From Fidelibacterota bacterium (GTDB lineage: Bacteria > Pseudomonadota > Alphaproteobacteria > Rhodospirillales > Rhodospirillaceae): a DNA stretch of 64,000 bases. A program made the position numbers and the translations under genes. Location of the stretch: positions 20,671 through 84,670 of the forward strand of contig CANJPG010000004.1 in assembly GCA_947476065.1 (NCBI GenBank). The letters are read 5' to 3'. Each line of letters starts with the position of its first letter. The stretch's first letter is position 1. Below, piece after piece: positions 1 through 64,000 of this stretch. The notes below the pieces were generated by a model, which was not told where the DNA came from, made no database searches, and saw nothing but the letters and a program-made list of their open reading frames with translations.

Positions 1-500
1 CCGGCGTGGCGCATTAAATACTCCAGCAGGCGGAATTCACGCGGATGCAGATAGACTCGTTTGCCCTGGCGCGTGACTTTGCGCGCGAGCAGGTCCATCT
101 CGAGGTCGCCGACCTTGAGGAAGGTGTTCTCGGGCACGGCACCCGAGCGGCGCAGCAAGGCCTCGATGCGCGCGAGCAGTTCGGAGAAGGCAAAGGGTTT
201 GGCGAGATAATCATCGCCGCCCGCCTTCAGGCCGGCGACGCGGTCTTCAACTTCGCCGAGGGCGCTGAGGAATAAAACGGGCGTCGGGATTGCCGCCTTG
301 CGCACCGATTCAACGATCGACAGGCCGTCCGGGCCCGGCAGCATGCGATCGACCACCATTACGTCATAAGGCTCGGATAGGGCCAGGAACAGGCCGTCGC
401 GGCCATCGGCGGCGTGATCGACGGTGTAGCCGCTCTCGCGCAGCCCCTTCACCAGGTAATCCGCGGCGTCCTTATCGTCCTCGATGACCAAAACCCGCAT
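1..500 (-). CDS. OmpR-family response regulator (3' end cut by window edge)
   Basis: DNA-binding two-component response regulator, cytoplasmic. From the ATG at 498-500 the receiver domain reads MRVLVIEDDKDAADYL, with acidic residues at positions 8-9, the phospho-acceptor Asp at about residue 51 in VVDRMLPG, and the conserved Lys at about 101 in YLAKPF. A linker then leads into the start of an OmpR/PhoB winged helix (REFRLLEYLMRHA). The frame runs off the left edge, so the rest of the DNA-binding domain is missing and the cognate kinase, usually just downstream, lies outside the window. The DRMLPG signature is common in the QseB/CusR/PmrA-like branch, but the signal cannot be told from this fragment. 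Family assignment is certain; target genes are unknown. Confidence 0.93.
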   Translation of the reverse strand, partial: MRVLVIEDDKDAADYLVKGLRESGYTVDHAADGRDGLFLALSEPYDVMVVDRMLPGPDGLSIVESVRKAAIPTPVLFLSALGEVEDRVAGLKAGGDDYLAKPFAFSELLARIEALLRRSGAVPENTFLKVGDLEMDLLARKVTRQGKRVYLHPREFRLLEYLMRHA

Positions 501-842
501 CGCGCTATCCGTTTGTTGCGCCCGTTTTTGCGCCAGGAGGTCGGCGGTATCGCTCCGTCCGGAACTCCGCACTTCTGTCATACTTGCGTTCATTATACCG
601 AACCTATTGAAATCCTGATGAAAAAATTGGGTAGGGGGATCGATGGCGGAAAAAGCGGGTATCAACGGCCATCTCTGCCGTTCGCACTAGGGTTGCGCCA
701 GCACGTATTACCCAAGTGTTGCTGCGCCATTACAAGGCTGTCAGGCCGTTCATGGATATAAATCAGGCCATCCTCGCCATAATTTGCGCCGGTCCGTGCC
801 TTACTATTTGCCTCCATGCGTTCACTTTTATCGAGGCTGATC
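501..842. other. Intergenic region, 342 bp
   Basis: This separates the divergent response regulator (minus) and the Gly/Tyr-rich secreted protein (plus), so it must hold both promoters. Short open frames here lack a ribosome-binding site and recognisable protein sequence. A GAGG at 831-834 serves the gene starting at 843. I see no convincing -35/-10 pair, RNA gene or repeat. Confidence 0.5.
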
Positions 843-1124
843 ATGCGTCACGTTCTCCGTTCTGCACTCCTTGGATTAACGCTCCTGTCCGGCGCGAGTT
901 TCGCGCTGGCCCCGCGGGCCGAAGCCCGCGGCGGCCACAGCCACAGCAGTTTCTCGCTCTCGATCGGCGTGCCGTTGGGCTATTACGGCGGCGGCTATTA
1001 CAACCGCGGCGGCTTTTACGGCGCCTATGGTTATGCCCCGGCCTATTACGGCCCCTACTATGAGCCGCGCTATTACGGCTATTACGCCCCCGCCGCCTAT
1101 CCGCGCGCAGCCTATCGGCCCTAG
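843..1124 (+). CDS. Gly/Tyr-rich exported protein, probable N-terminal part of a split surface antigen
   Basis: A protein of 93 residues. An ATG at 843 with GAGG upstream begins a signal peptide (MRHVLRSALLGLTLLSGASF), followed by a His/Ser patch and a low-complexity region of repeated YYGGGYY/YGPYY-type units ending AYRP. No enzymatic domain is seen. The TAG at 1122-1124 is followed in the same frame, without another stop, by the surface-antigen-like domain at 1143-1436. Signal peptide plus Gly-rich segment plus this domain is the usual build of small RT0821/Lpp0805-type surface proteins, so this may be the front half of a gene broken by one nonsense codon. Alternatively it is a stand-alone Gly/Tyr-rich cell-surface protein. 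An in-frame ATG at 816 is possible but less natural as a signal-peptide start. Confidence 0.7.
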   Translation: MRHVLRSALLGLTLLSGASFALAPRAEARGGHSHSSFSLSIGVPLGYYGGGYYNRGGFYGAYGYAPAYYGPYYEPRYYGYYAPAAYPRAAYRP

Positions 1125-1142
1125 CACGGTCCAATCGTCACC

Positions 1143-1436
1143 TTGGGTCTTTTCCCGGCCTATGTCGGCGACGCCATGAGCACCGAGGACCGCAACCTCT
1201 ACCTCACCGCTTACGAACGCGCCCTCGCGGCGCCAATCGGCGAGCCGATCGCCTGGAATTCCAGACAGGCCAGCGGCGAGGTGACGACCACCCGCGACGG
1301 CTGGGCCGGGCAGCGCTATTGCCGTGAGTTCCGCCAGAACGTGCTGATCGACGGCAGATCCCAAGAGGCCTATGGCACCGCCTGTAAAACGCCCGACGGC
1401 GGCTGGCAGTTGGTCCAAAACCAGCACGATCCCTAG
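1143..1436 (+). CDS. RT0821/Lpp0805-like surface protein domain, probable C-terminal part of a split gene
   Basis: A protein of 97 residues from TTG 1143, or 86 from ATG 1176. The sequence (VGDAMSTEDRNLY, then GEPIAWNS, CREFRQNVLIDG and AYGTACKTPDGGWQLV) matches the pattern of the small surface-antigen domain that normally follows a signal peptide and a glycine-zipper stretch: an opening DxR helix, a central CREF strand and a closing TACxxPDGxW. On its own this frame has no signal peptide, although the domain is known from exported proteins, and neither start has a good Shine-Dalgarno. It sits in the same frame as the upstream signal-peptide protein, separated only by TAG at 1122 and six sense codons. 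I infer one original gene of about 198 codons. Confidence 0.65.
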   Translation: MGLFPAYVGDAMSTEDRNLYLTAYERALAAPIGEPIAWNSRQASGEVTTTRDGWAGQRYCREFRQNVLIDGRSQEAYGTACKTPDGGWQLVQNQHDP

Positions 1437-1609
1437 TAAACCGGCCTCAAGCTCAAGCAAACGCTGGTATTTCCGGTAGCCAGCCGGCGCAAATAGACTC
1501 AAATTTCCCCGCGGGGAGAGTCTATAATGCCCAAGTATGTGTTCCGGGGATGTGTGATGACCGTCCGTCAATTCAGCGAGCGACCGCGATTTGTCGCGCC
1601 GAGGGCGCC

Positions 1610-2152
1610 ATGACCAACTTCGGCAGCGCGTCCATGCACGAGCCGGATTCGTCCGCAAACATGCGTACCAAGCATGGCGAACTCCTCAAGCGCGTGCCCT
1701 ATGAAAAGGACAAGGTGATCTTTCGCGAAGGTCACGATGGCACCGATGCCTTCGTTCTGGAATCGGGCCGCGTCGGCGTCTTTAAGACCACCGGCGGCAA
1801 GGCCGTGCGTCTGGCTGTGCTGGAAAAAGGCGCCATGTTCGGCGAAATGGCGGCGATCACCGGCGAACGACGCAGCGCCACCATGATCGCGCTGGAGCCC
1901 TGTGTCGTAGTGCGCATCTCAAAGATTACTATCCAGCAAAAGATCGCGGCCTGCGATCCGTTCGTAAAAGCGCTGATCAACAACCTGAGCCGCGTGAACG
2001 AGCGCTACGCCACCACCAACACCGTTGCGGAAAAACTGCTCAACGACCTCAAGGCGGCGCAGGCGGTCAAGGAGCCCGAGTCGGAGCCGGAGCCGGAACC
2101 CGCGGCGCCAGATCCTTCGGGCCCGCGTGGCAAAGACGGCGGCGCCTCCTAA
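1610..2152 (+). CDS. Cyclic nucleotide-binding domain protein
   Basis: A small soluble protein of 180 residues with a single CRP-type cNMP-binding fold. Features seen: the beta-roll segment VIFREGHDGTDAFVLESGRVGVF, the phosphate-binding cassette FGEMAAITGERRSATM (Glu and Arg present as in cAMP binders), and a C-terminal helix. It ends in an acidic PESEPEPEPAAPDPSG tail rather than a helix-turn-helix, so it is not a CRP-type transcription factor; a regulatory or scaffold role is more likely. GAGG at 1601-1604 supports the ATG at 1610; an in-frame ATG at 1550 would add 20 unlikely residues. A TATAAT-like hexamer lies at 1523-1528. A nucleotide cyclase at 4758-6523 and two further cNMP domains at 28642-31047 suggest active cyclic-nucleotide signalling. 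Confidence 0.85.
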   Translation: MTNFGSASMHEPDSSANMRTKHGELLKRVPYEKDKVIFREGHDGTDAFVLESGRVGVFKTTGGKAVRLAVLEKGAMFGEMAAITGERRSATMIALEPCVVVRISKITIQQKIAACDPFVKALINNLSRVNERYATTNTVAEKLLNDLKAAQAVKEPESEPEPEPAAPDPSGPRGKDGGAS

Positions 2153-2203
2153 ACACCCCCCGTGTTATAGAGACGCTTCCACTCCCATTTATGATGGCGT
2201 CTG

Positions 2204-2977
2204 ATGTTGTTTGCCCTGCTCTCCCCGGCCAAGAAGCTCGACTTCAACCCCGCGCCCGATTTCGTCACCGCGACGACGCCGGCCTTGTTGCAAGACACTG
2301 CCCTCATGGCGTCGCGCGCCAAGGAGCTTTCGCGCGCGCAGCTCGCGCGCCTGATGGACATCAGCCCGAAATTGGCGGATTTGAACTACCAGCGCTTCCA
2401 GAGCTTCGACCCCGCCAACGCACGCGACACCAAAGCGGCCATTTACGCCTTTGCCGGCGACGTATACTTGGGCTTTGACGCCAAGTCGCTGAGCAAGGAC
2501 GACATCGCCTTCGCGCAAAAGCATGTCGGAATCATTTCCGGACTCTATGGATTGCTGCGTTCGCTCGATGCCATCCAGCCCTACCGGCTGGAAATGGGAT
2601 CAAGCCTCAAGAACGTCCGCGGCAAGGACCTTTACGCCTTCTGGCGCGAAAATCTGACGGCCCACATCAATGCCCTCACGGCGGCCGCAAAGGACATCAC
2701 CCTCATCAACCTCGCCTCCGCCGAATACTGGAGCGCGGTGAATGCCAAGGCCCTGACTGCGCCGGTGATTACCGCGGCGTTCAAGGAAGTCAAAGGCGGC
2801 AAGGCCTCGATCGTGAGCTTCCTGGCCAAAAAAGCCCGCGGCATGATGGCGCGCTATATCGTGCAGCACCGCTTGACCGCACCGGATCAGATCAAAGCCT
2901 TCGATGTCGATGGCTATACCTTTGATCCGCGGACTTCCACCGCTGACACCTGGGTGTTCAGCCGGCCTGCCAAGTAG
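2204..2977 (+). CDS. yaaA: Peroxide stress protein YaaA (DUF328)
   Basis: A protein of 257 residues, the full usual length of the YaaA/DUF328 family. Family landmarks are present: N-terminal LLSPAKKLDF, the IYAFAGDVYLGFDA region, GLYGLLRSLDAIQPYRLEMG, INLASAEYW and the C-terminal YTFDPRTSTADTWVFSR. In E. coli YaaA lowers free intracellular iron and limits DNA damage during hydrogen peroxide stress, and it binds DNA. The next gene, a 3-methyladenine-type glycosylase, begins 6 bp after this stop, so the pair is likely co-transcribed as a DNA-protection unit. Confidence 0.95.
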   Translation: MLFALLSPAKKLDFNPAPDFVTATTPALLQDTALMASRAKELSRAQLARLMDISPKLADLNYQRFQSFDPANARDTKAAIYAFAGDVYLGFDAKSLSKDDIAFAQKHVGIISGLYGLLRSLDAIQPYRLEMGSSLKNVRGKDLYAFWRENLTAHINALTAAAKDITLINLASAEYWSAVNAKALTAPVITAAFKEVKGGKASIVSFLAKKARGMMARYIVQHRLTAPDQIKAFDVDGYTFDPRTSTADTWVFSRPAK

Positions 2978-2983
2978 CAAGCC

Positions 2984-3643
2984 ATGGTCAATTCCGCCGA
3001 CGAAATCAAACGGCACCTCGGCCTCGTGCGGCGGCGCGACAAACGCATTTCCCATGCCATCAAGTTTGCCGGCCTGCCCGAGTCGCGCGTAATCGGCCCC
3101 GGCTTCGCCACCTTGATCCGCATCATCGGCAATCAACAGGTCTCGACAGCGGCTGGTGCGGCCATCTGGGCCAAGCTCAAACGCAATGCGGGCGGCACCG
3201 TGACCGCCCAGCGTCTGTTGAAGCTGGGCGAGGATGGCATGCGCGCCAGCGGCTTCAGCGGCCAGAAGGCGCGCTACAGCCTTGGCCTCGCCGAAGCCGT
3301 CGATGCCGGCACGCTCGACTTCAAGGACCTAGGCAAGGCCAGCGACGACGACGTGCGTGCAACACTGACCGCGTTCAAGGGTATCGGCACATGGACCGCC
3401 GACATCTACCTGATGTTCGGCATGGGCCGGCCCGACGTATGGCCGGTGGGCGATCTGGCGCTGCAGATTGCCGTGCAAATGCTGCACGAGCTCGAGGCAA
3501 GGCCCAGTGCCAAGGAGCTGCTCGGCTTCGGCGAGGGCTGGCGGCCTTACCGCTCGAGCGTTTCGCTGCTGCTTTGGCGGTACTATGGGGCCAGTCTGGC
3601 GGCCCGCACGGCCGCCAAGCTAGCCGATCGTGGTGGCGTTTAA
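2984..3643 (+). CDS. DNA-3-methyladenine glycosylase II (AlkA-like, HhH-GPD)
   Basis: A base-excision repair enzyme of 219 residues that removes alkylated purines. The helix-hairpin-helix is FKGIGTWTADIYLMFGMG, and the catalytic Asp of the HhH-GPD superfamily lies in VWPVGDLAL. IIGNQQVSTAAGAAIW at residues 45-60 is the typical opening helix. It lacks the N-terminal domain of E. coli AlkA, as do the short MAG/AlkA-like proteins common in alphaproteobacteria. It lies 6 bp downstream of yaaA. After the stop there is an AT-rich stretch (3645-3680) but no clear terminator. Confidence 0.92.
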   Translation: MVNSADEIKRHLGLVRRRDKRISHAIKFAGLPESRVIGPGFATLIRIIGNQQVSTAAGAAIWAKLKRNAGGTVTAQRLLKLGEDGMRASGFSGQKARYSLGLAEAVDAGTLDFKDLGKASDDDVRATLTAFKGIGTWTADIYLMFGMGRPDVWPVGDLALQIAVQMLHELEARPSAKELLGFGEGWRPYRSSVSLLLWRYYGASLAARTAAKLADRGGV

Positions 3644-3793
3644 ATCATTGTAAAGTAATAATATTTTTATGATTTTTGGGGGCCACATTTGGCTTTAAAA
3701 CGCGCCTTGCGTTTGTCGGGCCCAGCACTATTCTCGCTGGCCATTCAGGGGGTCTGCACCGGCCTCGCCGCCTAACCGAAGGATGAGACCGCC

Positions 3794-4555
3794 GTGACCG
3801 ATACTTCAGCCACCCAGATTCAGCCCCAGAGCGTCGCACCGCTGTTCTATTCCTCCATCGAGCCGCTCTCGACCTCGCTGCACAAGGGTTTCAAGATCCG
3901 GCCCGAAGGCGAATATGGCTTTTCGGCAAAGTCGAACACCATCCCGATCACCGTGCCCGAGTTCACGCTCGCCGCGCGCCACTATCCGATCCTGCTGCTG
4001 GGTGACGATCTGGTTCCGACCGCGGCCCTTGGCGTGCAGCCTGAGCAGAATCTCTTCTTGAAGGCCGATGGCACCTGGGAACAGGGCTACTATGTGCCGG
4101 CTTATATCCGCCGCCATCCGTTCATCCTTCTGGGCGGCGCGCCCGACGATCCGCTGACGCTCGGCATCGACTCATCGGCGCAGTCCGACAAGCCTGATGC
4201 GCGCCCGCTCTTCAACGCCGACGGCACGCAGACCGACGCAATTACACAGGCCCTCGACCTGTGCAACCAGTTCCACGGCGCATTCCTGTTCACGCGCGAC
4301 TTGTCCGAAGCGCTGAAGAAGACCGACATCGTCATCGATTGCACGCTGGAAATCGAACCGACCCCGGGCCAGCGCGTGACGCTGGGCTCGTTCAAGCGCA
4401 TCGATGAAGAGAAGTTCAAGGCCCTGCCCGACGCCACGGTCCTGGAATGGCGCAAGATCGGTTACCTGCACGCCGTCTACTTCCTGCTGCAGTCGATGAA
4501 CAACTGGGACATCCTGCTGCTCAAGAACGGCATGACCTCCGCCAAAATGACCTGA
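3794..4555 (+). CDS. SapC family protein
   Basis: A protein of 253 residues of the SapC-like family (named after the Campylobacter S-layer locus, widespread in proteobacteria with unclear function). Typical features: LFYSSIEPLSTSLHKGFKI at the N-terminus, a VPEFTLAARHYPILL block, a central ALGVQPEQNLFL segment, YIRRHPFILL and a C-terminal GYLHAVYFLLQSMNNWDILL. No signal peptide or membrane segment is obvious. Start is GTG 3794, preceded by AAGGATGAG at 3779-3787. It stands alone, flanked by a 150-bp intergenic region and followed by a hairpin at 4563-4584. Confidence 0.88.
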   Translation: MTDTSATQIQPQSVAPLFYSSIEPLSTSLHKGFKIRPEGEYGFSAKSNTIPITVPEFTLAARHYPILLLGDDLVPTAALGVQPEQNLFLKADGTWEQGYYVPAYIRRHPFILLGGAPDDPLTLGIDSSAQSDKPDARPLFNADGTQTDAITQALDLCNQFHGAFLFTRDLSEALKKTDIVIDCTLEIEPTPGQRVTLGSFKRIDEEKFKALPDATVLEWRKIGYLHAVYFLLQSMNNWDILLLKNGMTSAKMT

Positions 4556-4562
4556 GCGTAGA

Positions 4563-4590
4563 CCCGGGCGTAGAACAGCCCGGGCTCTTT
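4563..4590 (+). terminator. Possible intrinsic terminator after the SapC gene
   Basis: A 7-bp perfect GC stem (CCCGGGC at 4563-4569 with GCCCGGG at 4578-4584) and an 8-base loop, followed by CTCTTT. The short, interrupted T run makes it a weak terminator. Confidence 0.45.
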
Positions 4591-4757
4591 CCCAACTTAT
4601 CGTTAAGGCGCTAGGTGGCCGGAGACCGTCGCGGTCTTTGCGCTCACCAAGGCCGTGGTGTTACACTGCAAAAAGCACGCACCCGGGCAATCGGGCGCCT
4701 GAGAAAAATGGCCCGCGCCCCGTGGCGGTGCGGGCGTGCTTGAGTGGTTGGGTATCA

Positions 4758-5654
4758 ATGAAGGCGATCACCTATTACGAGGTGTACGTCGTCAAGTTGG
4801 GGCGATGGACTCTGCATGCCCGGCTAAGTGAGGGCGAGCAGAACCGGGCCCTCGAAACCGCGCGCGCCTTTGAAGCTGAAACCGGCCGCGCCGCCCAGGT
4901 CCTCGAAGAACGCCTGGAGCCCGAGGCGGAACGCCTCACGACCCGCGTCATCGGGCACTACGGCCAGCCGCCGGCCGAGATTAAAGGCCCCTCGCAAGAA
5001 ACCGACATTACGTCGCGCATCATCATGGTCTGCATCAATGCCCTCGGCATCGGGGCGATCGTCACGGTGCTGATGGCGACGATGTTGTGGTCGTTCCGTG
5101 AGTCGGGTGCGGCCCCCGGCAACTCTTTCAACATGCTGCTGATGTTCACCTTCGCCGCCACAGTTCTCACGGCGGGACTGACGTTGGTCAAAATCTATAT
5201 CCCGATGGAATGGATTCTTTGGCGCGCCAAAAGTCAGGAATCCCAGAAGCGCGCCATCGACGTTTTGCTCTACGGCAACCGCGATCCGGCACCGCGCGGC
5301 GAGTGGGCACCACCGCCACTCGCTCCGCCGGCGGCCACTGAAGCAGAGGCTGATACGCCGGCCGCCGAAGGCGTCGCCCCCGCGCCCACACATGCCCCCC
5401 CCCTGCTGCCCCGGCGCAACGTATGGAAACCAACGCCGACCAGGGCGAACAGACGTCATTTCAGATCAACGCCACACCTGCAGAGGCCGCCCCTGCCCCG
5501 CCGGTGCAAGAGAGCCTGGTCGACAGCGCGACCGCGGTCATGGACTCCCTGCTCGAAAAAGAACGTGTGCAGCTTGCCGCCTTCGCCGATAAATGCGTCG
5601 CCGCGCTCTTGGCAACACGGCCTCAGATTCAGGCCTTTGAGCGCGTCGGGATGA
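4758..5654 (+). CDS. Membrane-anchored N-terminal part of a frameshifted class III nucleotide cyclase
   Basis: The frame opens at ATG 4758 (MKAITYYEVYVVKLGRWTL). An alpha/beta-like N-terminal domain of about 80 residues is followed by two membrane segments (about residues 87-110, MVCINALGIGAIVTVLMATM, and 122-145, LLMFTFAATVLTAGLTLVKI) and then an Ala/Pro-rich linker. Reliable coding ends at a run of nine C (5395-5403); the remaining codons to 5654 are Arg/Pro/Ser-rich and look like out-of-frame reading. The next frame (-1) continues the Ala/Pro linker without a break into the cyclase domain at 5423-6523. One extra C, or a -1 slip, would make a single protein of 588 residues: cytoplasmic N-domain, two TM segments, linker, cyclase. 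An upstream in-frame start at 4638 gives an implausible leader. Confidence 0.75.
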   Translation: MKAITYYEVYVVKLGRWTLHARLSEGEQNRALETARAFEAETGRAAQVLEERLEPEAERLTTRVIGHYGQPPAEIKGPSQETDITSRIIMVCINALGIGAIVTVLMATMLWSFRESGAAPGNSFNMLLMFTFAATVLTAGLTLVKIYIPMEWILWRAKSQESQKRAIDVLLYGNRDPAPRGEWAPPPLAPPAATEAEADTPAAEGVAPAPTHAPPLLPRRNVWKPTPTRANRRHFRSTPHLQRPPLPRRCKRAWSTARPRSWTPCSKKNVCSLPPSPINASPRSWQHGLRFRPLSASG

Positions 5655-6523
5655 ACTTGTACCTGGGCGGCGCGGCGACGGCCTTGAGCGAGCGCGGCAG
5701 CTATTCAGACAACATTCGCCTGGATTTGTTGCGCAAGGCGCTCGAACATTCAGGCACGAATGTCGCCGTGGCCGAAGCATTTGCGCAAAGACTGGATGTT
5801 TCCGCGCAAAGGCCGCGCTTTCGTCAGTTGATCGACGCCGGCAAGGCCGCCATGAATGCAGCGCTGGACGGCATCGAGAATGCACCGCTGCCGACATTGC
5901 CGGACTTAATCCAGCAGTGGGCCGATCCGAATGTGCGCGGCGCCGAAATAAAGAAAGTCACCTTCCTGCTGACCGATATCGTCGGCTCCACGGCGCTCAC
6001 CAGCAAGCTGGGCAATTCGGCGGCTCAGCGCGTGGTGCGGGCGCACAATGCCGCGGTTCGCGCCGCGACCAAGAATTTCCGCGGCACCGAGGTCAAGCAT
6101 ACCGGCGACGGCATGCTGCTGACCTTCCCCGACGCCGCGGCGGCTGCCCGCGCCGCCATCGAGATCCAGCAAGAGGGCTCAGCCTACGCCAAGGACAATC
6201 CCGATGCGCCGCTGGTCATGCGCCTGGGTATTCACACCGGCGAAGCCAGCTACGAGGAAGGCGAATATTACGGGCCGGCCTTGTCGGTTCTGAACGGCGT
6301 TTGCGCAGCCGCCGGCGATGGCCAGATCTTTTGCAGCGAAGAAGCCAAGTCCCGCAGCGTCGGTCCCGCCTTCCGGTTCCAGGAAATCGGCCGCCGCAAG
6401 CTCAAGGGCAGCCAGGCGGAGTCATTGCTGTTCAAGCTGGAGTGGACGCCCAAGATCAAGGCTGTCAAAGGTCCCTTGGAATACAAGCAAATCGGCGGAA
6501 AAACGCCGGCTTCGGCCTCTTAA
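5423..6523 (+). CDS. Adenylate/guanylate cyclase catalytic part (class III), downstream half of frameshifted gene
   Basis: The class III cyclase homology domain occupies about residues 175-345 of this frame. Metal-binding Asp residues are seen at about 185 (LLTDIVGST) and 229 (KHTGDGMLLTF). IEIQQEG, VMRLGIHTGEA, YYGPALSVLNGVCAAA and FRFQEIGRRKLKG follow in the order usual for bacterial stand-alone cyclases. The region before it is helical (VQLAAFADKCVAAL and others) and probably links it to the membrane part. ATG 5423 may only be an internal Met, since the same frame is open through the C run at 5395-5403. Substrate (ATP or GTP) cannot be fixed by eye. Likely readers of its product in this window are the cNMP-binding proteins at 1610-2152 and 28642-31047. 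Confidence 0.88.
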   Translation: METNADQGEQTSFQINATPAEAAPAPPVQESLVDSATAVMDSLLEKERVQLAAFADKCVAALLATRPQIQAFERVGMNLYLGGAATALSERGSYSDNIRLDLLRKALEHSGTNVAVAEAFAQRLDVSAQRPRFRQLIDAGKAAMNAALDGIENAPLPTLPDLIQQWADPNVRGAEIKKVTFLLTDIVGSTALTSKLGNSAAQRVVRAHNAAVRAATKNFRGTEVKHTGDGMLLTFPDAAAAARAAIEIQQEGSAYAKDNPDAPLVMRLGIHTGEASYEEGEYYGPALSVLNGVCAAAGDGQIFCSEEAKSRSVGPAFRFQEIGRRKLKGSQAESLLFKLEWTPKIKAVKGPLEYKQIGGKTPASAS

Positions 6524-6725
6524 GCCGGGGCGGCGGCGGCGCAGCCCGCCCGTAGCACCCGAGCTGGCGGCTCAGGGGCCGCCACGGACCACACAAAAAT
6601 CGCCCAAACCTTTACCAAAAAACAGAAATTTCCCAAAAGGAGCCCCCGCAAGCGACCCTTCGGCTCTGGCCTTTACCCCGCGCTGCGGCAATAATAGTAG
6701 GGAAATCAATAGGGGGACACGAGGC

Positions 6726-7391
6726 TTGGGTACCGCCAAAGCTTATTCGGTGCGCGCGTCAATCGCTGCGGCATGTCTGGTGTTTGCGGCCTCCAGCCAG
6801 GCCGGGACGCTGAACGCGCACGTCACGACATCCGACGGCACGCCCTTGCCGGCCGCGGTCGTCACCGCCATGCCCGTAGGCCAAGGGGCAATCGCCGTCA
6901 AAGCCGGGGCAAAAGCAATGATGGTGCAGGAAGGCAAGCAGTTCATGCCGTTTATCCTGCCCGTGCAGTTGGGCACGACGGTCGAATTTCCCAACCGCGA
7001 TCCCTTCCGCCACCAGGTCTATTCGTTTTCGCCCGCAAAAACCTTTGAGCTCAAGCTGTACGGCAGCTCGGTCGTGGGCACGGCCACCTTCGACAAGGAA
7101 GGCGTCGTGCCGCTGGGGTGCAACATCCACGACAATATGCTCGCCTACATCTACGTCGTCGGCACGCCATACTTCGCCTCCACCGAACCAAACGGCGAAA
7201 CCAAAATCGGCCAACTTCCCGCTGGCAGCTATACGGTGAAAGTGTGGCACCCCAACGAAAAAGCCGGGCAAGGTGATGCCGGCACCGTGCAAATCGGCGC
7301 CAACGACACCGTCGATGTCACAGTGAAGATCGAGCTGAAACGTAATCGGACCCAACGCAAACCCGGGGCGGTCGACGAAAACGACTATTGA
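6726..7391 (+). CDS. Cupredoxin-like periplasmic protein ('methylamine utilization protein' type)
   Basis: A protein of about 221 residues starting at TTG 6726 (AGGGGG at 6711-6716), with a GTG at 6750 as alternative. A signal peptide (VRASIAAACLVFAASSQAG) is followed by a short Ig-like segment and a cupredoxin fold. Candidate type-1 copper ligands are His in FRHQVYSFS and Cys, His and Met in PLGCNIHDNM. A C-terminal CNA-B/carboxypeptidase-regulatory-like beta domain follows (IGQLPAGSYTVKVWHPNE). Databases often name such proteins 'methylamine utilization protein' by distant likeness to plastocyanin-like Mau proteins; nothing here points to methylamine use. Its end overlaps the possible start of the Cache/EAL gene, and an outer-membrane barrel follows, so a periplasmic copper-binding sensor partner is plausible. 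Confidence 0.8.
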   Translation: MGTAKAYSVRASIAAACLVFAASSQAGTLNAHVTTSDGTPLPAAVVTAMPVGQGAIAVKAGAKAMMVQEGKQFMPFILPVQLGTTVEFPNRDPFRHQVYSFSPAKTFELKLYGSSVVGTATFDKEGVVPLGCNIHDNMLAYIYVVGTPYFASTEPNGETKIGQLPAGSYTVKVWHPNEKAGQGDAGTVQIGANDTVDVTVKIELKRNRTQRKPGAVDENDY

Positions 7392-7417
7392 ACGCAGCTT
7401 TTGCGAGGCGAAGAAGC

Positions 7418-9841
7418 GTGTTTAGCAGCTTTCGACATTTTCAAGCGCGTCTGATCCTGTTTTTTGGGATGCTGTTTGTTGTCGTCGGCGCAGTCACGTT
7501 CTTGCTCGTCCAGAATGCGATCCAGCGTAATATTTTCGAACAGGCCCGCGTCCAGCTCAGCGCCACCAACGATATCTTCAATCGCCGCCTGGCCGAGACG
7601 GCTGACGCATTGGCCGGCGGATCGACGCTGCTGGCGTCGGATTTCGCCTTCCGCCAAGCCGTGGCCACGGACGACAAGGCGACCATTCTGTCGGCGCTGC
7701 ATAATCTCGAAGGGCGTATCAACGCCGACCGTGTGCTGCTGATTTCCTTGGAATCCTCCGTGCTCGCGGACACCGCCGATCCCGAACACGCAGCACCCGG
7801 CGCGGAAAAGCCATTCCGCTTCACCGATATGATCGAGACCGCCGAAGACAAAGGCCGCGCCACCGCCACCACTGTGTTGGACGGTAAAATCTACGAACTG
7901 GTGATCGTGCCGGTGCTGGCGCCGGTTCCAATTGCCTGGATCGTCGTCGGGCTTGAAAGCGGCAACGAATTAGTCTCCGAGCTGCAGCGCGTGACCACGG
8001 TACCCGTCGAAATCACGTTTGCCTATCAAGACGACAATGGCAACTGGAACGCGCCGGCGTCGACCTTGCCGCCACACTTGAAGGACGTGCTGCTGCCGGA
8101 GTTTAAAAATCTTCCCCAGTTCGCGGCCGGCCCCAGGGCAATCCCCATGGAAGGCAGCGATTATGTGACGCTCGTCAAGGAACTGGTGGGCCCTAAGGAC
8201 ACCTCCCAGGTCCATATCGCCCTGCAATATTCGCTGGATGTGGCGCTGCAGCCCTACCGGCCGCTCTTTCTGCTGCTGATCAGCTTGGCGGGTGCTGCAC
8301 TGATTGTTTCGCTGGCAGGCGCCGTTTTCATCGCGCGCAGCGTCACCAAGCCGATCCGCAACCTCGATGCAGCGGCCCGGCGTATTCAGGCCGGGCGCTA
8401 CGGCGAAAAAATCCCGGTGGTGCAGCACGACGAGATTGGACGGCTGTCGGACACCTTCAACCAGATGATGACCGGTATCGCCGAGCGCGAGGACCGCATC
8501 GCCTTCCAGGCCCGCCATGATTCACTCTCCGGTTTGCCCAACCGCATGTCCTTTGAGGGTCATGTCGCTGATCTCATAATTGCCCACCAGGAAGCGCGCC
8601 AGGTCTTCAGTGTGATCCTCCTGCAGATCGGCCGCTTCTCGGAGTTGATCAATACCCTGGGCCACGACACCGGCGACCAACTGATTCGCAAGATCGGCAA
8701 GACGCTGCGCCAGATCGTGCCGCAGCCCAACGCCGTGGCCCGCCATGCCAGCAACATCTTTGCCTTGGCGCTCGACACCAACGACAGCGTTGCAGTCAGC
8801 CTGGTGATCGAGCGGGTCATGGGTGTTTTCGATAAAGCCGTCAGCGTCGCTGGCTTCAACATCGACGTCACGGCGACCATCGGCGAAGCGCGCTTTCCGG
8901 AACACGGCGCAACCGCCCGCACGCTGATGCAACACGCCGATACCGCGATTTATGAAGCCAAGCAGCAGGGCCGCTCCTACGCCGTCTACGATCCGCAGCT
9001 TGACCCGCACCGTCCGGAACGCCTGTCGATGATGGGTGAACTGCGCGAGGGGCTGGATAAGGGCCAGTTCACCTTCTACTTCCAGCCGAAAGTCGATCTG
9101 TCCACCGAAACCGTCACCACCGTGGAGGCGCTAATCCGGTGGATGCACCCCGAGCGCGGCTTCATGCCGCCCGATCAGTTCATTCCCCTGGCCGAACAAA
9201 CCGGCAATATCCGCAAGCTTACGGCCTGGGCCCTCGCGCCCGCGGTCAAACAATCGCGCCAATGGGCCGACAAGGGCATCAACGTCAAGATCGCCGTCAA
9301 CCTATCGGCCCATGATCTTGGAAATCGCCATCTGCCGGCCGAGATTTCCAATCTGTTGACCGCCTACGACGTAAGCCCGGGGCGCATCATCCTGGAGATC
9401 ACCGAAAGCGCGATCATGGAAAACCCGGTCCAGGCGCAGGAGGTCTTGAAAACCCTGAGCGGCATGGGGCTTACCCTGTCGATCGATGACTATGGCATCG
9501 GGCATTCGTCGCTGGCCTATCTCAAGAGCCTGCCGGTCCAGGAAATCAAAATCGACAAATCCTTCGTGCTGAAGCTTTCGGACAGCCGTGGCGATCAGAT
9601 ACTGGTTAAATCGACCATCGAGCTCGGCCATAACCTGGGCCTGCGTGTCACCGCCGAGGGCGTCGAAGACCGCGCATCGCTCGATATCCTGCAAAATCTG
9701 ACCTGCGATACGGGCCAGGGCTATTTCATTAGCCGGCCGCTATCAGCCGAGGACTTTGAGATCTTTTTCACAACGTCGCGCTGGTCGCCGCACTTTGGCG
9801 GCCGGGGTATTACCGGAGTTGTCGCCGCTACTGGGGGATAA
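7418..9841 (+). CDS. Cache-HAMP-GGDEF(degenerate)-EAL cyclic-di-GMP phosphodiesterase
   Basis: An inner-membrane protein of about 807 residues. TM1 is near residues 12-32 (ILFFGMLFVVVGAVTFLLV), then a Cache-like periplasmic sensor of about 230 residues, TM2 (LFLLLISLAGAALIVSLAGAV), HAMP, GGDEF and EAL. The GGDEF signature is lost (VARHASNIFAL in its place), so cyclase activity is unlikely. The EAL domain is complete: VEALIRW, KIAVNLS, LEITES, SIDDYGIGHSSL, IKIDKSF and VTAEGVED supply the metal and general-base residues, so c-di-GMP hydrolysis is expected. GTG 7418 has GAGG at 7405-7408; TTG 7388, overlapping the upstream stop, is an alternative. It sits between the cupredoxin-like protein and a barrel, which suggests a copper- or redox-linked envelope signal. 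Confidence 0.92.
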   Translation: MFSSFRHFQARLILFFGMLFVVVGAVTFLLVQNAIQRNIFEQARVQLSATNDIFNRRLAETADALAGGSTLLASDFAFRQAVATDDKATILSALHNLEGRINADRVLLISLESSVLADTADPEHAAPGAEKPFRFTDMIETAEDKGRATATTVLDGKIYELVIVPVLAPVPIAWIVVGLESGNELVSELQRVTTVPVEITFAYQDDNGNWNAPASTLPPHLKDVLLPEFKNLPQFAAGPRAIPMEGSDYVTLVKELVGPKDTSQVHIALQYSLDVALQPYRPLFLLLISLAGAALIVSLAGAVFIARSVTKPIRNLDAAARRIQAGRYGEKIPVVQHDEIGRLSDTFNQMMTGIAEREDRIAFQARHDSLSGLPNRMSFEGHVADLIIAHQEARQVFSVILLQIGRFSELINTLGHDTGDQLIRKIGKTLRQIVPQPNAVARHASNIFALALDTNDSVAVSLVIERVMGVFDKAVSVAGFNIDVTATIGEARFPEHGATARTLMQHADTAIYEAKQQGRSYAVYDPQLDPHRPERLSMMGELREGLDKGQFTFYFQPKVDLSTETVTTVEALIRWMHPERGFMPPDQFIPLAEQTGNIRKLTAWALAPAVKQSRQWADKGINVKIAVNLSAHDLGNRHLPAEISNLLTAYDVSPGRIILEITESAIMENPVQAQEVLKTLSGMGLTLSIDDYGIGHSSLAYLKSLPVQEIKIDKSFVLKLSDSRGDQILVKSTIELGHNLGLRVTAEGVEDRASLDILQNLTCDTGQGYFISRPLSAEDFEIFFTTSRWSPHFGGRGITGVVAATGG

Positions 9842-9886
9842 CCATGGACGTGAGTACCATGGGCGGGCGGCGATGAGCGTGCCGTC

Positions 9887-11167
9887 ATGAGTCGCCACCT
9901 TGCCGCTAAGACGATCTTGTTGCCCATCGCGCTGATGGCGCAGATGACGGCTGCCCGGGCCCTGGACGACGTCCTGTCCGCCGGGTCCTTCAGCCTCGAC
10001 GTCAGCGGCTACGGCGAGGGCCGCGTCATCATGACCAGCACCACGCAGAGTTGGGAAAACGCCGGCCTGGGAAAGGTCCGCTACGGAGGCGGCGCCAGCG
10101 GCGGCCGCGACGTTCTGGCCCGCGCCGAGGGCGCTGTGGTGCTGCAGCCCAAGTTCGGCTTCGACTGGACGGGCACCGTTGTGCTTACCGCCGCCGCCGA
10201 ACAGCGCCAGACCGTCGACATCACCGAGGCGTTTTTACAATACAAGCCGGCGCCCGCGGGGGAAGTCGGCTTCCGCGCCAAAGCCGGCGCCTTCTTCCCG
10301 CCCATTTCCGCCGAGAACAGCGGCTTGGCCTGGACCAGCCCCTACACGGTCACGTCATCGGCCATAAACAGCTGGGTCGGCGAGGAGCTAAAGACTATCG
10401 GCGGCGAAGCCACCATCTTCCGCCGCACCGAGGACCTGGAACTCGACCTGACCGGCGCGGTCTACATGGCCAACGATCCTGCCGGCACGCTGCTGGCCTG
10501 GCGCGGCTGGTCGTTCAATGATCGCGAAACGGGTCTACTGGATCGCCTACAACTGGCGCCCATCCGCATCATTAGGCCGACCGGCAAGCTGGCAACGCAG
10601 GCGTCGACCGAGAAACCCTTCCATGAGGTCGACCAACGCGCCGGATTTTACGCCGCGCTGAGCGCCGAGCACGCCGACTTCGGCAAACTTTCGGTGCTCT
10701 GGTACGACAACCGCGCCAACGACCACGGCTTTGAGAAGGGCCAATGGGCTTGGCGGACAAAATTCCTCAGCGTCAGTTACAAAAACCAGCTTGCGAACGA
10801 TATCGACGTGATCGCGCAATTCATGCAGGGCACAACGACGGTCATCACCATCCCCAAGCCGGTGGGGCCCATCGTTTATACGGCCTACTGGTCGGCCTTC
10901 GGGCTCGTCAGCAAGGATTGGGACCGCAACCGCATCAGCCTCAGGGCCGAGTATTTCAAGACCACCGATCGGGACATCTTCCCCGACAATAACAACGAGC
11001 ACGGCATGGCGCTGACGGCGGCTTACGTCTTCCGGCCCTCGCCGCATCAGCGGCTGACGTTCGAGCTGCTTTACGTTAATAGTTTGAGGCCGGAACGCAC
11101 CTTCATGGCTCTGCCGGCGCGCGCCCAAGAAACGCAAAGCCAGATCAGCTATCGCTTTCTCTTTTAG
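9887..11167 (+). CDS. Outer-membrane beta-barrel (porin-like) protein
   Basis: A protein of 426 residues with a signal peptide (LLPIALMAQMTAARALDD, cleavage near residue 25), followed by alternating amphipathic beta strands rich in Tyr, Trp and Phe, and ending in the aromatic C-terminus SYRFLF typical of BAM substrates. There is no TonB box or plug domain. It starts 45 bp after the EAL gene and completes a three-gene unit with the cupredoxin-like protein. Substrate is unknown. The resemblance is to phosphate-selective or alginate-type porins at the level of fold only. Confidence 0.75.
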   Translation: MSRHLAAKTILLPIALMAQMTAARALDDVLSAGSFSLDVSGYGEGRVIMTSTTQSWENAGLGKVRYGGGASGGRDVLARAEGAVVLQPKFGFDWTGTVVLTAAAEQRQTVDITEAFLQYKPAPAGEVGFRAKAGAFFPPISAENSGLAWTSPYTVTSSAINSWVGEELKTIGGEATIFRRTEDLELDLTGAVYMANDPAGTLLAWRGWSFNDRETGLLDRLQLAPIRIIRPTGKLATQASTEKPFHEVDQRAGFYAALSAEHADFGKLSVLWYDNRANDHGFEKGQWAWRTKFLSVSYKNQLANDIDVIAQFMQGTTTVITIPKPVGPIVYTAYWSAFGLVSKDWDRNRISLRAEYFKTTDRDIFPDNNNEHGMALTAAYVFRPSPHQRLTFELLYVNSLRPERTFMALPARAQETQSQISYRFLF

Positions 11168-11197
11168 ATCCCCTTTGGTTAGCCCTGCACGGTCAGC

Positions 11198-12262
11198 ATG
11201 AGCGCATCGTCCCACAATTCCGGCGTCGTCACCCTGGCTGCCGCCCTCGGCATTGTCGCCTTGACGATTTATCTTCTGGTCGTGGGCGAATCCATTCTGA
11301 TGCCTTTGGTCCTCGCGACCTTTATCGCCTACCTGATAGCGGCCCTCGGACACCGTATCGAGCGCATCAAGATTGGCAAGCGGCGCCCGCCCCCTTGGCT
11401 CGGCCTGGCGGCCGCCATTATCATCCTGCTGATGGTCATTGCCGTGGCAGTGCAGATTGCCGCCGGCAACATCCAGGCGGTGGTTGCCGCCGCACCCGAC
11501 TATCAAGAGCGCCTACAAGCCCTATTTACCGAGGGCATGGCGTATATCGCCAAGGTCCTGAAGCTGAAACGCACCCCGACGTTCGCAACCCTGGCGCAGG
11601 AAATCAATGTCAGCTCCCTCGTCGGACGGGCCGCCGCCGGGTTTCAGTCGATCGCCGCCAATACTTTCCAGGTCTTTGCCTACGTCGCCTTCCTGCTGCT
11701 CGAAATACGCATGTTCGACCGCAAGATAAGCCTGATTTTCACCGGGCCTGGCCGGGAACGGGCCGTGCGCTCGACGCTGGGCGCCATGGGCCGCAAGATT
11801 GAAACCTACGTCCTGATCAAGACCGGCATCAGCCTGACGAATAGTATCCTGAGCTACATCATCCTGCGGCTGTTCGGCGTCGACTTTGCTGGTTTCTGGG
11901 CGCTCCTGGTCTTTGTGCTGAACTTCATCCCATACATCGGCTCGCCTTTGGCCATGACCTTCCCGACAGTGATCGCACTGCTACAGTTCGGATCCTGGGT
12001 ATCGGCGGCGCTGGTCTTGGGTTGTCTGGTCGGCGTGCAAGCCTTTGTGGAAAACGTTATCGAGCCGCAGGTGACGGGCAAAACCCTTAACCTCAGTCCC
12101 GTGGTCATGATCCTCTCGCTATCGACGTGGGGGGCAATCTGGGGGATCACCGGCATGATCCTCAGCGTACCGCTGATGGTGATCACGATGATCGTGCTCG
12201 CGCAGTTCCCCAAGACACGCCCCATCGCCATCGTGATGTCGGCCAACGGTGAAATCGGCTGA
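11198..12262 (+). CDS. AI-2E family transporter (TqsA/PerM type)
   Basis: An inner-membrane protein of 354 residues with about eight hydrophobic segments, in the layout of the AI-2E/UPF0118 family: two N-terminal helices (VVTLAAALGIVALTIYLLVVGESILMPL), a soluble loop (DYQERLQALFTEGMAYIAKVL), and the conserved FVLNFIPYIGSPLAM and VENVIEPQVTGKTLNLSPVVMILSL blocks. Members export autoinducer-2 or other solutes, or act as Na+/H+ antiporters; the substrate cannot be assigned. It starts 30 bp after the barrel gene and may be transcribed with it. Confidence 0.93.
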   Translation: MSASSHNSGVVTLAAALGIVALTIYLLVVGESILMPLVLATFIAYLIAALGHRIERIKIGKRRPPPWLGLAAAIIILLMVIAVAVQIAAGNIQAVVAAAPDYQERLQALFTEGMAYIAKVLKLKRTPTFATLAQEINVSSLVGRAAAGFQSIAANTFQVFAYVAFLLLEIRMFDRKISLIFTGPGRERAVRSTLGAMGRKIETYVLIKTGISLTNSILSYIILRLFGVDFAGFWALLVFVLNFIPYIGSPLAMTFPTVIALLQFGSWVSAALVLGCLVGVQAFVENVIEPQVTGKTLNLSPVVMILSLSTWGAIWGITGMILSVPLMVITMIVLAQFPKTRPIAIVMSANGEIG

Positions 12263-12950
12263 CGCAACGCGACTCCGAGTCGAGATTTTCACGCATCACC
12301 CCCTCTTTTAGCCGGCAGCGCCCGCCCCCTGACGCCGGACGCGCACCCCTCGTGCTTTTTTTTTCGGTGAAGCCGCCGCCGCGGCGTGAAGGCCGCCCGT
12401 CCCCGTCATCGGCCGCCATCGCCGCCGGCATTGCACGCCGCCGGCATCATCAGCCGACGACAATTTCCGCACGCGCGCGGCCGTTCGCGGCTGCCGTTGA
12501 CGTAAAAAAACGGCGCAGTGGATGCAGACTGACGCTAGCCTGCCGCGCCGCATGGCCGCCGATTCAAAAATTCGTGCGCGGAAAATAAAAATAAGCGGCA
12601 AGGCGCGGAATTATTGAACTTCCGCGCGAACGCACCTCGCTGCGCGGCAATCTCATTTTATCGCATGCCGGCGCCCGCGCGTGCGTGCGAGATGCGCATC
12701 ACCCCGTGTGTGGCGCGCACGCGGCGGCGCGTTGAGATGTCTCGTGCGGCGCATGCGTGCGTGCGCGTCGCGCCGTGATCGGACGCGAGGCCTGTAGTTA
12801 TTTTTTGGTAAATTTTCTGCGCGGCGGCGGCGCATTCGTGCCGAGCGGGAGTCGACTTCAAAGAGAAATCAAGAAAAAAATTCGGCGCCGTTACAAAATC
12901 ACTTGTGAATTTTCGTCAAGTGCGTTTATCTCATCAGCGTTTGGATGTTT
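12263..12950. other. Gene-poor 690-bp region with alternating purine-pyrimidine GC tracts
   Basis: No convincing protein gene. Frames on both strands are Arg/Ala-rich with no start signal. The stretch 12660-12785 is unusually rich in CG, TG and CA steps (repeated GCGTGCG, GCGCGCAC and GTGTGTGG-like units), the sort of sequence able to adopt Z-form DNA. After about 12790 the composition shifts to AT-rich. A small stem (CACTTG at 12900-12905 with CAAGTG at 12917-12922) precedes the terminator at 12955, so a short structured transcript may come from the right end of this region. Confidence 0.4.
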
Positions 12951-12954
12951 CACA

Positions 12955-12977
12955 CCGAACGTGGTGTTCGGTTTTTT
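12955..12977 (+). terminator. Intrinsic terminator upstream of the Lys-rich peptide gene
   Basis: Stem CCGAAC (12955-12960) with GTTCGG (12966-12971), loop GTGGT, then six T (12972-12977). One more A-T pair extends the stem. It ends 54 bp before the start codon at 13032 and has no gene for about 690 bp upstream, so it either ends a small RNA or works as a leader attenuator. Confidence 0.7.
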
Positions 12978-13031
12978 ATGTTTCGAAGCATCCGGACTTA
13001 ACCCAACTCCACTTGAACAGGGGATTTGAAC

Positions 13032-13103
13032 ATGGCTGCCAAGAAAAAAGCGAAGAAGAAAGTTGCCAAGAAGAAAGCCAAAAAGAAGGCAAAGAAGAAG
13101 TAG
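13032..13103 (+). CDS. 23-residue Lys/Ala-rich histone H1-like peptide
   Basis: ATG 13032 with a good AGGGG at 13019-13023 (8-bp spacing) opens 23 codons, ending TAG 13101-13103. The product is Met-Ala-Ala followed by AKKK-type repeats, with one Val, and no other amino acids (15 Lys of 23). This resembles the AKKKA repeats in C-terminal tails of bacterial histone H1-like/Hc1-type proteins, here with nothing else attached. Expected to bind nucleic acid. It uses both AAA and AAG codons and is framed by two terminators (12955-12977 and 13237-13265), so it appears to be its own transcription unit. Being so short and low in complexity, it could be overlooked or spurious, but the ribosome site and isolated unit favour a real gene. 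Confidence 0.6.
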   Translation: MAAKKKAKKKVAKKKAKKKAKKK

Positions 13104-13236
13104 TCTAACTACTACTTTTTTTAGTAGGGACAGCACACAAGAACGGTTACGAAGTCGGCGCGAACGGAAGGCCTAGCCTTTAAGGGCACCGCCCTGAACA
13201 GTTTGCACCGGATCGATATCCGATTGTGATGGGAAG

Positions 13237-13265
13237 CCCGCCGAGCCAACGCTCGGCGGGTTTTT
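13237..13265 (+). terminator. Strong intrinsic terminator
   Basis: A 10-bp perfect stem CCCGCCGAGC (13237-13246) / GCTCGGCGGG (13251-13260) with loop CAAC, then five T. It ends the transcript carrying the Lys-rich peptide; the 130 bp between contain no further gene that I can support. Confidence 0.88.
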
Positions 13266-13300
13266 CATTGTCCGCAGATAGGCCGATAAACAGCGGCTTT

Positions 13301-14491
13301 CTACGACCCCAATGCCGCGCGCGCCGCCGGTTGGGCCTTGCCGAGATTGATGGCAGCCCCCGCGCCCTGAAGCGCAGATTCGATGGCGGCCAGACAGGTC
13401 AGAACGTGGGTCGGCGAAGCGCTTTGCCCCATCAGACCGATGCGCCAGACTTTGCCGGCCCAGGCGCCAAGACCCGCGCCGATTTCTAGGTTATACAGCG
13501 ACAGCAATTGACGCCGGATCGCCGCTTCATCCACGCTGGCCGGGATTTCGACGACATTCAGCTGCGGCAGGCGCACCGCCGCGTCCACCTTCATGGAAAG
13601 TCCCATGGCTTCGAAGCCCGCGACCAAGGCCGCGTGCATTGCGGCATGACGCTTCACCGAAGCCTCGACCCCCTCTTCCCGGAGCATGACCAGCGCTTCG
13701 TGCAGTCCATAAAGCGCGTTAACCGGCGCCGTGTGGTGATAGGTCCGGCTGCCGCCGCCCTTGTCGCCCCAATAGGCCGTTACCAGCGAGAGATCCAGGA
13801 ACCAGCTTTGCACCTTGGTCTTGCGATTTTTGAGGGCTTCGACGGCGCGGGGGCCGAAGGTCACCGGCGATAGGCCGGGTGGACAGGACAGGCACTTCTG
13901 CGTTCCGGAATACACCGCATCGGCCCCCCAGGCATCGACCTCCACCGGGATTCCGGCCAGCCCCGTTACGGTATCGACGATGGACAGCACGCCAGCCGCC
14001 TGCGCAAGCCGGCAGATGGCGCCGGCATCCGACGCCACGCCGGTCGATGTCTCGGCATGAACAAAAGCCACGGCCTTGACGCCGGGATTGGCCTTGAGTG
14101 CCGCCTGGACCTTTACCGGATCAACCGGCTCGCCCCATGGATCCTCGACGACAATGGCTTTGGCGCCGCAGCGCTCGACGTTTTCCTTCATACGGCCGCC
14201 GAAGACGCCGTTGATGCAGACGATGACGCTATCGCCCGGCTCGATGAGGTTAACAAAGCAGGCCTCCATACCCGCGGAACCGGGCGCCGAGATGGCAATG
14301 GTAAGATCATTCTCGGTCCGGAAGGCGTATCGCAGCAGCGCCTTGATATCGTCCATCAGGGCGACGAAGGCGGGGTCCAGGTGACCGATGGTCGGGCGCG
14401 CCAGTGCGGCCAGCACCCGGGGATGGACGTCCGAGGGACCGGGGCCCATCAGGATACGGCGCGGCAAGTCGGGCAGTGCTTCATTGCGCAT
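13301..14491 (-). CDS. Class V aminotransferase (alanine/serine-glyoxylate type)
   Basis: A PLP enzyme of 396 residues, full length for the AGXT/PucG-like group. RRILMGPGPSDVHPRVL at the N-terminus and GHLDPAF, SAPGSAGMEACFVNL, VHAETSTGV, VDTVTGLAGIPVEVDAWGAD and SGTQKCLSCPPG (PLP Lys) are all present. Such enzymes transfer an amino group from Ala or Ser (or ureidoglycine) to glyoxylate; the exact donor is not visible. Its start lies 26 bp after the alpha/beta hydrolase stop on the same strand, so the two probably form an operon. Confidence 0.92.
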   Translation of the reverse strand: MRNEALPDLPRRILMGPGPSDVHPRVLAALARPTIGHLDPAFVALMDDIKALLRYAFRTENDLTIAISAPGSAGMEACFVNLIEPGDSVIVCINGVFGGRMKENVERCGAKAIVVEDPWGEPVDPVKVQAALKANPGVKAVAFVHAETSTGVASDAGAICRLAQAAGVLSIVDTVTGLAGIPVEVDAWGADAVYSGTQKCLSCPPGLSPVTFGPRAVEALKNRKTKVQSWFLDLSLVTAYWGDKGGGSRTYHHTAPVNALYGLHEALVMLREEGVEASVKRHAAMHAALVAGFEAMGLSMKVDAAVRLPQLNVVEIPASVDEAAIRRQLLSLYNLEIGAGLGAWAGKVWRIGLMGQSASPTHVLTCLAAIESALQGAGAAINLGKAQPAARAALGS

Positions 14492-14517
14492 GGAATATTT
14501 TCCGCTGGGACAGGGCG

Positions 14518-15471
14518 TCAGATGACGCCGGTGATCTTGAGTTTGGTCAGGAAGGCCGCGGCCCCGAGGCTGCGGCTGAGAACCGTCAGCGGTCCGAGGC
14601 GGGACGGAAGGCCGGCGAGGAAGCTGTCAATGGCCTGAGCCGCTTCGGGCTCGTCGAGGTAAGGTGTATGGCCATGCTGGGGCACGACCGCCTGCTGCAG
14701 ATGCGGCACCTCGCGTTTCATGCGCGCGAACACCTCGGCGCTCAGAAGATCCGAGGTGCCGCCACGGATGGCCAGCACCGGGATGCGTTTCAAGCGTAGG
14801 AAAAAAGGCCAGAGATCGACGGACGCCGAGCTTCCGACAAAGGGTTTGGATATATTGAGGTCGTAGTCAACGCGGAACGAGCCGTCGTCTGCCTGGATGA
14901 AACGCCGGCGCGCCATTTTCAGCCAGTCGGCCTGCTGGTAGCCGGGATAGATCGTGCCGTCGAGGAACTGGACGGCGGCGGCGGCATCATCCCAGCTGTT
15001 GATCGGCTTGGATTTGCCGAGGTAGGTGGCGATACGGGCCAGCCCCGCCGGATCGAGTTCGGGCCCGATGTCGTTCAAAATCACGCCAAGCAGGTGCTGG
15101 GGCATTACCCCGCCCAAGATCATCGAAATAATCCCACCGAGCGAGGTCCCGATGAGGACGACCTGCGCCAGGCCGGCGGACTTAATGAGTGCTGCCATAT
15201 CGCGCATGTAAACCGCCGGCACATAGGTCGCGGGATCCTTGGCGTATTCGGACAGGCCCCTGCCCCGCAACTCGGCGCACAGCACGCGGTATTTCTGGGC
15301 CAGATGCGGCGCCAGCTCTTCGAAATCCCGGGCGTTGCGGGTCAAACCCGGAATGCAAAGCACGGTAAAGGGGGCATCCGGCGGACCCGGATAGTCGCGG
15401 TAGTGGAGCTTCAATCCGTCCGGCGACGTATAAAAGCGCGAAGTAAATGGCGCGGCGGTCGCGGCGGTCAT
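14518..15471 (-). CDS. Alpha/beta hydrolase
   Basis: A soluble hydrolase of about 317 residues from the ATG at 15471 (GGGGA 8-12 bp upstream); an in-frame ATG at 15513 would add 14 residues. Features: LHYRDYPGPPDAPFTVLCIPGLTRNARDF with the oxyanion-hole region, the LRGRGLSEYA motif, nucleophile Ser in IGTSLGG, an acid around LAIRGGTSDLLS and the catalytic His in PQHGHTPYLDEPEA. Cap-domain residues suggest an esterase/haloalkane-dehalogenase-like relative, but the substrate is unknown. Upstream gene of the aminotransferase pair. Confidence 0.88.
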   Translation of the reverse strand: MTAATAAPFTSRFYTSPDGLKLHYRDYPGPPDAPFTVLCIPGLTRNARDFEELAPHLAQKYRVLCAELRGRGLSEYAKDPATYVPAVYMRDMAALIKSAGLAQVVLIGTSLGGIISMILGGVMPQHLLGVILNDIGPELDPAGLARIATYLGKSKPINSWDDAAAAVQFLDGTIYPGYQQADWLKMARRRFIQADDGSFRVDYDLNISKPFVGSSASVDLWPFFLRLKRIPVLAIRGGTSDLLSAEVFARMKREVPHLQQAVVPQHGHTPYLDEPEAAQAIDSFLAGLPSRLGPLTVLSRSLGAAAFLTKLKITGVI

Positions 15472-15718
15472 GGGAGTGTCCCCGGGGCGGTTGGCGGCGG
15501 GGATTTTCGGCATCTTTCACGGGGCGATCAAGCCATGTTTGGCGGCCTCGCAAAGGGAGGAATTGGAGACTAGACTGCTAGGCCACGGTACAAAACAGAG
15601 GAACATTTTCTCTGCCGACCCCCGTCCAGCGCCGGACCGCCCATATGCGGCTTTCTGGCGACCCGGCGGTCGGTTTCAATGGCCTTCATAACCGCAATTA
15701 ACGGCACTAATCATCTCC

Positions 15719-16744
15719 ATGTCAGCCAATTACAGCTCTGCCGGCCTTTTTCCGGATGTTGTCGCCTCCATCGGCCACACGCCGCTGATCAAATTGCGCA
15801 AAGCCTCCGAACTGACCGGCTGCACCATCCTGGCCAAGGCCGAATACGCCAATCCGGGCGGTTCAATCAAAGACCGCACCGCAAAATTCATCATCGAGGA
15901 CGCCGAAGCCAAGGGCCGCTTGCAGCCTGGCGGGGTGATCGTCGAGGGAACGGCCGGAAATACCGGCATTGGCCTGACGGTTGTCGGCAATGCCAAGGGC
16001 TACCGCTCGGTGATCGTGGTGCCCGAGACCCAAAGCCAGGAAAAAAAGGACTACCTTCGCCTATTGGGCGCCGACTTACGCGAAGTAAAGGCGGTCGCGG
16101 CCGCAGACCCCAATCATTATGTGAAATTCTCCCAGCGGCTGGCCGAAGAGCTGGCCCGTACCGAGCCCAACGGCGCCATTTGGGCCAATCAGTTCGATAA
16201 CGTGGCCAACCGAGACGGCCATGCGCGGGAAACCGCCGCCGAAATCTGGAACGACATCAACGGCCATATCGACGGCTTCGTTTCGGCGGTGGGAACCGGC
16301 GGCACCCTGGCCGGGGTGGGCATCGGGCTGAAGGCCAGGCGCAAGGATATCGTCGTCGCCCTCGCCGACCCCATGGGGGCCGCGCTATTCAACTTCTACG
16401 CCCACGGTCAATTGAAAGCTGAAGGCAGCTCGATCACCGAAGGCATTGGCCAGGGCCGCATCACGGCCAACCTCGAGGGCGCGCCCATCGACGACCAATT
16501 CCAGATCCACGACAAGGAAGCCCTGCCGATCGTATTCGATCTGGTGAAGGACGAGGGCATCTGCGTCGGCGGCTCCACTGGCGTCAATATCGCCGGCGCC
16601 ATTCGCCTGGCCTACAAGCTGGGACCTGGGAAAACGATCGTCACGTTCCTCACGGACTCCGGCTCGCGCTATCAAAGCAAACTCTTCAATCCGGCCTTCC
16701 TGCGTTCCAAGGACCTGCCGGTACCGGCGTGGCTCGACAAATAG
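15719..16744 (+). CDS. cysK: Cysteine synthase A
   Basis: O-acetylserine sulfhydrylase of 341 residues, PLP-dependent, cytoplasmic. PLP Lys is in NPGGSIKDRTA, the phosphate-binding loop is GTGGTLAG, the substrate loop is EGTAGNTGIGL and the C-terminal Ser/Gly motif is GICVGGSTGVNIAGA. It joins sulfide to O-acetylserine, the last step of the sulfate-assimilation route encoded at 50.4-61.2 kb, although it lies about 34 kb away. It is followed 25 bp later by a GNAT gene. At 341 residues it resembles the longer CysK/Cys2 type of alphaproteobacteria. Confidence 0.95.
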   Translation: MSANYSSAGLFPDVVASIGHTPLIKLRKASELTGCTILAKAEYANPGGSIKDRTAKFIIEDAEAKGRLQPGGVIVEGTAGNTGIGLTVVGNAKGYRSVIVVPETQSQEKKDYLRLLGADLREVKAVAAADPNHYVKFSQRLAEELARTEPNGAIWANQFDNVANRDGHARETAAEIWNDINGHIDGFVSAVGTGGTLAGVGIGLKARRKDIVVALADPMGAALFNFYAHGQLKAEGSSITEGIGQGRITANLEGAPIDDQFQIHDKEALPIVFDLVKDEGICVGGSTGVNIAGAIRLAYKLGPGKTIVTFLTDSGSRYQSKLFNPAFLRSKDLPVPAWLDK

Positions 16745-16769
16745 TCGAGAGCCGCCGGGAGGGCCCGGC

Positions 16770-17213
16770 ATGACTTTTGCGCTTTCAGGATTTCACACCG
16801 ACGACAGTACCTCCCTGGCCGCCGCGCGGCACATCCGCGAGGTCGTGTTTTGCCACGAGCAGGGTGTCTCCGCCGCCGACGAATGGGACGGCAAAGACGG
16901 CCTGTGTGAACATTTTTTGCTGACCGCGGATGACCATCCCATCGGCTGCGCCCGGGTACGGCCTTACGGGCCCGGCATATTCAAGATCGAACGCGTCGCC
17001 GTATTGAAGGCGCATCGCGGGCACGGCGCCGGAAAATTCATCATGCGAGCGCTGTTGCTGCGTCTAGGCGGCGGCACCGTTATTCTGAATGCGCAGCTAG
17101 CGGTCGAAGGCTTCTACACGCGGCTGGGATTCTCGGTGGAAGGCGAGGTTTTTGAAGAGGCCGGCATTGCGCATGTCCACATGGCGCTGCGGCCTACGCC
17201 AGCTTCGCCTTGA
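16770..17213 (+). CDS. GNAT family N-acetyltransferase
   Basis: A protein of 147 residues with the GNAT fold. VFCHEQGVSAADEWD and CARVRPYGPGIFKIERVAVLKAHRGHGAGKFIMRALL contain the acetyl-CoA pyrophosphate loop (RGHGAG), and the C-terminal GFYTRLGFSVEGEVFEEAGIAHVHM ending is typical of the ElaA/YjcF branch. Good GGAGGG ribosome site 6-11 bp upstream. Its last 20 bases overlap the 3' end of the convergent DUF885 gene. Substrate unknown. Confidence 0.9.
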   Translation: MTFALSGFHTDDSTSLAAARHIREVVFCHEQGVSAADEWDGKDGLCEHFLLTADDHPIGCARVRPYGPGIFKIERVAVLKAHRGHGAGKFIMRALLLRLGGGTVILNAQLAVEGFYTRLGFSVEGEVFEEAGIAHVHMALRPTPASP

Positions 17214-19053
17214 CCCAGTCATCGACGATGTCGGCCAGGACGGTCAGCGGCACCGAGCCGTTGCTCAGCACCACATCGTGAAATTCACGCAGATCGAACT
17301 TGCCGGCCAGTCTGGTCTTCGCAGCCTCGCGCAGCTCCAGGATATTGGCCATGCCGATCTTGTAGGCCGTCGCCTGCCCGGGATCGACGATATAACGTTC
17401 GGCGGAGTTGGTGATGTCGGTCGCGGTGTTGGGTGTGTTCTCGGTCAGGTAAGCAATGACATCAGCCCGCGTCCAGCGCGTGCTGGGCATATGGATGCCC
17501 GTGTCTACCACCAGCCGGCAGGCGCGCCACAATTCCGATGAAAGCCGGCCGAAATCGGAATAGGGGTCTTCGTAGAAACCCATCTCCTTGGCCAGCTGTT
17601 CACAGTAGAGCCCCCAGCCTTCATCATAGGCGGTGTAACCACCGAAGCGGCGGAACTGGGGCAGGTCCCCCTGCTCCTGGGCCAGCGCGATCTGCATGTG
17701 GTGACCGGGAATCGCTTCATGATAAGCGAGCGATTCCATTTCGTATTTGGACATGACTTTCATATCGAAGGTGTTGACGTAGTAGGTGCCGGGCCGGCCG
17801 TCGAAAGCGCCGGGGCTTTGGTAGAACGCCGCCGTCGCAGATTCTTCACGGAAGTCCTCGACCGCCTTTACCACAAGCTCGGCGCGCGGCTTGTGCGCGA
17901 ACACCTCGTCAAGCCGCGCGCGCATGCGCGCAACGATCTGTTTTGATCGGGCGATATAGGCGGCTTTGCCTTCCGCTGTCTGCGGGTAATAGAACTGGGG
18001 ATCGTTTTTGACGAAGGTGAAAAAATCCGCCAGGTCGCCGGCGAAGCCGACTTTGGTCATGATCGCGTGGATCTCGTCGTGGATACGGGCGACGTCGCGC
18101 AAACCAAAAGTGTGGATCTCTTCGGCGGACATATCCGTTGTCGTGTGTACGCGCAACACGTGGGCGTAATAGGCCTCGCCGTCGGGATGGCTCCATACGC
18201 CGTCTTCGGTGCTAGCGCGCTGCTGCTGCTCCTCGCACAGCGCGATGAGCTTGTAGAAAGCCGGACGTACGACGGTCACCAGAGCGCGCACCGCCTCGCC
18301 GCGCAGCATCTGCTTGACGGCGGAGTCGATCGCCAGCGCATCGATCTTGCCGGTGATGTCGGCCCACAGCGGGCTCATGCCGGCACCGTCAAAAGGCGCG
18401 CCTGTCAGAAGATTGCGGCAGTCCCTGAGCACGTTGGTATAGGCAAACTTCGGTGCCAGAACGCCCGCACCTTCGCCCAGACGCATTTGCTCCAATACCT
18501 GATCGACCAGGGCCCCCACGCCATTGAGCCGGGCGATATAATTGTTCGCATCCTGGACGGTATCCACTTTGTGGATATTCATCAGGAAGGTGGGAATTTC
18601 CTGCTGCCAGCCTTGCACTTGATTGACGGGGTACTGATGGCGGCGCCAGGGATAGCTGCGCAGCAAGGTCTCGCAGCGGTATTCATAGAGGCGGTAATTG
18701 AGCTGGCCCGCGGGCGTCAATCCTGCCGGGTGAAAGTTTTCCCGCAGGTCGGCGAGTTCTTTTTGGACGCGGTCGTGATCGTCCTGTTGATGGGCTTCGC
18801 CGATGTTGTCCCATTTATCGGCATTGCTCTTGAGGCCGAGGTAGGCCTGCTCCATAGGACTGCGGCCCAGCCAGAACTGGTAGCGGCTTTCGAGCCAGCC
18901 ATTCAGCCGCTGGGTGGCGGGCAAGGGATCGTCTTCACTGGCGCGCAGCAGGCGCGGCAAGCCCGCAGCGCCGAGGACGGCGGCGGATACAAGCAGGCGG
19001 CGGCGAGACAGGTGGTTTAACAAGGCTTTCCTCAGCACGACCGAAGGCCTCAA
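17194..19053 (-). CDS. DUF885 family protein, Tat-exported
   Basis: A protein of 619 residues. The N-terminus carries a twin-arginine signal (LSRRRLLVSAAVLGAAGLP), so it is exported folded. The body is DUF885, a family of gluzincin-like putative metallopeptidases or carboxypeptidases; the metal motif is AYHEAIPGHHMQIALAQE (about residues 460-478), followed by the conserved GGYTAYDEGWGLYCEQLAKEMG. The C-terminus (NSAERYIVDPGQATAYKIGMANI) is the usual family ending. The full family length is present. No direct partner is adjacent; a peptide-binding protein is transcribed divergently, so peptide scavenging is a possible shared theme. Confidence 0.88.
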   Translation of the reverse strand: MRPSVVLRKALLNHLSRRRLLVSAAVLGAAGLPRLLRASEDDPLPATQRLNGWLESRYQFWLGRSPMEQAYLGLKSNADKWDNIGEAHQQDDHDRVQKELADLRENFHPAGLTPAGQLNYRLYEYRCETLLRSYPWRRHQYPVNQVQGWQQEIPTFLMNIHKVDTVQDANNYIARLNGVGALVDQVLEQMRLGEGAGVLAPKFAYTNVLRDCRNLLTGAPFDGAGMSPLWADITGKIDALAIDSAVKQMLRGEAVRALVTVVRPAFYKLIALCEEQQQRASTEDGVWSHPDGEAYYAHVLRVHTTTDMSAEEIHTFGLRDVARIHDEIHAIMTKVGFAGDLADFFTFVKNDPQFYYPQTAEGKAAYIARSKQIVARMRARLDEVFAHKPRAELVVKAVEDFREESATAAFYQSPGAFDGRPGTYYVNTFDMKVMSKYEMESLAYHEAIPGHHMQIALAQEQGDLPQFRRFGGYTAYDEGWGLYCEQLAKEMGFYEDPYSDFGRLSSELWRACRLVVDTGIHMPSTRWTRADVIAYLTENTPNTATDITNSAERYIVDPGQATAYKIGMANILELREAAKTRLAGKFDLREFHDVVLSNGSVPLTVLADIVDDWVKAKLA

Positions 19054-19195
19054 GTCCCAGGGCCGTCATCTGCGGCCAAGATACACTATTTTCGAAACCT
19101 ATGGCCTGGGCGTTGCATTTTTTTAGTGTGACGGGCGCTGCCTCGTGCCTCGCCCGCGCGTGACCGGCGGCAGCGTTTCGAGGTAGGCTTTAGCC

Positions 19196-20821
19196 ATGAA
19201 CGCAGCACTGAAACGGCGGCGCTTCGCGGCCGGTCTGTTGGGACTTTCGGCAGCCTGCCTTTTGGCGCCTGTTGCCGGGCCACCGGCCTATTCCAAAGAC
19301 CCCGTGGTCTTGCGCCGCGGCAACCAGGCCGAGCCTTCTACCCTCGACCCCCACCTGTCCGGCGCCGCGTGGGAAAACAATATCATCGGCGATCTGTTCC
19401 TTGGCCTGACCACAGAAAACATTAAGGGCAAACCCATCGCAGGGGCCGCCGAAAGCTGGACTGTGAGCCCTGATGGCCTCCTGTGGACCTTCAAGCTACG
19501 GGCGAACCTCAAGTGGTCGGACGGTGAGCCCTTGAAGGCTTCGGACTTCGTTTTTGGCTTCCGCCGCCTACTCGATCCCAAGACCGCCGCCCAATACGCC
19601 TCCATCCAGTACGTCGTGAAGAATGCCGAGGCGGTCAACAGCAGCAAGCTGCCGGTGACGGAGGTCGGCGTACGCGCCGTCGACGACCGCACGCTGGAGA
19701 TCGCGCTCGAGGCACCTACGCCCTATTTGTTGGGCCTGCTCACCCATTACACGTCCTTTCCGCTGCCCGAGCATGTCGTCAAGAAATACGGCGATGCCTG
19801 GGTCAAGCCGGGCAACATGGTTTCCAATGGCCCCTTCAAGCTGGTGGACTGGAAAGCGCACGAGGAAGTCAAGGCGTTGAAGAACCCCTTCTTTTACGAT
19901 GCCGTCAACGTCGCCATCGACGAGGTCATCTACTACCCCACTGACGACCAGACAGCCGCCCTCAACCGCTTCCGCGCCCAGGAACTGGACGTCAATCTGG
20001 GCACGCGCGGCTTTCCCATCAGCCAGTATCCCTGGCTGCAGGAGAATTTGCCCGGCCAGGCCCGCATCGCGCCTATGCTGGGGACCGAATACATCGCTTT
20101 GAATGTCCGCAAGGCCCCGTTCAAGGATGCGCGCCTGCGCAAGGCCGTCTCCCTGTGCCTCGACCGTCCGCTGCTGACCGACAAGGTGCTCCGAGACGGC
20201 CAGATTCCTGCCTATTCTTTTGTGCCCACCGGCATCGACAACTATCACAACACGGCGCGGCTGGATTTCTTCGCCCAGTCGATGGAGCAGCGGCGCGCCG
20301 AGGCCTGGCGGCTGCTGGCCGACGCCGGCTACACCGCCGATAAGCCGTTCATCTTTGAATACCTGTACATGATCAGTATCGACTCGCGGCGATCGGTCGT
20401 CGCCCAGGCGGCCATGCTGAAGGAATGCGGCATGATCGTGCGGCTGATCGGGAACGAACCTAAGATCCACTATGACGCCCTGCGCCAGTCGGATTTCACA
20501 GCCGCCCAGGCGCGCTGGGGTGCCGACTTCAACGACCCCCAGACCTTCCTCTTCCTGCTAGAGACCCGCGCGGGCGCCTACAATTACGGCAGCTACAGCA
20601 GCCCGGCCTACGACAAGCTTATCGACGAGGGCCGCACCACCCTCGACCTTGAGAAGCGAGCCCAGATCCTCGGCCAGGCGGAACAGACCGCGCTTGATGA
20701 CAACGCCGTCGTCCCTTTGAGCTTTTTCAGTTCCAAAAGCCTGGTGGCACCCTATGTGAAGGGCTACGAGGACAACGCCGCCGACATCAACCGCACCCGC
20801 TGGATGCGCCTTGAGCGCTGA
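19196..20821 (+). CDS. Oligopeptide ABC transporter substrate-binding protein (SBP_bac_5)
   Basis: A periplasmic binding protein of 541 residues, OppA/MppA-like. A signal peptide (RRRFAAGLLGLSAACLLAPV) is followed by LRRGNQAEPSTLDPHLSG, the AESWTVSPDGLLWTFKLR signature and the closing LVAPYVKGYEDNAADINRTRWM. No permease or ATPase genes adjoin it, so its transporter must lie elsewhere. It overlaps the DUF3445 gene by 11 bp, which implies co-translation; the purpose of that pairing is unclear. Confidence 0.93.
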   Translation: MNAALKRRRFAAGLLGLSAACLLAPVAGPPAYSKDPVVLRRGNQAEPSTLDPHLSGAAWENNIIGDLFLGLTTENIKGKPIAGAAESWTVSPDGLLWTFKLRANLKWSDGEPLKASDFVFGFRRLLDPKTAAQYASIQYVVKNAEAVNSSKLPVTEVGVRAVDDRTLEIALEAPTPYLLGLLTHYTSFPLPEHVVKKYGDAWVKPGNMVSNGPFKLVDWKAHEEVKALKNPFFYDAVNVAIDEVIYYPTDDQTAALNRFRAQELDVNLGTRGFPISQYPWLQENLPGQARIAPMLGTEYIALNVRKAPFKDARLRKAVSLCLDRPLLTDKVLRDGQIPAYSFVPTGIDNYHNTARLDFFAQSMEQRRAEAWRLLADAGYTADKPFIFEYLYMISIDSRRSVVAQAAMLKECGMIVRLIGNEPKIHYDALRQSDFTAAQARWGADFNDPQTFLFLLETRAGAYNYGSYSSPAYDKLIDEGRTTLDLEKRAQILGQAEQTALDDNAVVPLSFFSSKSLVAPYVKGYEDNAADINRTRWMRLER

Positions 20822-21575
20822 CGTTAGCGCTGACGCGGCGTCGCCCTATTACCCGGCCCGCATGGGGCTCGAGCCATTGCCGCCAGAGGCGTGGTTACTG
20901 CCCCAGCCCGGCGACGGCGCATTGCTGCGCCTGCGGGCGCAGCTGATCGAAGCCCACGGCCCCGAGGTCATTGCGGCGTTGCCTGAAGCCGATGCTGCCG
21001 TCGCCGAGCTGATGGACGAACTCCGCCGTCGTGGATACGCGATTGCGCAAACTGCGGGCGGACCGACGTCCCTTGAAGCCCTAGGCCGCGCCGTCGCCGA
21101 GGACATCTGCGTGCTCACCGAAAAGGGCGGCGGCTTTCGCCTGACCGCCGGCGTGTTGTGTTTTCCCAACCGCTGGCGGCTGTGCGAGAAGATCGGCGGT
21201 AGCGTGCTTGACGTGCATGGGCCGGTGCCCGACTACGCCGAGCACCTCAGCATCGGCGTCGATCGCTTTCTAGCAAGGCTCAAACCCGCGCGCGCCTATC
21301 TGCGGCGGAATTGGGGGCTGTCATCCTCGTCAGCCTTGTTCCTGCCCGCGCCGACACCGCCGGTAGATCCGCGACACGACGCCGATATATTTTTCCGCCG
21401 CGAAGATCAGAGCTTTTTCAAACTGCCAAACACGGGCGCGGTGATCTTTGCCATTCGCACGGCGGTTACCCCATGGGCTGATATGCCGGAGCTGATTCGG
21501 GCGGAAATTTTGGCTATGATCGACGCTCTGCATCCCGCATGGCTGGACTACAAATCCATCAAACCAGTAAGTTAA
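20811..21575 (+). CDS. DUF3445 protein (heme-dependent oxidative N-demethylase family)
   Basis: A protein of 254 residues of the DUF3445/HODM-alpha family. Family motifs: PYYPARMGLEPLPPEAWL, the central LTAGVLCFPNRWRLCEKIGG, VHGPVPDYAEHLSIGVDRFL, NWGLSSSSALF and the FRREDQSFFKLPNTGAVIFAIRTAV block. The studied member uses heme to demethylate dimethylamine with further subunits; those subunits are not seen nearby, so substrate and redox partner are unknown. The TTG start at 20811 overlaps the binding-protein gene; an ATG at 20862 is a possible shorter start but would drop conserved residues. Confidence 0.85.
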   Translation: MSADVSADAASPYYPARMGLEPLPPEAWLLPQPGDGALLRLRAQLIEAHGPEVIAALPEADAAVAELMDELRRRGYAIAQTAGGPTSLEALGRAVAEDICVLTEKGGGFRLTAGVLCFPNRWRLCEKIGGSVLDVHGPVPDYAEHLSIGVDRFLARLKPARAYLRRNWGLSSSSALFLPAPTPPVDPRHDADIFFRREDQSFFKLPNTGAVIFAIRTAVTPWADMPELIRAEILAMIDALHPAWLDYKSIKPVS

Positions 21576-21700
21576 CCTTGGTTAACATCATCGTCCCGCA
21601 CCCTTACATATATAGAGTGTAGCGGTTCACAGGGGTTTCCCGATATTCAGCTCCCAGTTAGGCTTTCAACACATCATGTAGGGAGAATAGGACCTTATAG

Positions 21701-21714
21701 ATCAATATATTGAT
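21701..21714. promoter_or_regulatory. Perfect 14-bp AT palindrome
   Basis: ATCAATATATTGAT is self-complementary and sits in an AT-rich noncoding stretch (21576-21795) between the convergent DUF3445 and beta-glucan synthase genes. It could be a protein-binding site, but no gene start lies nearby on either strand, which weakens that reading. Confidence 0.25.
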
Positions 21715-21798
21715 GTGATATCCCATCTCGGATCGAAACGACCACTTCGCGGATGATTTTCTATCTGGAATAGAAATTTTGCGGCGAATTCCTCAAAA

Positions 21799-21826
21799 AA
21801 AACGGGCCCACCGAGGGGCCCGTTTT
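21799..21826 (-). terminator. Strong intrinsic terminator of the beta-glucan synthase gene
   Basis: On the minus strand the stem AAAACGGGCCC (21826-21816) pairs with GGGCCCGTTTT (21809-21799), followed by further T residues down to 21795. It lies just after the stop at 21849. The plus-strand side also has four T, so it may stop transcripts from both directions. Confidence 0.88.
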
Positions 21827-21848
21827 CGTCAAAAATTAGAGCGGAAAG

Positions 21849-24473
21849 TTAGGCGGCGAGATCGGCCTTCGACGCGCCATAGGCCTCCGCCGGAGCAGCT
21901 TCGGGTTCGCTGGCGACGACTGGATGCCAGCCGAATTTCAGCGTCGAGCCCAGCGCGACCAGCAATGACGCCGCGTAGGGGATCGCCATGATCACCAGTG
22001 CGGTCACCCAAATGCGCTCGGCGGGATCTTCCAGACGGCGAATGTGGATGGTGCCGGCGATGGCTATGATCGTGCCGACGAGCATCACTGTTTCCGTGGC
22101 CGCGATGCGCAGCGCGTGAGTCCAAGGTGCAGTGTCCTCGCACTTTGGTGTGCGCATAAAGGGCTTCGACGACGTGAACAGGCCGGCAAGCACGCCGCGG
22201 CCAACCGTGTAGGCCAGCGAAAGGCCGGTAACGGCCGAGGCCATCGCGCCCAGGAAGCCCGTGCCAACCTTGGCGCGGTGCAGGAGAACCGTCTTGATGG
22301 TCTTCACGGTGAAGATCGCCAAGGCCACCGAGGACAGCGCCGTCAGCGGCACGTCGAAGTATTTCGGGGCGAAGGCCATCAGCAGCGACCAGATCAACGC
22401 CAGCACGCCGAAGATCAGCGCGAAGCCGTCAGCGAACCACGGCAGCCAGCCAGCCACGAAGTGATAGCGCTGGGCCAGCGTCAGTTTGGACTTGCCGCGG
22501 AAGAGCTGTGCCGAATGGCGCTTCATGATCTGCATGGCGCCATAGACCCAGCGATATCTTTGGGACTTGTAGGCGTCGTAGGTATCGGGCATCAGGCCGC
22601 GGCCCATGGTCTCGGAGGTGTAGTGCGCCGTGTAGCCGGCTTCAAAGAGTCGCAAGCCTAGTTCGGTGTCTTCGGTGATACACCATTCGGCCCAGCCGCC
22701 CACTTCTTCCATCGCCGCGCGACGGACCACACACATGGTGCCGTGCTGGATGATGGCGTTGTGTTCGTTGCGCTCGACCATGCCGATGCGGAAGAAGCCG
22801 GTGTATTCCTCGTAGCAGAGCTTTTTGAACAGGCTTTCGTCGGCGTCGCGATAGTCCTGCGGGCCCTGGAAGATGGCGACCTTCGGATCGGCAAAGCCCG
22901 GCATAGCGGTCTTCAGCCAGTGCGGCATCACCTGGTAGTCGCTGTCGATGACGCCGATGAAGGTCGCATCGGGGTGCGTCAGTTCGAGCGCCTTGTTAAG
23001 CGCGCCGGCCTTGAAGCCCTTCATGTTGTCGAAGTGGAAGAAGCGGAACTTCGGCCCGAGCGTGGCGCAGTGGGCTTCCACCGGCTTCCAATCGGCCGGG
23101 TCCTTGGTGTTGTTGTCGAGCAGGATGACTTCGTAGTCCGGATAGTCGAGACGCGCGAGCGCGTTCAACGTCTGGATCACCATCTGCGGCGGCTCGTTAT
23201 AGCTGGGCACGTGGATCGAGACTTTCGGATAGGACGTCATGAGCCCGTCAGGCACGCGCTTGCGGCCCTTGCGCCACAGGCTTAGCGCCCATTCCGAGGT
23301 TTCGGTGATCAGCAGGAGGCCAGTGAACAGGCCCGCCGGCACGATGAACATGGCACCGCCGAAGGTGCCCCAGTCGACGTAGCGCAGCGACGATGCTTCG
23401 ACGATGAAGAGCGCACCGGAGACCACCAGGCCGATGATGCCGCTAAGCAGCAGATAGCCCTGCAGGCCAACCGCCGGGATAAGCATCAAGACAATCATAC
23501 CGATGATTAGGCTGCCCGCGACGGCGACGCCGGCGTAGCTGGCCCAGTCTTCAAATGAAGTGAGCGTGCCGGTGAAGCTGAACTTCGGATTGCCTTCGGC
23601 GTCCATAATGCCCCAGAACGCGCCGACAGAGCCTTCCTTCACGGCTTTGAACGGCTGGTCGAAGGCTTCGATGACGTAGTAGTCGTAGTTCTTGGCAGTC
23701 GCAAGGTTGAGGAAGTGACGATAGAAGTAGGCGGCCATGGCCGGCGACGGCACTGCGCCGCGCTTGACGCGGCCTTCCGAGGGCCAGCCGGCTTCGGTGA
23801 TGACGATCTTCTTGCGCGGGAATTCTTTCTGCATCTGGGTGACGTAGTCTTCGACCCAGTCCATGGACTTGTCGGCGGCCACACCTTCCCAGTAGGGCAG
23901 CAGGTTGATGCCGATGAAATCGGACTCGCGCGCCATCTTCGGGTTGTTGGTCCAAAGGGCCGGCACGTCGACGGTGCCGATCTCGACCTTCTTGTTGGTG
24001 ATGGCTTTTTTGACGCGCAGGATGTAGGCCGACAGCTCATCGGCGGTCAGTTCGCCGCGCAGGATGACTTCGTTGCCTACGAACACGCGGTCGACAACCC
24101 CGGGATTGTCGTTGACGGCTTTGATGCCCTTCGCCATCAGCTTCTCGTTCATCTCGAGGTCGTCGCTGAGCCAGATGCCGAGGGAAACCTTCAGGCCGTA
24201 TTCCTTGGCGATATAGGGCACCCGGTCGATGCCGGCGTCGGTGGTATAGGTACGCACGCGCTTGGTGATCGTGGACAGGCGAGCCATGTCCTGGCGAAGG
24301 ACTGATTCAGGTATTGTTTCCTGAAGCTGGGATTCGTTGTAAAGGCCGCTCGGGCTGTAGGAGAGGCCCTTCATTTCACCGCGCCAGTCAGGGGCATCGA
24401 GCGGTCGGTCGAGGGAGGCCCAGAGGACAGCCGAACCGAGGCACACTGCCAACAGCGCAATCAGGATCCGCAT
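21849..24473 (-). CDS. GH17-GT2 fusion, beta-(1,3)-glucan synthase (NdvB-like)
   Basis: An inner-membrane protein of 874 residues. After an N-terminal anchor comes a GH17-like beta-1,3-glucanase domain (residues about 30-310) keeping the acid/base Glu135 in VGNEV and the nucleophile Glu227 in ITEAGWP. Several membrane helices follow, then a processive GT2 domain (about 415-660) with DNNTKD, the metal motif GVIDSDYQ, the base TEDTELGLRL and the product-binding QRYRW. The remainder is membrane helices. The same arrangement occurs in Pseudomonas NdvB and in rhizobial cyclic beta-glucan synthases, where the GH part may trim or cyclise the chain. Product is probably a periplasmic or exported beta-1,3-glucan. 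Single-gene unit with its own terminator. Confidence 0.9.
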   Translation of the reverse strand: MRILIALLAVCLGSAVLWASLDRPLDAPDWRGEMKGLSYSPSGLYNESQLQETIPESVLRQDMARLSTITKRVRTYTTDAGIDRVPYIAKEYGLKVSLGIWLSDDLEMNEKLMAKGIKAVNDNPGVVDRVFVGNEVILRGELTADELSAYILRVKKAITNKKVEIGTVDVPALWTNNPKMARESDFIGINLLPYWEGVAADKSMDWVEDYVTQMQKEFPRKKIVITEAGWPSEGRVKRGAVPSPAMAAYFYRHFLNLATAKNYDYYVIEAFDQPFKAVKEGSVGAFWGIMDAEGNPKFSFTGTLTSFEDWASYAGVAVAGSLIIGMIVLMLIPAVGLQGYLLLSGIIGLVVSGALFIVEASSLRYVDWGTFGGAMFIVPAGLFTGLLLITETSEWALSLWRKGRKRVPDGLMTSYPKVSIHVPSYNEPPQMVIQTLNALARLDYPDYEVILLDNNTKDPADWKPVEAHCATLGPKFRFFHFDNMKGFKAGALNKALELTHPDATFIGVIDSDYQVMPHWLKTAMPGFADPKVAIFQGPQDYRDADESLFKKLCYEEYTGFFRIGMVERNEHNAIIQHGTMCVVRRAAMEEVGGWAEWCITEDTELGLRLFEAGYTAHYTSETMGRGLMPDTYDAYKSQRYRWVYGAMQIMKRHSAQLFRGKSKLTLAQRYHFVAGWLPWFADGFALIFGVLALIWSLLMAFAPKYFDVPLTALSSVALAIFTVKTIKTVLLHRAKVGTGFLGAMASAVTGLSLAYTVGRGVLAGLFTSSKPFMRTPKCEDTAPWTHALRIAATETVMLVGTIIAIAGTIHIRRLEDPAERIWVTALVIMAIPYAASLLVALGSTLKFGWHPVVASEPEAAPAEAYGASKADLAA

Positions 24474-25002
24474 TTTGTTTAGACTTTCCTTGCCCGTGCT
24501 TTGTTTTTGTTTTTACCCCGCCGCCCCCCGAACCTGTGACTCACCAGGCGCGGCTCACGGACGTCTTACGAACCCAGTTTTTGAACGAGAAAGATGGCGG
24601 GAAGATGAACGCATCTGGGCACGTTGATGAAAACGGTGCCATGGCGTTATCGCCTGCCTTTCAGAACGGTGTGCGGAAGGTCGGTTGCGAGGCCGTTGGC
24701 TTCCGTCAGCTTTATATCAAAGGTAGCGTTGGCCTCAAAGTGCGATTTGTGCAGTGCACCAACGACATAAACCCATTGGTTTGATGGATAATTTTGTAAT
24801 TAAATTATTAAATTCAATGATATGGCATAATTAGACGTCGTGCCGCAAAAGGAGGTGGCTCAGCCTTCATCGCCATGCGAACAACCGCGTTCAAAGATGC
24901 AAATTCCGATTCCAAAAGACATACAATTAATATGCCTATTCTAACCCCCCGCGTTGAGAATCACGTTCCCAGCGTGGCCCGGCCAATTGCGCACAGCCAG
25001 CC
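24474..25002. other. Intergenic region, 529 bp, divergent promoters
   Basis: This separates the minus-strand glucan synthase and plus-strand rlmJ. A plus-strand frame ending at 24784 has no family likeness. An AT-rich island at 24780-24840 may carry a promoter. AAAAGGAGGTGG at 24847-24858 is a perfect-looking Shine-Dalgarno, but the first ATG (24874) is too far away and its frame has only about 40 codons ending inside rlmJ. Nothing else is supported. Confidence 0.45.
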
Positions 25003-25848
25003 ATGCTGAGCTACCAGCACGCCTACCACGCCGGCGGCCCGGCCGACGTGCACAAGCACGTCGCGCTCAGCCTCTTGCTCGCCGCGCTCGTCAAGAAGGA
25101 CAAGCCCTTCGCGGTGATCGACCTCTACGCCGGCGAGGGCGAATACAACCTCACCCACTTCGCCGCTCAAAAGACCGAGGAATTCAAACAGGGCATCGGA
25201 CAGGTGTGGGAGGCCAAGAGCCCGCCGCCGGCGCTGCAAGAGTATCTCGGCGTCCTGCGCCACATGAACCCCGACGGGGAGCTACGGCGTTACCCCGGCT
25301 CGCCCGCCCTCGCCCGCGCCTACCTGCGTGAGCAAGACCGGCTGATCCTCAACGAACTACACAGCACCGCCTTTCCCAACCTTGGGCGTTGGGCACGCAA
25401 GGATGAACGCATCGTCGTGCATAAACGCGACGGCCTTGAGGCGCTGCTCGGCCTGACGCCGCCCAATCCGCGGCGCGGGCTGGTGCTGATCGATCCCAGC
25501 TACGAAGTGAAAACCGAATACGCCGGCGTCGCCGAGAAAACCGCGGCCGCCGTGAAAAAGTGGCGCGAGGGGGTCTTTGTCATCTGGTACCCCATCCTGA
25601 AGGAGGCGCGCCACAGCGCCATGATCGAGGCCCTAAAGGCCAACGTCAGCGAAGAGATGGTGATCGACGAGTTGTCCTTGAGCACGAAGCGCGGCGATGC
25701 CGTATCGGGCTTGCTGGGAACCGGGCTGGTCGTGATCAACCCGCCGTGGCAGTTCGAAGTCGCCCTGCGTGACGCGGGGTTGTGGCTGGCGCGCACCTTC
25801 GAGCGGAGCAAACATAGCCAGACGTCCCTCAACCGCGCCGCGGCCTAA
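25003..25848 (+). CDS. rlmJ: 23S rRNA (adenine(2030)-N6)-methyltransferase RlmJ
   Basis: An rRNA methyltransferase of 281 residues, SAM-dependent, full family length. MLSYQHAYHAGGPADVHKHVAL is the diagnostic N-terminus, the SAM site region is VIDLYAGEGEYNL and the catalytic motif is IDPSYE (DPPY type). RRYPGSPALARAYLREQDRLILNELH and FVIWYPI are also family blocks. It modifies A2030 of 23S rRNA in E. coli. Its 3' end overlaps the convergent hrpB by 4 bp. Confidence 0.95.
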   Translation: MLSYQHAYHAGGPADVHKHVALSLLLAALVKKDKPFAVIDLYAGEGEYNLTHFAAQKTEEFKQGIGQVWEAKSPPPALQEYLGVLRHMNPDGELRRYPGSPALARAYLREQDRLILNELHSTAFPNLGRWARKDERIVVHKRDGLEALLGLTPPNPRRGLVLIDPSYEVKTEYAGVAEKTAAAVKKWREGVFVIWYPILKEARHSAMIEALKANVSEEMVIDELSLSTKRGDAVSGLLGTGLVVINPPWQFEVALRDAGLWLARTFERSKHSQTSLNRAAA

Positions 25849-28376
25849 GTCCCACGCGGCTTGATGGTACGGCGAACCGCCTGCGCTTCTAGGGGATTTT
25901 CCGGCCAGATGTGGCGCGGATATTGCCCGCGCATTTCGCCGCGCACCTGCGGATAGATATTCGCCCAAAAACTCGGCAGATCACGTGTCACGGCCAGTGC
26001 CCGGCGTGCCGGCGACAGCAGATGCAGCGTCACCGGCACACGCCCGCCGGCCACGGAGGGCGTCGTGCGCAGGCCGAAGACTTCCTGCAATTTCACATGC
26101 AACGCCGGCCCACCGTCGGCGCTATAATCCACGGCGATATGTGAGCCCGACGGGACGGTCAGATGCGTCGGCGCCAACTCATCCAGCTTCTGTGGCTGCG
26201 GCCATACCAACAAGCTGCGCAGCGCTTCGGTGAGATCAACGTTGGCCAGATGACTGCGGCGTGTGACGCCGTCGAGATATGGACCAAGCCATTGGTCGAG
26301 GTTCGCCGTCAGCGCCGTATCCGACATGTCAGGCCACGTCTCTTCCGGAAAGGCTCGGCGCATAACCGCCACGCGCTGCTGCACATTGCGCGCGGCGTCG
26401 CTCCAGGGCAGCGCGGCGAGGCCTATATTACGGATGCCGGTGATCATCGCGGCCTGAACCGCCACCGGGTCGGCTTTGGCCAGCGGCCGGTCGGACAGGA
26501 TCAGCGCGCCTAATCTTCTTTGGCGCCGGCTCTGGACGATTTGCTCGCGGGCATCCCAGGCAATGTCGTCGGCCTCTGCGATATCGGCAGAGAACGCCGT
26601 TTCGATCTCGGTTTGGGTTATCGGGGCGGCAAGATAAATCCGGGCATCACGGGCCGCGCCATCGAGATCGGCCACAGCCAGAAAGTCCTGCGCGGCTAGG
26701 GGATCGGCAGGATCGACGAAGGCCCCGCCGCCGCCCGAAAGCCGGTAGCGGCCCTGCCCGCGGCGCTGGGCGATGCGGTCGGGATAGGCCAAGGCCACCA
26801 GCACGCCCGCCTGCTCCGCGCTCGCCGCGGCATCGTTGCCGGACTTGCGCACCAGACCGCGGATTTGGCGCGCCGCCGCTTTGACCCGCGCGAGGGCTGC
26901 ATGGTTGACGCGGCCTTCGCGCCGGCCAATGACCGCCTCGAGCCGCAGGCGCAGATCTGGGTCACGCGTGCCGACTAGGATATCGCGCTCTGCCAGCAGC
27001 GCGGCGGTGTCGCAGGCGAGATTCCCGAAGCCGAGGTCGTGTCCGCGATGGACAAGGTGAGCCAAACGCGGATGCAGCGGCAAAGCCGCCATCGCCTTGC
27101 CCTCAGCGGTGATCCGCCCGGCGGCATCCAGCGCATCCAAACGCCGCAACAAGTCTTGCGCTTGCGCCACAGCGCCGGGCGGCGGCTGGGTCATCCAGGC
27201 CAGCGATGCCGGGTCGCTCACGCCCCAGGCGGCGAGATCGAGCACCAGGGGCGCGAGATCGGCCTGCTGCATTTCAGGTTCGTCGTAGGCTTTAAGCCCG
27301 CGGTCTTCGGGCGCCGTCCACAAGCGATAACAGACCCCGGGCTCAAGGCGGCCCGCGCGGCCACGGCGCTGCTCGGCCGCCGCTTTCGAGACCCGTACCG
27401 TCGCCAGTTCCGTCATGCCGCGGCTGACGTCAAAGCGCGGCGCGCGCTTGTAACCGCAGTCCACCACGACGCGCACGCCTTCGATGGTCAGGCTGGTTTC
27501 GGCGATGGTGGTCGCCAGAACGACTTTGCGGATGCCCGGCGGCGGCGGGTCGACCGCTAGCTGCTGGTCTTCCGGTGATAGCGCTCCGAATAGCGGGGCG
27601 ACGTGCACATGCTTGGGCAACTGCGCCTCGCCAAGCGCGGCCGCCGCGCGCCGGATTTCACCTTCACCGGGCAGAAACGCAAGGATACTGCCGCTTTCTT
27701 CGTCGAGTGCGCGCCTGATCAGTGACACGGTTTCGCCCGTCAGGTCGTCGCCGGCAGGCTTATCCAGATAGCGCGTCTCAACCGGAAACGGCCGGTGATC
27801 GCAGGCAATCACGGGCACGCCGCCGAGCAGTTGCGATACCGCCTGATCGTCCAATGTCGCCGACATCACCAGGATCTTCAGATCGGGCCGCAAGCCGCGC
27901 TGCACGTCCAGCGCCAGCGCAAGGCCAAGGTCGGCGTCCAGACTGCGTTCGTGGAATTCGTCGAAAATCAGCAGGCCGACACCGGCCAAGTCGCTATCGG
28001 TTTGCAGCCGGCGTGTCAGAATACCTTCGGTCACGACTTCGACGCGCGTGCGCGCGGAGACTTTTGACTCGAGCCTGACGCGGTACCCGACCGTGCCGCC
28101 GACGCCTTCGCCGAGGGTATCGCTCATGCGCTTGGCCGCCATACGGGCAGCCAGACGGCGCGGCTCGAGCATCAGGATGGTCTTGCCCGCGAGCCACGGG
28201 GCTTCGAGCAATGCCAATGGAATACGCGTGGTTTTACCAGCGCCGGGGGCGGCCAGCACCACCGACGCCGGTTGCATGGCAAGGGCCGTTGCGACGTTCG
28301 GCAAAATGCGGTCGATTGGCAGCGGCGGCGTGAAGTTCAAGAATGTAATTCCGGCTACAAAAGGCAGCGTTTCCAC
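25845..28376 (-). CDS. hrpB: ATP-dependent RNA helicase HrpB
   Basis: A DEAH-box helicase of 843 residues, typical HrpB length. Walker A is APGAGKTTRIPLALL, Walker B is FDEFHERSLDADLGLAL (DEFH), motif III is MSATLD, motif V region ATTIAETSLTIEGV, and motif VI is QRRGRAGR. The C-terminal HrpB-specific region follows, with TVPSGSHIAVDYS and the ending PRHIWPENP. The cellular role of HrpB is poorly defined. Start at 28376 is the first ATG; the conserved part begins only at LPIDRILPNVATAL, so a shorter start is possible. Confidence 0.94.
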   Translation of the reverse strand: METLPFVAGITFLNFTPPLPIDRILPNVATALAMQPASVVLAAPGAGKTTRIPLALLEAPWLAGKTILMLEPRRLAARMAAKRMSDTLGEGVGGTVGYRVRLESKVSARTRVEVVTEGILTRRLQTDSDLAGVGLLIFDEFHERSLDADLGLALALDVQRGLRPDLKILVMSATLDDQAVSQLLGGVPVIACDHRPFPVETRYLDKPAGDDLTGETVSLIRRALDEESGSILAFLPGEGEIRRAAAALGEAQLPKHVHVAPLFGALSPEDQQLAVDPPPPGIRKVVLATTIAETSLTIEGVRVVVDCGYKRAPRFDVSRGMTELATVRVSKAAAEQRRGRAGRLEPGVCYRLWTAPEDRGLKAYDEPEMQQADLAPLVLDLAAWGVSDPASLAWMTQPPPGAVAQAQDLLRRLDALDAAGRITAEGKAMAALPLHPRLAHLVHRGHDLGFGNLACDTAALLAERDILVGTRDPDLRLRLEAVIGRREGRVNHAALARVKAAARQIRGLVRKSGNDAAASAEQAGVLVALAYPDRIAQRRGQGRYRLSGGGGAFVDPADPLAAQDFLAVADLDGAARDARIYLAAPITQTEIETAFSADIAEADDIAWDAREQIVQSRRQRRLGALILSDRPLAKADPVAVQAAMITGIRNIGLAALPWSDAARNVQQRVAVMRRAFPEETWPDMSDTALTANLDQWLGPYLDGVTRRSHLANVDLTEALRSLLVWPQPQKLDELAPTHLTVPSGSHIAVDYSADGGPALHVKLQEVFGLRTTPSVAGGRVPVTLHLLSPARRALAVTRDLPSFWANIYPQVRGEMRGQYPRHIWPENPLEAQAVRRTIKPRGT

Positions 28377-28641
28377 TGCAGGTGTAAAGGCCTATGGCCC
28401 TCTTTTTAGCAATGCAAAACAGCGCCGCACACTGTCCAGATGCAGGAATATGTCAAATTGTGTCAAGCCGCACGCGCCGCTTGCTCAACCACACGGCGAT
28501 GCAGCAAAAATGCCTGGAAAGTTAGGCCCGCCGCCGGTACGACTAACGATGGAAGAGGCTTGAGCTCAGGCTTCGATCCGGGGGCGACAAGGGTATACGT
28601 CTGCGATCCTGAAAGGGTCGCCAGCACGCTAGGTAAAAGCA

Positions 28642-31047
28642 TTGGGGGACGTCTATAAGATCGCGATCGTCGGGTCAGGTCCCGGCGGTCTCAGCGCCGC
28701 AGCTCATGCTGCGAAGCTTGGGGTCAGGCACGTTCTACTCGAACGCACCGACCACCTCTCGGACACCATCTACAAGTACCAGAAAGGCAAGTACGTCATG
28801 TCGACGCCCGACGTGCTGCCGCTGCGCGCCGACGTCACTTTCAATGCCGGCAAGCGCGAAACCATCCTCGACGCCTGGAACAAACAAATCGCCGACGTGA
28901 AGGCCAACGTTCGCTACAACGCTGACGTCACCGCCGTGAACAAGGACGGCGAGATTTTTAAAATAAAGCTGGCCGACGGCGCCGTGATCGAAGCCGAGGC
29001 CGTCGTGTTGGCCATCGGGCTGCAGGGCAATTTGAACAAGCTGCGCTGCGAAGGCGCCGGCCTGCCGCTGGTGCAATATCAGCTGGACGATCCCGACGAA
29101 TACGAGGCCGAGACAATCGTCGTTATCGGCGCGGGCGACGCCGGCATCGAGAATGCCATCGCGCTGTCGAAGCAGAACACCGTCATCATGGTGAACCGCT
29201 CGAGCGAATTCGCCCGCATCAAGCAGGGCAACCTCTCGCTGATCACCAACGCCATCGAGAAGGGCGATATCCAGTGCTACTTCAGCGCCGAGACCCATAA
29301 GATCGAGGAGAAAGCGATCATCCTACAGACCGCCGACGGCCAGGCCCGCGTGGCCTGCGACCGCATCATCGCGCGCCTCGGCGCCGCTGCGCCGCGCAAG
29401 TTTGTGGAGTCCTGCGGCATCAAATTTCCCAACGAGGATCGCACCTCATTGCCCGAGGTCAGTCCGACCTATGAATCCAATGTTCCGGGCCTTTACATCA
29501 TCGGCGCCCTCGGAGGGTATCCGCTGATCAAACAGGCGATCAACCAGGGTTTTGAGGTTGTCGAGTACATCCTCGGCAACCCTATTGCGCCCGCCGATCA
29601 GCCGCTGATAGAACGCAAGTTCGCCGGCCTGAAGCCGGCGACCGTCGAGGAGGTGCTGGCGGAAATCCGCGACGTCATTCCGGTCTGGCACAGCCTGAAC
29701 CCCTTGCAGCTGCGCGAAGCCATGCTGGATTCGGAAATGCATGTCCTGAAGACGGGTGCGACGGTCTTCAAACGCAACGACTACACCAGCTCGTTCTTCA
29801 CCGTGCTGCGCGGCACCGTCGGCATTCAGATCGATGCCAACGACCCGAAAAAGATGATCACACTGGGTCCGGGCGCTTTCTTCGGCGAAATGGGCCTGAT
29901 CTCTGGCCGCAGACGTAGCGCCACCGTGGTCACCGTCGGCGACTGCGTGCTGTTCGAAACGCCGCGCCGCACGATGCTGAAGTTGATCGGCTCGGTCGAC
30001 AGCCTGCGCCGCACCCTGGACCAGGTCGCTATCATGCGCCAGGTGCAGACTCACCTCGCACCCGGTGTTCCGGTCGCCGATCTGATGGAACTGGTGGAGA
30101 CCGCCGAGATCCAAAAGTTCAAGGCCGGCGATGTCATCTTTGCCCAGGGCGACAAGGGCGACCACATGCACCTGATCCGTTCGGGCTCGTGCACTGTATC
30201 GATGCGCGTCGGCGGCAAGGATGTGGTGCTCAGCTACGTGCCGTCGGGCAACTATATCGGCGAGATGGCGCTGCTTTCGGATATGCCGCGCTCGGCAACC
30301 GTCAAGGCTGCCCATGCCACCGAGACGGTCTGCATCAAAGGGGAATCCTTCAAAACTCTGCTCGAACGCAACGCGCCCCTAAAGGCCAGCGTCGAAGCCA
30401 AATTCCGCCAGCGCATCAAAGCCAACGAACAGATGCAGAAGCAGCCCGAAGCGGGCAGCATCATCGAGTTCCTGATTGCCCAAGGCGTCGGCGAAGGCAC
30501 CGACGTGCTGCTGATCGATGAATCGCTCTGCGTCCATTGCGACAATTGCGAAAAAGCCTGCGCCGAAACCCACGGCGGCATTTCGCGCCTCGACCGAGAG
30601 GCCGGCCCCACCTTCGCCACACTGCATGTGCCCACGTCCTGCCGTCACTGCGAGCATCCGCACTGCATGTCCGATTGCCCGCCCAACGCCATTCACCGCA
30701 CGCCCGGCGGCGAGGTCTATATCGACGACAGCTGCATCGGCTGCGGCAACTGTGAAAGAAACTGTCCCTACAAGGTCATCCAGCTGGCCTACCCGCCCGA
30801 TGAGAAGTTCAACATCTTCTCCTGGCTGCTGTTCGGCAAAGGGCCGGCGCCTGGGGAGGCCATGTCCTACAAAAGCAAGAACGGCCGCGACGACCACGGC
30901 CACAGCGAGAAGACCAAACGCGCCGTGAAGTGCGATATGTGCAAGGGCATTCCCGGCGGCGCCTCCTGCGTGCGCGCCTGTCCCACGGGTGCCGCGCTGC
31001 GCGTGAGCCCGGAAGAATTCATGTCCGTCACCACGCTGTCGGGCTAG
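28642..31047 (+). CDS. FAD/NAD(P) oxidoreductase - 2x cNMP-binding - 4x[4Fe-4S] fusion protein
   Basis: A protein of 801 residues starting at TTG 28642. Domains: residues 5-330 are a thioredoxin-reductase/YpdA-like flavoprotein with FAD motif VGSGPGGLSAA and NAD(P) motif VVIGAGDAGIENA, lacking the CxxC of thioredoxin reductases at the usual place. About 345-460 is cNMP-binding domain 1 (FFGEMGLISGRRRSATVV) and about 475-595 cNMP domain 2 (YIGEMALLSDMPRSATV). From 625 to the end comes a DmsB/NrfC/HybA-type ferredoxin with four Cys groups (CVHCDNCEKAC, CRHCEHPHCMSDC, CIGCGNCERNC, CDMCKGIPGGASCVRAC). No signal peptide, so cytoplasmic. It heads a seven-gene cytochrome operon and probably passes electrons from NAD(P)H via FAD and Fe-S to the cytochrome-b-like protein 13 bp downstream, with cNMP as a possible allosteric switch. 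Confidence 0.9.
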   Translation: MGDVYKIAIVGSGPGGLSAAAHAAKLGVRHVLLERTDHLSDTIYKYQKGKYVMSTPDVLPLRADVTFNAGKRETILDAWNKQIADVKANVRYNADVTAVNKDGEIFKIKLADGAVIEAEAVVLAIGLQGNLNKLRCEGAGLPLVQYQLDDPDEYEAETIVVIGAGDAGIENAIALSKQNTVIMVNRSSEFARIKQGNLSLITNAIEKGDIQCYFSAETHKIEEKAIILQTADGQARVACDRIIARLGAAAPRKFVESCGIKFPNEDRTSLPEVSPTYESNVPGLYIIGALGGYPLIKQAINQGFEVVEYILGNPIAPADQPLIERKFAGLKPATVEEVLAEIRDVIPVWHSLNPLQLREAMLDSEMHVLKTGATVFKRNDYTSSFFTVLRGTVGIQIDANDPKKMITLGPGAFFGEMGLISGRRRSATVVTVGDCVLFETPRRTMLKLIGSVDSLRRTLDQVAIMRQVQTHLAPGVPVADLMELVETAEIQKFKAGDVIFAQGDKGDHMHLIRSGSCTVSMRVGGKDVVLSYVPSGNYIGEMALLSDMPRSATVKAAHATETVCIKGESFKTLLERNAPLKASVEAKFRQRIKANEQMQKQPEAGSIIEFLIAQGVGEGTDVLLIDESLCVHCDNCEKACAETHGGISRLDREAGPTFATLHVPTSCRHCEHPHCMSDCPPNAIHRTPGGEVYIDDSCIGCGNCERNCPYKVIQLAYPPDEKFNIFSWLLFGKGPAPGEAMSYKSKNGRDDHGHSEKTKRAVKCDMCKGIPGGASCVRACPTGAALRVSPEEFMSVTTLSG

Positions 31048-31060
31048 GGGGATCAGGCCC

Positions 31061-31882
31061 ATGCATGAGTCAATCCTGATCTACCGCAAGCACCGCTACT
31101 TGAAGTGGGCGCTCGCCTTGGCGGCCGTCAGCGCCGTGATCTACCTGATCGATCGGCCGCTGGGCGCACCCAACGGCGGCACCTGGCTCGGCTATGCGCT
31201 GGGAACCGCCGCTGGCGGCCTGATGCTATGGTTGGCGTGGTTCGGCGTGCGCAAGCGGCGCTACGGCGTCGGCAAAGTCCCGCTGGAGGATTGGCTGTCG
31301 GCGCACATCTATCTCGGCACCGCGCTGGCCCTCATCGCCACGCTGCATTCGGGTTTCCAGCTCGGGCTCAACATCCATTCGGTGCTCTATGTCACGATGA
31401 TGATCACCATCATCAGCGGCATGGTCGGGCTTTATTTTTACGTCAGCTATCCGCGCCTGCTGACCGAGAACCGGCGCGGGCTATCGACCGAAGTAATGCT
31501 GGGCCAGATCGCCGAGCTTGACCGCGATGTGCGCCAGATCGCCATGGCCACGGATGACGCCACCAATGCCATGGCGCTGAAATCGACGCAGGACACCATC
31601 CTCGGCGGCACCGCGCTTCAACAGTTGCGCGGCTTCGATGAACATTGCCCGACCACGCTGGCCCGCCAGTTTGTCGAGAGCAGCGTCTCCAGCCAGCACG
31701 ACGCCCAGCGGCGCCAGCTGTTGACCCGCCTTATCCGCAAGGAGGATTTGCTCAAACGTATCCGCCGCGACGTGCAGCTGCGCTGCCTGTTGAAGGTTTG
31801 GCTTTACGTGCATGTGCCCTTTTCCATCGCCGCCTTGGCCGCACTCGTCACCCATGTGGTGACGGTGTTTTATTATTGGTGA
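31061..31882 (+). CDS. Cytochrome b-like membrane protein
   Basis: An inner-membrane protein of 273 residues. Membrane helices at about 14-31, 44-62, 80-98, 103-124 and 251-271, with a soluble helical insert of about 125 residues between the fourth and fifth. Candidate heme-ligand His residues occur within or near helices (LSAHIYLGT, ATLHSGFQ, LYVHVPFS, LVTHVVTV), compatible with a di-heme ferric-reductase or b561-like core. I do not recognise a named family. It sits between the Fe-S fusion protein and the decaheme FHA cytochrome (4 bp away), the right position to carry electrons across the inner membrane. Confidence 0.75.
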   Translation: MHESILIYRKHRYLKWALALAAVSAVIYLIDRPLGAPNGGTWLGYALGTAAGGLMLWLAWFGVRKRRYGVGKVPLEDWLSAHIYLGTALALIATLHSGFQLGLNIHSVLYVTMMITIISGMVGLYFYVSYPRLLTENRRGLSTEVMLGQIAELDRDVRQIAMATDDATNAMALKSTQDTILGGTALQQLRGFDEHCPTTLARQFVESSVSSQHDAQRRQLLTRLIRKEDLLKRIRRDVQLRCLLKVWLYVHVPFSIAALAALVTHVVTVFYYW

Positions 31883-31886
31883 GCCC

Positions 31887-33677
31887 GTGCGCACGCTGAT
31901 ACGCCACGTCACACGCAAAAGCCGCGGCGGCACCGCCGTCCGCGATGAGGTTGCCGAAGGCGAGAAGATTCTCGCCGGCCGCGGCAACGACTGCGCCATC
32001 CATCTGCCCGACCCGCGCGTCATGCTGCATCACGCCGACCTGACGATACGCGACGGCAAGCTTTATGTTTTGGCCGCACCCGGCGCCGACCTGCGCGTGG
32101 GTGACAGCCTCACGCAAATCTCGAAACTCGACGTCGGCAGCAAAATCCGCATCGGCCCTTACGAAATAGAATTTGCCGAGAAGGGCGGAGACTTCGATTT
32201 CACCCTGCACGTCGAACTGGTTCTGGCTCTGGGCGACGACCTTGAAAAGCTGGTGGCGCGGTCGCGCATACACATCGACCGCATAGGCCTGTCGATGCGC
32301 GCGTGGGTATGGCTGTTGGCGAGCGTCGTCCTCATTGGGACTTTTGTAGCGCCTTTCGTATTCAACCTTCTCGTCGGCCCGCCGCCGGATAAATTATCGT
32401 TGGCGCCCGGAAAGCAGCATTATGTCGCGGCGCCAACCAAAGTCTGGACCAGCGGCTCGATCTCGGCGGCCCACAAGTTCTTTGGCGATTCCTGCGAGAG
32501 CTGCCACGAAAAGCCCTTTGTGCCGGTGCGCGACCGGGCCTGCCTGACCTGTCACGCCGGCGTGCAGAACCATGCGCAGCCGGCCATCTTCCCCTTCGCC
32601 GATCTTTCGGAGCGCACCTGCCAAAGCTGTCACAAGGAACATCAGGGCAATGTAACCATCGTGTTGGGCGATGAGGGCTTCTGCGCCGACTGCCACAAGG
32701 ACATGGGCGCCAGGACAACACGCAGTACACTCGCCAATGCCTCCGATTTTGGCCTTCACCATCCCGAGTTCCGGCCGACCATGGTGAAGGATCCAGCGCT
32801 GCACAGCATGGACCGCAGCCGCAGTATCGGCGGCACGCCGCCGCCGGTTGAAAATTCCGGTTTGAAGTTCCCTCACGACAAGCACCTGCGCACTACCGGC
32901 GTCAAAGACCCGGGGCGCGGCGTCGTCACCCTGCAATGCGCCGATTGCCATACGCCGAACGAGACCGGCGAGACCATGCAGGCGGTGTCGTTCGAACAAA
33001 ATTGCCATAGCTGTCATATCCTGCGCTTCGACACCTTCGTGCCCGACCGTGAGCTGGCCCACGGCAAACCTGATGAGGTTTTCAAGCAAGTCCGCGATGT
33101 TTACGACGCTCTCGCCATGCGCGGCGGTTATGAGGAGCCGACGGCGCCTGCGCTCCTGCGGCGCAAACCCGGCGAGCCGCTCAGCCCGGTCGAAAAGGTG
33201 ACCGCGACAAATTGGGCGGCGTCCAAAACTGCCGACGTCTTCAATGGCCGCTTCGGACGGGGGCTGTGTGAGGAATGTCACCGCACGTTTGATACCAATA
33301 CAGGCAAGCCCACGCCCACCGCATTGCCTGAACCCAAACCGTGGAGCATCGAGCCGCCCACCGTTACGACCCTGTGGATGCCCAAGGCCTATTTCACTCA
33401 CGCGCGCCACGCCGACGTGCCCTGCGCTGAATGTCACGCCGCTAAAGCTTCGACATCGTCCACCGACGTCTTGATTCCCGGCATCGCCATCTGCCAGTCC
33501 TGTCACGGCGGCGAAAAAGCCGCCGACCGCGTGCCGTCCACCTGCGTGTCCTGCCACCGCTTCCACCGCAAGGATCTGGAGCCGATGCGCCCCGAAAAAG
33601 CCGATGCCGCGCCTCACATCCTGCCGCGAGAGCGAACCTTCGCCGGCGGAACTTTGCCCATGTGGGAGAAGCCATGA
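31887..33677 (+). CDS. FHA domain - TM - decaheme cytochrome c
   Basis: A protein of 596 residues from GTG 31887. Residues 1-115 form an FHA domain (ILAGRGNDCAIHLPDPRV, HHADLTIRDGKLYVLAAPG, KIRIGPYEIEF); the canonical Ser before the His of the phosphopeptide loop is changed (MLHHA for xSRxHA). One membrane helix follows at about 138-162. Residues 203-557 hold ten CXXCH motifs (CESCH, CLTCH, CQSCH, CADCH twice, CHSCH, CEECH, CAECH, CQSCH, CVSCH) of cytochrome c3/c7 character. Topology would place FHA in the cytoplasm and hemes in the periplasm. FHA domains bind phosphothreonine, so phosphorylation could tether or gate this electron carrier. An FHA-multiheme fusion is very unusual. Overlaps the next gene by 4 bp (ATGA). 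Confidence 0.93.
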   Translation: MRTLIRHVTRKSRGGTAVRDEVAEGEKILAGRGNDCAIHLPDPRVMLHHADLTIRDGKLYVLAAPGADLRVGDSLTQISKLDVGSKIRIGPYEIEFAEKGGDFDFTLHVELVLALGDDLEKLVARSRIHIDRIGLSMRAWVWLLASVVLIGTFVAPFVFNLLVGPPPDKLSLAPGKQHYVAAPTKVWTSGSISAAHKFFGDSCESCHEKPFVPVRDRACLTCHAGVQNHAQPAIFPFADLSERTCQSCHKEHQGNVTIVLGDEGFCADCHKDMGARTTRSTLANASDFGLHHPEFRPTMVKDPALHSMDRSRSIGGTPPPVENSGLKFPHDKHLRTTGVKDPGRGVVTLQCADCHTPNETGETMQAVSFEQNCHSCHILRFDTFVPDRELAHGKPDEVFKQVRDVYDALAMRGGYEEPTAPALLRRKPGEPLSPVEKVTATNWAASKTADVFNGRFGRGLCEECHRTFDTNTGKPTPTALPEPKPWSIEPPTVTTLWMPKAYFTHARHADVPCAECHAAKASTSSTDVLIPGIAICQSCHGGEKAADRVPSTCVSCHRFHRKDLEPMRPEKADAAPHILPRERTFAGGTLPMWEKP

Positions 33678-34078
33678 AAAGGCTTCTGTTTCTCGGCATT
33701 TTGATGCTTGCTACGCCGGTCTCGGCGGCGACGCTGTCGCCGGACGACACCGATCTTGGCCGCATCACTGCTGCAAAGGCAGCCGACGGACTGGTCATCG
33801 CGGTGGACGCCGATGACAAAATGCCGCTGGCGACGCACGTCGTTGCGCGCTTTCAAAACAATCAGCCGCTCATGCGCGGACGTGACGGCCTTTGGGCGGT
33901 GTGGGACGGTGATCCGGCGCATCTCGACGACGTTGGCGTGATCCCGGCGGAAGGTAAATTCAGCTTCGCCATTTTCGATCGTTTGCCCGCGGGTCTTTTC
34001 TTCCCCGTGAGTTTTACGGTCATTGTGCAGGGCGCAACGGGACTGACGTCCGGCACGCTTGTGGTGGATGGTCCATGA
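33674..34078 (+). CDS. Small exported protein of the cytochrome operon
   Basis: A protein of 134 residues starting at ATG 33674 in an ATGA overlap with the previous stop; a clear signal peptide (MKRLLFLGILMLATPVSAA). The mature part of about 115 residues is predicted beta-rich (GLVIAVDADDKMPLATHVVARF, GLWAVWDGD, KFSFAIFDRLPAGLFFPVSFTVIV). No Cys remains, so it binds no c-type heme. I do not recognise a family; a periplasmic accessory or chaperone for the cytochromes or the barrel is a guess from position. Overlaps the next gene by ATGA at 34075. Confidence 0.75.
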   Translation: MKRLLFLGILMLATPVSAATLSPDDTDLGRITAAKAADGLVIAVDADDKMPLATHVVARFQNNQPLMRGRDGLWAVWDGDPAHLDDVGVIPAEGKFSFAIFDRLPAGLFFPVSFTVIVQGATGLTSGTLVVDGP

Positions 34079-35943
34079 GACTCATCACCGCCCTATGGTT
34101 TGTGCTGGCGGTGGCTTGCGACGCCCGGGCGCAAACGGCGCCCAGCCTGACCGTCGCCGATGTCGACAAAATTATCGGCCAAGCTCTCGGTGAAGCTGCG
34201 GCGCGCGGTACAAATAATGGCGCCATCGCCGTGGTCGACCGCGTCGGCAACGTGCTGGGTGTCTATGCGCCGAACCCCGCGAATATTCCGCTGCTGACCA
34301 TCACGTCAGGCCGCGGCATACCGGCGAACAACGGCCTCGAGGCTGTGAACATCCTGCCCGCGACCTACGGCGCCTTGGCCAAGGCAATCACCGGCGCATA
34401 CCTGTCGTCGTCGGGCAACGCCTTCACTACCCGCACCGCCAGCCAGATCGTGCAGGAACATTTTAACCCCGGCGAAAAAAACACGCCCAGCGGGCCGTTG
34501 TTCGGTGTGCAATTCAGCCAGCTGCCGTGCTCCGACCTCGCACGCTTTGGTGAAGCCCCGGGTATCGGCCCGCGCCGCTCGCCGCTGGGCCTTTCGGCCG
34601 ACCCTGGCGGTGTACCGCTGTATAAAGACGGCCAGGTCGTGGGCGGCGTCGGCGTGCTGTTCGACGGCGTCTATGGGCTTGATCTCAAGATCGAGGACTA
34701 CGATCAGAACCTCGACGAATTGATTGCCGTCGCGGCGCAGCAGGGCTTCGAGCCGCCCGCCGACATCGCCAGCCGCATCACCGCCGACGGCAAATTCCTC
34801 ACTTACGCCGATGTCGACAAACGCGACCTTAAGTCAACGGCCGCCGTGGCGGTCAACCCCGCGAACTACGTCGCCGTCGCCGGTTATACGCCGGCAGGGC
34901 GCCGCGCCGGCGCGGCCTTTGGCACAGTTGGCGCCGGCCTACGCCCCGAAGGCCGCGTCGAATATCCGGCAGTGGACGCCTGGGTGCTCGACGACGGGTT
35001 GGGTAACAACCGCTATGCGCCGCGCAATGGGCTTGCGCCAGCCGCAGCCAATGGCGGGCTTGCCGCCGCTGAAGTGCGCACGATTGTCTCCGAAGCGCTG
35101 AAGGTCGCCTTCGCCGCCCGCGCGCAGATCCGCAGGCCTCTGGGCAGTTATGCCCAAGTCACCGTATCGGTGGTCGATGCCGAGTCCAATATTCTCGCCG
35201 TCGCGCGCACTCCCGATGCGCCGGTCTTCGGAACCGACGTCTCGCTGCAGAAAGCGCGCACCGCCGTCTTTGCTTCACGGCCGACGACCACCTCCGAACT
35301 GCGCGCCGTGCCTGCCGTGACGTTGATCCCAGGCACGCTCTCGACACCGCCCCTCGCGTCCTACGTCGATGCCGCCCAGGCCTTGTTGGGGCCGACGGCG
35401 TTCGCGGACGGCGTGGCTTTCAGCGACCGCGCCATAGGCCTCCTCGCCCGCCCCTTCTATCCCGACGGCATCGAGAAGCAGCCCCCCGGCCCGTTGAGCA
35501 AACCCTACGCGGTGTGGAGCCCCTTCAACGACGGCCTGCAGCTCGATCTCGTGCTGCCCGATATCGTCGCGCGCCTCGACGGCAGCCCGCCGCCGCCGCA
35601 AGGCTGCACCGCCCTGCCCCGTTCAGCGGCTGCCGGGCCCGGGCCGGGTCCGACGCGGCTTGCCAACGGCTTGCAGATTTTCCCCGGCGGCGTGCCGATC
35701 TATCGCGGCAGCACGCTCATTGGCGGCGTTGGGGTTTCGGGTGACGGCGTCGACCAGGACGACATGATCTCGTTCCTGGGCCTCCACAATGCCGGCCTCG
35801 CGCTGAACTCAGGCGTTGGCCACGCGCCGAAGGAACGCCGTGCCGACACATTGGATGCCGCAGGCTTAAATCCGCGTTACGTGCAGTGTCCCTTTACACC
35901 GTTCAATACATCGCGGGAGCAGAACGTATGCTCCGGCAAATAA
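34075..35943 (+). CDS. Exported protein with two GlcG/HbpS-like heme-binding domains
   Basis: A protein of 622 residues with signal peptide MRLITALWFVLAVACDARAQ. Two copies of the GlcG/HbpS fold (DUF336): the first about residues 25-240 (LTVADVDKIIGQALGEAA, GAIAVVDRVGNVLGVY, GVPLYKDGQVVGGVGV), the second about 325-600 (AAEVRTIVSEALKVAFAARAQI, VTVSVVDAESNILAVART, GVPIYRGSTLIGGVGVSGDGVDQDD). HbpS-type proteins bind heme in the envelope; binding residues are not certain here. The usual domain is about 140 residues, so both copies carry large insertions. In this operon it could buffer or deliver heme for about twenty c-type heme sites. Its end overlaps the start of the barrel gene by 16 bp. Confidence 0.82.
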   Translation: MRLITALWFVLAVACDARAQTAPSLTVADVDKIIGQALGEAAARGTNNGAIAVVDRVGNVLGVYAPNPANIPLLTITSGRGIPANNGLEAVNILPATYGALAKAITGAYLSSSGNAFTTRTASQIVQEHFNPGEKNTPSGPLFGVQFSQLPCSDLARFGEAPGIGPRRSPLGLSADPGGVPLYKDGQVVGGVGVLFDGVYGLDLKIEDYDQNLDELIAVAAQQGFEPPADIASRITADGKFLTYADVDKRDLKSTAAVAVNPANYVAVAGYTPAGRRAGAAFGTVGAGLRPEGRVEYPAVDAWVLDDGLGNNRYAPRNGLAPAAANGGLAAAEVRTIVSEALKVAFAARAQIRRPLGSYAQVTVSVVDAESNILAVARTPDAPVFGTDVSLQKARTAVFASRPTTTSELRAVPAVTLIPGTLSTPPLASYVDAAQALLGPTAFADGVAFSDRAIGLLARPFYPDGIEKQPPGPLSKPYAVWSPFNDGLQLDLVLPDIVARLDGSPPPPQGCTALPRSAAAGPGPGPTRLANGLQIFPGGVPIYRGSTLIGGVGVSGDGVDQDDMISFLGLHNAGLALNSGVGHAPKERRADTLDAAGLNPRYVQCPFTPFNTSREQNVCSGK

Positions 35944-37667
35944 CCGCGGCGCTTGTTCTTGCCATATGCGCGGGAAACGCCGTCCAGGCCCAGGAGGAGC
36001 CGCCGCGCCGGCGTCCCGGCGCCGAGCAGGCTCCCGACCTTCCGCCCATCGACCCCACTGCGGTTTCACCGCCGCTGCGCGATGTGCCGCGAGAGAGCCT
36101 GCCGATCCCCGACCGCTGGCGGCTCGTCGATGCAGTCGGCGTGAAGACCAACTGGTGGGACCCCTATAACCAGAACGCCCTGAAGGCCGACCGTCCGCTG
36201 TTCTACGACTGGTTCATCAATGTCGGCGTGGTTTCTGATACGGTTTATGAACTGCGCGGCTTGCCGGTCCCCGTAGGGCCTCAAGGCGCAGGACCCAGCA
36301 GCGTCGATATCTTCGGCCAGATCAGCCAGAACATTTTCGTGCAAAGTCTGATCCCATCACTGTCGCTCATCAAGGGCGACACCGCGTTTCGCCCGCCGGA
36401 CTATGAAATTCGCCTGACGCCGGTGATCAATTACAACCGTGTCGCGGTCAAAGAAAACCGCCTGCTGAATATCAACCCCCTGGCCAGAAATGTCCGCGAC
36501 GACGCTCATATCGCGTTGCAGGAGGCGTTCCTCGACTACCACCTGCGCAACGTCTCTGACCGGTTCGATTTTGACTCCCTGCGGGTCGGCATTCAGCCGG
36601 TCAATCTCGATTTCCGCGGCTTTCTGTTTCTTGATCAGCAGCTCGGCGTGCGGTTCTTCGGCAACCGCGACAATAACCACATCCAATACAATCTCGGCTG
36701 GATGCGCCGGCTGGAGAAGGACACCAACTCGGGCCTTAACGACCTCGGCAAACGCCTCCGCGATGACGACGTCTTCTTCGCCAATCTCTATTGGCAGGAC
36801 CTGCTGGTCGCGGGCTTCACCACTCAGTTTGTCGTCGCCTATAACCGCAACCGTGAAGGCAACGACGCACCCTTTTATAATGAAAACGGATTCCTCGAGC
36901 GGCCGGCGTCGCTCGGGTACGAACGCCCGCTCGACTATGACGTGGTCTATCTCGGCCTTAATGGCGATGGTCATCTTGGCCCGGTAAATCTCACGCACTC
37001 ATTCTACGGCGCCTTCGGCAACATCAGCGCCAACCCGTTCACGTCGCGCACGCGCGCGGAGCCTGCGAAAATCCGCGCTTTCTTCGGCGCTGTTGAACCT
37101 TCCTTGGACTTCGATTGGATCCGCCTGCGCGGCCAAGCCCTTTATGCCTCCGGCGACGGTGATGCCTTCGACAACACCGCCGGCGGCTTCGATGCCATTT
37201 TCGAGAACCCGCAATTCGCCGGGGCCGAGACCAGTTATTGGATCCGCCAGCCGGTACCTCTGATCGGCGGCGGCGGCGTGGCGCTGTCGGCGCGCAACGG
37301 GGTGCTCAACAGCCTGCGGACTTCCAAGGAACAGGGGCAACCCAACTTCGTCAGCCCCGGCACGATGCTTCTGGGCGCCGGCGCGGACTTCGACTTGCTG
37401 CCGGAACTGCGGGTATCCGCTAACGTCGATCATCTATGGTTCGCCGAGAAGGCCGTGGTCGAAGTGCTGCGCAACCAGCCGCTGGAATCAAAATCCATTG
37501 GTTGGGATACGTCGCTCTCGGCGATCTATCGGCCCACCTTTATTCAGAACGTCGCCTTCCGCGCCTCGGGTGCGACGCTGTTCGGTGGTAAAGCTTTCGA
37601 TGCGTTGTTTAATACGGACGGCAAGACGTTCTACTCAGTGCTGCTCAACCTGATCCTGACCTATTGA
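35928..37667 (+). CDS. Outer-membrane beta-barrel of the cytochrome operon
   Basis: A protein of 579 residues from ATG 35928, chosen because it opens a good signal peptide (MLRQITAALVLAICAGNAVQ); an in-frame start at 35886 would bury it. A Pro-rich periplasmic segment (about 25-60) precedes repeated amphipathic beta strands with aromatic girdles (FDFDSLRVGIQPVNLDFRGF, FFANLYWQDLLVAGFTTQF, LGLNGDGHLGPVNLTHSFYG) and ends with VLLNLILTY. No CXXCH and no plug domain. Lying next to two decaheme cytochromes, it is a candidate sheath for electron transfer through the outer membrane, as MtrB/PioB do, though I see no specific sequence match to those. Confidence 0.78.
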   Translation: MLRQITAALVLAICAGNAVQAQEEPPRRRPGAEQAPDLPPIDPTAVSPPLRDVPRESLPIPDRWRLVDAVGVKTNWWDPYNQNALKADRPLFYDWFINVGVVSDTVYELRGLPVPVGPQGAGPSSVDIFGQISQNIFVQSLIPSLSLIKGDTAFRPPDYEIRLTPVINYNRVAVKENRLLNINPLARNVRDDAHIALQEAFLDYHLRNVSDRFDFDSLRVGIQPVNLDFRGFLFLDQQLGVRFFGNRDNNHIQYNLGWMRRLEKDTNSGLNDLGKRLRDDDVFFANLYWQDLLVAGFTTQFVVAYNRNREGNDAPFYNENGFLERPASLGYERPLDYDVVYLGLNGDGHLGPVNLTHSFYGAFGNISANPFTSRTRAEPAKIRAFFGAVEPSLDFDWIRLRGQALYASGDGDAFDNTAGGFDAIFENPQFAGAETSYWIRQPVPLIGGGGVALSARNGVLNSLRTSKEQGQPNFVSPGTMLLGAGADFDLLPELRVSANVDHLWFAEKAVVEVLRNQPLESKSIGWDTSLSAIYRPTFIQNVAFRASGATLFGGKAFDALFNTDGKTFYSVLLNLILTY

Positions 37668-37671
37668 CCAG

Positions 37672-40600
37672 ATGATCAAGAAACTCGCATTAGCGCTAGG
37701 ATTGGCGGTGCTGGCTGGAGCCAGTGCCCACGCCGCTGGCCATGGTGAAACCGCGCGGCACATCACCTATCCATTTTACCCCGCTTCGCCGCGCCAGCAA
37801 AGTCAGGAGGAAGCCGATGCCAAAAGCGCCGGTTGCCTGTCCTGCCACAGCGCCACCGATATGCCGAGTATGCATGCCAATCCGGCGATCATTCTCGGTT
37901 GCACCGACTGCCACGGCGGCGATCCGAAAGTCGCCTTACCCGCAAGCACAGCCAAAGACACGCATGGCTACCGCGCGACCCTCGACAAAGCGCATGTACA
38001 GCCGCTGTTCCCCGAGAGCTGGCACTATCCGAAAAGCGCCAATCCGGAACGCAGCTACACGCTGCTCAACCGCGAGAGCCCGGAATTCGTCCGTTTCATC
38101 AATCCGTCCGACTACCGCGTGGCGCGCGAAAGCTGTGGCGCCTGCCACATGGAGGAAATCCAGGCGACCGAGCGCAGCCTGATGTCCACAGGTGCCATGC
38201 TGTGGGGCGGGGCCACCTATAACAACGGAATCTTGCCCTTCAAGAATTATATTCTGGGCGAGGCCTACACGCGTGAAGGCGAAAGCGCCTTCATTAAGAG
38301 CCCCGGCAGGATCGAGCCGTGGATGACGCAGAAGCGCGGCATCCTGCCTGGCCTCTATCCCCTGCCCTCGTGGGAAACCACGCCGCCCTCCGACGTCTTC
38401 CGCGTCTTTGAACGCGGCGGGCGCAACATCGGCACACAGTTTCCGGAAATCGGTCTTCCCAACATTCAGACCTTGCTTGGCAACATTTCGCGGCTGGAGG
38501 AACCGGGCCGCCCCGACATCCGGCAAAGCAACCGCGGGCCCGGCACAGGTTTGCGCATCGCCGTGCCCAGCATCAATATCCACAAGTCGCGGCTGAACGA
38601 TCCCTACACCTGGTTCATCGGCACCAACGACCAGCCAGGCGACTATAGGCACTCAGGCTGCGCATCGTGCCACGTGATCTACGCCAACGACCGCGACAAG
38701 GACCATAGCGGTCCCTACGCCCAGTTCGGCAACATGGGCATGACTCAGACCAAGGACCCAACGATCCCGAAGAACGAGCCCGGCCATCCGCTCACCCACG
38801 GCTTCACGCGTGCCATCCCCACCAGCCAGTGCATGGTTTGTCACATGCACCAGCCCAACATCTTCCTGAACTCGATGCTGGGCTACACCATGTGGGACTA
38901 CGAGTCCGATGCGCCAGCCATGTGGCCCGAGAAGCAGCGATATCCCTCGGCCGAGGAGATGCACCAGACCCTCGAGCGCAATCCCGAGGAGGCCGCCGTG
39001 CGCGGCAAATGGGCGGACCTCGCGTTCCTCAAGGACGTGAGCAAACTGAACCCGACACTGAAGGACACGCAATTCGCCGACTACCACGGCCACGGCTGGA
39101 ACTTCCGCGCCATCTTCAAGCGCGACCGCAAAGGCAACCTGCTCGACAAAACGGGCCAGAAGGTCGCCAACGACGATCCGCACAAATTCGACAAAGCCGT
39201 GCATATGAAGTCGATTCACGTCGAACTGGGAATGCAGTGCGTCGATTGCCATTTCGGCCAAGACGCCCACGGCAACGGCTATATCCAAGGCGAAGTCGCC
39301 AATGCCATCGAGATCCGCTGCGTCGATTGTCACGGCGATGCCGATAAGTACCCCACTTTGCGTACGTCCGGTCCGGCGGCGCGTGCAGGCGGTTCCGACC
39401 TTTCCACGCTACGTGTTCAAGATGGCCGCAAGCGGTTTGAATGGAAAGGCACCGAGTGCGACCGTCCGGTCACGCAAAACCGCGACTGCAAGCTGTTCCA
39501 GCGCTCGGCGGTCGATCCCAAACTCGAATGGGACGTCAGCCTCGTCAAGGACAGCATCAACCCCGACAACGCCCGCTACAACGCCAAGGCCGCGCGGGCG
39601 AAACTGATGAGCGCCAACGTCAATCAGAAGTGGGGTCCGGGTGTCGCGCCCGAGAACCGCGCCCACAAAAGCAGCGAGATGGAGTGCTACACCTGCCATC
39701 TGTCGTGGACCACCGCCTGCGCCGGCTGCCATCTGCCGATCCAGGCCAACTGGAAAACCGAACGCCACCACTTCGAAGGCGGCGAGAGCCGCAACTTCGC
39801 GACTTACAACCCGCAGGTGGCGCGCGACGACATGTTCCAGCTGGGCATCCACCAGACCACCAAGGGCAACACCATCGCCCCCGTGCGCTCGACGTCGGCG
39901 CTAATCCTGTCATCGACCAACATTAACCGCGAAAAACTCTACATCCAGCAGCCACCCATCGCGGCCTCGGGCTATTCAAGCCAGGCCTTCGCGCCCCACT
40001 ACCCCCACACCGAACGCAAGGAAGAGACCAAGACCTGCACCGATTGCCATGTCTCGCAGGCCAAGGACAACAATGCCATCATGGCGCAGCTCCTGTTGCA
40101 GGGAACCAATTTCGTCAATTTCGTCGGCTACAACGCCTGGGTCGGCGGAAAGGGCGGCATCGAAGCGGTGAACGTCACCGAGTGGGATGAACCGCAGGCG
40201 GTCATCGGCAGCTACCTGCAGCGTTACGCCTACCCCGACTGGTACAGGCAGCACCAAGACCGCGGCCGCAAGCTGAAGGAAAGCCACACCCACAGCGGCG
40301 GCGAAGCCAACTGCCTGCAGCTGCGCGGCGAATACCTGTTCGTCGCCGAAGGCACCGACGGTATGCAGGCCTACGATGTCGCCTCTATCGCCAACAAGGG
40401 GGTCTCCCAGCGCATCATCACCGCCCCCTTCTCGCCGCTTGGCCACGATACGCGCGTCGCCAGCAAGAACGCCACCTGCGTGGCGCTGCCCACCAATCAG
40501 CCGATCGCGCCGACGCGCATGAATGAAAGCGAAGAGAAAAAGAAGCTGATGCAGGAGGACAATCAGGAACAGCCGATCCACCCGCTGTATTCCTACGCCT

Positions 40601-41511
40601 TCGTCACCGATGCGGTGGAAGGCCTGATTGCCATCAACGTCGATACCCTGGCCGACGGCGAGCCGCGCAATAACTTCCTGAAACGCGCCATGGCCTGGAA
40701 TGAGGGCGGCGTGCTCACCGGCGCCCGCCATATCACCATCGCCGGCACCATTTTTTACATCGCGACAGATGCCGGCATTGTAATGCTCGACATGGACGAT
40801 CCGCTGAAACCCAAGCTCATCACCACTCTGCCCTTCGACGGCGCCCGAGCCACCGCCGTGCAGTTCCGCTACCTCTACGTCACCGATAAAAATGGCCTGC
40901 ACACCGTAGATGTCACCGATCCGCGCAAGCCTGTGAGCGTGATGGGCGCCGACATTGCTTTGGGTGATGCGCACAAAATCTATCTGGCCCGCACATTTGC
41001 CTATGTCGCCGCCGGCAAGGACGGACTGGCCATCGTCGATATTGAAAAATCCGAGAAACCGAAGCTCTTCCAGATGTTCACCGGCGATGGGAAGATCACG
41101 GATGCGCGTGACGTCATCGTCGGCACGACCAACGCATCGCTGTTTGCCTACGTCGCCGATGGCGCGAACGGCCTGAAGGTCGTGCAGCTGACCTCACCCG
41201 AGCGCCAGCCCAACTTCTACGGCTTCAGCCCCGACCCCAACCCCGAGGTCATCGCCTGGTGGCCGACAAGGTGGCCGGCCTTGGCGTTGTCGAAGGGCCT
41301 GGACCGCGACCGCGCCGTCGACGAAACCGGCCACCAGATCGCCGTCTTCGGGCGCCTGGGCTCACGCCCGATGACGCTGACGGAACAGCAGATCCTTTAT
41401 ATGAAGGACGGCAAAGTCTGGGGCGTGACGGACGACGTGACCATGGCCGACTTCGTGCGCGGCGAAGTCAAACGCAAATTGGAATTCGAACGGCCCGCGG
41501 CGAGGGAGTGA
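37672..41511 (+). CDS. Decaheme cytochrome c with C-terminal LVIVD-repeat domain
   Basis: An exported protein of 1279 residues (signal MIKKLALALGLAVLAGASAHA). Ten CXXCH sites lie between residues 55 and 793: CLSCH, CTDCH, CGACH, CASCH, CMVCH, CVDCH twice, CYTCH, CAGCH, CTDCH. From about 870 to 1230 there are LVIVD-type beta-propeller repeats (LFVAEGTDGMQAYDV, IATDAGIVMLDMDDPLKPKL, LYVTDKNGLHTVDVTDPRKPV, AYVAAGKDGLAIVDIEKSEKPKL). LVIVD repeats occur in large surface proteins of bacteria and archaea. No lipobox or C-terminal anchor is seen, so it is periplasmic or held at the surface by the barrel. Last gene of the operon; it abuts the convergent 78-residue gene with zero spacing. Confidence 0.93.
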   Translation: MIKKLALALGLAVLAGASAHAAGHGETARHITYPFYPASPRQQSQEEADAKSAGCLSCHSATDMPSMHANPAIILGCTDCHGGDPKVALPASTAKDTHGYRATLDKAHVQPLFPESWHYPKSANPERSYTLLNRESPEFVRFINPSDYRVARESCGACHMEEIQATERSLMSTGAMLWGGATYNNGILPFKNYILGEAYTREGESAFIKSPGRIEPWMTQKRGILPGLYPLPSWETTPPSDVFRVFERGGRNIGTQFPEIGLPNIQTLLGNISRLEEPGRPDIRQSNRGPGTGLRIAVPSINIHKSRLNDPYTWFIGTNDQPGDYRHSGCASCHVIYANDRDKDHSGPYAQFGNMGMTQTKDPTIPKNEPGHPLTHGFTRAIPTSQCMVCHMHQPNIFLNSMLGYTMWDYESDAPAMWPEKQRYPSAEEMHQTLERNPEEAAVRGKWADLAFLKDVSKLNPTLKDTQFADYHGHGWNFRAIFKRDRKGNLLDKTGQKVANDDPHKFDKAVHMKSIHVELGMQCVDCHFGQDAHGNGYIQGEVANAIEIRCVDCHGDADKYPTLRTSGPAARAGGSDLSTLRVQDGRKRFEWKGTECDRPVTQNRDCKLFQRSAVDPKLEWDVSLVKDSINPDNARYNAKAARAKLMSANVNQKWGPGVAPENRAHKSSEMECYTCHLSWTTACAGCHLPIQANWKTERHHFEGGESRNFATYNPQVARDDMFQLGIHQTTKGNTIAPVRSTSALILSSTNINREKLYIQQPPIAASGYSSQAFAPHYPHTERKEETKTCTDCHVSQAKDNNAIMAQLLLQGTNFVNFVGYNAWVGGKGGIEAVNVTEWDEPQAVIGSYLQRYAYPDWYRQHQDRGRKLKESHTHSGGEANCLQLRGEYLFVAEGTDGMQAYDVASIANKGVSQRIITAPFSPLGHDTRVASKNATCVALPTNQPIAPTRMNESEEKKKLMQEDNQEQPIHPLYSYAFVTDAVEGLIAINVDTLADGEPRNNFLKRAMAWNEGGVLTGARHITIAGTIFYIATDAGIVMLDMDDPLKPKLITTLPFDGARATAVQFRYLYVTDKNGLHTVDVTDPRKPVSVMGADIALGDAHKIYLARTFAYVAAGKDGLAIVDIEKSEKPKLFQMFTGDGKITDARDVIVGTTNASLFAYVADGANGLKVVQLTSPERQPNFYGFSPDPNPEVIAWWPTRWPALALSKGLDRDRAVDETGHQIAVFGRLGSRPMTLTEQQILYMKDGKVWGVTDDVTMADFVRGEVKRKLEFERPAARE

Positions 41512-41748
41512 CTATAGCGGTGCGCTGGCAACACCCGCGGCCGTCAACCGGCCTTCGATGGTGATCCAGCCGCGTTCCTGGGCGTGCACCAGGGCGGGCC
41601 GCAAGTCGGACTGTCTCCAGGGCAGATTGTTGAAGTGCTGGATGATCGGGTTGGCATCAATCGCCTGATTAGCCTGCAGGCGCAACTCGCGCACAGCGAT
41701 GCGCAGGATTTCCTTGGCGGCGTCTTCGAGGCTGGGTCTGTTGTCCAT
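41512..41748 (-). CDS. Small conserved-looking hypothetical protein
   Basis: A protein of 78 residues (MDNRPSLEDAAKEILRIAV...), acidic helical N-half and a C-half LRPALVHAQERGWITIEGRLTAAG reminiscent of a winged-helix wing region (helix then beta hairpin). No Cys, signal or membrane helix. It lies 68 bp downstream of the MHS transporter on the same strand, and its TAG touches the stop of the decaheme LVIVD gene. Family not recognised; a small DNA-binding or adaptor protein is possible. Confidence 0.6.
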   Translation of the reverse strand: MDNRPSLEDAAKEILRIAVRELRLQANQAIDANPIIQHFNNLPWRQSDLRPALVHAQERGWITIEGRLTAAGVASAPL

Positions 41749-41816
41749 AAACGGTCCTTCGCTGGACCTGGATCATAGACGAACGACGTCCGTCCGCCTA
41801 CCCAATAGCGCAGCCC

Positions 41817-43085
41817 CTATGTCTCGATACGGGAATGTTTTTTCGTGTCGGGCATGATCGCATAGATCACCAGCGACAGCGCGATGCAGGTACTGACGTA
41901 CCAATAGAACCACGGCTCGTGCCCCGAAACCTTCAGCCACAACGCCACGTATTCGGCGCTGCCGCCGAAAATCGCCACGGTCAGCGCGTACGGCAGACCC
42001 ACGCCCAGCGCGCGTACGTGGGCCGGAAACAGTTCGGCTTTGACGACCGCATTGATCGACGTGTAGCCGCTGACGGCCACAAGCCCCGCCATAATGAGAG
42101 CGAAAGCGATCCAGGTGTCCTTGGTGCCGCCAAGGGCGGTCAGCAACGGCACCGTTCCGAGCGTACCCAACACACCAAAGGCCAGCAGCAGCGGCCGCCG
42201 GCCGATACGGTCGGACAAGGCTCCCACCACCGGCTGCAGCAGCATGAACACAAACAGCGCCGCAGTGGAGATCAGCGTGGCGTCATCCTTGCTGAAACCC
42301 GATGTATTCACCATGAACTTCTGCATGTAGGTCGTATATGTGTAGAAGGCCACCGTACCGCCCAGAGTAAGGCCGAACACCGTCAGCACAGCGCGCGGAT
42401 GGCGCAGAAGTTCGCGCAGCGTTCCGCGCTCTGCCCGCTGCGAGGCGACGGTGAAGGCTTCGGTTTCGGCGATGCCCCGGCGCAGGTAGAACGCCACCAG
42501 GGCGCAGGCCGCGCCGATAAAAAACGGAATACGCCATCCCCAGGACGACAGCTGCGCCGGCGTCAGCACAAACTGCTGCAGGATGATGAGCAGCGCCAAG
42601 GCGAGCAGCTGCCCCATGATCAGCGTGACGTACTGGAAGCTGGAGTAGAAGCCGCGGTGCTTTTCCAATGCCATTTCGCTGAGGTATGTGGCGCTGGTGC
42701 CGTATTCGCCGCCCACGCTCAAGCCTTGCAGCAGCCGGGCGAGCAGAAGGATAGCCGGCGCGGCGATGCCGATCTCGGCGTATCCCGGCGTGACCGCGAT
42801 GACCAGCGAACCCAGGCACATGAAGGTCACCGACACGGTGAGTGCGGCCTTGCGGCCATGGCGATCGGCATAGAGCCCCATGAGCCAGCTGCCCGCCGGG
42901 CGGGCGAGAAAACCCACGGCAAAGATTGCGGCGGTATTCAGCAGCTGGGCGGTGAAGTCAGCGTTGGGGAAAAACACCGGCGCGAAATACAAGGACAGCG
43001 CCGAATAGATGTACCAGTCGTACCACTCCACCAGGTTGCCGATGGATCCGCCGATAATCGACTTCAGGCGGTGAAGAGGCGTCAA
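41817..43085 (-). CDS. MFS transporter, metabolite:H+ symporter (MHS) type
   Basis: A protein of 422 residues, 12 membrane helices. Start taken as TTG 43085, overlapping the TGA of the cytochrome gene (TTGA) and followed at once by LTPLHRLKSIIGGSIGNLVEWYDWYIYSA; an open frame extending to 43181 would add an Arg-rich leader that is only out-of-frame reading of the cytochrome gene. MHS features: GNLVEWYDW in TM1, GLYADRHGRKAAL in loop 2-3, RLLQGLSVGGEYGTSATYLSEMA in TM4-5 and SDRIGRRPLL. Relatives carry alpha-ketoglutarate, citrate, proline or shikimate with H+. Substrate unknown. Co-transcribed with the c554-like cytochrome, so an organic-acid electron donor is possible. Confidence 0.9.
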   Translation of the reverse strand: MTPLHRLKSIIGGSIGNLVEWYDWYIYSALSLYFAPVFFPNADFTAQLLNTAAIFAVGFLARPAGSWLMGLYADRHGRKAALTVSVTFMCLGSLVIAVTPGYAEIGIAAPAILLLARLLQGLSVGGEYGTSATYLSEMALEKHRGFYSSFQYVTLIMGQLLALALLIILQQFVLTPAQLSSWGWRIPFFIGAACALVAFYLRRGIAETEAFTVASQRAERGTLRELLRHPRAVLTVFGLTLGGTVAFYTYTTYMQKFMVNTSGFSKDDATLISTAALFVFMLLQPVVGALSDRIGRRPLLLAFGVLGTLGTVPLLTALGGTKDTWIAFALIMAGLVAVSGYTSINAVVKAELFPAHVRALGVGLPYALTVAIFGGSAEYVALWLKVSGHEPWFYWYVSTCIALSLVIYAIMPDTKKHSRIET

Positions 43086-44419
43086 CCTTCGGCCTTCGCC
43101 ACGGCGGTCTCGAGGGATTGCAGTGCGCCCAGGAATTTCTTGGGCTCGAAAGCTTCGTCCTTTTCCACGGCGTCGTAACACTTGTCGAGCACCGCCAGCA
43201 GCCCCTTGTGCTGCGCCGGCGACAACATGCGCTCGTCCTTCATGGCGTCGATGATCGCCGCCAGCGCCATGGTCGCCTGTTCGGCGGCGGCATAGTCCAC
43301 GTACTCGCCGCGCAGGCCGTGGCTGATGACCCCGGCCAGCAGGGCCTTCATGTCGGCGGCCTTGAACTCCGTAGCGGCAATGCGATTGGTCAGCGTCGCC
43401 GTAAGGGTCTTCAGCTGCTGCGCCGCGGCTAGGGTGGCGTCGTGGCCTTTCAACGATGCCTGGTGCAGGGCTTTGACGCGCGCCTTGTAGTCGGCGGCAA
43501 GAGCAGCATCCATGTGGTCCAGCAGCACGCCCATCATGATGAGGTTGGCGTCCGACAGGCGCGGGATGCCGGGACCGATGCCGGCGCTGTCGCGCGCTTC
43601 CCAGCGCACGTTGGACATGGGGTGGTGGCAGGCGTGGCAGTCGTAGAACACCAGCTCAGGGAAAATGCCGTCCTGATTACGCTTGGGATCGGTCAGGGCA
43701 TCGAGCAGGTAATCGATGGCCACGATCTCGCCCACGGCCCAGACCTTGACGTGGTCGGCGTTGACCTTGCGGTGTTTGTAGTCGTCGTCGACAACGTAGT
43801 GGGCCGGCTGCACGGCAGTGAACGTATCGAGCCCAAAGGACATGCGCGGGTGTCCTGCGCCCATAATGCGGTGCGTAATAAAGCGGTCTTTGTCGCCGAA
43901 ATGGCAGGACAGGCAGAGCTTGGCGCGGGCCACGGGCTGCTCGGTGGGGAAAAGCCCGGCTTTGACGTTCGCCGCATGATCCGACTTGCCGGAAACATGA
44001 AGGCCCAGCCAGTCGACTGCGCCGCCGTGGCAGGATTCACAGCCGACACCGTCGGAGATCTCAAAACCTTTGGCGCGGCGGTCGGGGGCGACGTTGTCGG
44101 CGTGACAGTCCAAGCAAATCTTGGCCTCAAAGGCATTGGGCAAACCGAGATTCTTGGCGATGCGTTTCGAACGCTCTGACAGCAGAGTCTTGTAAGCCTT
44201 GGCGTGCGCGTCCTTGTCCTGCCAGACAATGAATTCGTTCTGCTTGACGGTCGACCCCTTCCACGGTTCCAGCGCGCCGTGACAGCTGGAGCCGCCGCAG
44301 GACGATACGCCGAGGTGGATGGCCGGGGCGGTAAAGGGAATTTCGGACTCTGCGGCGGACGCCGATACACCAAAAGCAATGGTCAGGATGGCTGCGAAAA
44401 GATGGAAGATGCGGCGCAT
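43082..44419 (-). CDS. Multiheme cytochrome c, c554-like
   Basis: An exported protein of 445 residues with signal peptide MRRIFHLFAAILTIAFGVSASA. Heme motifs: CLDCH, CESCH, CLSCH and CHACH, plus a wider CGGSSCH (C-x4-CH) near residue 41, giving probably five hemes. The arrangement (HLGVSSCGGSSCHG, then a CLDCH, GVGCESCHGGAVDWLGLH, and a FYDCHACHHPM) resembles cytochrome c554/multiheme oxidoreductase-type proteins. The C-terminal third is helical and heme-free. It is middle gene of a minus-strand set (exported protein, cytochrome, MHS transporter) that converges on the decaheme operon. Confidence 0.88.
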   Translation of the reverse strand: MRRIFHLFAAILTIAFGVSASAAESEIPFTAPAIHLGVSSCGGSSCHGALEPWKGSTVKQNEFIVWQDKDAHAKAYKTLLSERSKRIAKNLGLPNAFEAKICLDCHADNVAPDRRAKGFEISDGVGCESCHGGAVDWLGLHVSGKSDHAANVKAGLFPTEQPVARAKLCLSCHFGDKDRFITHRIMGAGHPRMSFGLDTFTAVQPAHYVVDDDYKHRKVNADHVKVWAVGEIVAIDYLLDALTDPKRNQDGIFPELVFYDCHACHHPMSNVRWEARDSAGIGPGIPRLSDANLIMMGVLLDHMDAALAADYKARVKALHQASLKGHDATLAAAQQLKTLTATLTNRIAATEFKAADMKALLAGVISHGLRGEYVDYAAAEQATMALAAIIDAMKDERMLSPAQHKGLLAVLDKCYDAVEKDEAFEPKKFLGALQSLETAVAKAEG

Positions 44420-44429
44420 GCGGGAGAGC

Positions 44430-44903
44430 CTATCGCGGTGGCGGGAACGTCAGCGCCGCCAGCGTCAGGCTCAGCGGCTGATCGAGAATGGTAAGCGCGG
44501 ACGCGGAGCGGCTGGCGGGGTCTGCCGCCCGGGCCATCGTATAGATCAGACGCCCGAGTACACGGTCGGGGTCGGCGCCCGCGATGAACCCCTCGGCCGG
44601 CAGCAGGACAACATACGCCTCGGGCGTGCGCTGGGCCGTGATCGGGCCCTCGGCCGGAAAACCGAGACGCGCGGCAATCAGCACGGCTTCATTTACCGCC
44701 GCAGTCCAGGCCGGCGAACTGCTGGCGAGCCGCGCCAGCGTGAAGGTCAGGTTTTCGCCCAGGACGTTGAGGGCGCGGTCCGAAACGGCACCATGAGAGC
44801 GTAACGGCAAGCCCTCGGCCATGCCTGCGCCGGGCGACAGAATCGCCAACGCAACCGCGCCTATGGGCGCCCATTTCAAGTAACTGCGCGAATTCTTCGC
44901 CAT
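44430..44903 (-). CDS. Exported hypothetical protein of the c554 operon
   Basis: A protein of 157 residues from ATG 44903, supported by GGGGGA 6 bp upstream on the minus strand; the open frame to 44981 is longer but has no such site. N-terminal signal or anchor (WAPIGAVALAILSPGAGMAEG). The mature part (LPLRSHGAVSDRALNVLGENLTFTLARLASSSPAWTAAVNEAVLIAARLG) is helical with no Cys. No family recognised. Its stop is 10 bp before the cytochrome start, so it is the first gene of that operon and likely a periplasmic accessory. Confidence 0.7.
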   Translation of the reverse strand: MAKNSRSYLKWAPIGAVALAILSPGAGMAEGLPLRSHGAVSDRALNVLGENLTFTLARLASSSPAWTAAVNEAVLIAARLGFPAEGPITAQRTPEAYVVLLPAEGFIAGADPDRVLGRLIYTMARAADPASRSASALTILDQPLSLTLAALTFPPPR

Positions 44904-45048
44904 GACGTCCCCCGCAGGCGCGCTATGCCCCCCCGCGAATCCCCTTGGCGCACAGGATAAGGGATTGGCGCCACCTTTCAAAGGCGTCGAAGTGCGTTAT
45001 TGTGTGTCGCGCGTCCGATTTCAGGAGCTGATTTAGGCGCCGGCCGGG

Positions 45049-45519
45049 TTAGTCAGGCAGCGGCACACCGCTGTAATCCTCAGGCGCCTTCAGAGGCGCT
45101 GTCCGGTTGAAAGCCCTGTGTATCGCCTTGACCAGCGCATTCTTGCTGACCGGCTTGACGATGTAACCGCTGACGTCCAGGCCGACCGCCGCCTTGACCA
45201 CCGCCTCCTGGCCGTGCGCGGTGATCATGATAAAGCGCACGTCACGGGACACATGCGCATAATGCCCCGCTCTGATCTCGCGCAGAAGCTCGATGCCGGT
45301 CATGTTCGGCATGGAGTGGTCGCAGATGATGCAGTCGACCTTCTTGCGGTTATCGGCGAGCACATTGAGGGCCGCCAGACAGCTCGTCGATTTGATCACG
45401 CTACCGACACCCGCCATACGCAGCATGGCATCGACCAATTCCAATATGGCCCGGTCGTCGTCAATGACCAGGCAACGCAATGTTTCAAAAGGTGTCAGGA
45501 TGAGAGGTTCGTCGTTCAT
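45049..45519 (-). CDS. Stand-alone receiver domain response regulator
   Basis: A CheY-like protein of 156 residues. LRCLVIDDDRAILELVDAML holds the acidic pocket, CIICDHSMPNMTGIELL the phospho-acceptor Asp (about residue 67), FIMITAHG the switch Thr and YIVKPVSKNALV the conserved Lys. No output domain beyond a short tail. It is divergent from the diguanylate cyclase gene, whose start is 160 bp away, and could take phosphate from the hybrid kinase at 46592-50305 through its HPt domain. Confidence 0.93.
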   Translation of the reverse strand: MNDEPLILTPFETLRCLVIDDDRAILELVDAMLRMAGVGSVIKSTSCLAALNVLADNRKKVDCIICDHSMPNMTGIELLREIRAGHYAHVSRDVRFIMITAHGQEAVVKAAVGLDVSGYIVKPVSKNALVKAIHRAFNRTAPLKAPEDYSGVPLPD

Positions 45520-45680
45520 CAGGGACCCTTGCTAGAAAGAACGTCTTGCTGCGCTACGCCTTGCCAAGGTGCATGCCCCCATGGAAAAATTCCATGCCGC
45601 TGCGTTGAGTCTCGGGCAATGTGCTGCGCGGGCTCGGATTCTGCACAAAACCTTGCGCCGGTCCAGGAGTGTTACCGCCA

Positions 45681-46595
45681 ATGACCAGAGAGAAAAGAGC
45701 TTCTGTTCTCACGGTAGAGGATGATGACGCAATCCGTGCACTGATAGGCGGCGTCTTAAGCACCGAATGTGACATGCGCTCTGCGCGCGACGGTGCGACG
45801 GCCTTACGTGTGGCGGCCGAAACCCTGCCGGATCTGATTCTTCTTGATGTCGGACTGCCCGACACCGATGGCTTTGATGTCTGCCGGCGGCTGAAGGCAA
45901 ACCCGTTGCTGGCGGAAATTCCGGTCATTTTTCTGACCAGCCGCACATCTTCAACCGATGAAGTGGATGGGTTGGATGCCGGCGGTATCGATTACATCAC
46001 CAAACCGATCAACCCCGCAATTTTGCGCGCACGTGTGCGCAACCAATTCGAGCTCAAACGCAGCCGTGATGCCCTGGCCCGAATGGCGCGTCTAGATGGC
46101 CTTACCGGTATTTCCAACCGGCGCACCTTCGACGATCTGCTGCTACGCGAGTGGCGCCGCCAAGCCCGCACTGGTCAGCCGATTGCAGTTATCATGATGG
46201 ATGTCGATCATTTCAAGCAGTTCAACGATACCTATGGCCACGGCGCGGGTGATGACTGCCTGAAGCAGATAACACGCGCCGCCGAGGGCGCGTTGCAGCG
46301 GCCCGCGGACATTATCGCGCGCTACGGCGGCGAAGAATTCGTGGCCTTGCTGCCTGATACAGGTCTTGACGGGGCGATGGCGGTGGCCGAAGGCATTCGT
46401 GCCGCCATTGTAACCCTCGCGATCCCCCATGCGCGCTCCAGCGCGGCCTCCCATGTAACCATCAGCCTTGGCGTGGCCTGCGCCGTGCCCACGGCAGAAA
46501 GCGACCCTGCAGCTCTGGTAAAGACGGCCGATGGGCAGCTGTATGCTGCCAAATCAGAGGGCCGCAACCGCGCTAAAGGCATCGAGCAGGCCTAG
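45681..46595 (+). CDS. Response regulator with GGDEF domain (PleD-like diguanylate cyclase)
   Basis: A protein of 304 residues from ATG 45681 (AGGAG upstream); the frame extends to 45621 but adds a leader without homology. Receiver domain: TVEDDDAIRALI, phospho-Asp in LILLDVGLPDTDGFDV, LTSR and Lys in YITKPIN. GGDEF domain: LTGISNRRTFDDLL, MMDVDHFKQFNDTYGH and the active YGGEEF motif. RPAD lies five residues before GGEEF, i.e. a complete inhibitory I-site. It should make c-di-GMP when phosphorylated and feel product feedback. Its stop overlaps that of the convergent hybrid kinase by 4 bp (CTAG), and the two are likely a functional pair. Confidence 0.94.
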   Translation: MTREKRASVLTVEDDDAIRALIGGVLSTECDMRSARDGATALRVAAETLPDLILLDVGLPDTDGFDVCRRLKANPLLAEIPVIFLTSRTSSTDEVDGLDAGGIDYITKPINPAILRARVRNQFELKRSRDALARMARLDGLTGISNRRTFDDLLLREWRRQARTGQPIAVIMMDVDHFKQFNDTYGHGAGDDCLKQITRAAEGALQRPADIIARYGGEEFVALLPDTGLDGAMAVAEGIRAAIVTLAIPHARSSAASHVTISLGVACAVPTAESDPAALVKTADGQLYAAKSEGRNRAKGIEQA

Positions 46596-49500
46596 CCGGC
46601 CTTTTGAGCGACGTGGGCCGCGACCCTCGCCCGGCGTGCAGCGAGTGCAGTTTCCGTAGCGGCAACAATGTCGTTGAGGACCGGCAGCAGCGGGCTGACA
46701 GCAGCGACGTTGCCCGCGTCCATTTCGACAAACTTGCCCAGCACGCTCGCGCGCACGGCGCCGAACTGGGCACACAGGCCCTTTAACGCATGGGCAATGC
46801 GTTTGGCCTGCTTCAGGTCGCCGGCGGCCACGGCGATTCCAAGTTCTTCCTGGTACTTCGCCATATTTTCGCTGAAGGTATTGAGCATAGGCGCCAGAAT
46901 ATCTTCGCTCAAAGCATCGGCTAGCGCCGTCAGAGCCGCTTCATCCAGAACCGGCGCTTTATCCAGAAGCGCTAGCATCCCCCCGGTCCGCGGGGCAGCG
47001 GCTTCAAGCTTTGCAGCACTCTTGCGAGCCTTCTCAGGGTCCGCCGCCGGCCTGGCCGCCAACTGACGTTCGATCTCCTCGGCCAACTCCGCCCAATCCA
47101 CGGGCTTGCCGACTATCGCATTGACGCCCGCTGCCAAGTAGGTGCTGCGGTGGCTGGCGATGACATCCGCGGTCAGGGCAATAATCGGAATGCGCGCTTT
47201 GTGGGATGTGAATTTGCGGATTTCCCGTGTCGCGTCGGCCCCATCCATGACCGGCATCTGCATATCCATCAGCACCACGTCGTAGGTCTTGCCGCGCACG
47301 GCTTCGACGGCCTCCACGCCATTGGTCACAGCATCGACGGTATGGCCCATGCGTGTCAGCATCGTGACAATCAGATAACGCGAGGTCTCATTGTCCTCCG
47401 CCAGGAGAATGGTGCGCGACGTCGCAGCGACCGCCTCGTCCTTGTGTTCAACGGAGATGCGATGCAGGGCCCCGTCAGAGATGACCTCCGGTATAGTCCT
47501 GTCGGGCAGCACTTGCACATTGAAGCTAAACGTCGATCCCTCGCCCAGGATACTGGCCATCCTGATTTCGCCGCCCATGCCTTCCACCAGGCGTTTGGAG
47601 ATCGCCAAGCCCAAGCCGGTGCCGCCGTATTTGCGCGAGGTCGAGATATCGGCCTGCACAAAAGGCTTGAACAACTTGGATTCGTCTTCCTCCGATACGC
47701 CAATCCCAGTATCCGTGACCTTGAACTGCAGCCGGATGGCATCGCCCGAAGCCGGCGTCTGCTCGAAGGAAATAGTCACACGCCCGCGTTCGGTAAACTT
47801 GATGGCATTGCCGACAAGATTGGACAAAACCTGGCGTAGGCGCTTGGGGTCGCCTTTGACCACGTTCCAGTATGACGGCGGAAGCTGAGAATCAAGCGTG
47901 ACACCTTTATTGGAGGCAATGGGCGCGAACAGATAGACCACATCGCTGAGGACTTCAGAGAGATTGAACGCCGTGGATTCGAACTCCAATTGACCGGCCT
48001 CGATCTTGGAAAAGTCTAGGATGTCGTTGAGCAGATCGAGCAGCGCGCGCGCCGAGCGTTTCAGAAGCCTGGTCAACTCCTCCTGCTCGGCGTTCAGCTT
48101 GCTCATGAGCAGGAGGTCCGACATTCCCAGGACCCCGGTCATAGGCGTGCGCAGTTCATGACTCATCATTGCGAGGAAATGTGACTTGGCGGCATTGGCC
48201 TGCTCGGCGCGCTCGCGTTCCATCTCGAGGTTCTGGGCGAGGATGGTCAATTCGTCGGCCTGGTCCTTGAGGCGGTCGCGGGCGGCGCTCAACTCGGCCT
48301 CGCGTTCCACGCGCTCGTTGACGTTGCGCACCGCGGACACGACGTTGTACCCGTTCTGCCCCGCCAGCGGCGGCACCAGCGAACTCGTGGACTCCATCCA
48401 CAGCGGTCGGCCTTCCTTGGTGCGCATCCGCCATACGTAAGCGCCGACATGGGGTTCTTTCGCCAGCCGAATCTGAACCTCCGGCGACGGTATGTCCTCG
48501 GGCATCAGCAGGGCGTAGATCGGCTGGCCGATAAGTTCCTCCGGTTTGTATCCGGCGATGCGCTCGATGGACGGCGATACATAGCGCAGCACCTGATCCT
48601 GATCGAAGAGCGTGATCACGTCGGAGACGTTGTCGGCCAGGAGGCGGAAGCGCTCTTCACTGGCGCGCAGCTTCACCTGGATAGTCTCTTGTTCGGTGAC
48701 GTCCAGAATGGCCATCTGACGTGCCGGCGCGCCTTCCCACTGGATGAGCCGTTCGATGATCTCGATCCAGCGGGTGCGCCCGGCACGGTCGATGATCTTG
48801 GCGCGCCGGATTTTCCCGTCGAGTTCGCCGCGCAAGGCCCGCTGCCATGCAACCTGAACTTCGTCCAGGCGCTCGGCCGGAAGGTGGTCGCCCAAATTCT
48901 CAAGCGCCAGGATTTCCTCGGCGTGATCGTAGCCGAAAATGCGTGCCAGGGCCTGGTTGCAGAACATCGGCTTGCGTTCACATAGGATCAGTGAGCCTTG
49001 CAGCGAGCCCTCGATGAGGTTGCGGAATTTCCGTTCGCTGTCGGCAAGCTGCCGTTGAGCCTGCACCACAGTGGAGACGTCGCGTAAAATGCCGATGGTG
49101 CGCGTTCGCCCGCCGTCCAGCTTCATGTTAATCTCCCGGATATGCAGCCAGAGGTAGTGGCCGGCAGAATGCTTGATGCGGACCTGCGTATCGAGCGGTG
49201 TGCCGTGCGCCCGCAGCTCTTCCCGGTTCGCCAGGAATTCCGGCAGATCATCGGGGTGGATCAGCTGCGCAAACGCATCGGCGGTGATGCCGGTCGGTAA
49301 TGGCGGCAAGCCCAGGATCTCCATCGCGCGCGGCGACCAATACGCTTCTTCGCCGGGCCTGAGAATATCCATATGGCCTGCCTGCGAGGCCTGCATCGCG
49401 AGCGATAGGGATTCGCGGCTGCTGCGCAGTTCTTCCTCGGCCTTGTGGCGCTCGGTGACGTCGACGACGGTACCGATGGCGCGCACCGGGCGGTCGCCGT

Positions 49501-50005
49501 CGTAGGTGACGACGCGCCCGCGGCTGTGCACCCAGATATAGTGCCCGGCACTGTGCCGCATGCGGTACTCAACGGCGTAAGGCGTGCCGGTCCTGATATT
49601 CTCGCGAAAGGCGTCCTGAACTTTCACCAGGTCCTCGGGATGGCAAAGCTGGTGATGCAGCGCCATGGTCGGATTGAAGGTCAGCGGATCAAGACCCAGG
49701 ATCTCGGCGAACCGCGGCCCGGCAAACAGGCGGTCTGTGCCGATGTCCCAATCCCAGATGGCGGCCCCCATTGCCGAGACCGCGAGTTGCAATTGCTCCT
49801 CGCGCTCGGCGATCGCGCGCTCGGCGGATTTGCGTGCCGTGATGTCGGCCACGAGGCCGAAAAGACCGGTGACCTTGCCACCTTTGCTGATCCGAAACCG
49901 TATGGCGACCAGCACATCCTTGATGGTGCCATCGGGCATACGAATACGGGATTCGATTTCGCCGCCCTTGCGGTGGGTGGTCTCGGGCTCGGTGAGAGCG
50001 CGCAC
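46592..50005 (-). CDS. Hybrid histidine kinase, PAS-HisKA-HATPase-REC-HPt (main part, N-terminus interrupted)
   Basis: This frame of 1137 codons begins inside a PAS domain at a GTG that is probably not a true start; the same frame continues upstream through TAG 50063-50065 into the membrane segment. Visible order: the rest of PAS1, four further PAS domains (each closing with a DVTERHKAEEEL-type segment), a coiled coil, HisKA with FLAMMSHELRTPMTGVLG, ATPase with LSNLVGNAIKF and DTGIGVSEED, a receiver (ILLAEDNETSRYL, VLMDMQMPVMDG) and an HPt with AHALKGLCAQFGA. The full protein would be about 1237 residues. Phosphorelay to the nearby receiver (45049) or the GGDEF regulator (45681) is likely. 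Confidence 0.9.
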   Translation of the reverse strand: MRALTEPETTHRKGGEIESRIRMPDGTIKDVLVAIRFRISKGGKVTGLFGLVADITARKSAERAIAEREEQLQLAVSAMGAAIWDWDIGTDRLFAGPRFAEILGLDPLTFNPTMALHHQLCHPEDLVKVQDAFRENIRTGTPYAVEYRMRHSAGHYIWVHSRGRVVTYDGDRPVRAIGTVVDVTERHKAEEELRSSRESLSLAMQASQAGHMDILRPGEEAYWSPRAMEILGLPPLPTGITADAFAQLIHPDDLPEFLANREELRAHGTPLDTQVRIKHSAGHYLWLHIREINMKLDGGRTRTIGILRDVSTVVQAQRQLADSERKFRNLIEGSLQGSLILCERKPMFCNQALARIFGYDHAEEILALENLGDHLPAERLDEVQVAWQRALRGELDGKIRRAKIIDRAGRTRWIEIIERLIQWEGAPARQMAILDVTEQETIQVKLRASEERFRLLADNVSDVITLFDQDQVLRYVSPSIERIAGYKPEELIGQPIYALLMPEDIPSPEVQIRLAKEPHVGAYVWRMRTKEGRPLWMESTSSLVPPLAGQNGYNVVSAVRNVNERVEREAELSAARDRLKDQADELTILAQNLEMERERAEQANAAKSHFLAMMSHELRTPMTGVLGMSDLLLMSKLNAEQEELTRLLKRSARALLDLLNDILDFSKIEAGQLEFESTAFNLSEVLSDVVYLFAPIASNKGVTLDSQLPPSYWNVVKGDPKRLRQVLSNLVGNAIKFTERGRVTISFEQTPASGDAIRLQFKVTDTGIGVSEEDESKLFKPFVQADISTSRKYGGTGLGLAISKRLVEGMGGEIRMASILGEGSTFSFNVQVLPDRTIPEVISDGALHRISVEHKDEAVAATSRTILLAEDNETSRYLIVTMLTRMGHTVDAVTNGVEAVEAVRGKTYDVVLMDMQMPVMDGADATREIRKFTSHKARIPIIALTADVIASHRSTYLAAGVNAIVGKPVDWAELAEEIERQLAARPAADPEKARKSAAKLEAAAPRTGGMLALLDKAPVLDEAALTALADALSEDILAPMLNTFSENMAKYQEELGIAVAAGDLKQAKRIAHALKGLCAQFGAVRASVLGKFVEMDAGNVAAVSPLLPVLNDIVAATETALAARRARVAAHVAQKAG

Positions 50006-50062
50006 GGCCGGCAGGTCCTGCGGCAGGAATAGGGCGCCGACATTCTCAACAGTTGGCGAAAA

Positions 50063-50305
50063 CTATTTGGGGTCTTGTCCGAAAATCTCGTACATCCCCG
50101 CCGACCAGGTCGGCGTGGACGGATTGAAACCGCGCTTCCAATAGCCGATGCGCGCGACGGTTTCGGCCAAAGACATGTCGGCGGTGAGCGCCTGCATCTC
50201 GCGGATCATGCGTTGGCGCTTGAGGATGAGAATGAGCAGACCAATGCCGACGAGAACGACCAAAATAAGGCCGCCGTCCAGAACCTTGTCTAAGGTGTCG
50301 GTCAT
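50063..50305 (-). pseudogene. N-terminal fragment of the hybrid kinase: TM plus half a PAS domain, ended by in-frame TAG
   Basis: 80 codons from ATG 50305: one membrane helix (GGLILVVLVGIGLLILIL), a short linker and the first half of a PAS domain (LAETVARIGYWKRGF, MYEIFGQDPK), stopped by TAG at 50063-50065. The next 19 codons in the same frame (FSPTVENVGALFLPQDLPA) are open and complete the PAS fold into the frame 46592-50005. A half PAS domain is not a stable product, so this is either a nonsense mutation, an assembly error or amber read-through. If real and not read through, the kinase loses its membrane anchor. Confidence 0.75.
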
Positions 50306-50434
50306 GACAGAGATATCCGGATACGGGACGGCGCTGTCATGGTTTCCTTGGGGCCGAAAAGCGGGCCGAGGGCTTAGTTTGGCGGTAACCTAAAGCTGAT
50401 ATTCCAATTGCTTATCCTATCTCACGCCGGCGCG

Positions 50435-51097
50435 TCAGGTGAAGGGGCCGCGAGGTCGTAGAGCGGCAGGAAGTTGGGGCCGTTTAAGCCATCCGCGCGC
50501 CGTGACCAGGTCGGCGACGGCCTTTCCCAGGGCCGCAAACGACAAGCCCTGCTGTTTCCAGGCTCGCCGCGCCGCCGCAACTTCGTCGACATGCTCGGCC
50601 CATTCGGGTCCGAAGACAAAATTTTCCAGATATTCACGGATGTGGCGCGACAATCCTGCCGCCGTTCCATCGGTAGCCACCGTGACCTGCAGATGGCCAC
50701 GCCGCACACGCGCCGGCAGGTGGAAGTCGCACAGCGGGATGCGGTCCTGAACGTGCACCAGCGCCCCGGCCGCAACGCCGTAGCTGCGCAGCGTCGCAGC
50801 TTCATCGTCATCGATGTCGGCGATGAATACTAGCTTGGGGCGGATCGTGGCGAAATCGGCTTGCGTCGGCCAGCGCTGCTGAAGCCGGCTGCCGGCCGCA
50901 GCTATCAGCTCAGGAGCCGGCGACGGTGCGAAGACCTGCACGTTCTTAGCGCCGTGTTCGTCGAGGGCCGCGAGCCGCACCAAAACGCTTGCGCCGCCGA
51001 TGGCGAAGACCGACATCTGCGACACGTCGAGCATGAGAGGAAACATGAGCGTAGCATCCGCCGGCTGCTGGTCGGATGCGCCATGCTCCTGGGTCAT
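50435..51097 (-). CDS. Siroheme synthase N-terminal-like protein (precorrin-2 dehydrogenase / sirohydrochlorin ferrochelatase)
   Basis: A protein of 220 residues like the CysG N-terminal/Met8/SirC family. MFPLMLDVSQMSVFAIGGASVLVRLAALDEHGAKNVQVFAP is the NAD-binding Rossmann start, PKLVFIADIDDDEAATL and VHVQDRIPLCDFHLPARVRRGHLQVTVATDGTAAGLSRHIREYLE match the family's active-site and dimer region (here the usual GKSP is replaced by GTAAG). It would oxidise precorrin-2 to sirohydrochlorin and possibly insert iron. The N-terminal 17 residues may not be real, since a Met at MFPLM is available. It lies 3 bp after hemB and closes the minus-strand sulfur/siroheme operon. Confidence 0.82.
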   Translation of the reverse strand: MTQEHGASDQQPADATLMFPLMLDVSQMSVFAIGGASVLVRLAALDEHGAKNVQVFAPSPAPELIAAAGSRLQQRWPTQADFATIRPKLVFIADIDDDEAATLRSYGVAAGALVHVQDRIPLCDFHLPARVRRGHLQVTVATDGTAAGLSRHIREYLENFVFGPEWAEHVDEVAAARRAWKQQGLSFAALGKAVADLVTARGWLKRPQLPAALRPRGPFT

Positions 51098-51100
51098 AGG

Positions 51101-52108
51101 TTATCGCTTTGACAGGGCGCGGGCGACATCCATCGCCGCGTAGGTGAGGATCGCGGCAGCGCCCGCACGCTTGAAGGCCAGCAACGACTCATGGATGGCA
51201 GCGGCACGGTCGAAGGCGCCATTGGCGGCGGCCCCCAATAGCATGTTGTATTCGCCGCTGACCTGATAGGCCAGCACCGGCACATTGACGTGCTTTTTCA
51301 CTGCGGCCAGGACGTCGAGGTAAGGCATGCCCGGCTTGACCATGAGCAGGTCGGCACCTTCAGCGATATCCATTTCGGCTTCGCGCAAGGCTTCGGCGGT
51401 ATTCGCTGCGTCCATCTGGTAGGTGTGCTTGCCCTTCGGTCCCAGGTTGCTGCGCGAGCCGACGGCGTCGCGGAACGGGCCATAGAAGGCCGAGGCGTAT
51501 TTGACGGCGTAGGACAGGATCATCGTATTGACGAAGCCGCGGGCCTCGAGCGCGCGGCGGATGGCGCCGATACGGCCGTCCATCATGTCGGAAGGCGCGA
51601 CCACGTCGCAACCCGCTTCGGCTAGCACCAAGGCCTGCTTCACCAGCACTTCGACGGTGGTGTCATTGACGACGTCGTCGCCGTCATAAAGTCCGTCGTG
51701 GCCGTGCGTAGTATAAGGATCGAGGGCGACGTCGCAGATCAGACCGATATCCGGCACGGCTTTTTTGACCGCGCTGACGGCGCGGCATAGCAGATTCTTT
51801 GGATTGAAAGCCTCGCGGCCGCTGTCGTCCTTGAGCGTGGCGTCCACCACCGGGAAAAGTGCTAGCGCCGGAATGCCCAGGTCATAGGCCTCTTGCGCAA
51901 CTTCCACGGCCTTATCGATGGACAACCGCGCCATGCCCGGCAGGCTTGGCACCACGTCGCGCACGTTGCTGCCCTCGACGACGAACAGCGGCTGCACCAG
52001 GTCGTCCGCGGTCACCACCGTCTCGCGCACCAGACGGCGACGCCAAGACGCGGTGCGCAAACGGCGCATGCGGATCGCAGGAAAGCTGCCGGGATTGGAG
52101 CTGCTCAT
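51101..52108 (-). CDS. hemB: Delta-aminolevulinic acid dehydratase (porphobilinogen synthase)
   Basis: A protein of 335 residues, full length. It condenses two 5-aminolevulinate to porphobilinogen. The Schiff-base Lys is in ADLLMVKPGMPYLD; the second Lys region is YAVKYASAFYGPFRDA; RMRRLRTASWRRRLVRE is the usual N-terminal arm. The metal segment CDVALDPYTTHGHDG has Asp where zinc enzymes have Cys, i.e. the Mg-dependent type of alphaproteobacteria. Unusually placed between hemD and the siroheme gene in a sulfate-assimilation operon, so it probably feeds siroheme. Confidence 0.95.
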   Translation of the reverse strand: MSSSNPGSFPAIRMRRLRTASWRRRLVRETVVTADDLVQPLFVVEGSNVRDVVPSLPGMARLSIDKAVEVAQEAYDLGIPALALFPVVDATLKDDSGREAFNPKNLLCRAVSAVKKAVPDIGLICDVALDPYTTHGHDGLYDGDDVVNDTTVEVLVKQALVLAEAGCDVVAPSDMMDGRIGAIRRALEARGFVNTMILSYAVKYASAFYGPFRDAVGSRSNLGPKGKHTYQMDAANTAEALREAEMDIAEGADLLMVKPGMPYLDVLAAVKKHVNVPVLAYQVSGEYNMLLGAAANGAFDRAAAIHESLLAFKRAGAAAILTYAAMDVARALSKR

Positions 52109-52120
52109 TTGGAACCTCCC

Positions 52121-52828
52121 TTACGCGCTCAAACTTTCGATAACTTCGCCGGTTTTGGCAACCAGCCCACCCAGTGTCGGTTCGTCGGCAACGGCTTGAC
52201 CGTGCCACGGGCCAGCGGTGCCGGCAAATACATTGGCGCTGATGCCGATCGCCGTGATCTTGGCGTTCGCCGGCGTAAGCCCGGCCCTATTCAGGACATC
52301 GACAAAAATATCGGTGCCGCTCCGCGAGAACATCGGCGCCGCGATGGGCATGCCCTGCTGGATCTGCGCGATCAGATGCTGCGGCAGGTCGGGCCGCGCG
52401 ACCATGCGGTAGGCGACCTCGCGCCGGATACGCCCAGGAAAATCCACCGTCAGGTCGGCGCTAATTTCGTCGGCGGAGGGATAAAAAGCCGATTGAAAGT
52501 CGGCCGTGCGCAGGAAGCTCCGCATGTCGTCAACGGTCAAACCGGTTTGGATGACGTCGGCGAAGCCAGCTTCCGCCGCCGCCTCGGCCGTGCCTTGCCC
52601 GACCGCAAAAACCTTTTTGCTCAGCCATACCGGGGTGGGCGCGAAGGTCGCCACCGCGATTTGGCTTGTGAAAATCACCGCGTCGAACTTCCCGGGCGGC
52701 GGCACATCCATCGCCAAGGGCTCGGGCAGGGTCAGCGGACAGTCGTAGATCGCCCACGGCAGATCCCCGAAGGCCATATGAAAGCGGTCTTGATAGAAAG
52801 CCGCTCGGGTATTGAGAATCAGGCCCAT
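52121..52828 (-). CDS. hemD: Uroporphyrinogen-III synthase
   Basis: A protein of 235 residues that closes hydroxymethylbilane to uroporphyrinogen III. The family is poorly conserved, but the layout fits: an N-terminal LILNTRAAFYQDRF, DAVIFTSQIAVATFA, KKVFAVGQGTAEAAAEAGF (the V-G-x-x-T-A motif), a middle FYPSADEISADLTV, and the final AKITAIGISANVFAG and LGGLVAKTGEVIESL. It lies 12 bp before hemB and 20 bp after cysH on the same strand. hemC is not in the window. Confidence 0.85.
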   Translation of the reverse strand: MGLILNTRAAFYQDRFHMAFGDLPWAIYDCPLTLPEPLAMDVPPPGKFDAVIFTSQIAVATFAPTPVWLSKKVFAVGQGTAEAAAEAGFADVIQTGLTVDDMRSFLRTADFQSAFYPSADEISADLTVDFPGRIRREVAYRMVARPDLPQHLIAQIQQGMPIAAPMFSRSGTDIFVDVLNRAGLTPANAKITAIGISANVFAGTAGPWHGQAVADEPTLGGLVAKTGEVIESLSA

Positions 52829-52848
52829 GTCACGCGCCGTCCAGAATT

Positions 52849-53571
52849 TTACGGTTCAGCGCGGGCGGGCGCCTGGCCCATCGGCAGGTGAATGCCGCAC
52901 TCGACTTTGTCGCTGCCGCGCCAGCGTCCGGCGCGGGCATCCTCGCCGGGCTCGACGCGGCTGGTGCAGGGCATGCAGCCGATGCTGAGATAACCGTCGG
53001 CCTCGAGCGGATGATGCGGCAGGTCGTGGTCCGTGAAATAGGCATCGATATCGGCCTTGGTCCAGCGCACGATGGGGTTGATCTTGATGCGGTTATTCTC
53101 GATCTCGAACAGCGGCAGGGCCGCGCGCGTCGCCGCCTGGAAGGCCTTGCGGCCCGTGAACCAGGCATCGTAAGGCGCCAGCGCCCGGTTAAGCGGCTCG
53201 ACCTTGCGTAGTGCGCAGCAAGCATCGGGGTTCTGCGTCCAGAGGATGCCGCGCGCATCGCGCGCCGCCAGCGCCGCCGTATCGGGCTGCACCGAGGTAA
53301 CGGCCGTCAGGCCGAAAAGATCGATCAACTGATCGCGGTATTTCTTGGTTTCGCCGAACAACTTGCCGGTATCGAGAAACACCACCGGCGTATTGCGGTC
53401 GATCTGCGCAATCAGATGCAAAAGGGCCGCTGACTCTGTGCCGAAGGAAGACACCAACGCCACCTTACCGGGGAACTCCTCGCCAATACTGCCGCGCAGA
53501 ATCTCAAGGGGCGCGGCATTCTCAAAGCGCTTGTTCAGCAGTTCAATACGGCGGGCGAGCGCGCTGCTCAT
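52849..53571 (-). CDS. cysH: Adenylylsulfate/phosphoadenylylsulfate reductase
   Basis: A protein of 240 residues from ATG 53571; the frame extends to 53727 but the extra 52 residues overlap DUF934 coding and are Arg-rich. PP-loop region VALVSSFGTESAALLHL; substrate Arg region CCALRKVEPLNRAL; C-terminal KVECGIHL with the catalytic Cys. The CC...CMPC pattern (ACCALRKV and GCMPCTS) is that of the [4Fe-4S] APS reductases, so adenylylsulfate is the expected substrate, reduced to sulfite. Its start overlaps the DUF934 stop by 4 bp. Confidence 0.94.
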   Translation of the reverse strand: MSSALARRIELLNKRFENAAPLEILRGSIGEEFPGKVALVSSFGTESAALLHLIAQIDRNTPVVFLDTGKLFGETKKYRDQLIDLFGLTAVTSVQPDTAALAARDARGILWTQNPDACCALRKVEPLNRALAPYDAWFTGRKAFQAATRAALPLFEIENNRIKINPIVRWTKADIDAYFTDHDLPHHPLEADGYLSIGCMPCTSRVEPGEDARAGRWRGSDKVECGIHLPMGQAPARAEP

Positions 53572-54080
53572 GATGTCCCCCCGTTGGGGTTTGCGCCCTG
53601 GCGCAGCTCGGCGACCGTGGTGGCGCGGTCGGAAGCGCGCTGGTACCAAGCCGTATAGGCCGCGACAGAGCGCTTCAGGGAGTCGATCGGAAAGTTGTCC
53701 TTCACTTCGAAGGATGTGAATCCGCACCGCAGCAGAAACAGAATTTGGTCGGGAATGAAGTCGCCCACGGCGCGCATATCGGCGCCGTAGCTATAGCGCT
53801 CGCGCAACAGGCGGCCGATGGAGAACGCGCGCCCGTCACGCATCGTCGCCATACGCACGACAATAACGCTCAAGCGCGGCAGGAACGGCTCGAGTTCGTC
53901 GAGATTGACGTCGCCCGGGATTTCCACACCGACCGCGCCGGCGGTCGAGAACAGGCTGTTATGCTCGTTCTTGAGGCGCGCAAAGGACACGATGACGGAT
54001 GCGCCCTTGGAGACGGCTTCCTCATCAGCCAGCCGCGTCCAGGCGTCGGCGATGGGGCCGTTACGATCAACGACGGCCAT
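53568..54080 (-). CDS. DUF934 family protein of the sulfite reductase operon
   Basis: A protein of 170 residues from ATG 54080 with GGAGAG upstream. DUF934 proteins are almost always encoded beside cysI/cysH in proteobacteria; function is not established. Family blocks seen: VIVSFARLKNEH, GVEIPGDVNLDELEPFLPRLSVIVVRMATMRDGRAFSIGRLLRERYSYGADMRAVGDFIPDQILFLLRCGFTSFEV, and the C-terminal AYTAWYQRA. Overlaps cysI by 14 bp and cysH by 4 bp, so the three are translationally linked. Confidence 0.92.
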   Translation of the reverse strand: MAVVDRNGPIADAWTRLADEEAVSKGASVIVSFARLKNEHNSLFSTAGAVGVEIPGDVNLDELEPFLPRLSVIVVRMATMRDGRAFSIGRLLRERYSYGADMRAVGDFIPDQILFLLRCGFTSFEVKDNFPIDSLKRSVAAYTAWYQRASDRATTVAELRQGANPNGGTS

Positions 54081-55725
54081 AGAGACTCTCCTTAAAGGGC
54101 GCAGGACCAACACGGCGATAGGCTTCGAGGAACGTCTCGCTCGGCTTCTCGCGCAGATCGAGATAGGTGTTCACCAACTTATCGACTGCACCGACGATAT
54201 CTTCCGAGGTGAAGCCCGGACCCAGCAACTGGCCGATACTGGCGGTTTCATCGCCCGCCCCGCCCAAGGTGAGCTGGTATAACTCCACGCCCGCCTTATC
54301 GACGCCGAGAATGCCTATGTGGCCGGCATGATGATGCCCGCAGGCATTGATGCAGCCGGAGATCTTGATCTGCAGTGGTCCGATATTGTGCTGGCGGTCG
54401 AGGTCGGCAAATTTCTGACTGAGCCGCTGCGCAATCGGGATCGACCGCGCGTTGGCCAATGAGCAATAGTCCAGCCCCGGGCAGGCAATGATATCGGTGA
54501 TCAGACCGACATTGCCTTCGGCGAAACCGATCTCGCCCAGGCGCTGCCAGACGGCAAACAAATCGGCCTGCTTGACGTTGGGCAGGACCAGGTTCTGCAC
54601 GTGCGTCACGCGGACTTCACCCAAGCTGTAGGTGTCGGCCATGTCGGCGATGGCGTGCATCTGCGCGCTCGACGCATCGCCTGGAATGCCGCCGATGGGC
54701 TTCAAGGAAATCGTCACGGCGCCGTAGCCCGGCACCTTGTGGGGATGCACATTCGTCTGCACCCAGCGGGCGAAGGCCGAGTACTTGGCCTTGGCGGCGG
54801 TGAATGCGGCTACCGGCTCGAGAATTTTGTCGTAGGCCGGCGGCGCGAAGAACGCTGCAATGCGTGCCACTTCGCCGGCGGGCACATCCACGCCAGCCGC
54901 GCGCGTCATCGGCCACATTTCTTCGACTTGGCGGGCGTATTCCGCCGGACCCAAGTCGCGCACCAGGATCTTGATCCGCGCCTTGTAGATGTTGTCACGC
55001 CGGCCGTGCAGATTGTACACGCGCAGGCAGGCTTCCAGATATGACAGCAGATCAGCGCGGGCGACGAAGGGCTTGATCAGTGGGGCTACAACCGGCGTGC
55101 GGCCCATGCCGCCACCGACATAGATCGCATAGCCGGTTTCACCCGCGTCGTTCTTCACGATGTGAATGCCGATGTCGTGATACTGGATGGCGGCGCGGTC
55201 TTTGGGCGCGCCGGTCACTGCGATCTTGAACTTGCGCGGCAGGAACGAGAATTCCGGGTGGAAGGTCGACCACTGGCGGATGACTTCGGAAATGATGCGT
55301 GGATCTTCGATCTCGTCACCCGCGACACCTGCAAACTGATCCGCCGTGACGTTGCGGATGCAATTGCCCGAGGTCTGGTTGGCATGCATCTCGACGCTCG
55401 CCAGCTCGGCCAACAGGTCAGGCACCTGGTCCAGCTTGATCCAGTTGTACTGGATGTTCTGGCGGGTGGTGAAATGGGCATAGTCGCGGTCATACTTCTT
55501 GGCGATGTCCGCCAACTTATGCAGCTGCTTGGACGATAGCGTGCCGTAGGGGATCGCCACGCGCAGCATGTAAGCGTGCAGTTGCAGGTACAGCCCATTC
55601 ATCAGGCGCAAGGGGCGGAACTGCTCTTCCGACAGCTCACCGGTCAGACGGCGCGAAACCTGCTGGCTGAACTCGGCGACCCGTTCCTTGGTGATGGCAT
55701 GGTCGAATTGGTCATAAATATACAC
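54067..55725 (-). CDS. cysI: Sulfite reductase hemoprotein (nitrite/sulfite reductase family)
   Basis: A protein of 552 residues, full length, starting at GTG 55725 with AGAGG upstream. It reduces sulfite to sulfide in six electrons. The [4Fe-4S]-siroheme Cys ligands are in ACPGLDYC and ISGCINACGHH; siroheme-binding Arg/Lys regions include FTTRQNIQYNW, SGNCIRNVTAD and YVGGGMGRTPVVAPL. The gene next upstream (DUF2849) and the flavoprotein-less context suggest a ferredoxin- or other-electron-donor type, because no cysJ is visible in the window. Confidence 0.95.
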   Translation of the reverse strand: MYIYDQFDHAITKERVAEFSQQVSRRLTGELSEEQFRPLRLMNGLYLQLHAYMLRVAIPYGTLSSKQLHKLADIAKKYDRDYAHFTTRQNIQYNWIKLDQVPDLLAELASVEMHANQTSGNCIRNVTADQFAGVAGDEIEDPRIISEVIRQWSTFHPEFSFLPRKFKIAVTGAPKDRAAIQYHDIGIHIVKNDAGETGYAIYVGGGMGRTPVVAPLIKPFVARADLLSYLEACLRVYNLHGRRDNIYKARIKILVRDLGPAEYARQVEEMWPMTRAAGVDVPAGEVARIAAFFAPPAYDKILEPVAAFTAAKAKYSAFARWVQTNVHPHKVPGYGAVTISLKPIGGIPGDASSAQMHAIADMADTYSLGEVRVTHVQNLVLPNVKQADLFAVWQRLGEIGFAEGNVGLITDIIACPGLDYCSLANARSIPIAQRLSQKFADLDRQHNIGPLQIKISGCINACGHHHAGHIGILGVDKAGVELYQLTLGGAGDETASIGQLLGPGFTSEDIVGAVDKLVNTYLDLREKPSETFLEAYRRVGPAPFKESLYGRR

Positions 55726-55732
55726 GGCGGCA

Positions 55733-56050
55733 TTACCTCTGCGGCGGCGCGACGGACTTGTTGAGATCGACCCTGACGGTCGGACCCGTCGCCCGGATCA
55801 CTTCGCGGATATGGGATGGTTTTGCGCCGGCGCCAGGATTGACATCGATGACGGCGACGTCAATCACCGTGTTCGCGGCATAGGCGGCGGCGCCGATTTT
55901 AGCCAGCGCATCGGCGTCTTCCGCCGTGGTCGCGATCCTGGCTTCGCTGACGTAGGGCGACCATTCACCGGCGGCGGTGTAATAGACTGTCTCGCCGTTG
56001 CGCAGGCGATTGGCGGTCAGAATTTTATTTTGCGGCTTGGCTTGCGCCAT
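55733..56050 (-). CDS. DUF2849 family protein
   Basis: A protein of 105 residues from ATG 56050 (AAGGAAAG upstream; GTG 56053 is possible). DUF2849 proteins are short alphaproteobacterial proteins typically encoded beside cysI and cobA; role unknown. Typical sequence: ILTANRLRNGETVYYTAAGEWSPYVSEARIA, then an alanine-rich helix and YVIDVAVIDVN-like strand. Lies 7 bp before cysI and 12 bp after cobA. Confidence 0.9.
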   Translation of the reverse strand: MAQAKPQNKILTANRLRNGETVYYTAAGEWSPYVSEARIATTAEDADALAKIGAAAYAANTVIDVAVIDVNPGAGAKPSHIREVIRATGPTVRVDLNKSVAPPQR

Positions 56051-56062
56051 CACACTTTCCTT

Positions 56063-56869
56063 CTAGAGAGCGGCCGCGGCAGCCGCTTGGCCGGCCACGG
56101 GTTCATAGGTTCTCACCACATCACCGACAATAAACAGCGCCGGGCTGCGCACATTCTGCAGCGCGACCGCTTCAGGCAGCGTGCCGACGGTAGTAATGAT
56201 GACACGCTCGTCGGGGCGCGTAGCGTTCTCGACAATCGCGATCGGCAGCGTGGCTTCGACGCCATCGGCCTGCAGCGCTTGTGAAAGTGCCTCGGCCCGC
56301 GCAATGCCCATGTACACCACCAGCGTACGGCCCGCGCCCGCGAGCCCTTGCACATCGGCCAGTTCGCCGTCGCGGCGCGCGGCGGTCACGAAGGACACTT
56401 GGGCAGCGTAGTCACGATGGGTCAGGGATATGCGCGTCGAGGCAGCGGCACCACTCGCCGACGTGATACCGGGTACAACGTCAACGTCAATGCCGGCTTC
56501 GCGCAGCGCGGTGATCTCCTCGGCGCCGCGACCGAAGACCATCGGGTCGCCGCCTTTGAGGCGCACGACGCGCAAGCCCGCGCCCGCCGCCAGAATGAGC
56601 TGCTGGACGATATCGCCCTGGGAGACCGCCACCGACTTGCACGGTTTGCCGACGTAGATGCAGCGCGTATGCGCGCCAACCAAATCCATGATCTCCGGCG
56701 ATACCAGCTCGTCGAAGAACACGACATCGGCGCCCTGGAGCGCGTCGAAGCCTTTGCGCGTCAAAAGACCGGGGTCGCCAGGGCCAGCGCCCACCAGCGT
56801 CACCTTGCGGCTACCATTGTCTTTGACACCGCCAACAGCGGTGCCAAAAAGAAGATCCAAACTGCCCAC
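56063..56869 (-). CDS. cobA: Uroporphyrinogen-III C-methyltransferase (SUMT)
   Basis: A protein of 268 residues, start GTG 56869. Adds two methyl groups from SAM to uroporphyrinogen III, giving precorrin-2. SAM-binding VTLVGAGPGDPGLLTRKG at the N-terminus, then VVFFDELV, VGKPCKSVAVSQGDIVQQL, VVRLKGGDPMVFGRGAEEI and DVVPGITSASGAAASTRISLTHRDYA are the SUMT signatures. It begins the minus-strand cys/siroheme operon. Confidence 0.95.
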   Translation of the reverse strand: MGSLDLLFGTAVGGVKDNGSRKVTLVGAGPGDPGLLTRKGFDALQGADVVFFDELVSPEIMDLVGAHTRCIYVGKPCKSVAVSQGDIVQQLILAAGAGLRVVRLKGGDPMVFGRGAEEITALREAGIDVDVVPGITSASGAAASTRISLTHRDYAAQVSFVTAARRDGELADVQGLAGAGRTLVVYMGIARAEALSQALQADGVEATLPIAIVENATRPDERVIITTVGTLPEAVALQNVRSPALFIVGDVVRTYEPVAGQAAAAAAL

Positions 56870-57158
56870 GGTCTGTCCTTATTTATGCGATATGCGTTGG
56901 GGTCGCCTGTCCCCTGATATGGGACTTCGGAGACCCTCTCGCGAGCGGGGCACAGATAGGCCGAATAGACCCGGAATGAAACAAATTTTCTCCCATTCCC
57001 CAAAGTCCGGCGGAATTCTGAATAACGTTCCCCTACGGTTTGGGCATGGAACGGAAGAAACTTCTATACTTTGGGGCAACAGGCCTGCGGGTACCGTCGG
57101 GCGGCCGAAAAGTGGGATTTTGCCGCCGTTCACCAAGGGGTTGAGGTAGCATCGCGCC
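56870..57158. other. Intergenic region, 289 bp, divergent control region
   Basis: This must carry the promoters of the cobA-cysI operon (minus) and the amino-acid-binding protein (plus). CTCTCGCGAG at 56936-56945 is a 10-bp palindrome, and several short inverted stretches around GGAAT/GTTCC lie at 56970-57060, but no recognised sulfur-control site or riboswitch fold can be asserted by eye. Confidence 0.4.
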
Positions 57159-58184
57159 ATGAAAAAGCTTCTCTGTCGCTCGGTGGTCCTCAGCGTTGCC
57201 GCCGCCCTCCTCGCCTTAGCCCCCGCCGCCCAGGCCGGTCAGCGCCTCGATGCCGTGCGGGCCAAGGGTTTCCTGACCTGCGGCATCCTGCCAGTGGTCG
57301 CCGGCTTTGCGTCGATTAGCCCTAAGGACGGTGCCCGCGGCATGGACGTGGACGTTTGCCGCGCCGTGGCCGCCGCCATCTTCGCCAACCCGGCCAAGGT
57401 AAAATATGTCGAGGCGCGCAACGTCGCCCAGCTGCAGCGCTCGGACGATATCGACATCGTCGCCCGCCGCATCACCTGGTCCCTGACCCGCGCCACCGGC
57501 AATGGGCTGATGTTCGGGCCGATCACATTTTACGACGGCCAGGGCTTCATGGTGCCCAAGAAAAGCGGCATCACCAGCGCCAAGCAGTTGGACGGAAAAC
57601 CGGTGTGCGTACAGGCCGTCGAGGCGCATGCCACCAGCGTCGAGACGTATTTCAAGGCCAGCGGCCTGAAGCTGACAGCGGTGCGCATTGATGACGATGT
57701 CGCCGCCGAACACGCCCTGATCGAGGGCACCTGCGCAGCCTTTTCCGCCGACATTTCTTGGCTGGGGGCAGCCCGCGCCGGCATGGCTGGCGGTGCCGGC
57801 GCCTACGACATTCTGCCCGAGCTTATTTCCAAAGAACCCCTGGCGCCCTTGGTGCGCCAGGGCGACGATCAGTTCTTCGAGATCGTGCGCTGGAGCATCT
57901 TCGCGCAGATCACCGCCGAAGAATATGGCATCACCTCGCAAAACATCGATGCCATGGGGGAACGCGACGACCTGGAAGCCCGCCAGTTCCTCGGCCGCGT
58001 GCCTGGCAACGGCGCGGCCCTCGGGCTGCCCGAGCATTGGGCCTACGACGTCATCAAGACCGTGGGCAATTATGGCGAAATGTTCGAGCGTAATGTCGGC
58101 AGCAAGAGCCCGATCAAGCTCGAGCGCGGCCTCAACAAGCTGTGGACCGAGGGCGGACTGATGTACGCCCCGCGTCTGCGCTAG
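57159..58184 (+). CDS. Amino-acid ABC transporter substrate-binding protein (AapJ-like)
   Basis: A periplasmic protein of 341 residues with signal peptide MKKLLCRSVVLSVAAALLALAPAAQA. VRAKGFLTCGILPVVAGFASI and MDVDVCRAVAAAIFANPAKVKYVEA are the AapJ/general L-amino-acid type start, followed by FYDGQGFMVPKKSGI, VCVQAVEAHATS and the C-terminal LNKLWTEGGLMYAPRLR. No permease or ATPase genes follow, so it is an orphan receptor here. It lies between cobA and cysD, suggesting a link to sulfur-containing amino acids, but the ligand is not known. Confidence 0.93.
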   Translation: MKKLLCRSVVLSVAAALLALAPAAQAGQRLDAVRAKGFLTCGILPVVAGFASISPKDGARGMDVDVCRAVAAAIFANPAKVKYVEARNVAQLQRSDDIDIVARRITWSLTRATGNGLMFGPITFYDGQGFMVPKKSGITSAKQLDGKPVCVQAVEAHATSVETYFKASGLKLTAVRIDDDVAAEHALIEGTCAAFSADISWLGAARAGMAGGAGAYDILPELISKEPLAPLVRQGDDQFFEIVRWSIFAQITAEEYGITSQNIDAMGERDDLEARQFLGRVPGNGAALGLPEHWAYDVIKTVGNYGEMFERNVGSKSPIKLERGLNKLWTEGGLMYAPRLR

Positions 58185-58368
58185 CCCCCACCGGGCAGCT
58201 TTGGGGATTATTCTTCTCCTGGAGCGCCCAAATAGCAAAGGATGGTGCCGTTTCGGCCCACCGAGCCAGGAATTCCCGCGCAATACCCGGGGCGGCTGAA
58301 GTCGTTTTCACGTAGAAGGGCCTCCCCTCGCCCCTCCCGGGCGGTTGCGTAGCTATTTTTAAGTGAAG

Positions 58369-59274
58369 ATGATGGCAGGCCTGACCAATCTCCAGCGTCT
58401 TGAAGCGGAGAGCATTCACATCATGCGGGAGGTTATCGCCGAGTGCGATAACCCGGTGATGCTCTATTCGATCGGCAAGGACAGCGCCGTCATGCTGCAC
58501 CTGGCCGCCAAGGCGTTCTATCCGTCGAAGCCGCCTTTCCCGCTGCTGCACGTGGATACGACGTGGAAGTTCAAAGCCATGTACGAGATGCGCGAGCGCA
58601 TGGCCAAGGAACTGGGCTTTGAACTTCTGGTGCATAAGAATCCCGAAGCACTGGCCCAGAACATCAATCCATTCGACCACGGCTCGGCCCTGCACACCGA
58701 CATGTGGAAGACCGAAGGCCTCAAGCAGGCCCTCGACAAATACCAGTTTGACGCCGCTTTTGGCGGCGCGCGCCGCGACGAGGAAAAGTCGCGCGCCAAG
58801 GAACGCATCTTCTCGTTCCGCTCGGCGCAGCACCGCTGGGACCCGAAGCAGCAGCGTCCCGAATTGTGGCACCTCTACAACGCCAAGAAGCACAAGGGTG
58901 AAAGCATCCGCGTGTTTCCAATCTCTAATTGGACCGAGCTTGATATCTGGCAGTACATCTACCTGGAGAAAATTCCGATTGTGCCCCTGTACTATTCGGC
59001 CGTGCGCCCGGTGGTGGAACGCGGCGGCACATTGATCATGGTCGATGATGACCGCATGCCCTTGCTACCCGGCGAAAAGCCCATGATGAAGAGCGTGCGT
59101 TTCCGTACGCTCGGCTGCTATCCATTGACCGGCGCGGTTGAGAGCACGGCCGCCACGTTGCCCGATATCATTCAGGAAATGCTGCTGACCAAAAGCTCGG
59201 AACGTCAGGGCCGCGTCATCGACCACGACCAGGCGGCGTCCATGGAGAAGAAAAAACAAGAGGGATACTTCTAG
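58369..59274 (+). CDS. cysD: Sulfate adenylyltransferase subunit 2
   Basis: A protein of 301 residues from ATG 58369 (GTG 58363 adds two residues). With CysN it makes adenylylsulfate from ATP and sulfate. PP-loop motif [58 protein letters not shown] and [22 protein letters not shown] match CysD throughout. Its stop overlaps the GTG start of cysNC by one base. Confidence 0.95.
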
Positions 59275-61208
59275 TGGACGTCTCCGATCTCATCGCGACG
59301 GACATCCTGAAGTACCTGGAGGTCCATCAAAACAAGGGCCTCCTGCGCTTCATAACCTGCGGCAGCGTCGACGACGGAAAGTCCACGCTGATCGGCCGCC
59401 TGCTCTACGATTCCAAGATGATCTTCGAGGACCAGTTGGCTGCCCTCGAAAGCGATTCGAAAAAAGTTGGCACGCAGGGCGGCGAAATCGATTTTGCACT
59501 GCTGGTGGACGGCCTGGCCGCCGAACGCGAGCAGGGCATCACCATCGACGTCGCCCACCGCTTCTTCTCGACCGAGAAGCGCAAGTTCATCGTCGCCGAC
59601 ACCCCGGGCCACGAACAATATACCCGCAATATGGTCACCGGCGCCTCGACGGCCGATCTTGCCGTGATCCTGATGGATGCGCGCAAGGGTGTCCTGGTGC
59701 AGACGCGTCGCCACTCGTTCCTGGTCTCCTTGATCGGCATCAAGAACGTGGTGCTGGCCATCAACAAGATGGACCTTGTCGGCTATTCGCAAGAGACCTT
59801 TGATAAAATCGTCGCCGACTATGCCGCCTTTGCCAAGCAGATCGGCTTCGAGAATGTGCTCGCGATTCCAATTTCCGGACTCAAGGGCGATAACATCACC
59901 GAGGCCAGCACCAGCACGCCTTGGTACAAGGGCCCGACCCTAATGCACCACCTGGAGACGGTGGAACTGGCCGACGATGTGCGCACCGCGCCGTTTCGCA
60001 TGTGGGTGCAGTGGGTCAACCGGCCGGATCTCGATTTCCGCGGGTTCTCGGGACAGGTCGTCAGCGGCGTCATCAGACCAGGAGATCGTATCCGCGCCCT
60101 GCCGTCGTCACGCGAAAGCCGCGTGACCCGGATTGTCACGAAGGACGGCGACCTCGACGAAGCCGTTGCCGGCCAGTCGGTCACCATTACGCTCAAGGAC
60201 GAAATCGACATCAGCCGCGGCGATTTGATGGCCAGCGCCGACGCGCTGCCCGGCGTCGCCGATCAATTCAGCGCCACGCTGGTATGGATGAGCGATACGC
60301 CGTTGCTGCCGGGCCGCCCCTATTGGCTGAAGATCGGCGCCCGTGTCATCACAGCCTCCGTGACCGAGATTAAACACAAGGTCAACGTCAACACGCTCGA
60401 ACACCTGGCCGCCAAGACCCTCGAGCTGAACGAAATCGGCAACATCAATATCAGCGTCGAACAGCCGGTGCCGTTCGACCCCTATACCGAGAACAAGAAC
60501 ACCGGCGGCTTCATCCTGATCGACCGCATGACCAACGCCACGGTCGCGGCCGGCATGCTGCAGTTCGCCCTGCGCCGGGCCGACAACATCCATTGGCAGG
60601 CGGTCGATGTCGACAAGGTCGTGCGCTCTGCCCTCAAAGGACAGAAGGCCTGCGTCTTGTGGTTCACGGGCCTGTCGGGCTCGGGCAAGTCGACCATCGC
60701 CAATCTGGTGGAAAAGCAACTGTATGCCCTCGGCCGCCACACCTACATGCTGGACGGCGACAACGTGCGCCACGGCCTCAACCGTGACCTGGGCTTCTCC
60801 GACACTGATCGCGTGGAGAACATACGGCGCGTGGCCGAAGTGTCCAAACTCATGGTCGATGCAGGGCTGATTACGCTGGTGAGTTTCATTTCGCCCTTCC
60901 GCGCCGAACGGCGCCTCGCGCGCGATCTGCTGCAAGAGGGAGAATTCTTGGAAGTGTTTATCGACACGCCCCTAGAGGAGGCCGAGAAGCGCGATCCGAA
61001 AGGTCTTTACAAAAAAGCCCGCGCCGGCGAGATCAAGAATTTCACCGGTATCAGTTCGCCCTATGAACGCCCTGAGAACCCGGAAGTGCGCGTCGACACT
61101 ACGGCTATGTCGGCGGAGCACGCGGCTGCATTCATCCTGCGTAAGCTCGAGGAACGCGGCATGCTGATGGGCTACCGCGTTCCCGAGGATACGACTCCGA
61201 CCGCCTAA
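59274..61208 (+). CDS. cysNC: Sulfate adenylyltransferase subunit 1 / adenylylsulfate kinase fusion
   Basis: A protein of 644 residues, start GTG 59274. Residues 1-440: CysN GTPase with [19 protein letters not shown] (P-loop), [11 protein letters not shown] (switch I), [13 protein letters not shown] (switch II) and AINKMDLV. Residues about 455-630: CysC APS kinase with [35 protein letters not shown] and [22 protein letters not shown]. It couples GTP hydrolysis to APS formation and phosphorylates APS to PAPS. As CysH looks like an APS reductase, the PAPS may serve sulfation. Expected NodQ/CysNC length. Confidence 0.95.
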
Positions 61209-61219
61209 ATTTCTCGGCT

Positions 61220-61567
61220 TTAGCGGCGGATATCGAGATCGTTGTCGACGTTGCGTACGCCGCGTACTTGGTAGGCGATTTCCACCGCATGGACCGCATC
61301 GTCACGCGACGACACGTAGCCCGACAGATGCACGGTGTTTTCGTAGGTCTTGACGTGTATCTGCGAGCCGGCCAGCGTCGTATCTTCTGTAATCATGGCC
61401 GCGACCTTCGACGTAATGGCTGCGTCTTCGAGCGCTTCGCCGCGTTCATTGAGGTATTCTGCTTCCGCCCGACGCTCGCTCGAGTAGCCGCCGCCCCCGC
61501 AAGCCGAAAGGGCTAGGCCCATGGCGGCCGCGGTGGTGAATAGAATTGCTTTGCGCATATTGGTCAT
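61220..61567 (-). CDS. BON-domain lipoprotein
   Basis: A protein of 115 residues from ATG 61567 (MTNMRKAILFTTAAAMGLALSACG); a second Met three codons later is an alternative, and the longer frame to 61612 lacks a signal. Lipobox LSAC gives an envelope lipoprotein. One BON domain follows: ITSKVAAMITEDTTLAGSQIHVKTYENTVHLSGYVSSRDDAVHAVEIAYQVRGVRNVDNDL, like the C-terminal BON of OsmY-type proteins. BON domains bind phospholipid or stabilise the envelope under stress. Convergent with cysNC, 11 bp apart. Confidence 0.9.
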   Translation of the reverse strand: MTNMRKAILFTTAAAMGLALSACGGGGYSSERRAEAEYLNERGEALEDAAITSKVAAMITEDTTLAGSQIHVKTYENTVHLSGYVSSRDDAVHAVEIAYQVRGVRNVDNDLDIRR

Positions 61568-61673
61568 GGGTGTTGTCCTTTGAGGTTTGGACGCGCAATC
61601 AGGCGTCTTCATTCTGAGACAACAACGACCGGGGCATGAGATTCGTTCCCGCGCCCGGAAGCGGCCTCGCGCA

Positions 61674-62312
61674 TTAGGCGCGGCGCCGGCTTTCCGCTAG
61701 GCGGGTTATAAGCAGCGCTACAAGAGCGCCTAACATCGCAAGGCACTCATCCTTCTGGCTGTCGAAGACGTCGCCTTGGGTGCCCAGGAAGGCCTGACCC
61801 GAGGCGGGGTCGACGGTCGCGGCAGCAAACCACTCCATCTGCTCATAAATCCCGCTGCAGGTGCCGATAATCGTAAAGGCCAAAAGACCCGCCCATTTTT
61901 TCAGCGCAGCATCTTTGCGCAGCAGCATCTCGCGCACGGGATAGACCAGTAGAAAGCCAAAACCGAAATGAATGACGCGGTCGTAGTGATTACGTTCGAA
62001 GCCGAATATCGTCTTTAGCCAATCCCCGGCCGGAACCAAAGAATAGGTGTAATGGGAGCCCACGGAATGCAGCATCATGAATGCCGTCAGCAGGATGCTC
62101 GATACCGCAGAGAGCGGCCGCGCGCGGTAGACCCAAATGGCCGTGCCGACGCCCGCAACGACGAGAATGTTTTCGAGCAGCCAATCGCTGCGGTCCACCG
62201 GCGCAATGGCGGACCAGATCCAGACTCCGGCATAAAGAACGGCGAGGGATTGAAGGAGTCGGCTCTGCGTGAAGCCGGCGGGTTGTAGGGATTGGGCGGT
62301 CGTCAAAGCCAA
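61674..62312 (-). CDS. DUF2238 family membrane protein
   Basis: A protein of 212 residues with about six membrane helices. DUF2238 (YjdF-like) signatures: SILLTAFMMLHSVGSHYTYSLVPAGDWL, FGFERNHYDRVIHFGFGFLLVYPVREM, GTCSGIYEQMEWFAA and TQGDVFDSQKDECLAMLGAL. Several conserved acidic and His residues lie in the membrane but the function of the family is unknown. The first two helices come from AVLYAGVWIWSAI and NILVVAGVGTAIWVY. Lies 12 bp after the YqjE-like gene. Confidence 0.9.
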   Translation of the reverse strand: MALTTAQSLQPAGFTQSRLLQSLAVLYAGVWIWSAIAPVDRSDWLLENILVVAGVGTAIWVYRARPLSAVSSILLTAFMMLHSVGSHYTYSLVPAGDWLKTIFGFERNHYDRVIHFGFGFLLVYPVREMLLRKDAALKKWAGLLAFTIIGTCSGIYEQMEWFAAATVDPASGQAFLGTQGDVFDSQKDECLAMLGALVALLITRLAESRRRA

Positions 62313-62324
62313 GATGCGGCGTGC

Positions 62325-62732
62325 CTACTTTTTGCTGGCCGACCCTGCCACGAGCCCCGCCACCAGAGCCGCTATGAGTGCCACGCCTTTATGGTCGCTG
62401 AAGGTCTCGAGCAACTCAGCCATCAGTTCCTCGCCCATCGCGGGGCGCTCTTCCCCGGCATCGTCGGACTGGAACATGCTGCGCGCCACCATCATCAATA
62501 TGCCGCTGGTGATGAGAAGCACTCCGGCCACAGCCAACGCAGCACCGGCCGAGCCGATGACAGGTGCCAGAAACAGCCACAAAGCCGCCAGCGCGCAGGC
62601 CAAACCTGCCCCCAGCGTAATGACCGCGAATCCGCTGTAGAGCGCGCCGGCACCGATACGCGTGGCACCTGGGCCTTCGCCGGACCTGCGGTCCGTCAGC
62701 AGCATCAGCGCGACCTTGATGATGCTTTCCAT
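62325..62732 (-). CDS. Phage holin family protein (YqjE-like)
   Basis: A protein of 135 residues with two to three hydrophobic helices (ITLGAGLACALAALWLFLAPVIG, LAVAGVLLITSGILMMVA and GVALIAALVAGLVAGSA). It matches the DUF1469/'phage holin superfamily III' group that includes YqjE; such genes are chromosomal and tied to stress or stationary-phase ribosome anchoring. It is not a sign of prophage. It lies 10 bp after the YqjD-like gene. Confidence 0.82.
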   Translation of the reverse strand: MESIIKVALMLLTDRRSGEGPGATRIGAGALYSGFAVITLGAGLACALAALWLFLAPVIGSAGAALAVAGVLLITSGILMMVARSMFQSDDAGEERPAMGEELMAELLETFSDHKGVALIAALVAGLVAGSASKK

Positions 62733-62742
62733 GACGGTGCCT

Positions 62743-63036
62743 TTAGCGGCGTTCGGTCAGGCGGCTGAACAGGAAGCCTGCCGCAAAGGCGACCAGCAAG
62801 CTGGTGATGGGCTGTTCCTCGATTTGCGCGCCGAGCGCCTTGGCGGTTTTCTGGCCCTTTTTGGCCATGGCCTGATACAGCGCCGTTGCTTCGTCCGTGA
62901 CCGTGTCGGCCAGATCGGTGGCGGAATGGACGGCGCCGCTTTTCAGATGCTCCATCGCCTTCGCCAGATCTTTCTTGAGTCGTTCGACATCGGATGCGAG
63001 CGCATTGATGTCAGCCTGTCTGATGGGATTTTCCAT
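62743..63036 (-). CDS. DUF883 protein (YqjD/ElaB-like)
   Basis: A protein of 97 residues from ATG 63036; the longer frame to 63168 adds no family sequence. An amphipathic helical region (INALASDVERLKKDLAKAMEHLKSG) is followed by ATALYQAMAKKGQKTAKALGAQIEEQP and a C-terminal membrane anchor ITSLLVAFAAGFLFSRLTERR, the canonical C-terminus of DUF883/YqjD family. In E. coli YqjD binds ribosomes at the inner membrane in stationary phase. It begins a three-gene membrane/stress operon. Confidence 0.9.
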   Translation of the reverse strand: MENPIRQADINALASDVERLKKDLAKAMEHLKSGAVHSATDLADTVTDEATALYQAMAKKGQKTAKALGAQIEEQPITSLLVAFAAGFLFSRLTERR

Positions 63037-63243
63037 GATCTGCCTTCCGAACAAAATTAACGGGCCTGCAGCCCGAATCGACCGCCCCGTCCTCAGTATA
63101 ACGCGAATCTGCTCCGTGTGTTCCCGCTTCGCTAAGGCCTGGCTGATCCCCGCTCCGAACCGGAACAATTGGCACGGGAACTTGTTCTACCACTGAGGAG
63201 CGGCGCCCAAGGCCGCCTTATCACGGATTTTAAGGAGACGACC

Positions 63244-63399
63244 ATGTTAGGCACTATTTTGCTGATTCTTCTCATTCTAATGCTCGTCGGCGCCCTGCCG
63301 ACGTGGCCGCACAGCCGCAGCTGGGGCTACTACCCCAGCGGAACCCTGTCGATCCTGCTCATCGTGGTCATTGTGCTGGCGCTGTCGGGCCGCATCTAA
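63244..63399 (+). CDS. DUF3309 small membrane protein
   Basis: A protein of 51 residues from ATG 63244, with AAGGAG at 63231-63236. Two hydrophobic helices (LGTILLILLILMLVGALP and TLSILLIVVIVLALSGRI) flank a WPHSRSWGYYPSG loop, the pattern of DUF3309. Such proteins are common in alpha- and betaproteobacteria, often near stress genes; function unknown. Followed directly by a terminator. Confidence 0.9.
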   Translation: MLGTILLILLILMLVGALPTWPHSRSWGYYPSGTLSILLIVVIVLALSGRI

Positions 63400-63421
63400 A
63401 CCGCCGGCGGACGAAATCGGA

Positions 63422-63453
63422 CCGCCCGCCGGATATCTCCGGCGGGCGGTTTT
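63422..63453 (+). terminator. Intrinsic terminator of the DUF3309 gene
   Basis: An 11-bp perfect stem CCGCCCGCCGG (63422-63432) / CCGGCGGGCGG (63439-63449) with loop ATATCT, then four T. It lies 22 bp after the stop. Confidence 0.85.
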
Positions 63454-63476
63454 CTTATCGGCAAGTCGCAGAAAAC

Positions 63477-64000
63477 TTAAAGGGTTTTGTCGAAATTGGC
63501 CGATGCGGCGGTCCAATTAAGCAACCGGTCGACGACGCCCGCGACGTAGTCCTTCCGCACATTCTGTCGGTCCAAATAATAGGCATGCTCCCAGACATCG
63601 ATGGTGAGCAGACATGTCGCCCCCTCGGTCATCGGGGTATGTGCGTCAGGTGTGTCGATGAGGGCCAGCTTTTTATCTTGGACGATCAGCCAGGCCCATC
63701 CGCTGGCGAAGTGATCGGTGGCCAAGGCAACTAGATGTTTTTTGAGTGTATCCATGCCGCCGAAGTCGCGGTCGATGGCTTTGCCCAACGCCGCGCCGGG
63801 CATTGAAGCGTCCGGCGATAGACTGTTCCAGTAGAAGGCATGGTTCCAAGCCTGGGCAGCATTGTTGAAAATCTTACTGTGTTTTGCCTGGCCCGCGGTG
63901 TTTTCAACCACCTCCTCCAGCGACATGGTGGCGAAGGGCGTGTCTTTAACCAGATCGTTCAGCTTATCGACATATCCTTTGTGATGTTTGCCGTAGTGCA
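63477..64000 (-). CDS. sodB: Superoxide dismutase, Fe/Mn type (5' end cut by window edge)
   Basis: The frame is open from the right edge to the stop at 63477, about 174 codons. HYGKHHKGYVDKLN (second metal-ligand region) is at the edge, then WNHAFYWNSLSP with the second His ligand, SGWAWLIVQ and DVWEHAYYLDRQNVRKDYV carrying the Asp and His ligands. The first His ligand and N-terminus lie outside. The enzyme dismutates superoxide in the cytoplasm. An internal Met at 63926 is not the start. Fe versus Mn cannot be called with confidence, though AQAWNHAFYW is common in FeSODs. Confidence 0.95.
   Translation of the reverse strand, partial: HYGKHHKGYVDKLNDLVKDTPFATMSLEEVVENTAGQAKHSKIFNNAAQAWNHAFYWNSLSPDASMPGAALGKAIDRDFGGMDTLKKHLVALATDHFASGWAWLIVQDKKLALIDTPDAHTPMTEGATCLLTIDVWEHAYYLDRQNVRKDYVAGVVDRLLNWTAASANFDKTL

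Follow-up and report, generated by a model that had tools for sequence, protein, structure and literature searches.

Does this locus encode a route by which cytoplasmic NAD(P)H can send electrons to the outer membrane, and is that route controlled by a signal? In the window (the whole stretch of DNA analysed, 64,000 nucleotides), positions 28642-41511 hold seven ORFs on the plus strand (g1 to g7), whose neighbours overlap briefly or are separated by gaps of at most 13 bp, just as the original prediction had described. Altogether, the conserved motifs of the cluster could bind about 30 redox cofactors, and two cyclic-nucleotide pockets are conserved as well. Rfam gave no match at the gathering threshold.

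Co-occurrence, a census of loci and the conservation of ligands all indicate that these genes form one conserved system, kept far beyond this genome. Every genome that encodes the LVIVD decaheme cytochrome (g7) also encodes the FHA decaheme cytochrome (g3): g7 occurs in 29 of the 385 genomes of the class sample and in 11 of the 398 of the phylum sample, with g3 in 29/29 and 11/11, respectively. The two genes lie on one contig, at most 5.3 kb apart, in 24 of the 29 class genomes, and across the two proteobacterial samples 37 genomes have the cluster. Among 80 named census loci, which were chosen by g7 and many of which are cut by contig ends, we identified g1 in 62, g2 in 58, g3 in 59, g5 in 65, g6 in 77 and g9 in 57, with all seven in 35. 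The loci are titled as alpha-, beta- and gammaproteobacterial, and the genera named include the aerobic heterotrophs Steroidobacter, Parahaliea and Sphingobium.

The gene for the pentaheme c554-like protein (g9; 43082..44419, minus strand), previously noted as linked, belongs to the conserved core. It encodes four CXXCH and one C-x4-CH motif, and all ten cysteines are invariant (63/63 sequences); thus, it has five heme motifs. The MHS transporter (g8), formerly counted in the conduit, was dropped, as was g10: there are four full-length sequences of g8 and two of g10, each including that of the window, and g8 is not a conserved neighbour. For these and the following ligand counts the best ORF per locus was used, with at least 100 bits and at least 80% of the length found in the window.

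The first gene, g1 (28642..31047, plus strand; 801 aa), encodes a flavoprotein that lacks a signal peptide. Pfam matches are to Pyr_redox_3 (117.5 bits), to the cNMP-binding family in two stretches (PF00027, 135.4 bits, cut-off 27.5) and to Fer4 domains, in the order flavin part, cNMP domains, Fe-S part. The NAD(P) and FAD motifs are conserved, and 16 cysteines that fit four [4Fe-4S] motifs are all kept in 65/65 sequences. Both cNMP stretches have the CRP/PKA-type phosphate-binding cassette with its Glu and Arg (domain A, Glu 64/65 and Arg 65/65; domain B, Glu 59/65 and Arg 64/65), so that the cNMP-binding domains reported earlier are present twice, each with a conserved pocket. The flavin domain is YpdA/Bdr-like. 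Bacillithiol disulfide reductase YpdA/Bdr is the best NCBIfam match (139.7 bits, far under the family cut-off of 339.9), and the closest structure to the flavin domain is 7a7b (74 bits). Unlike YpdA/Bdr, the flavin domain of g1 is joined to cNMP and Fe-S domains.

The adjacent gene, g2 (31061..31882, plus strand; 273 aa), encodes a membrane protein without a Pfam family at E 0.01, which we predict to be a diheme cytochrome b. Two pairs of histidines, 82/96 and 251/265, each 14 residues apart, are kept in 64/64 sequences. H251 and H265 sit in a clearly hydrophobic segment, and the stretch with H82 and H96 is borderline, its best window scoring 1.34 in this g2 against a mean of 1.46 for the family, in which 41/64 exceed 1.4. 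The hemes would be held by H82/H251 and H96/H265. A fifth histidine, H106, is also invariant, as are other residues. In two genomes of one genus (L106 and L107), g1 and g2 are a single ORF.

The third protein, g3 (31887..33677, plus strand; 596 aa), has an FHA-like domain, one hydrophobic, presumably transmembrane stretch and ten CXXCH motifs whose hemes are predicted to be periplasmic. The 20 heme cysteines are kept in 62/62 sequences and ten further histidines at 95-100%; L106 and L107, both outside these 62 sequences, have nine CXXCH motifs, not ten. A sequence search of the PDB with g3 gave one weak match (E 0.014). The FHA match scores 19.0 bits, below the Pfam cut-off of 20.7, and none of the 62 sequences has all four residues at the positions that we take to be the phosphothreonine site (Arg 48, Ser 6, His 37 and Asn 29 of 62). 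This degeneracy weakens a role as phosphothreonine reader, and the domain probably docks to cytoplasmic partners instead. Signal input by cNMP and FHA domains at opposite ends of the inner membrane step, as first envisaged, is thus unsupported because the FHA domain is predicted to be cytoplasmic, on the same side as the cNMP domains of g1, and its binding site is degenerate. What stands of the conduit reading is a conserved system whose cofactor motifs begin at a flavin site and lead up to the predicted barrel of the outer membrane.

Of the outer components, g4 (33662..34078, plus strand; 138 aa) encodes a small exported protein whose start is signal-peptide-like (judged by eye), with relatives found by phmmer at 14 loci, mostly titled alphaproteobacterial. 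A secreted protein with the HbpS/GlcG-like domain twice is encoded by g5 (34075..35943, plus strand). The barrel protein, g6 (35928..37667, plus strand), more probably starts at the ATG at 35928 than at 35886, where the ORF opens. Its predicted structure (pLDDT 83) has 18 long strands in the AlgE/OprD-type outer-membrane fold. It matches no Pfam family at E 0.01, and hence not PF11854, a model that does find an MtrB/PioB-family member elsewhere in the same genome (373.7 bits). A PDB sequence search gave no match at E 1, and MtrB is absent among the 50 matches listed for g6, an absence that does not by itself exclude MtrB. The outer-membrane barrel of the original prediction therefore holds as a predicted barrel, of the AlgE/OprD type with 18 strands, and membership of the MtrB family is excluded by Pfam. 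An MtrB-type conduit, as defined by barrel family, is ruled out for g6, and with such a fold a wire in the style of MtrA within MtrB should not be assumed.

The last of the seven, g7 (37672..41511, plus strand; 1279 aa), is an exported decaheme cytochrome with ten CXXCH motifs and a C-terminal LVIVD match (56.2 bits) that has the YVTN/LVIVD beta-propeller fold. The 20 heme cysteines are kept at 98-100% in 90 sequences. The heme part is modelled poorly (pLDDT 56); a sequence search of the PDB found nothing at E 0.001, and a profile search two weak matches (E 0.11 and 0.15). A lipobox-like start occurs by rule in 2/90 sequences, and one of the relatives (P0078) reads like a lipoprotein. We treat exposure of g7 at the cell surface as putative.

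We consider it an even call that the cluster uses NAD(P)H to drive electrons over the inner membrane and out to an exchangeable outer module, with cNMP as the gate; the gating, the direction of flow and the final acceptor are what we infer from the parts. On the cytoplasmic side, NAD(P)H would reduce the FAD of g1; electrons could then pass along the four [4Fe-4S] clusters, enter g2 at its two b hemes and continue to the periplasmic decaheme part of g3. The cNMP domains separate the flavin part of g1 from its Fe-S part, a position from which they could open or close this path, and a second messenger would then control passage across the inner membrane. In the periplasm g9 may act as a carrier, and in this genome g7 would be the receiver at or in the outer membrane, with the barrel g6 and the heme-binding-like g5, and could reduce an acceptor that is either outside or enters through the barrel.

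That the outer module is exchangeable is suggested by genomes with another one. Of the 37 class genomes that carry g3, eight lack g7, and six of these eight have a different pentaheme cassette, a count that is partly circular: the query alignment was built from four of the six, which leaves G111 and G317 as the new ones. Two of the 37 showed neither outer cytochrome (G085, in which the contig ends within g5, and G283, a fragment). G443, G468 and G573 have the inner module alone in the examined stretch, which in G443 runs to the contig end. The two outer proteins may yet be distantly related, as the other cassette was compared via alignments of four sequences. As judged by gene content, two different cassettes on the same g3 constitute a putative swappable outer end. 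In some relatives, regulator genes also occur beside the cluster, which counts in favour of gating: in 114 stretches, 108 of them with a match, raw counts are ten for an SpdA/CpdA-like phosphodiesterase, nine for PP2C and four for a CHASE2 cyclase. These genes stem from few lineages, and the window has none of the three kinds.

Alternatively, the outer end could be a reductase instead of a wire, with a substrate that enters through the AlgE/OprD-like barrel and is reduced by g7 in the periplasm or at the outer membrane, so that electrons stay in the cell. The 18-strand fold is like that of channels for substrates or polymers; conservation in g7 extends well past the heme sites (mean column identity 62% across 42 sequences); a g7 relative (P0107) terminates in an OmpA domain, evidence for placing the propeller of that protein in the periplasm; and aerobic heterotrophs are among the hosts, going by locus titles. 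However, by a simple motif rule 36/66 g5 relatives have a lipobox and a Gly/Ser tether, as in surface lipoproteins such as MtrC (the g5 of the window lacks it), and ten hemes exceed what a reductase seems to need. We regard this alternative as serious, though on the whole unlikely. Electron uptake, with iron or a cathode as external donor to g7 and NAD(P)+ as the final acceptor of an inward-running chain, is improbable. The MtrB/PioB barrel family, of which this genome has the true member mentioned above, is used in both iron oxidation and reduction, and one relative (L072) is titled as a biocathode bin. Nevertheless, inward flow to NAD(P)+ by way of stacked b hemes is uphill against both membrane and redox potential, the cluster has no recognisable ion-pump subunit, and a second-messenger gate may better suit a consumer of NAD(P)H. 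It is very doubtful that quinol is oxidised by g2 as the source of electrons for g3, with g1 as a mere regulator or side entry: H106 and the other invariant residues of g2 could make a quinone site, and the inner-membrane feeders CymA and CbcL use quinol, but in g1 the motifs for NAD(P) and FAD and the full set of 16 Fe-S cysteines are retained, and two genomes have it fused to g2.

Its proposed entry through a flavoprotein sets the cluster apart from porin-cytochrome conduits. With MtrCAB, PioAB and MtoAB it shares decaheme cytochromes and an outer-membrane barrel, whereas MtrCAB-type systems are entered via CymA or quinol, and g6 has an AlgE/OprD-like model in place of a PF11854 match. Scores for their decaheme families are below cut-off: g3 has 27.4 bits against 192.2 for MtrA/DmsE (TIGR03508, no match for g7 at E 0.01) and, for the OmcA/MtrC surface lipoproteins, 21.0 against 209.3 (TIGR03507), while against the cut-off of 30 for PF22113 g3 and g7 have 20.7 and 18.4. 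The selenite/tellurite cluster extHIJKLMNOPQS, described in Geobacteraceae, likewise combines an inner-membrane cytochrome b, an Fe-S protein, multiheme cytochromes and an outer-membrane porin in a conserved cluster (PMC5877670). Its ExtO is a Rieske protein with bc-like entry, and the portion of that article at hand notes no flavoprotein, cNMP, FHA or LVIVD domain (PMC5877670). In contrast, the Fe-S domains of g1 are of the 4Fe-4S ferredoxin type and g2 lacks the Pfam family of a bc-type cytochrome b; the heme part of g7 is a distant relation of ExtM (NF040943, 76.1 bits, cut-off 800). Multiheme cytochromes, a barrel and beta-propellers are also found in the MHCR cluster of Thiomicrorhabdus ISEC-1 and Ca. 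Tenderia, which, according to the part of its description consulted, has 30 genes including Ccm/Ccs biogenesis, unlike the cluster here (PMC9751133). We did not find our cluster described in the open-access literature searched, a scope that includes parts of PMC5877670, PMC9751133 and PMC10654088 and leaves out most subscription journals.

Eukaryotic-type NADPH oxidases (NOX) use cytosolic NAD(P)H, FAD and two bis-His b hemes across the membrane under signal control, and the export proposed here would work in a similar way, with a cytochrome chain across the envelope as the recipient. However, the ferric-reductase-like transmembrane domain of NOX is absent from g2 by Pfam at E 0.01, four Fe-S clusters and a decaheme protein are added, and control is proposed to be by cyclic nucleotide. 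We suggest only tentatively, at somewhat less than even chance, that the system is a widespread, unnamed proteobacterial counterpart of NADPH oxidase: a flavin/Fe-S/cytochrome b/c machine gated by cyclic nucleotide within the flavoprotein, with interchangeable outer ends (a propeller decaheme and an AlgE-like barrel, or a pentaheme and a second outer protein). We know of no other extracellular-electron-transfer-like system in which a second messenger directly controls the protein as opposed to its gene.

Trans-envelope electron conduits are known for the most part in metal-respiring anaerobes, are fed by quinol and are controlled through gene expression. Whether electrons are exported is directly testable in cultured hosts, and the pairing of one constant inner module with differing outer modules is a natural experiment on the role of each end. 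If the reading as gated export is true, electron export would be a regulated, fast-switching function of ordinary aerobes too.

The seven plus-strand genes g1 to g7 (28642-41511) overlap or are separated by gaps of at most 13 bp, bearing out the tight packing described in the original prediction. The first, g1, encodes an 801-aa protein with a YpdA-like FAD/NAD(P) domain, two cyclic nucleotide (cNMP)-binding domains and 16 Cys for four [4Fe-4S] motifs. It is followed by g2 (273 aa; no Pfam family at E 0.01) and g3 (596 aa), which has an FHA-like N-terminus that scores narrowly below the Pfam cut-off, one hydrophobic stretch (132-167) and ten CXXCH motifs. Next are g4, a small protein whose start resembles a signal peptide, g5 with two HbpS/GlcG stretches, the predicted barrel g6, and g7 (1279 aa) with ten CXXCH motifs and an LVIVD propeller. 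The c554-like gene g9 (43082-44419, minus strand) encodes four CXXCH and one C-x4-CH. It is overlapped by a gene for an MHS-family transporter (41817-43181, minus strand) that rarely accompanies the cluster in other genomes. Past this converging operon, a minus-strand gene (45049-45519) encodes a protein that, by eye, resembles a stand-alone response regulator receiver.

Cofactor ligands were assessed in alignments that included the best ORF of each locus, provided that it reached 100 bits and 80% of the window protein's length. Conserved residues include the Fe-S cysteines of g1 (65 sequences), histidines H82, H96, H106, H251 and H265 of g2 (64 sequences), 20 cysteines of g3 plus ten further histidines at 95-100% (62 sequences), ten cysteines of g9 (63 sequences) and the 20 heme cysteines of g7 at 98-100% (90 sequences). 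The g1 NAD(P) loop and FAD motif are also conserved; in four sequences the aligned region lacks the FAD motif. The g2 histidine pairs 82/96 and 251/265 are each spaced by 14, and paired histidines 14 apart are the pattern of bis-His diheme cytochromes b and eukaryotic-type NADPH oxidases (NOX). The second pair lies within a clearly hydrophobic segment, and the stretch of the first is borderline. A single ORF covers both g1 and g2 in two congeneric genomes (L106:5344-8703 and L107:3046-6420), where the neighboring g3 has nine CXXCH instead of ten.

Homologs of g3 and g7 do co-occur. In samples that were not gene-selected and that included the window's own genome (thresholds E 1e-10 for g3 and E 1e-50 for g7), g3 was present in all 29 g7-bearing genomes of the class (385 genomes; g3 in 37) and in all 11 of the phylum (398 genomes; g3 in 16), with p values that ignore relatedness (Fisher p 1e-36 and p 5e-18, respectively). 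Three genomes (G000, G204 and G303) are on both lists, thus 37 distinct genomes have both genes. In the class sample, 24 of the 29 pairs are on one contig, at most 5.3 kb apart, and five are on separate contigs. Among the nearest relatives, g7 was matched at E 0.001 in 10 of 61 genomes, two of these matches being weak and partial.

Eight class genomes have g3 without g7, and six of these encode a pentaheme cytochrome unlike g7. In four (G119, G164, G179 and G437), this gene and that of a partner of ~530 residues adjoin g3; g1 was not found in the stretch of G179. A query built from these four newly matched G111 and G317, on contigs other than those with their g1-g2-g3-g9. Profile comparison, weak given the four-sequence alignments, detected no relation of the pentaheme or partner proteins to g6/g7 except a 22-column heme-motif match (probabilities of 0.2% and 3%). 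Therefore at least two outer modules are combined with one core, which consists of g1-g2-g3 and in most cases g9. From its length and position, our guess is that the partner is a barrel. The other outer cassette in L102 is flanked by two g9-like pentaheme genes (11326-12747 and 16068-17519). The remaining two of the eight class genomes are G085, with a contig that stops within g5, and the fragment G283. Among phylum-sample genomes, the G574 contig reaches g5 and g6 before it breaks off, the stretches retrieved from G443 (up to the contig end), G468 and G573 show the inner module g1-g2-g3 alone, and G579 gives a weak partial match.

Relatives at E 0.001 numbered 7998 of 7999 scored candidates for g7 (all 120 among the matches listed have at least 65% identity), 274 of 7995 for g3, and 7434 of 7998 for g1, a count that takes in proteins with only part of its domains in common. 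One g7 relative (P0107, 1423 aa) has a C-terminal OmpA-type peptidoglycan-binding domain. A scan with the g7 alignment confirmed at least 586 places in named genomes. The best 80, searched along with other stretches using window proteins and then profiles, encode g1 in 62, g2 in 58, g3 in 59, g5 in 65, g6 in 77, g9 in 57 and all seven in 35, in loci chosen by g7 and often cut by contig ends. Based on record titles, the window's gene order is shared by many alphaproteobacterial loci and by some gammaproteobacterial ones. Loci with g1 behind g9 are mostly betaproteobacterial, and those with the inner module on the opposite strand are mainly of Caulobacterales or Sphingomonadales type. Three genomes (G631, G756 and G800) have g3 and g7 far apart. 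Matches that cover 80% or more of g7 occur in thirteen plasmid records, twelve of Sphingobium and one of Sphingopyxis. On Sphingobium herbicidovorans plasmid pMSHV (L097), two genes annotated as ShlB/FhaC/HecB secretion proteins are close to the cluster. Titles of L017, L070, L079 and L084 (Marinimicrobia, Bordetella parapertussis, Klebsiella pneumoniae) seem mismatched to the genes there, and these look like mislabelled metagenome bins.

Regarding signal input, the Glu and Arg of both g1 cNMP pockets are retained in 59 to 65 of 65 sequences, and all four canonical FHA residues in none of 62 g3 proteins. Neighboring ORFs were clustered without a target list, and Pfam and NCBIfam then named the members scanned. 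Families included a metallophosphoesterase closest to SpdA/CpdA cyclic-nucleotide phosphodiesterases, a CHASE2 adenylate/guanylate cyclase and a PP2C phosphatase, with 10, 4 and 9 profile matches, respectively, among 114 stretches searched (108 had a core or regulator match). In L051, L097, L111 and L113, the phosphodiesterase gene comes immediately after g3. It follows g3 and then the cyclase in L071 and L078 (with a 2.4 kb gap in the latter), is at the far end of g7 in L057, L073 and L082, and is 3.3 kb from g3 in L086. The cyclase is beside the cluster in L041 and L063. In S. herbicidovorans, a gene annotated as metallophosphoesterase adjoins one annotated as cytochrome c3 family. Of the nine PP2C genes, seven (in loci with Steroidobacter, Haliea and Parahaliea titles) precede a gene for a double-FHA protein whose C-terminus is hydrophobic and which, in the sequence inspected, retains the canonical FHA motif; the other two loci are titled Steroidobacter and Alcanivoracaceae. 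No phosphodiesterase, cyclase, PP2C or double-FHA genes were identified in the window. The regulator genes may represent only a handful of independent gains, because the lineages that bear them are few.

Three COX1-family matches in the window's own genome suggest that the organism probably respires oxygen. This genome also encodes an MtrB/PioB-family barrel (373.7 bits; G000:C56:2876-4978, L116), thus a second, classical-looking conduit gene; the adjoining ORFs presumably resemble DUF1329/DUF1302 proteins.

We found no description of this cluster in the open-access literature searched. The nearest described cluster found, extHIJKLMNOPQS, has a plan in common with it but, in the excerpt of its description, differs in entry, gate and barrel (PMC5877670). 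We infer the outward direction from potentials and charge, and cNMP gating from the conserved pockets, the placement of the domains and the neighboring genes. Overall, the parts and their conservation fit a system that exports electrons outward, driven by NAD(P)H and gated by cNMP, in which a constant inner module delivers to exchangeable outer ends.
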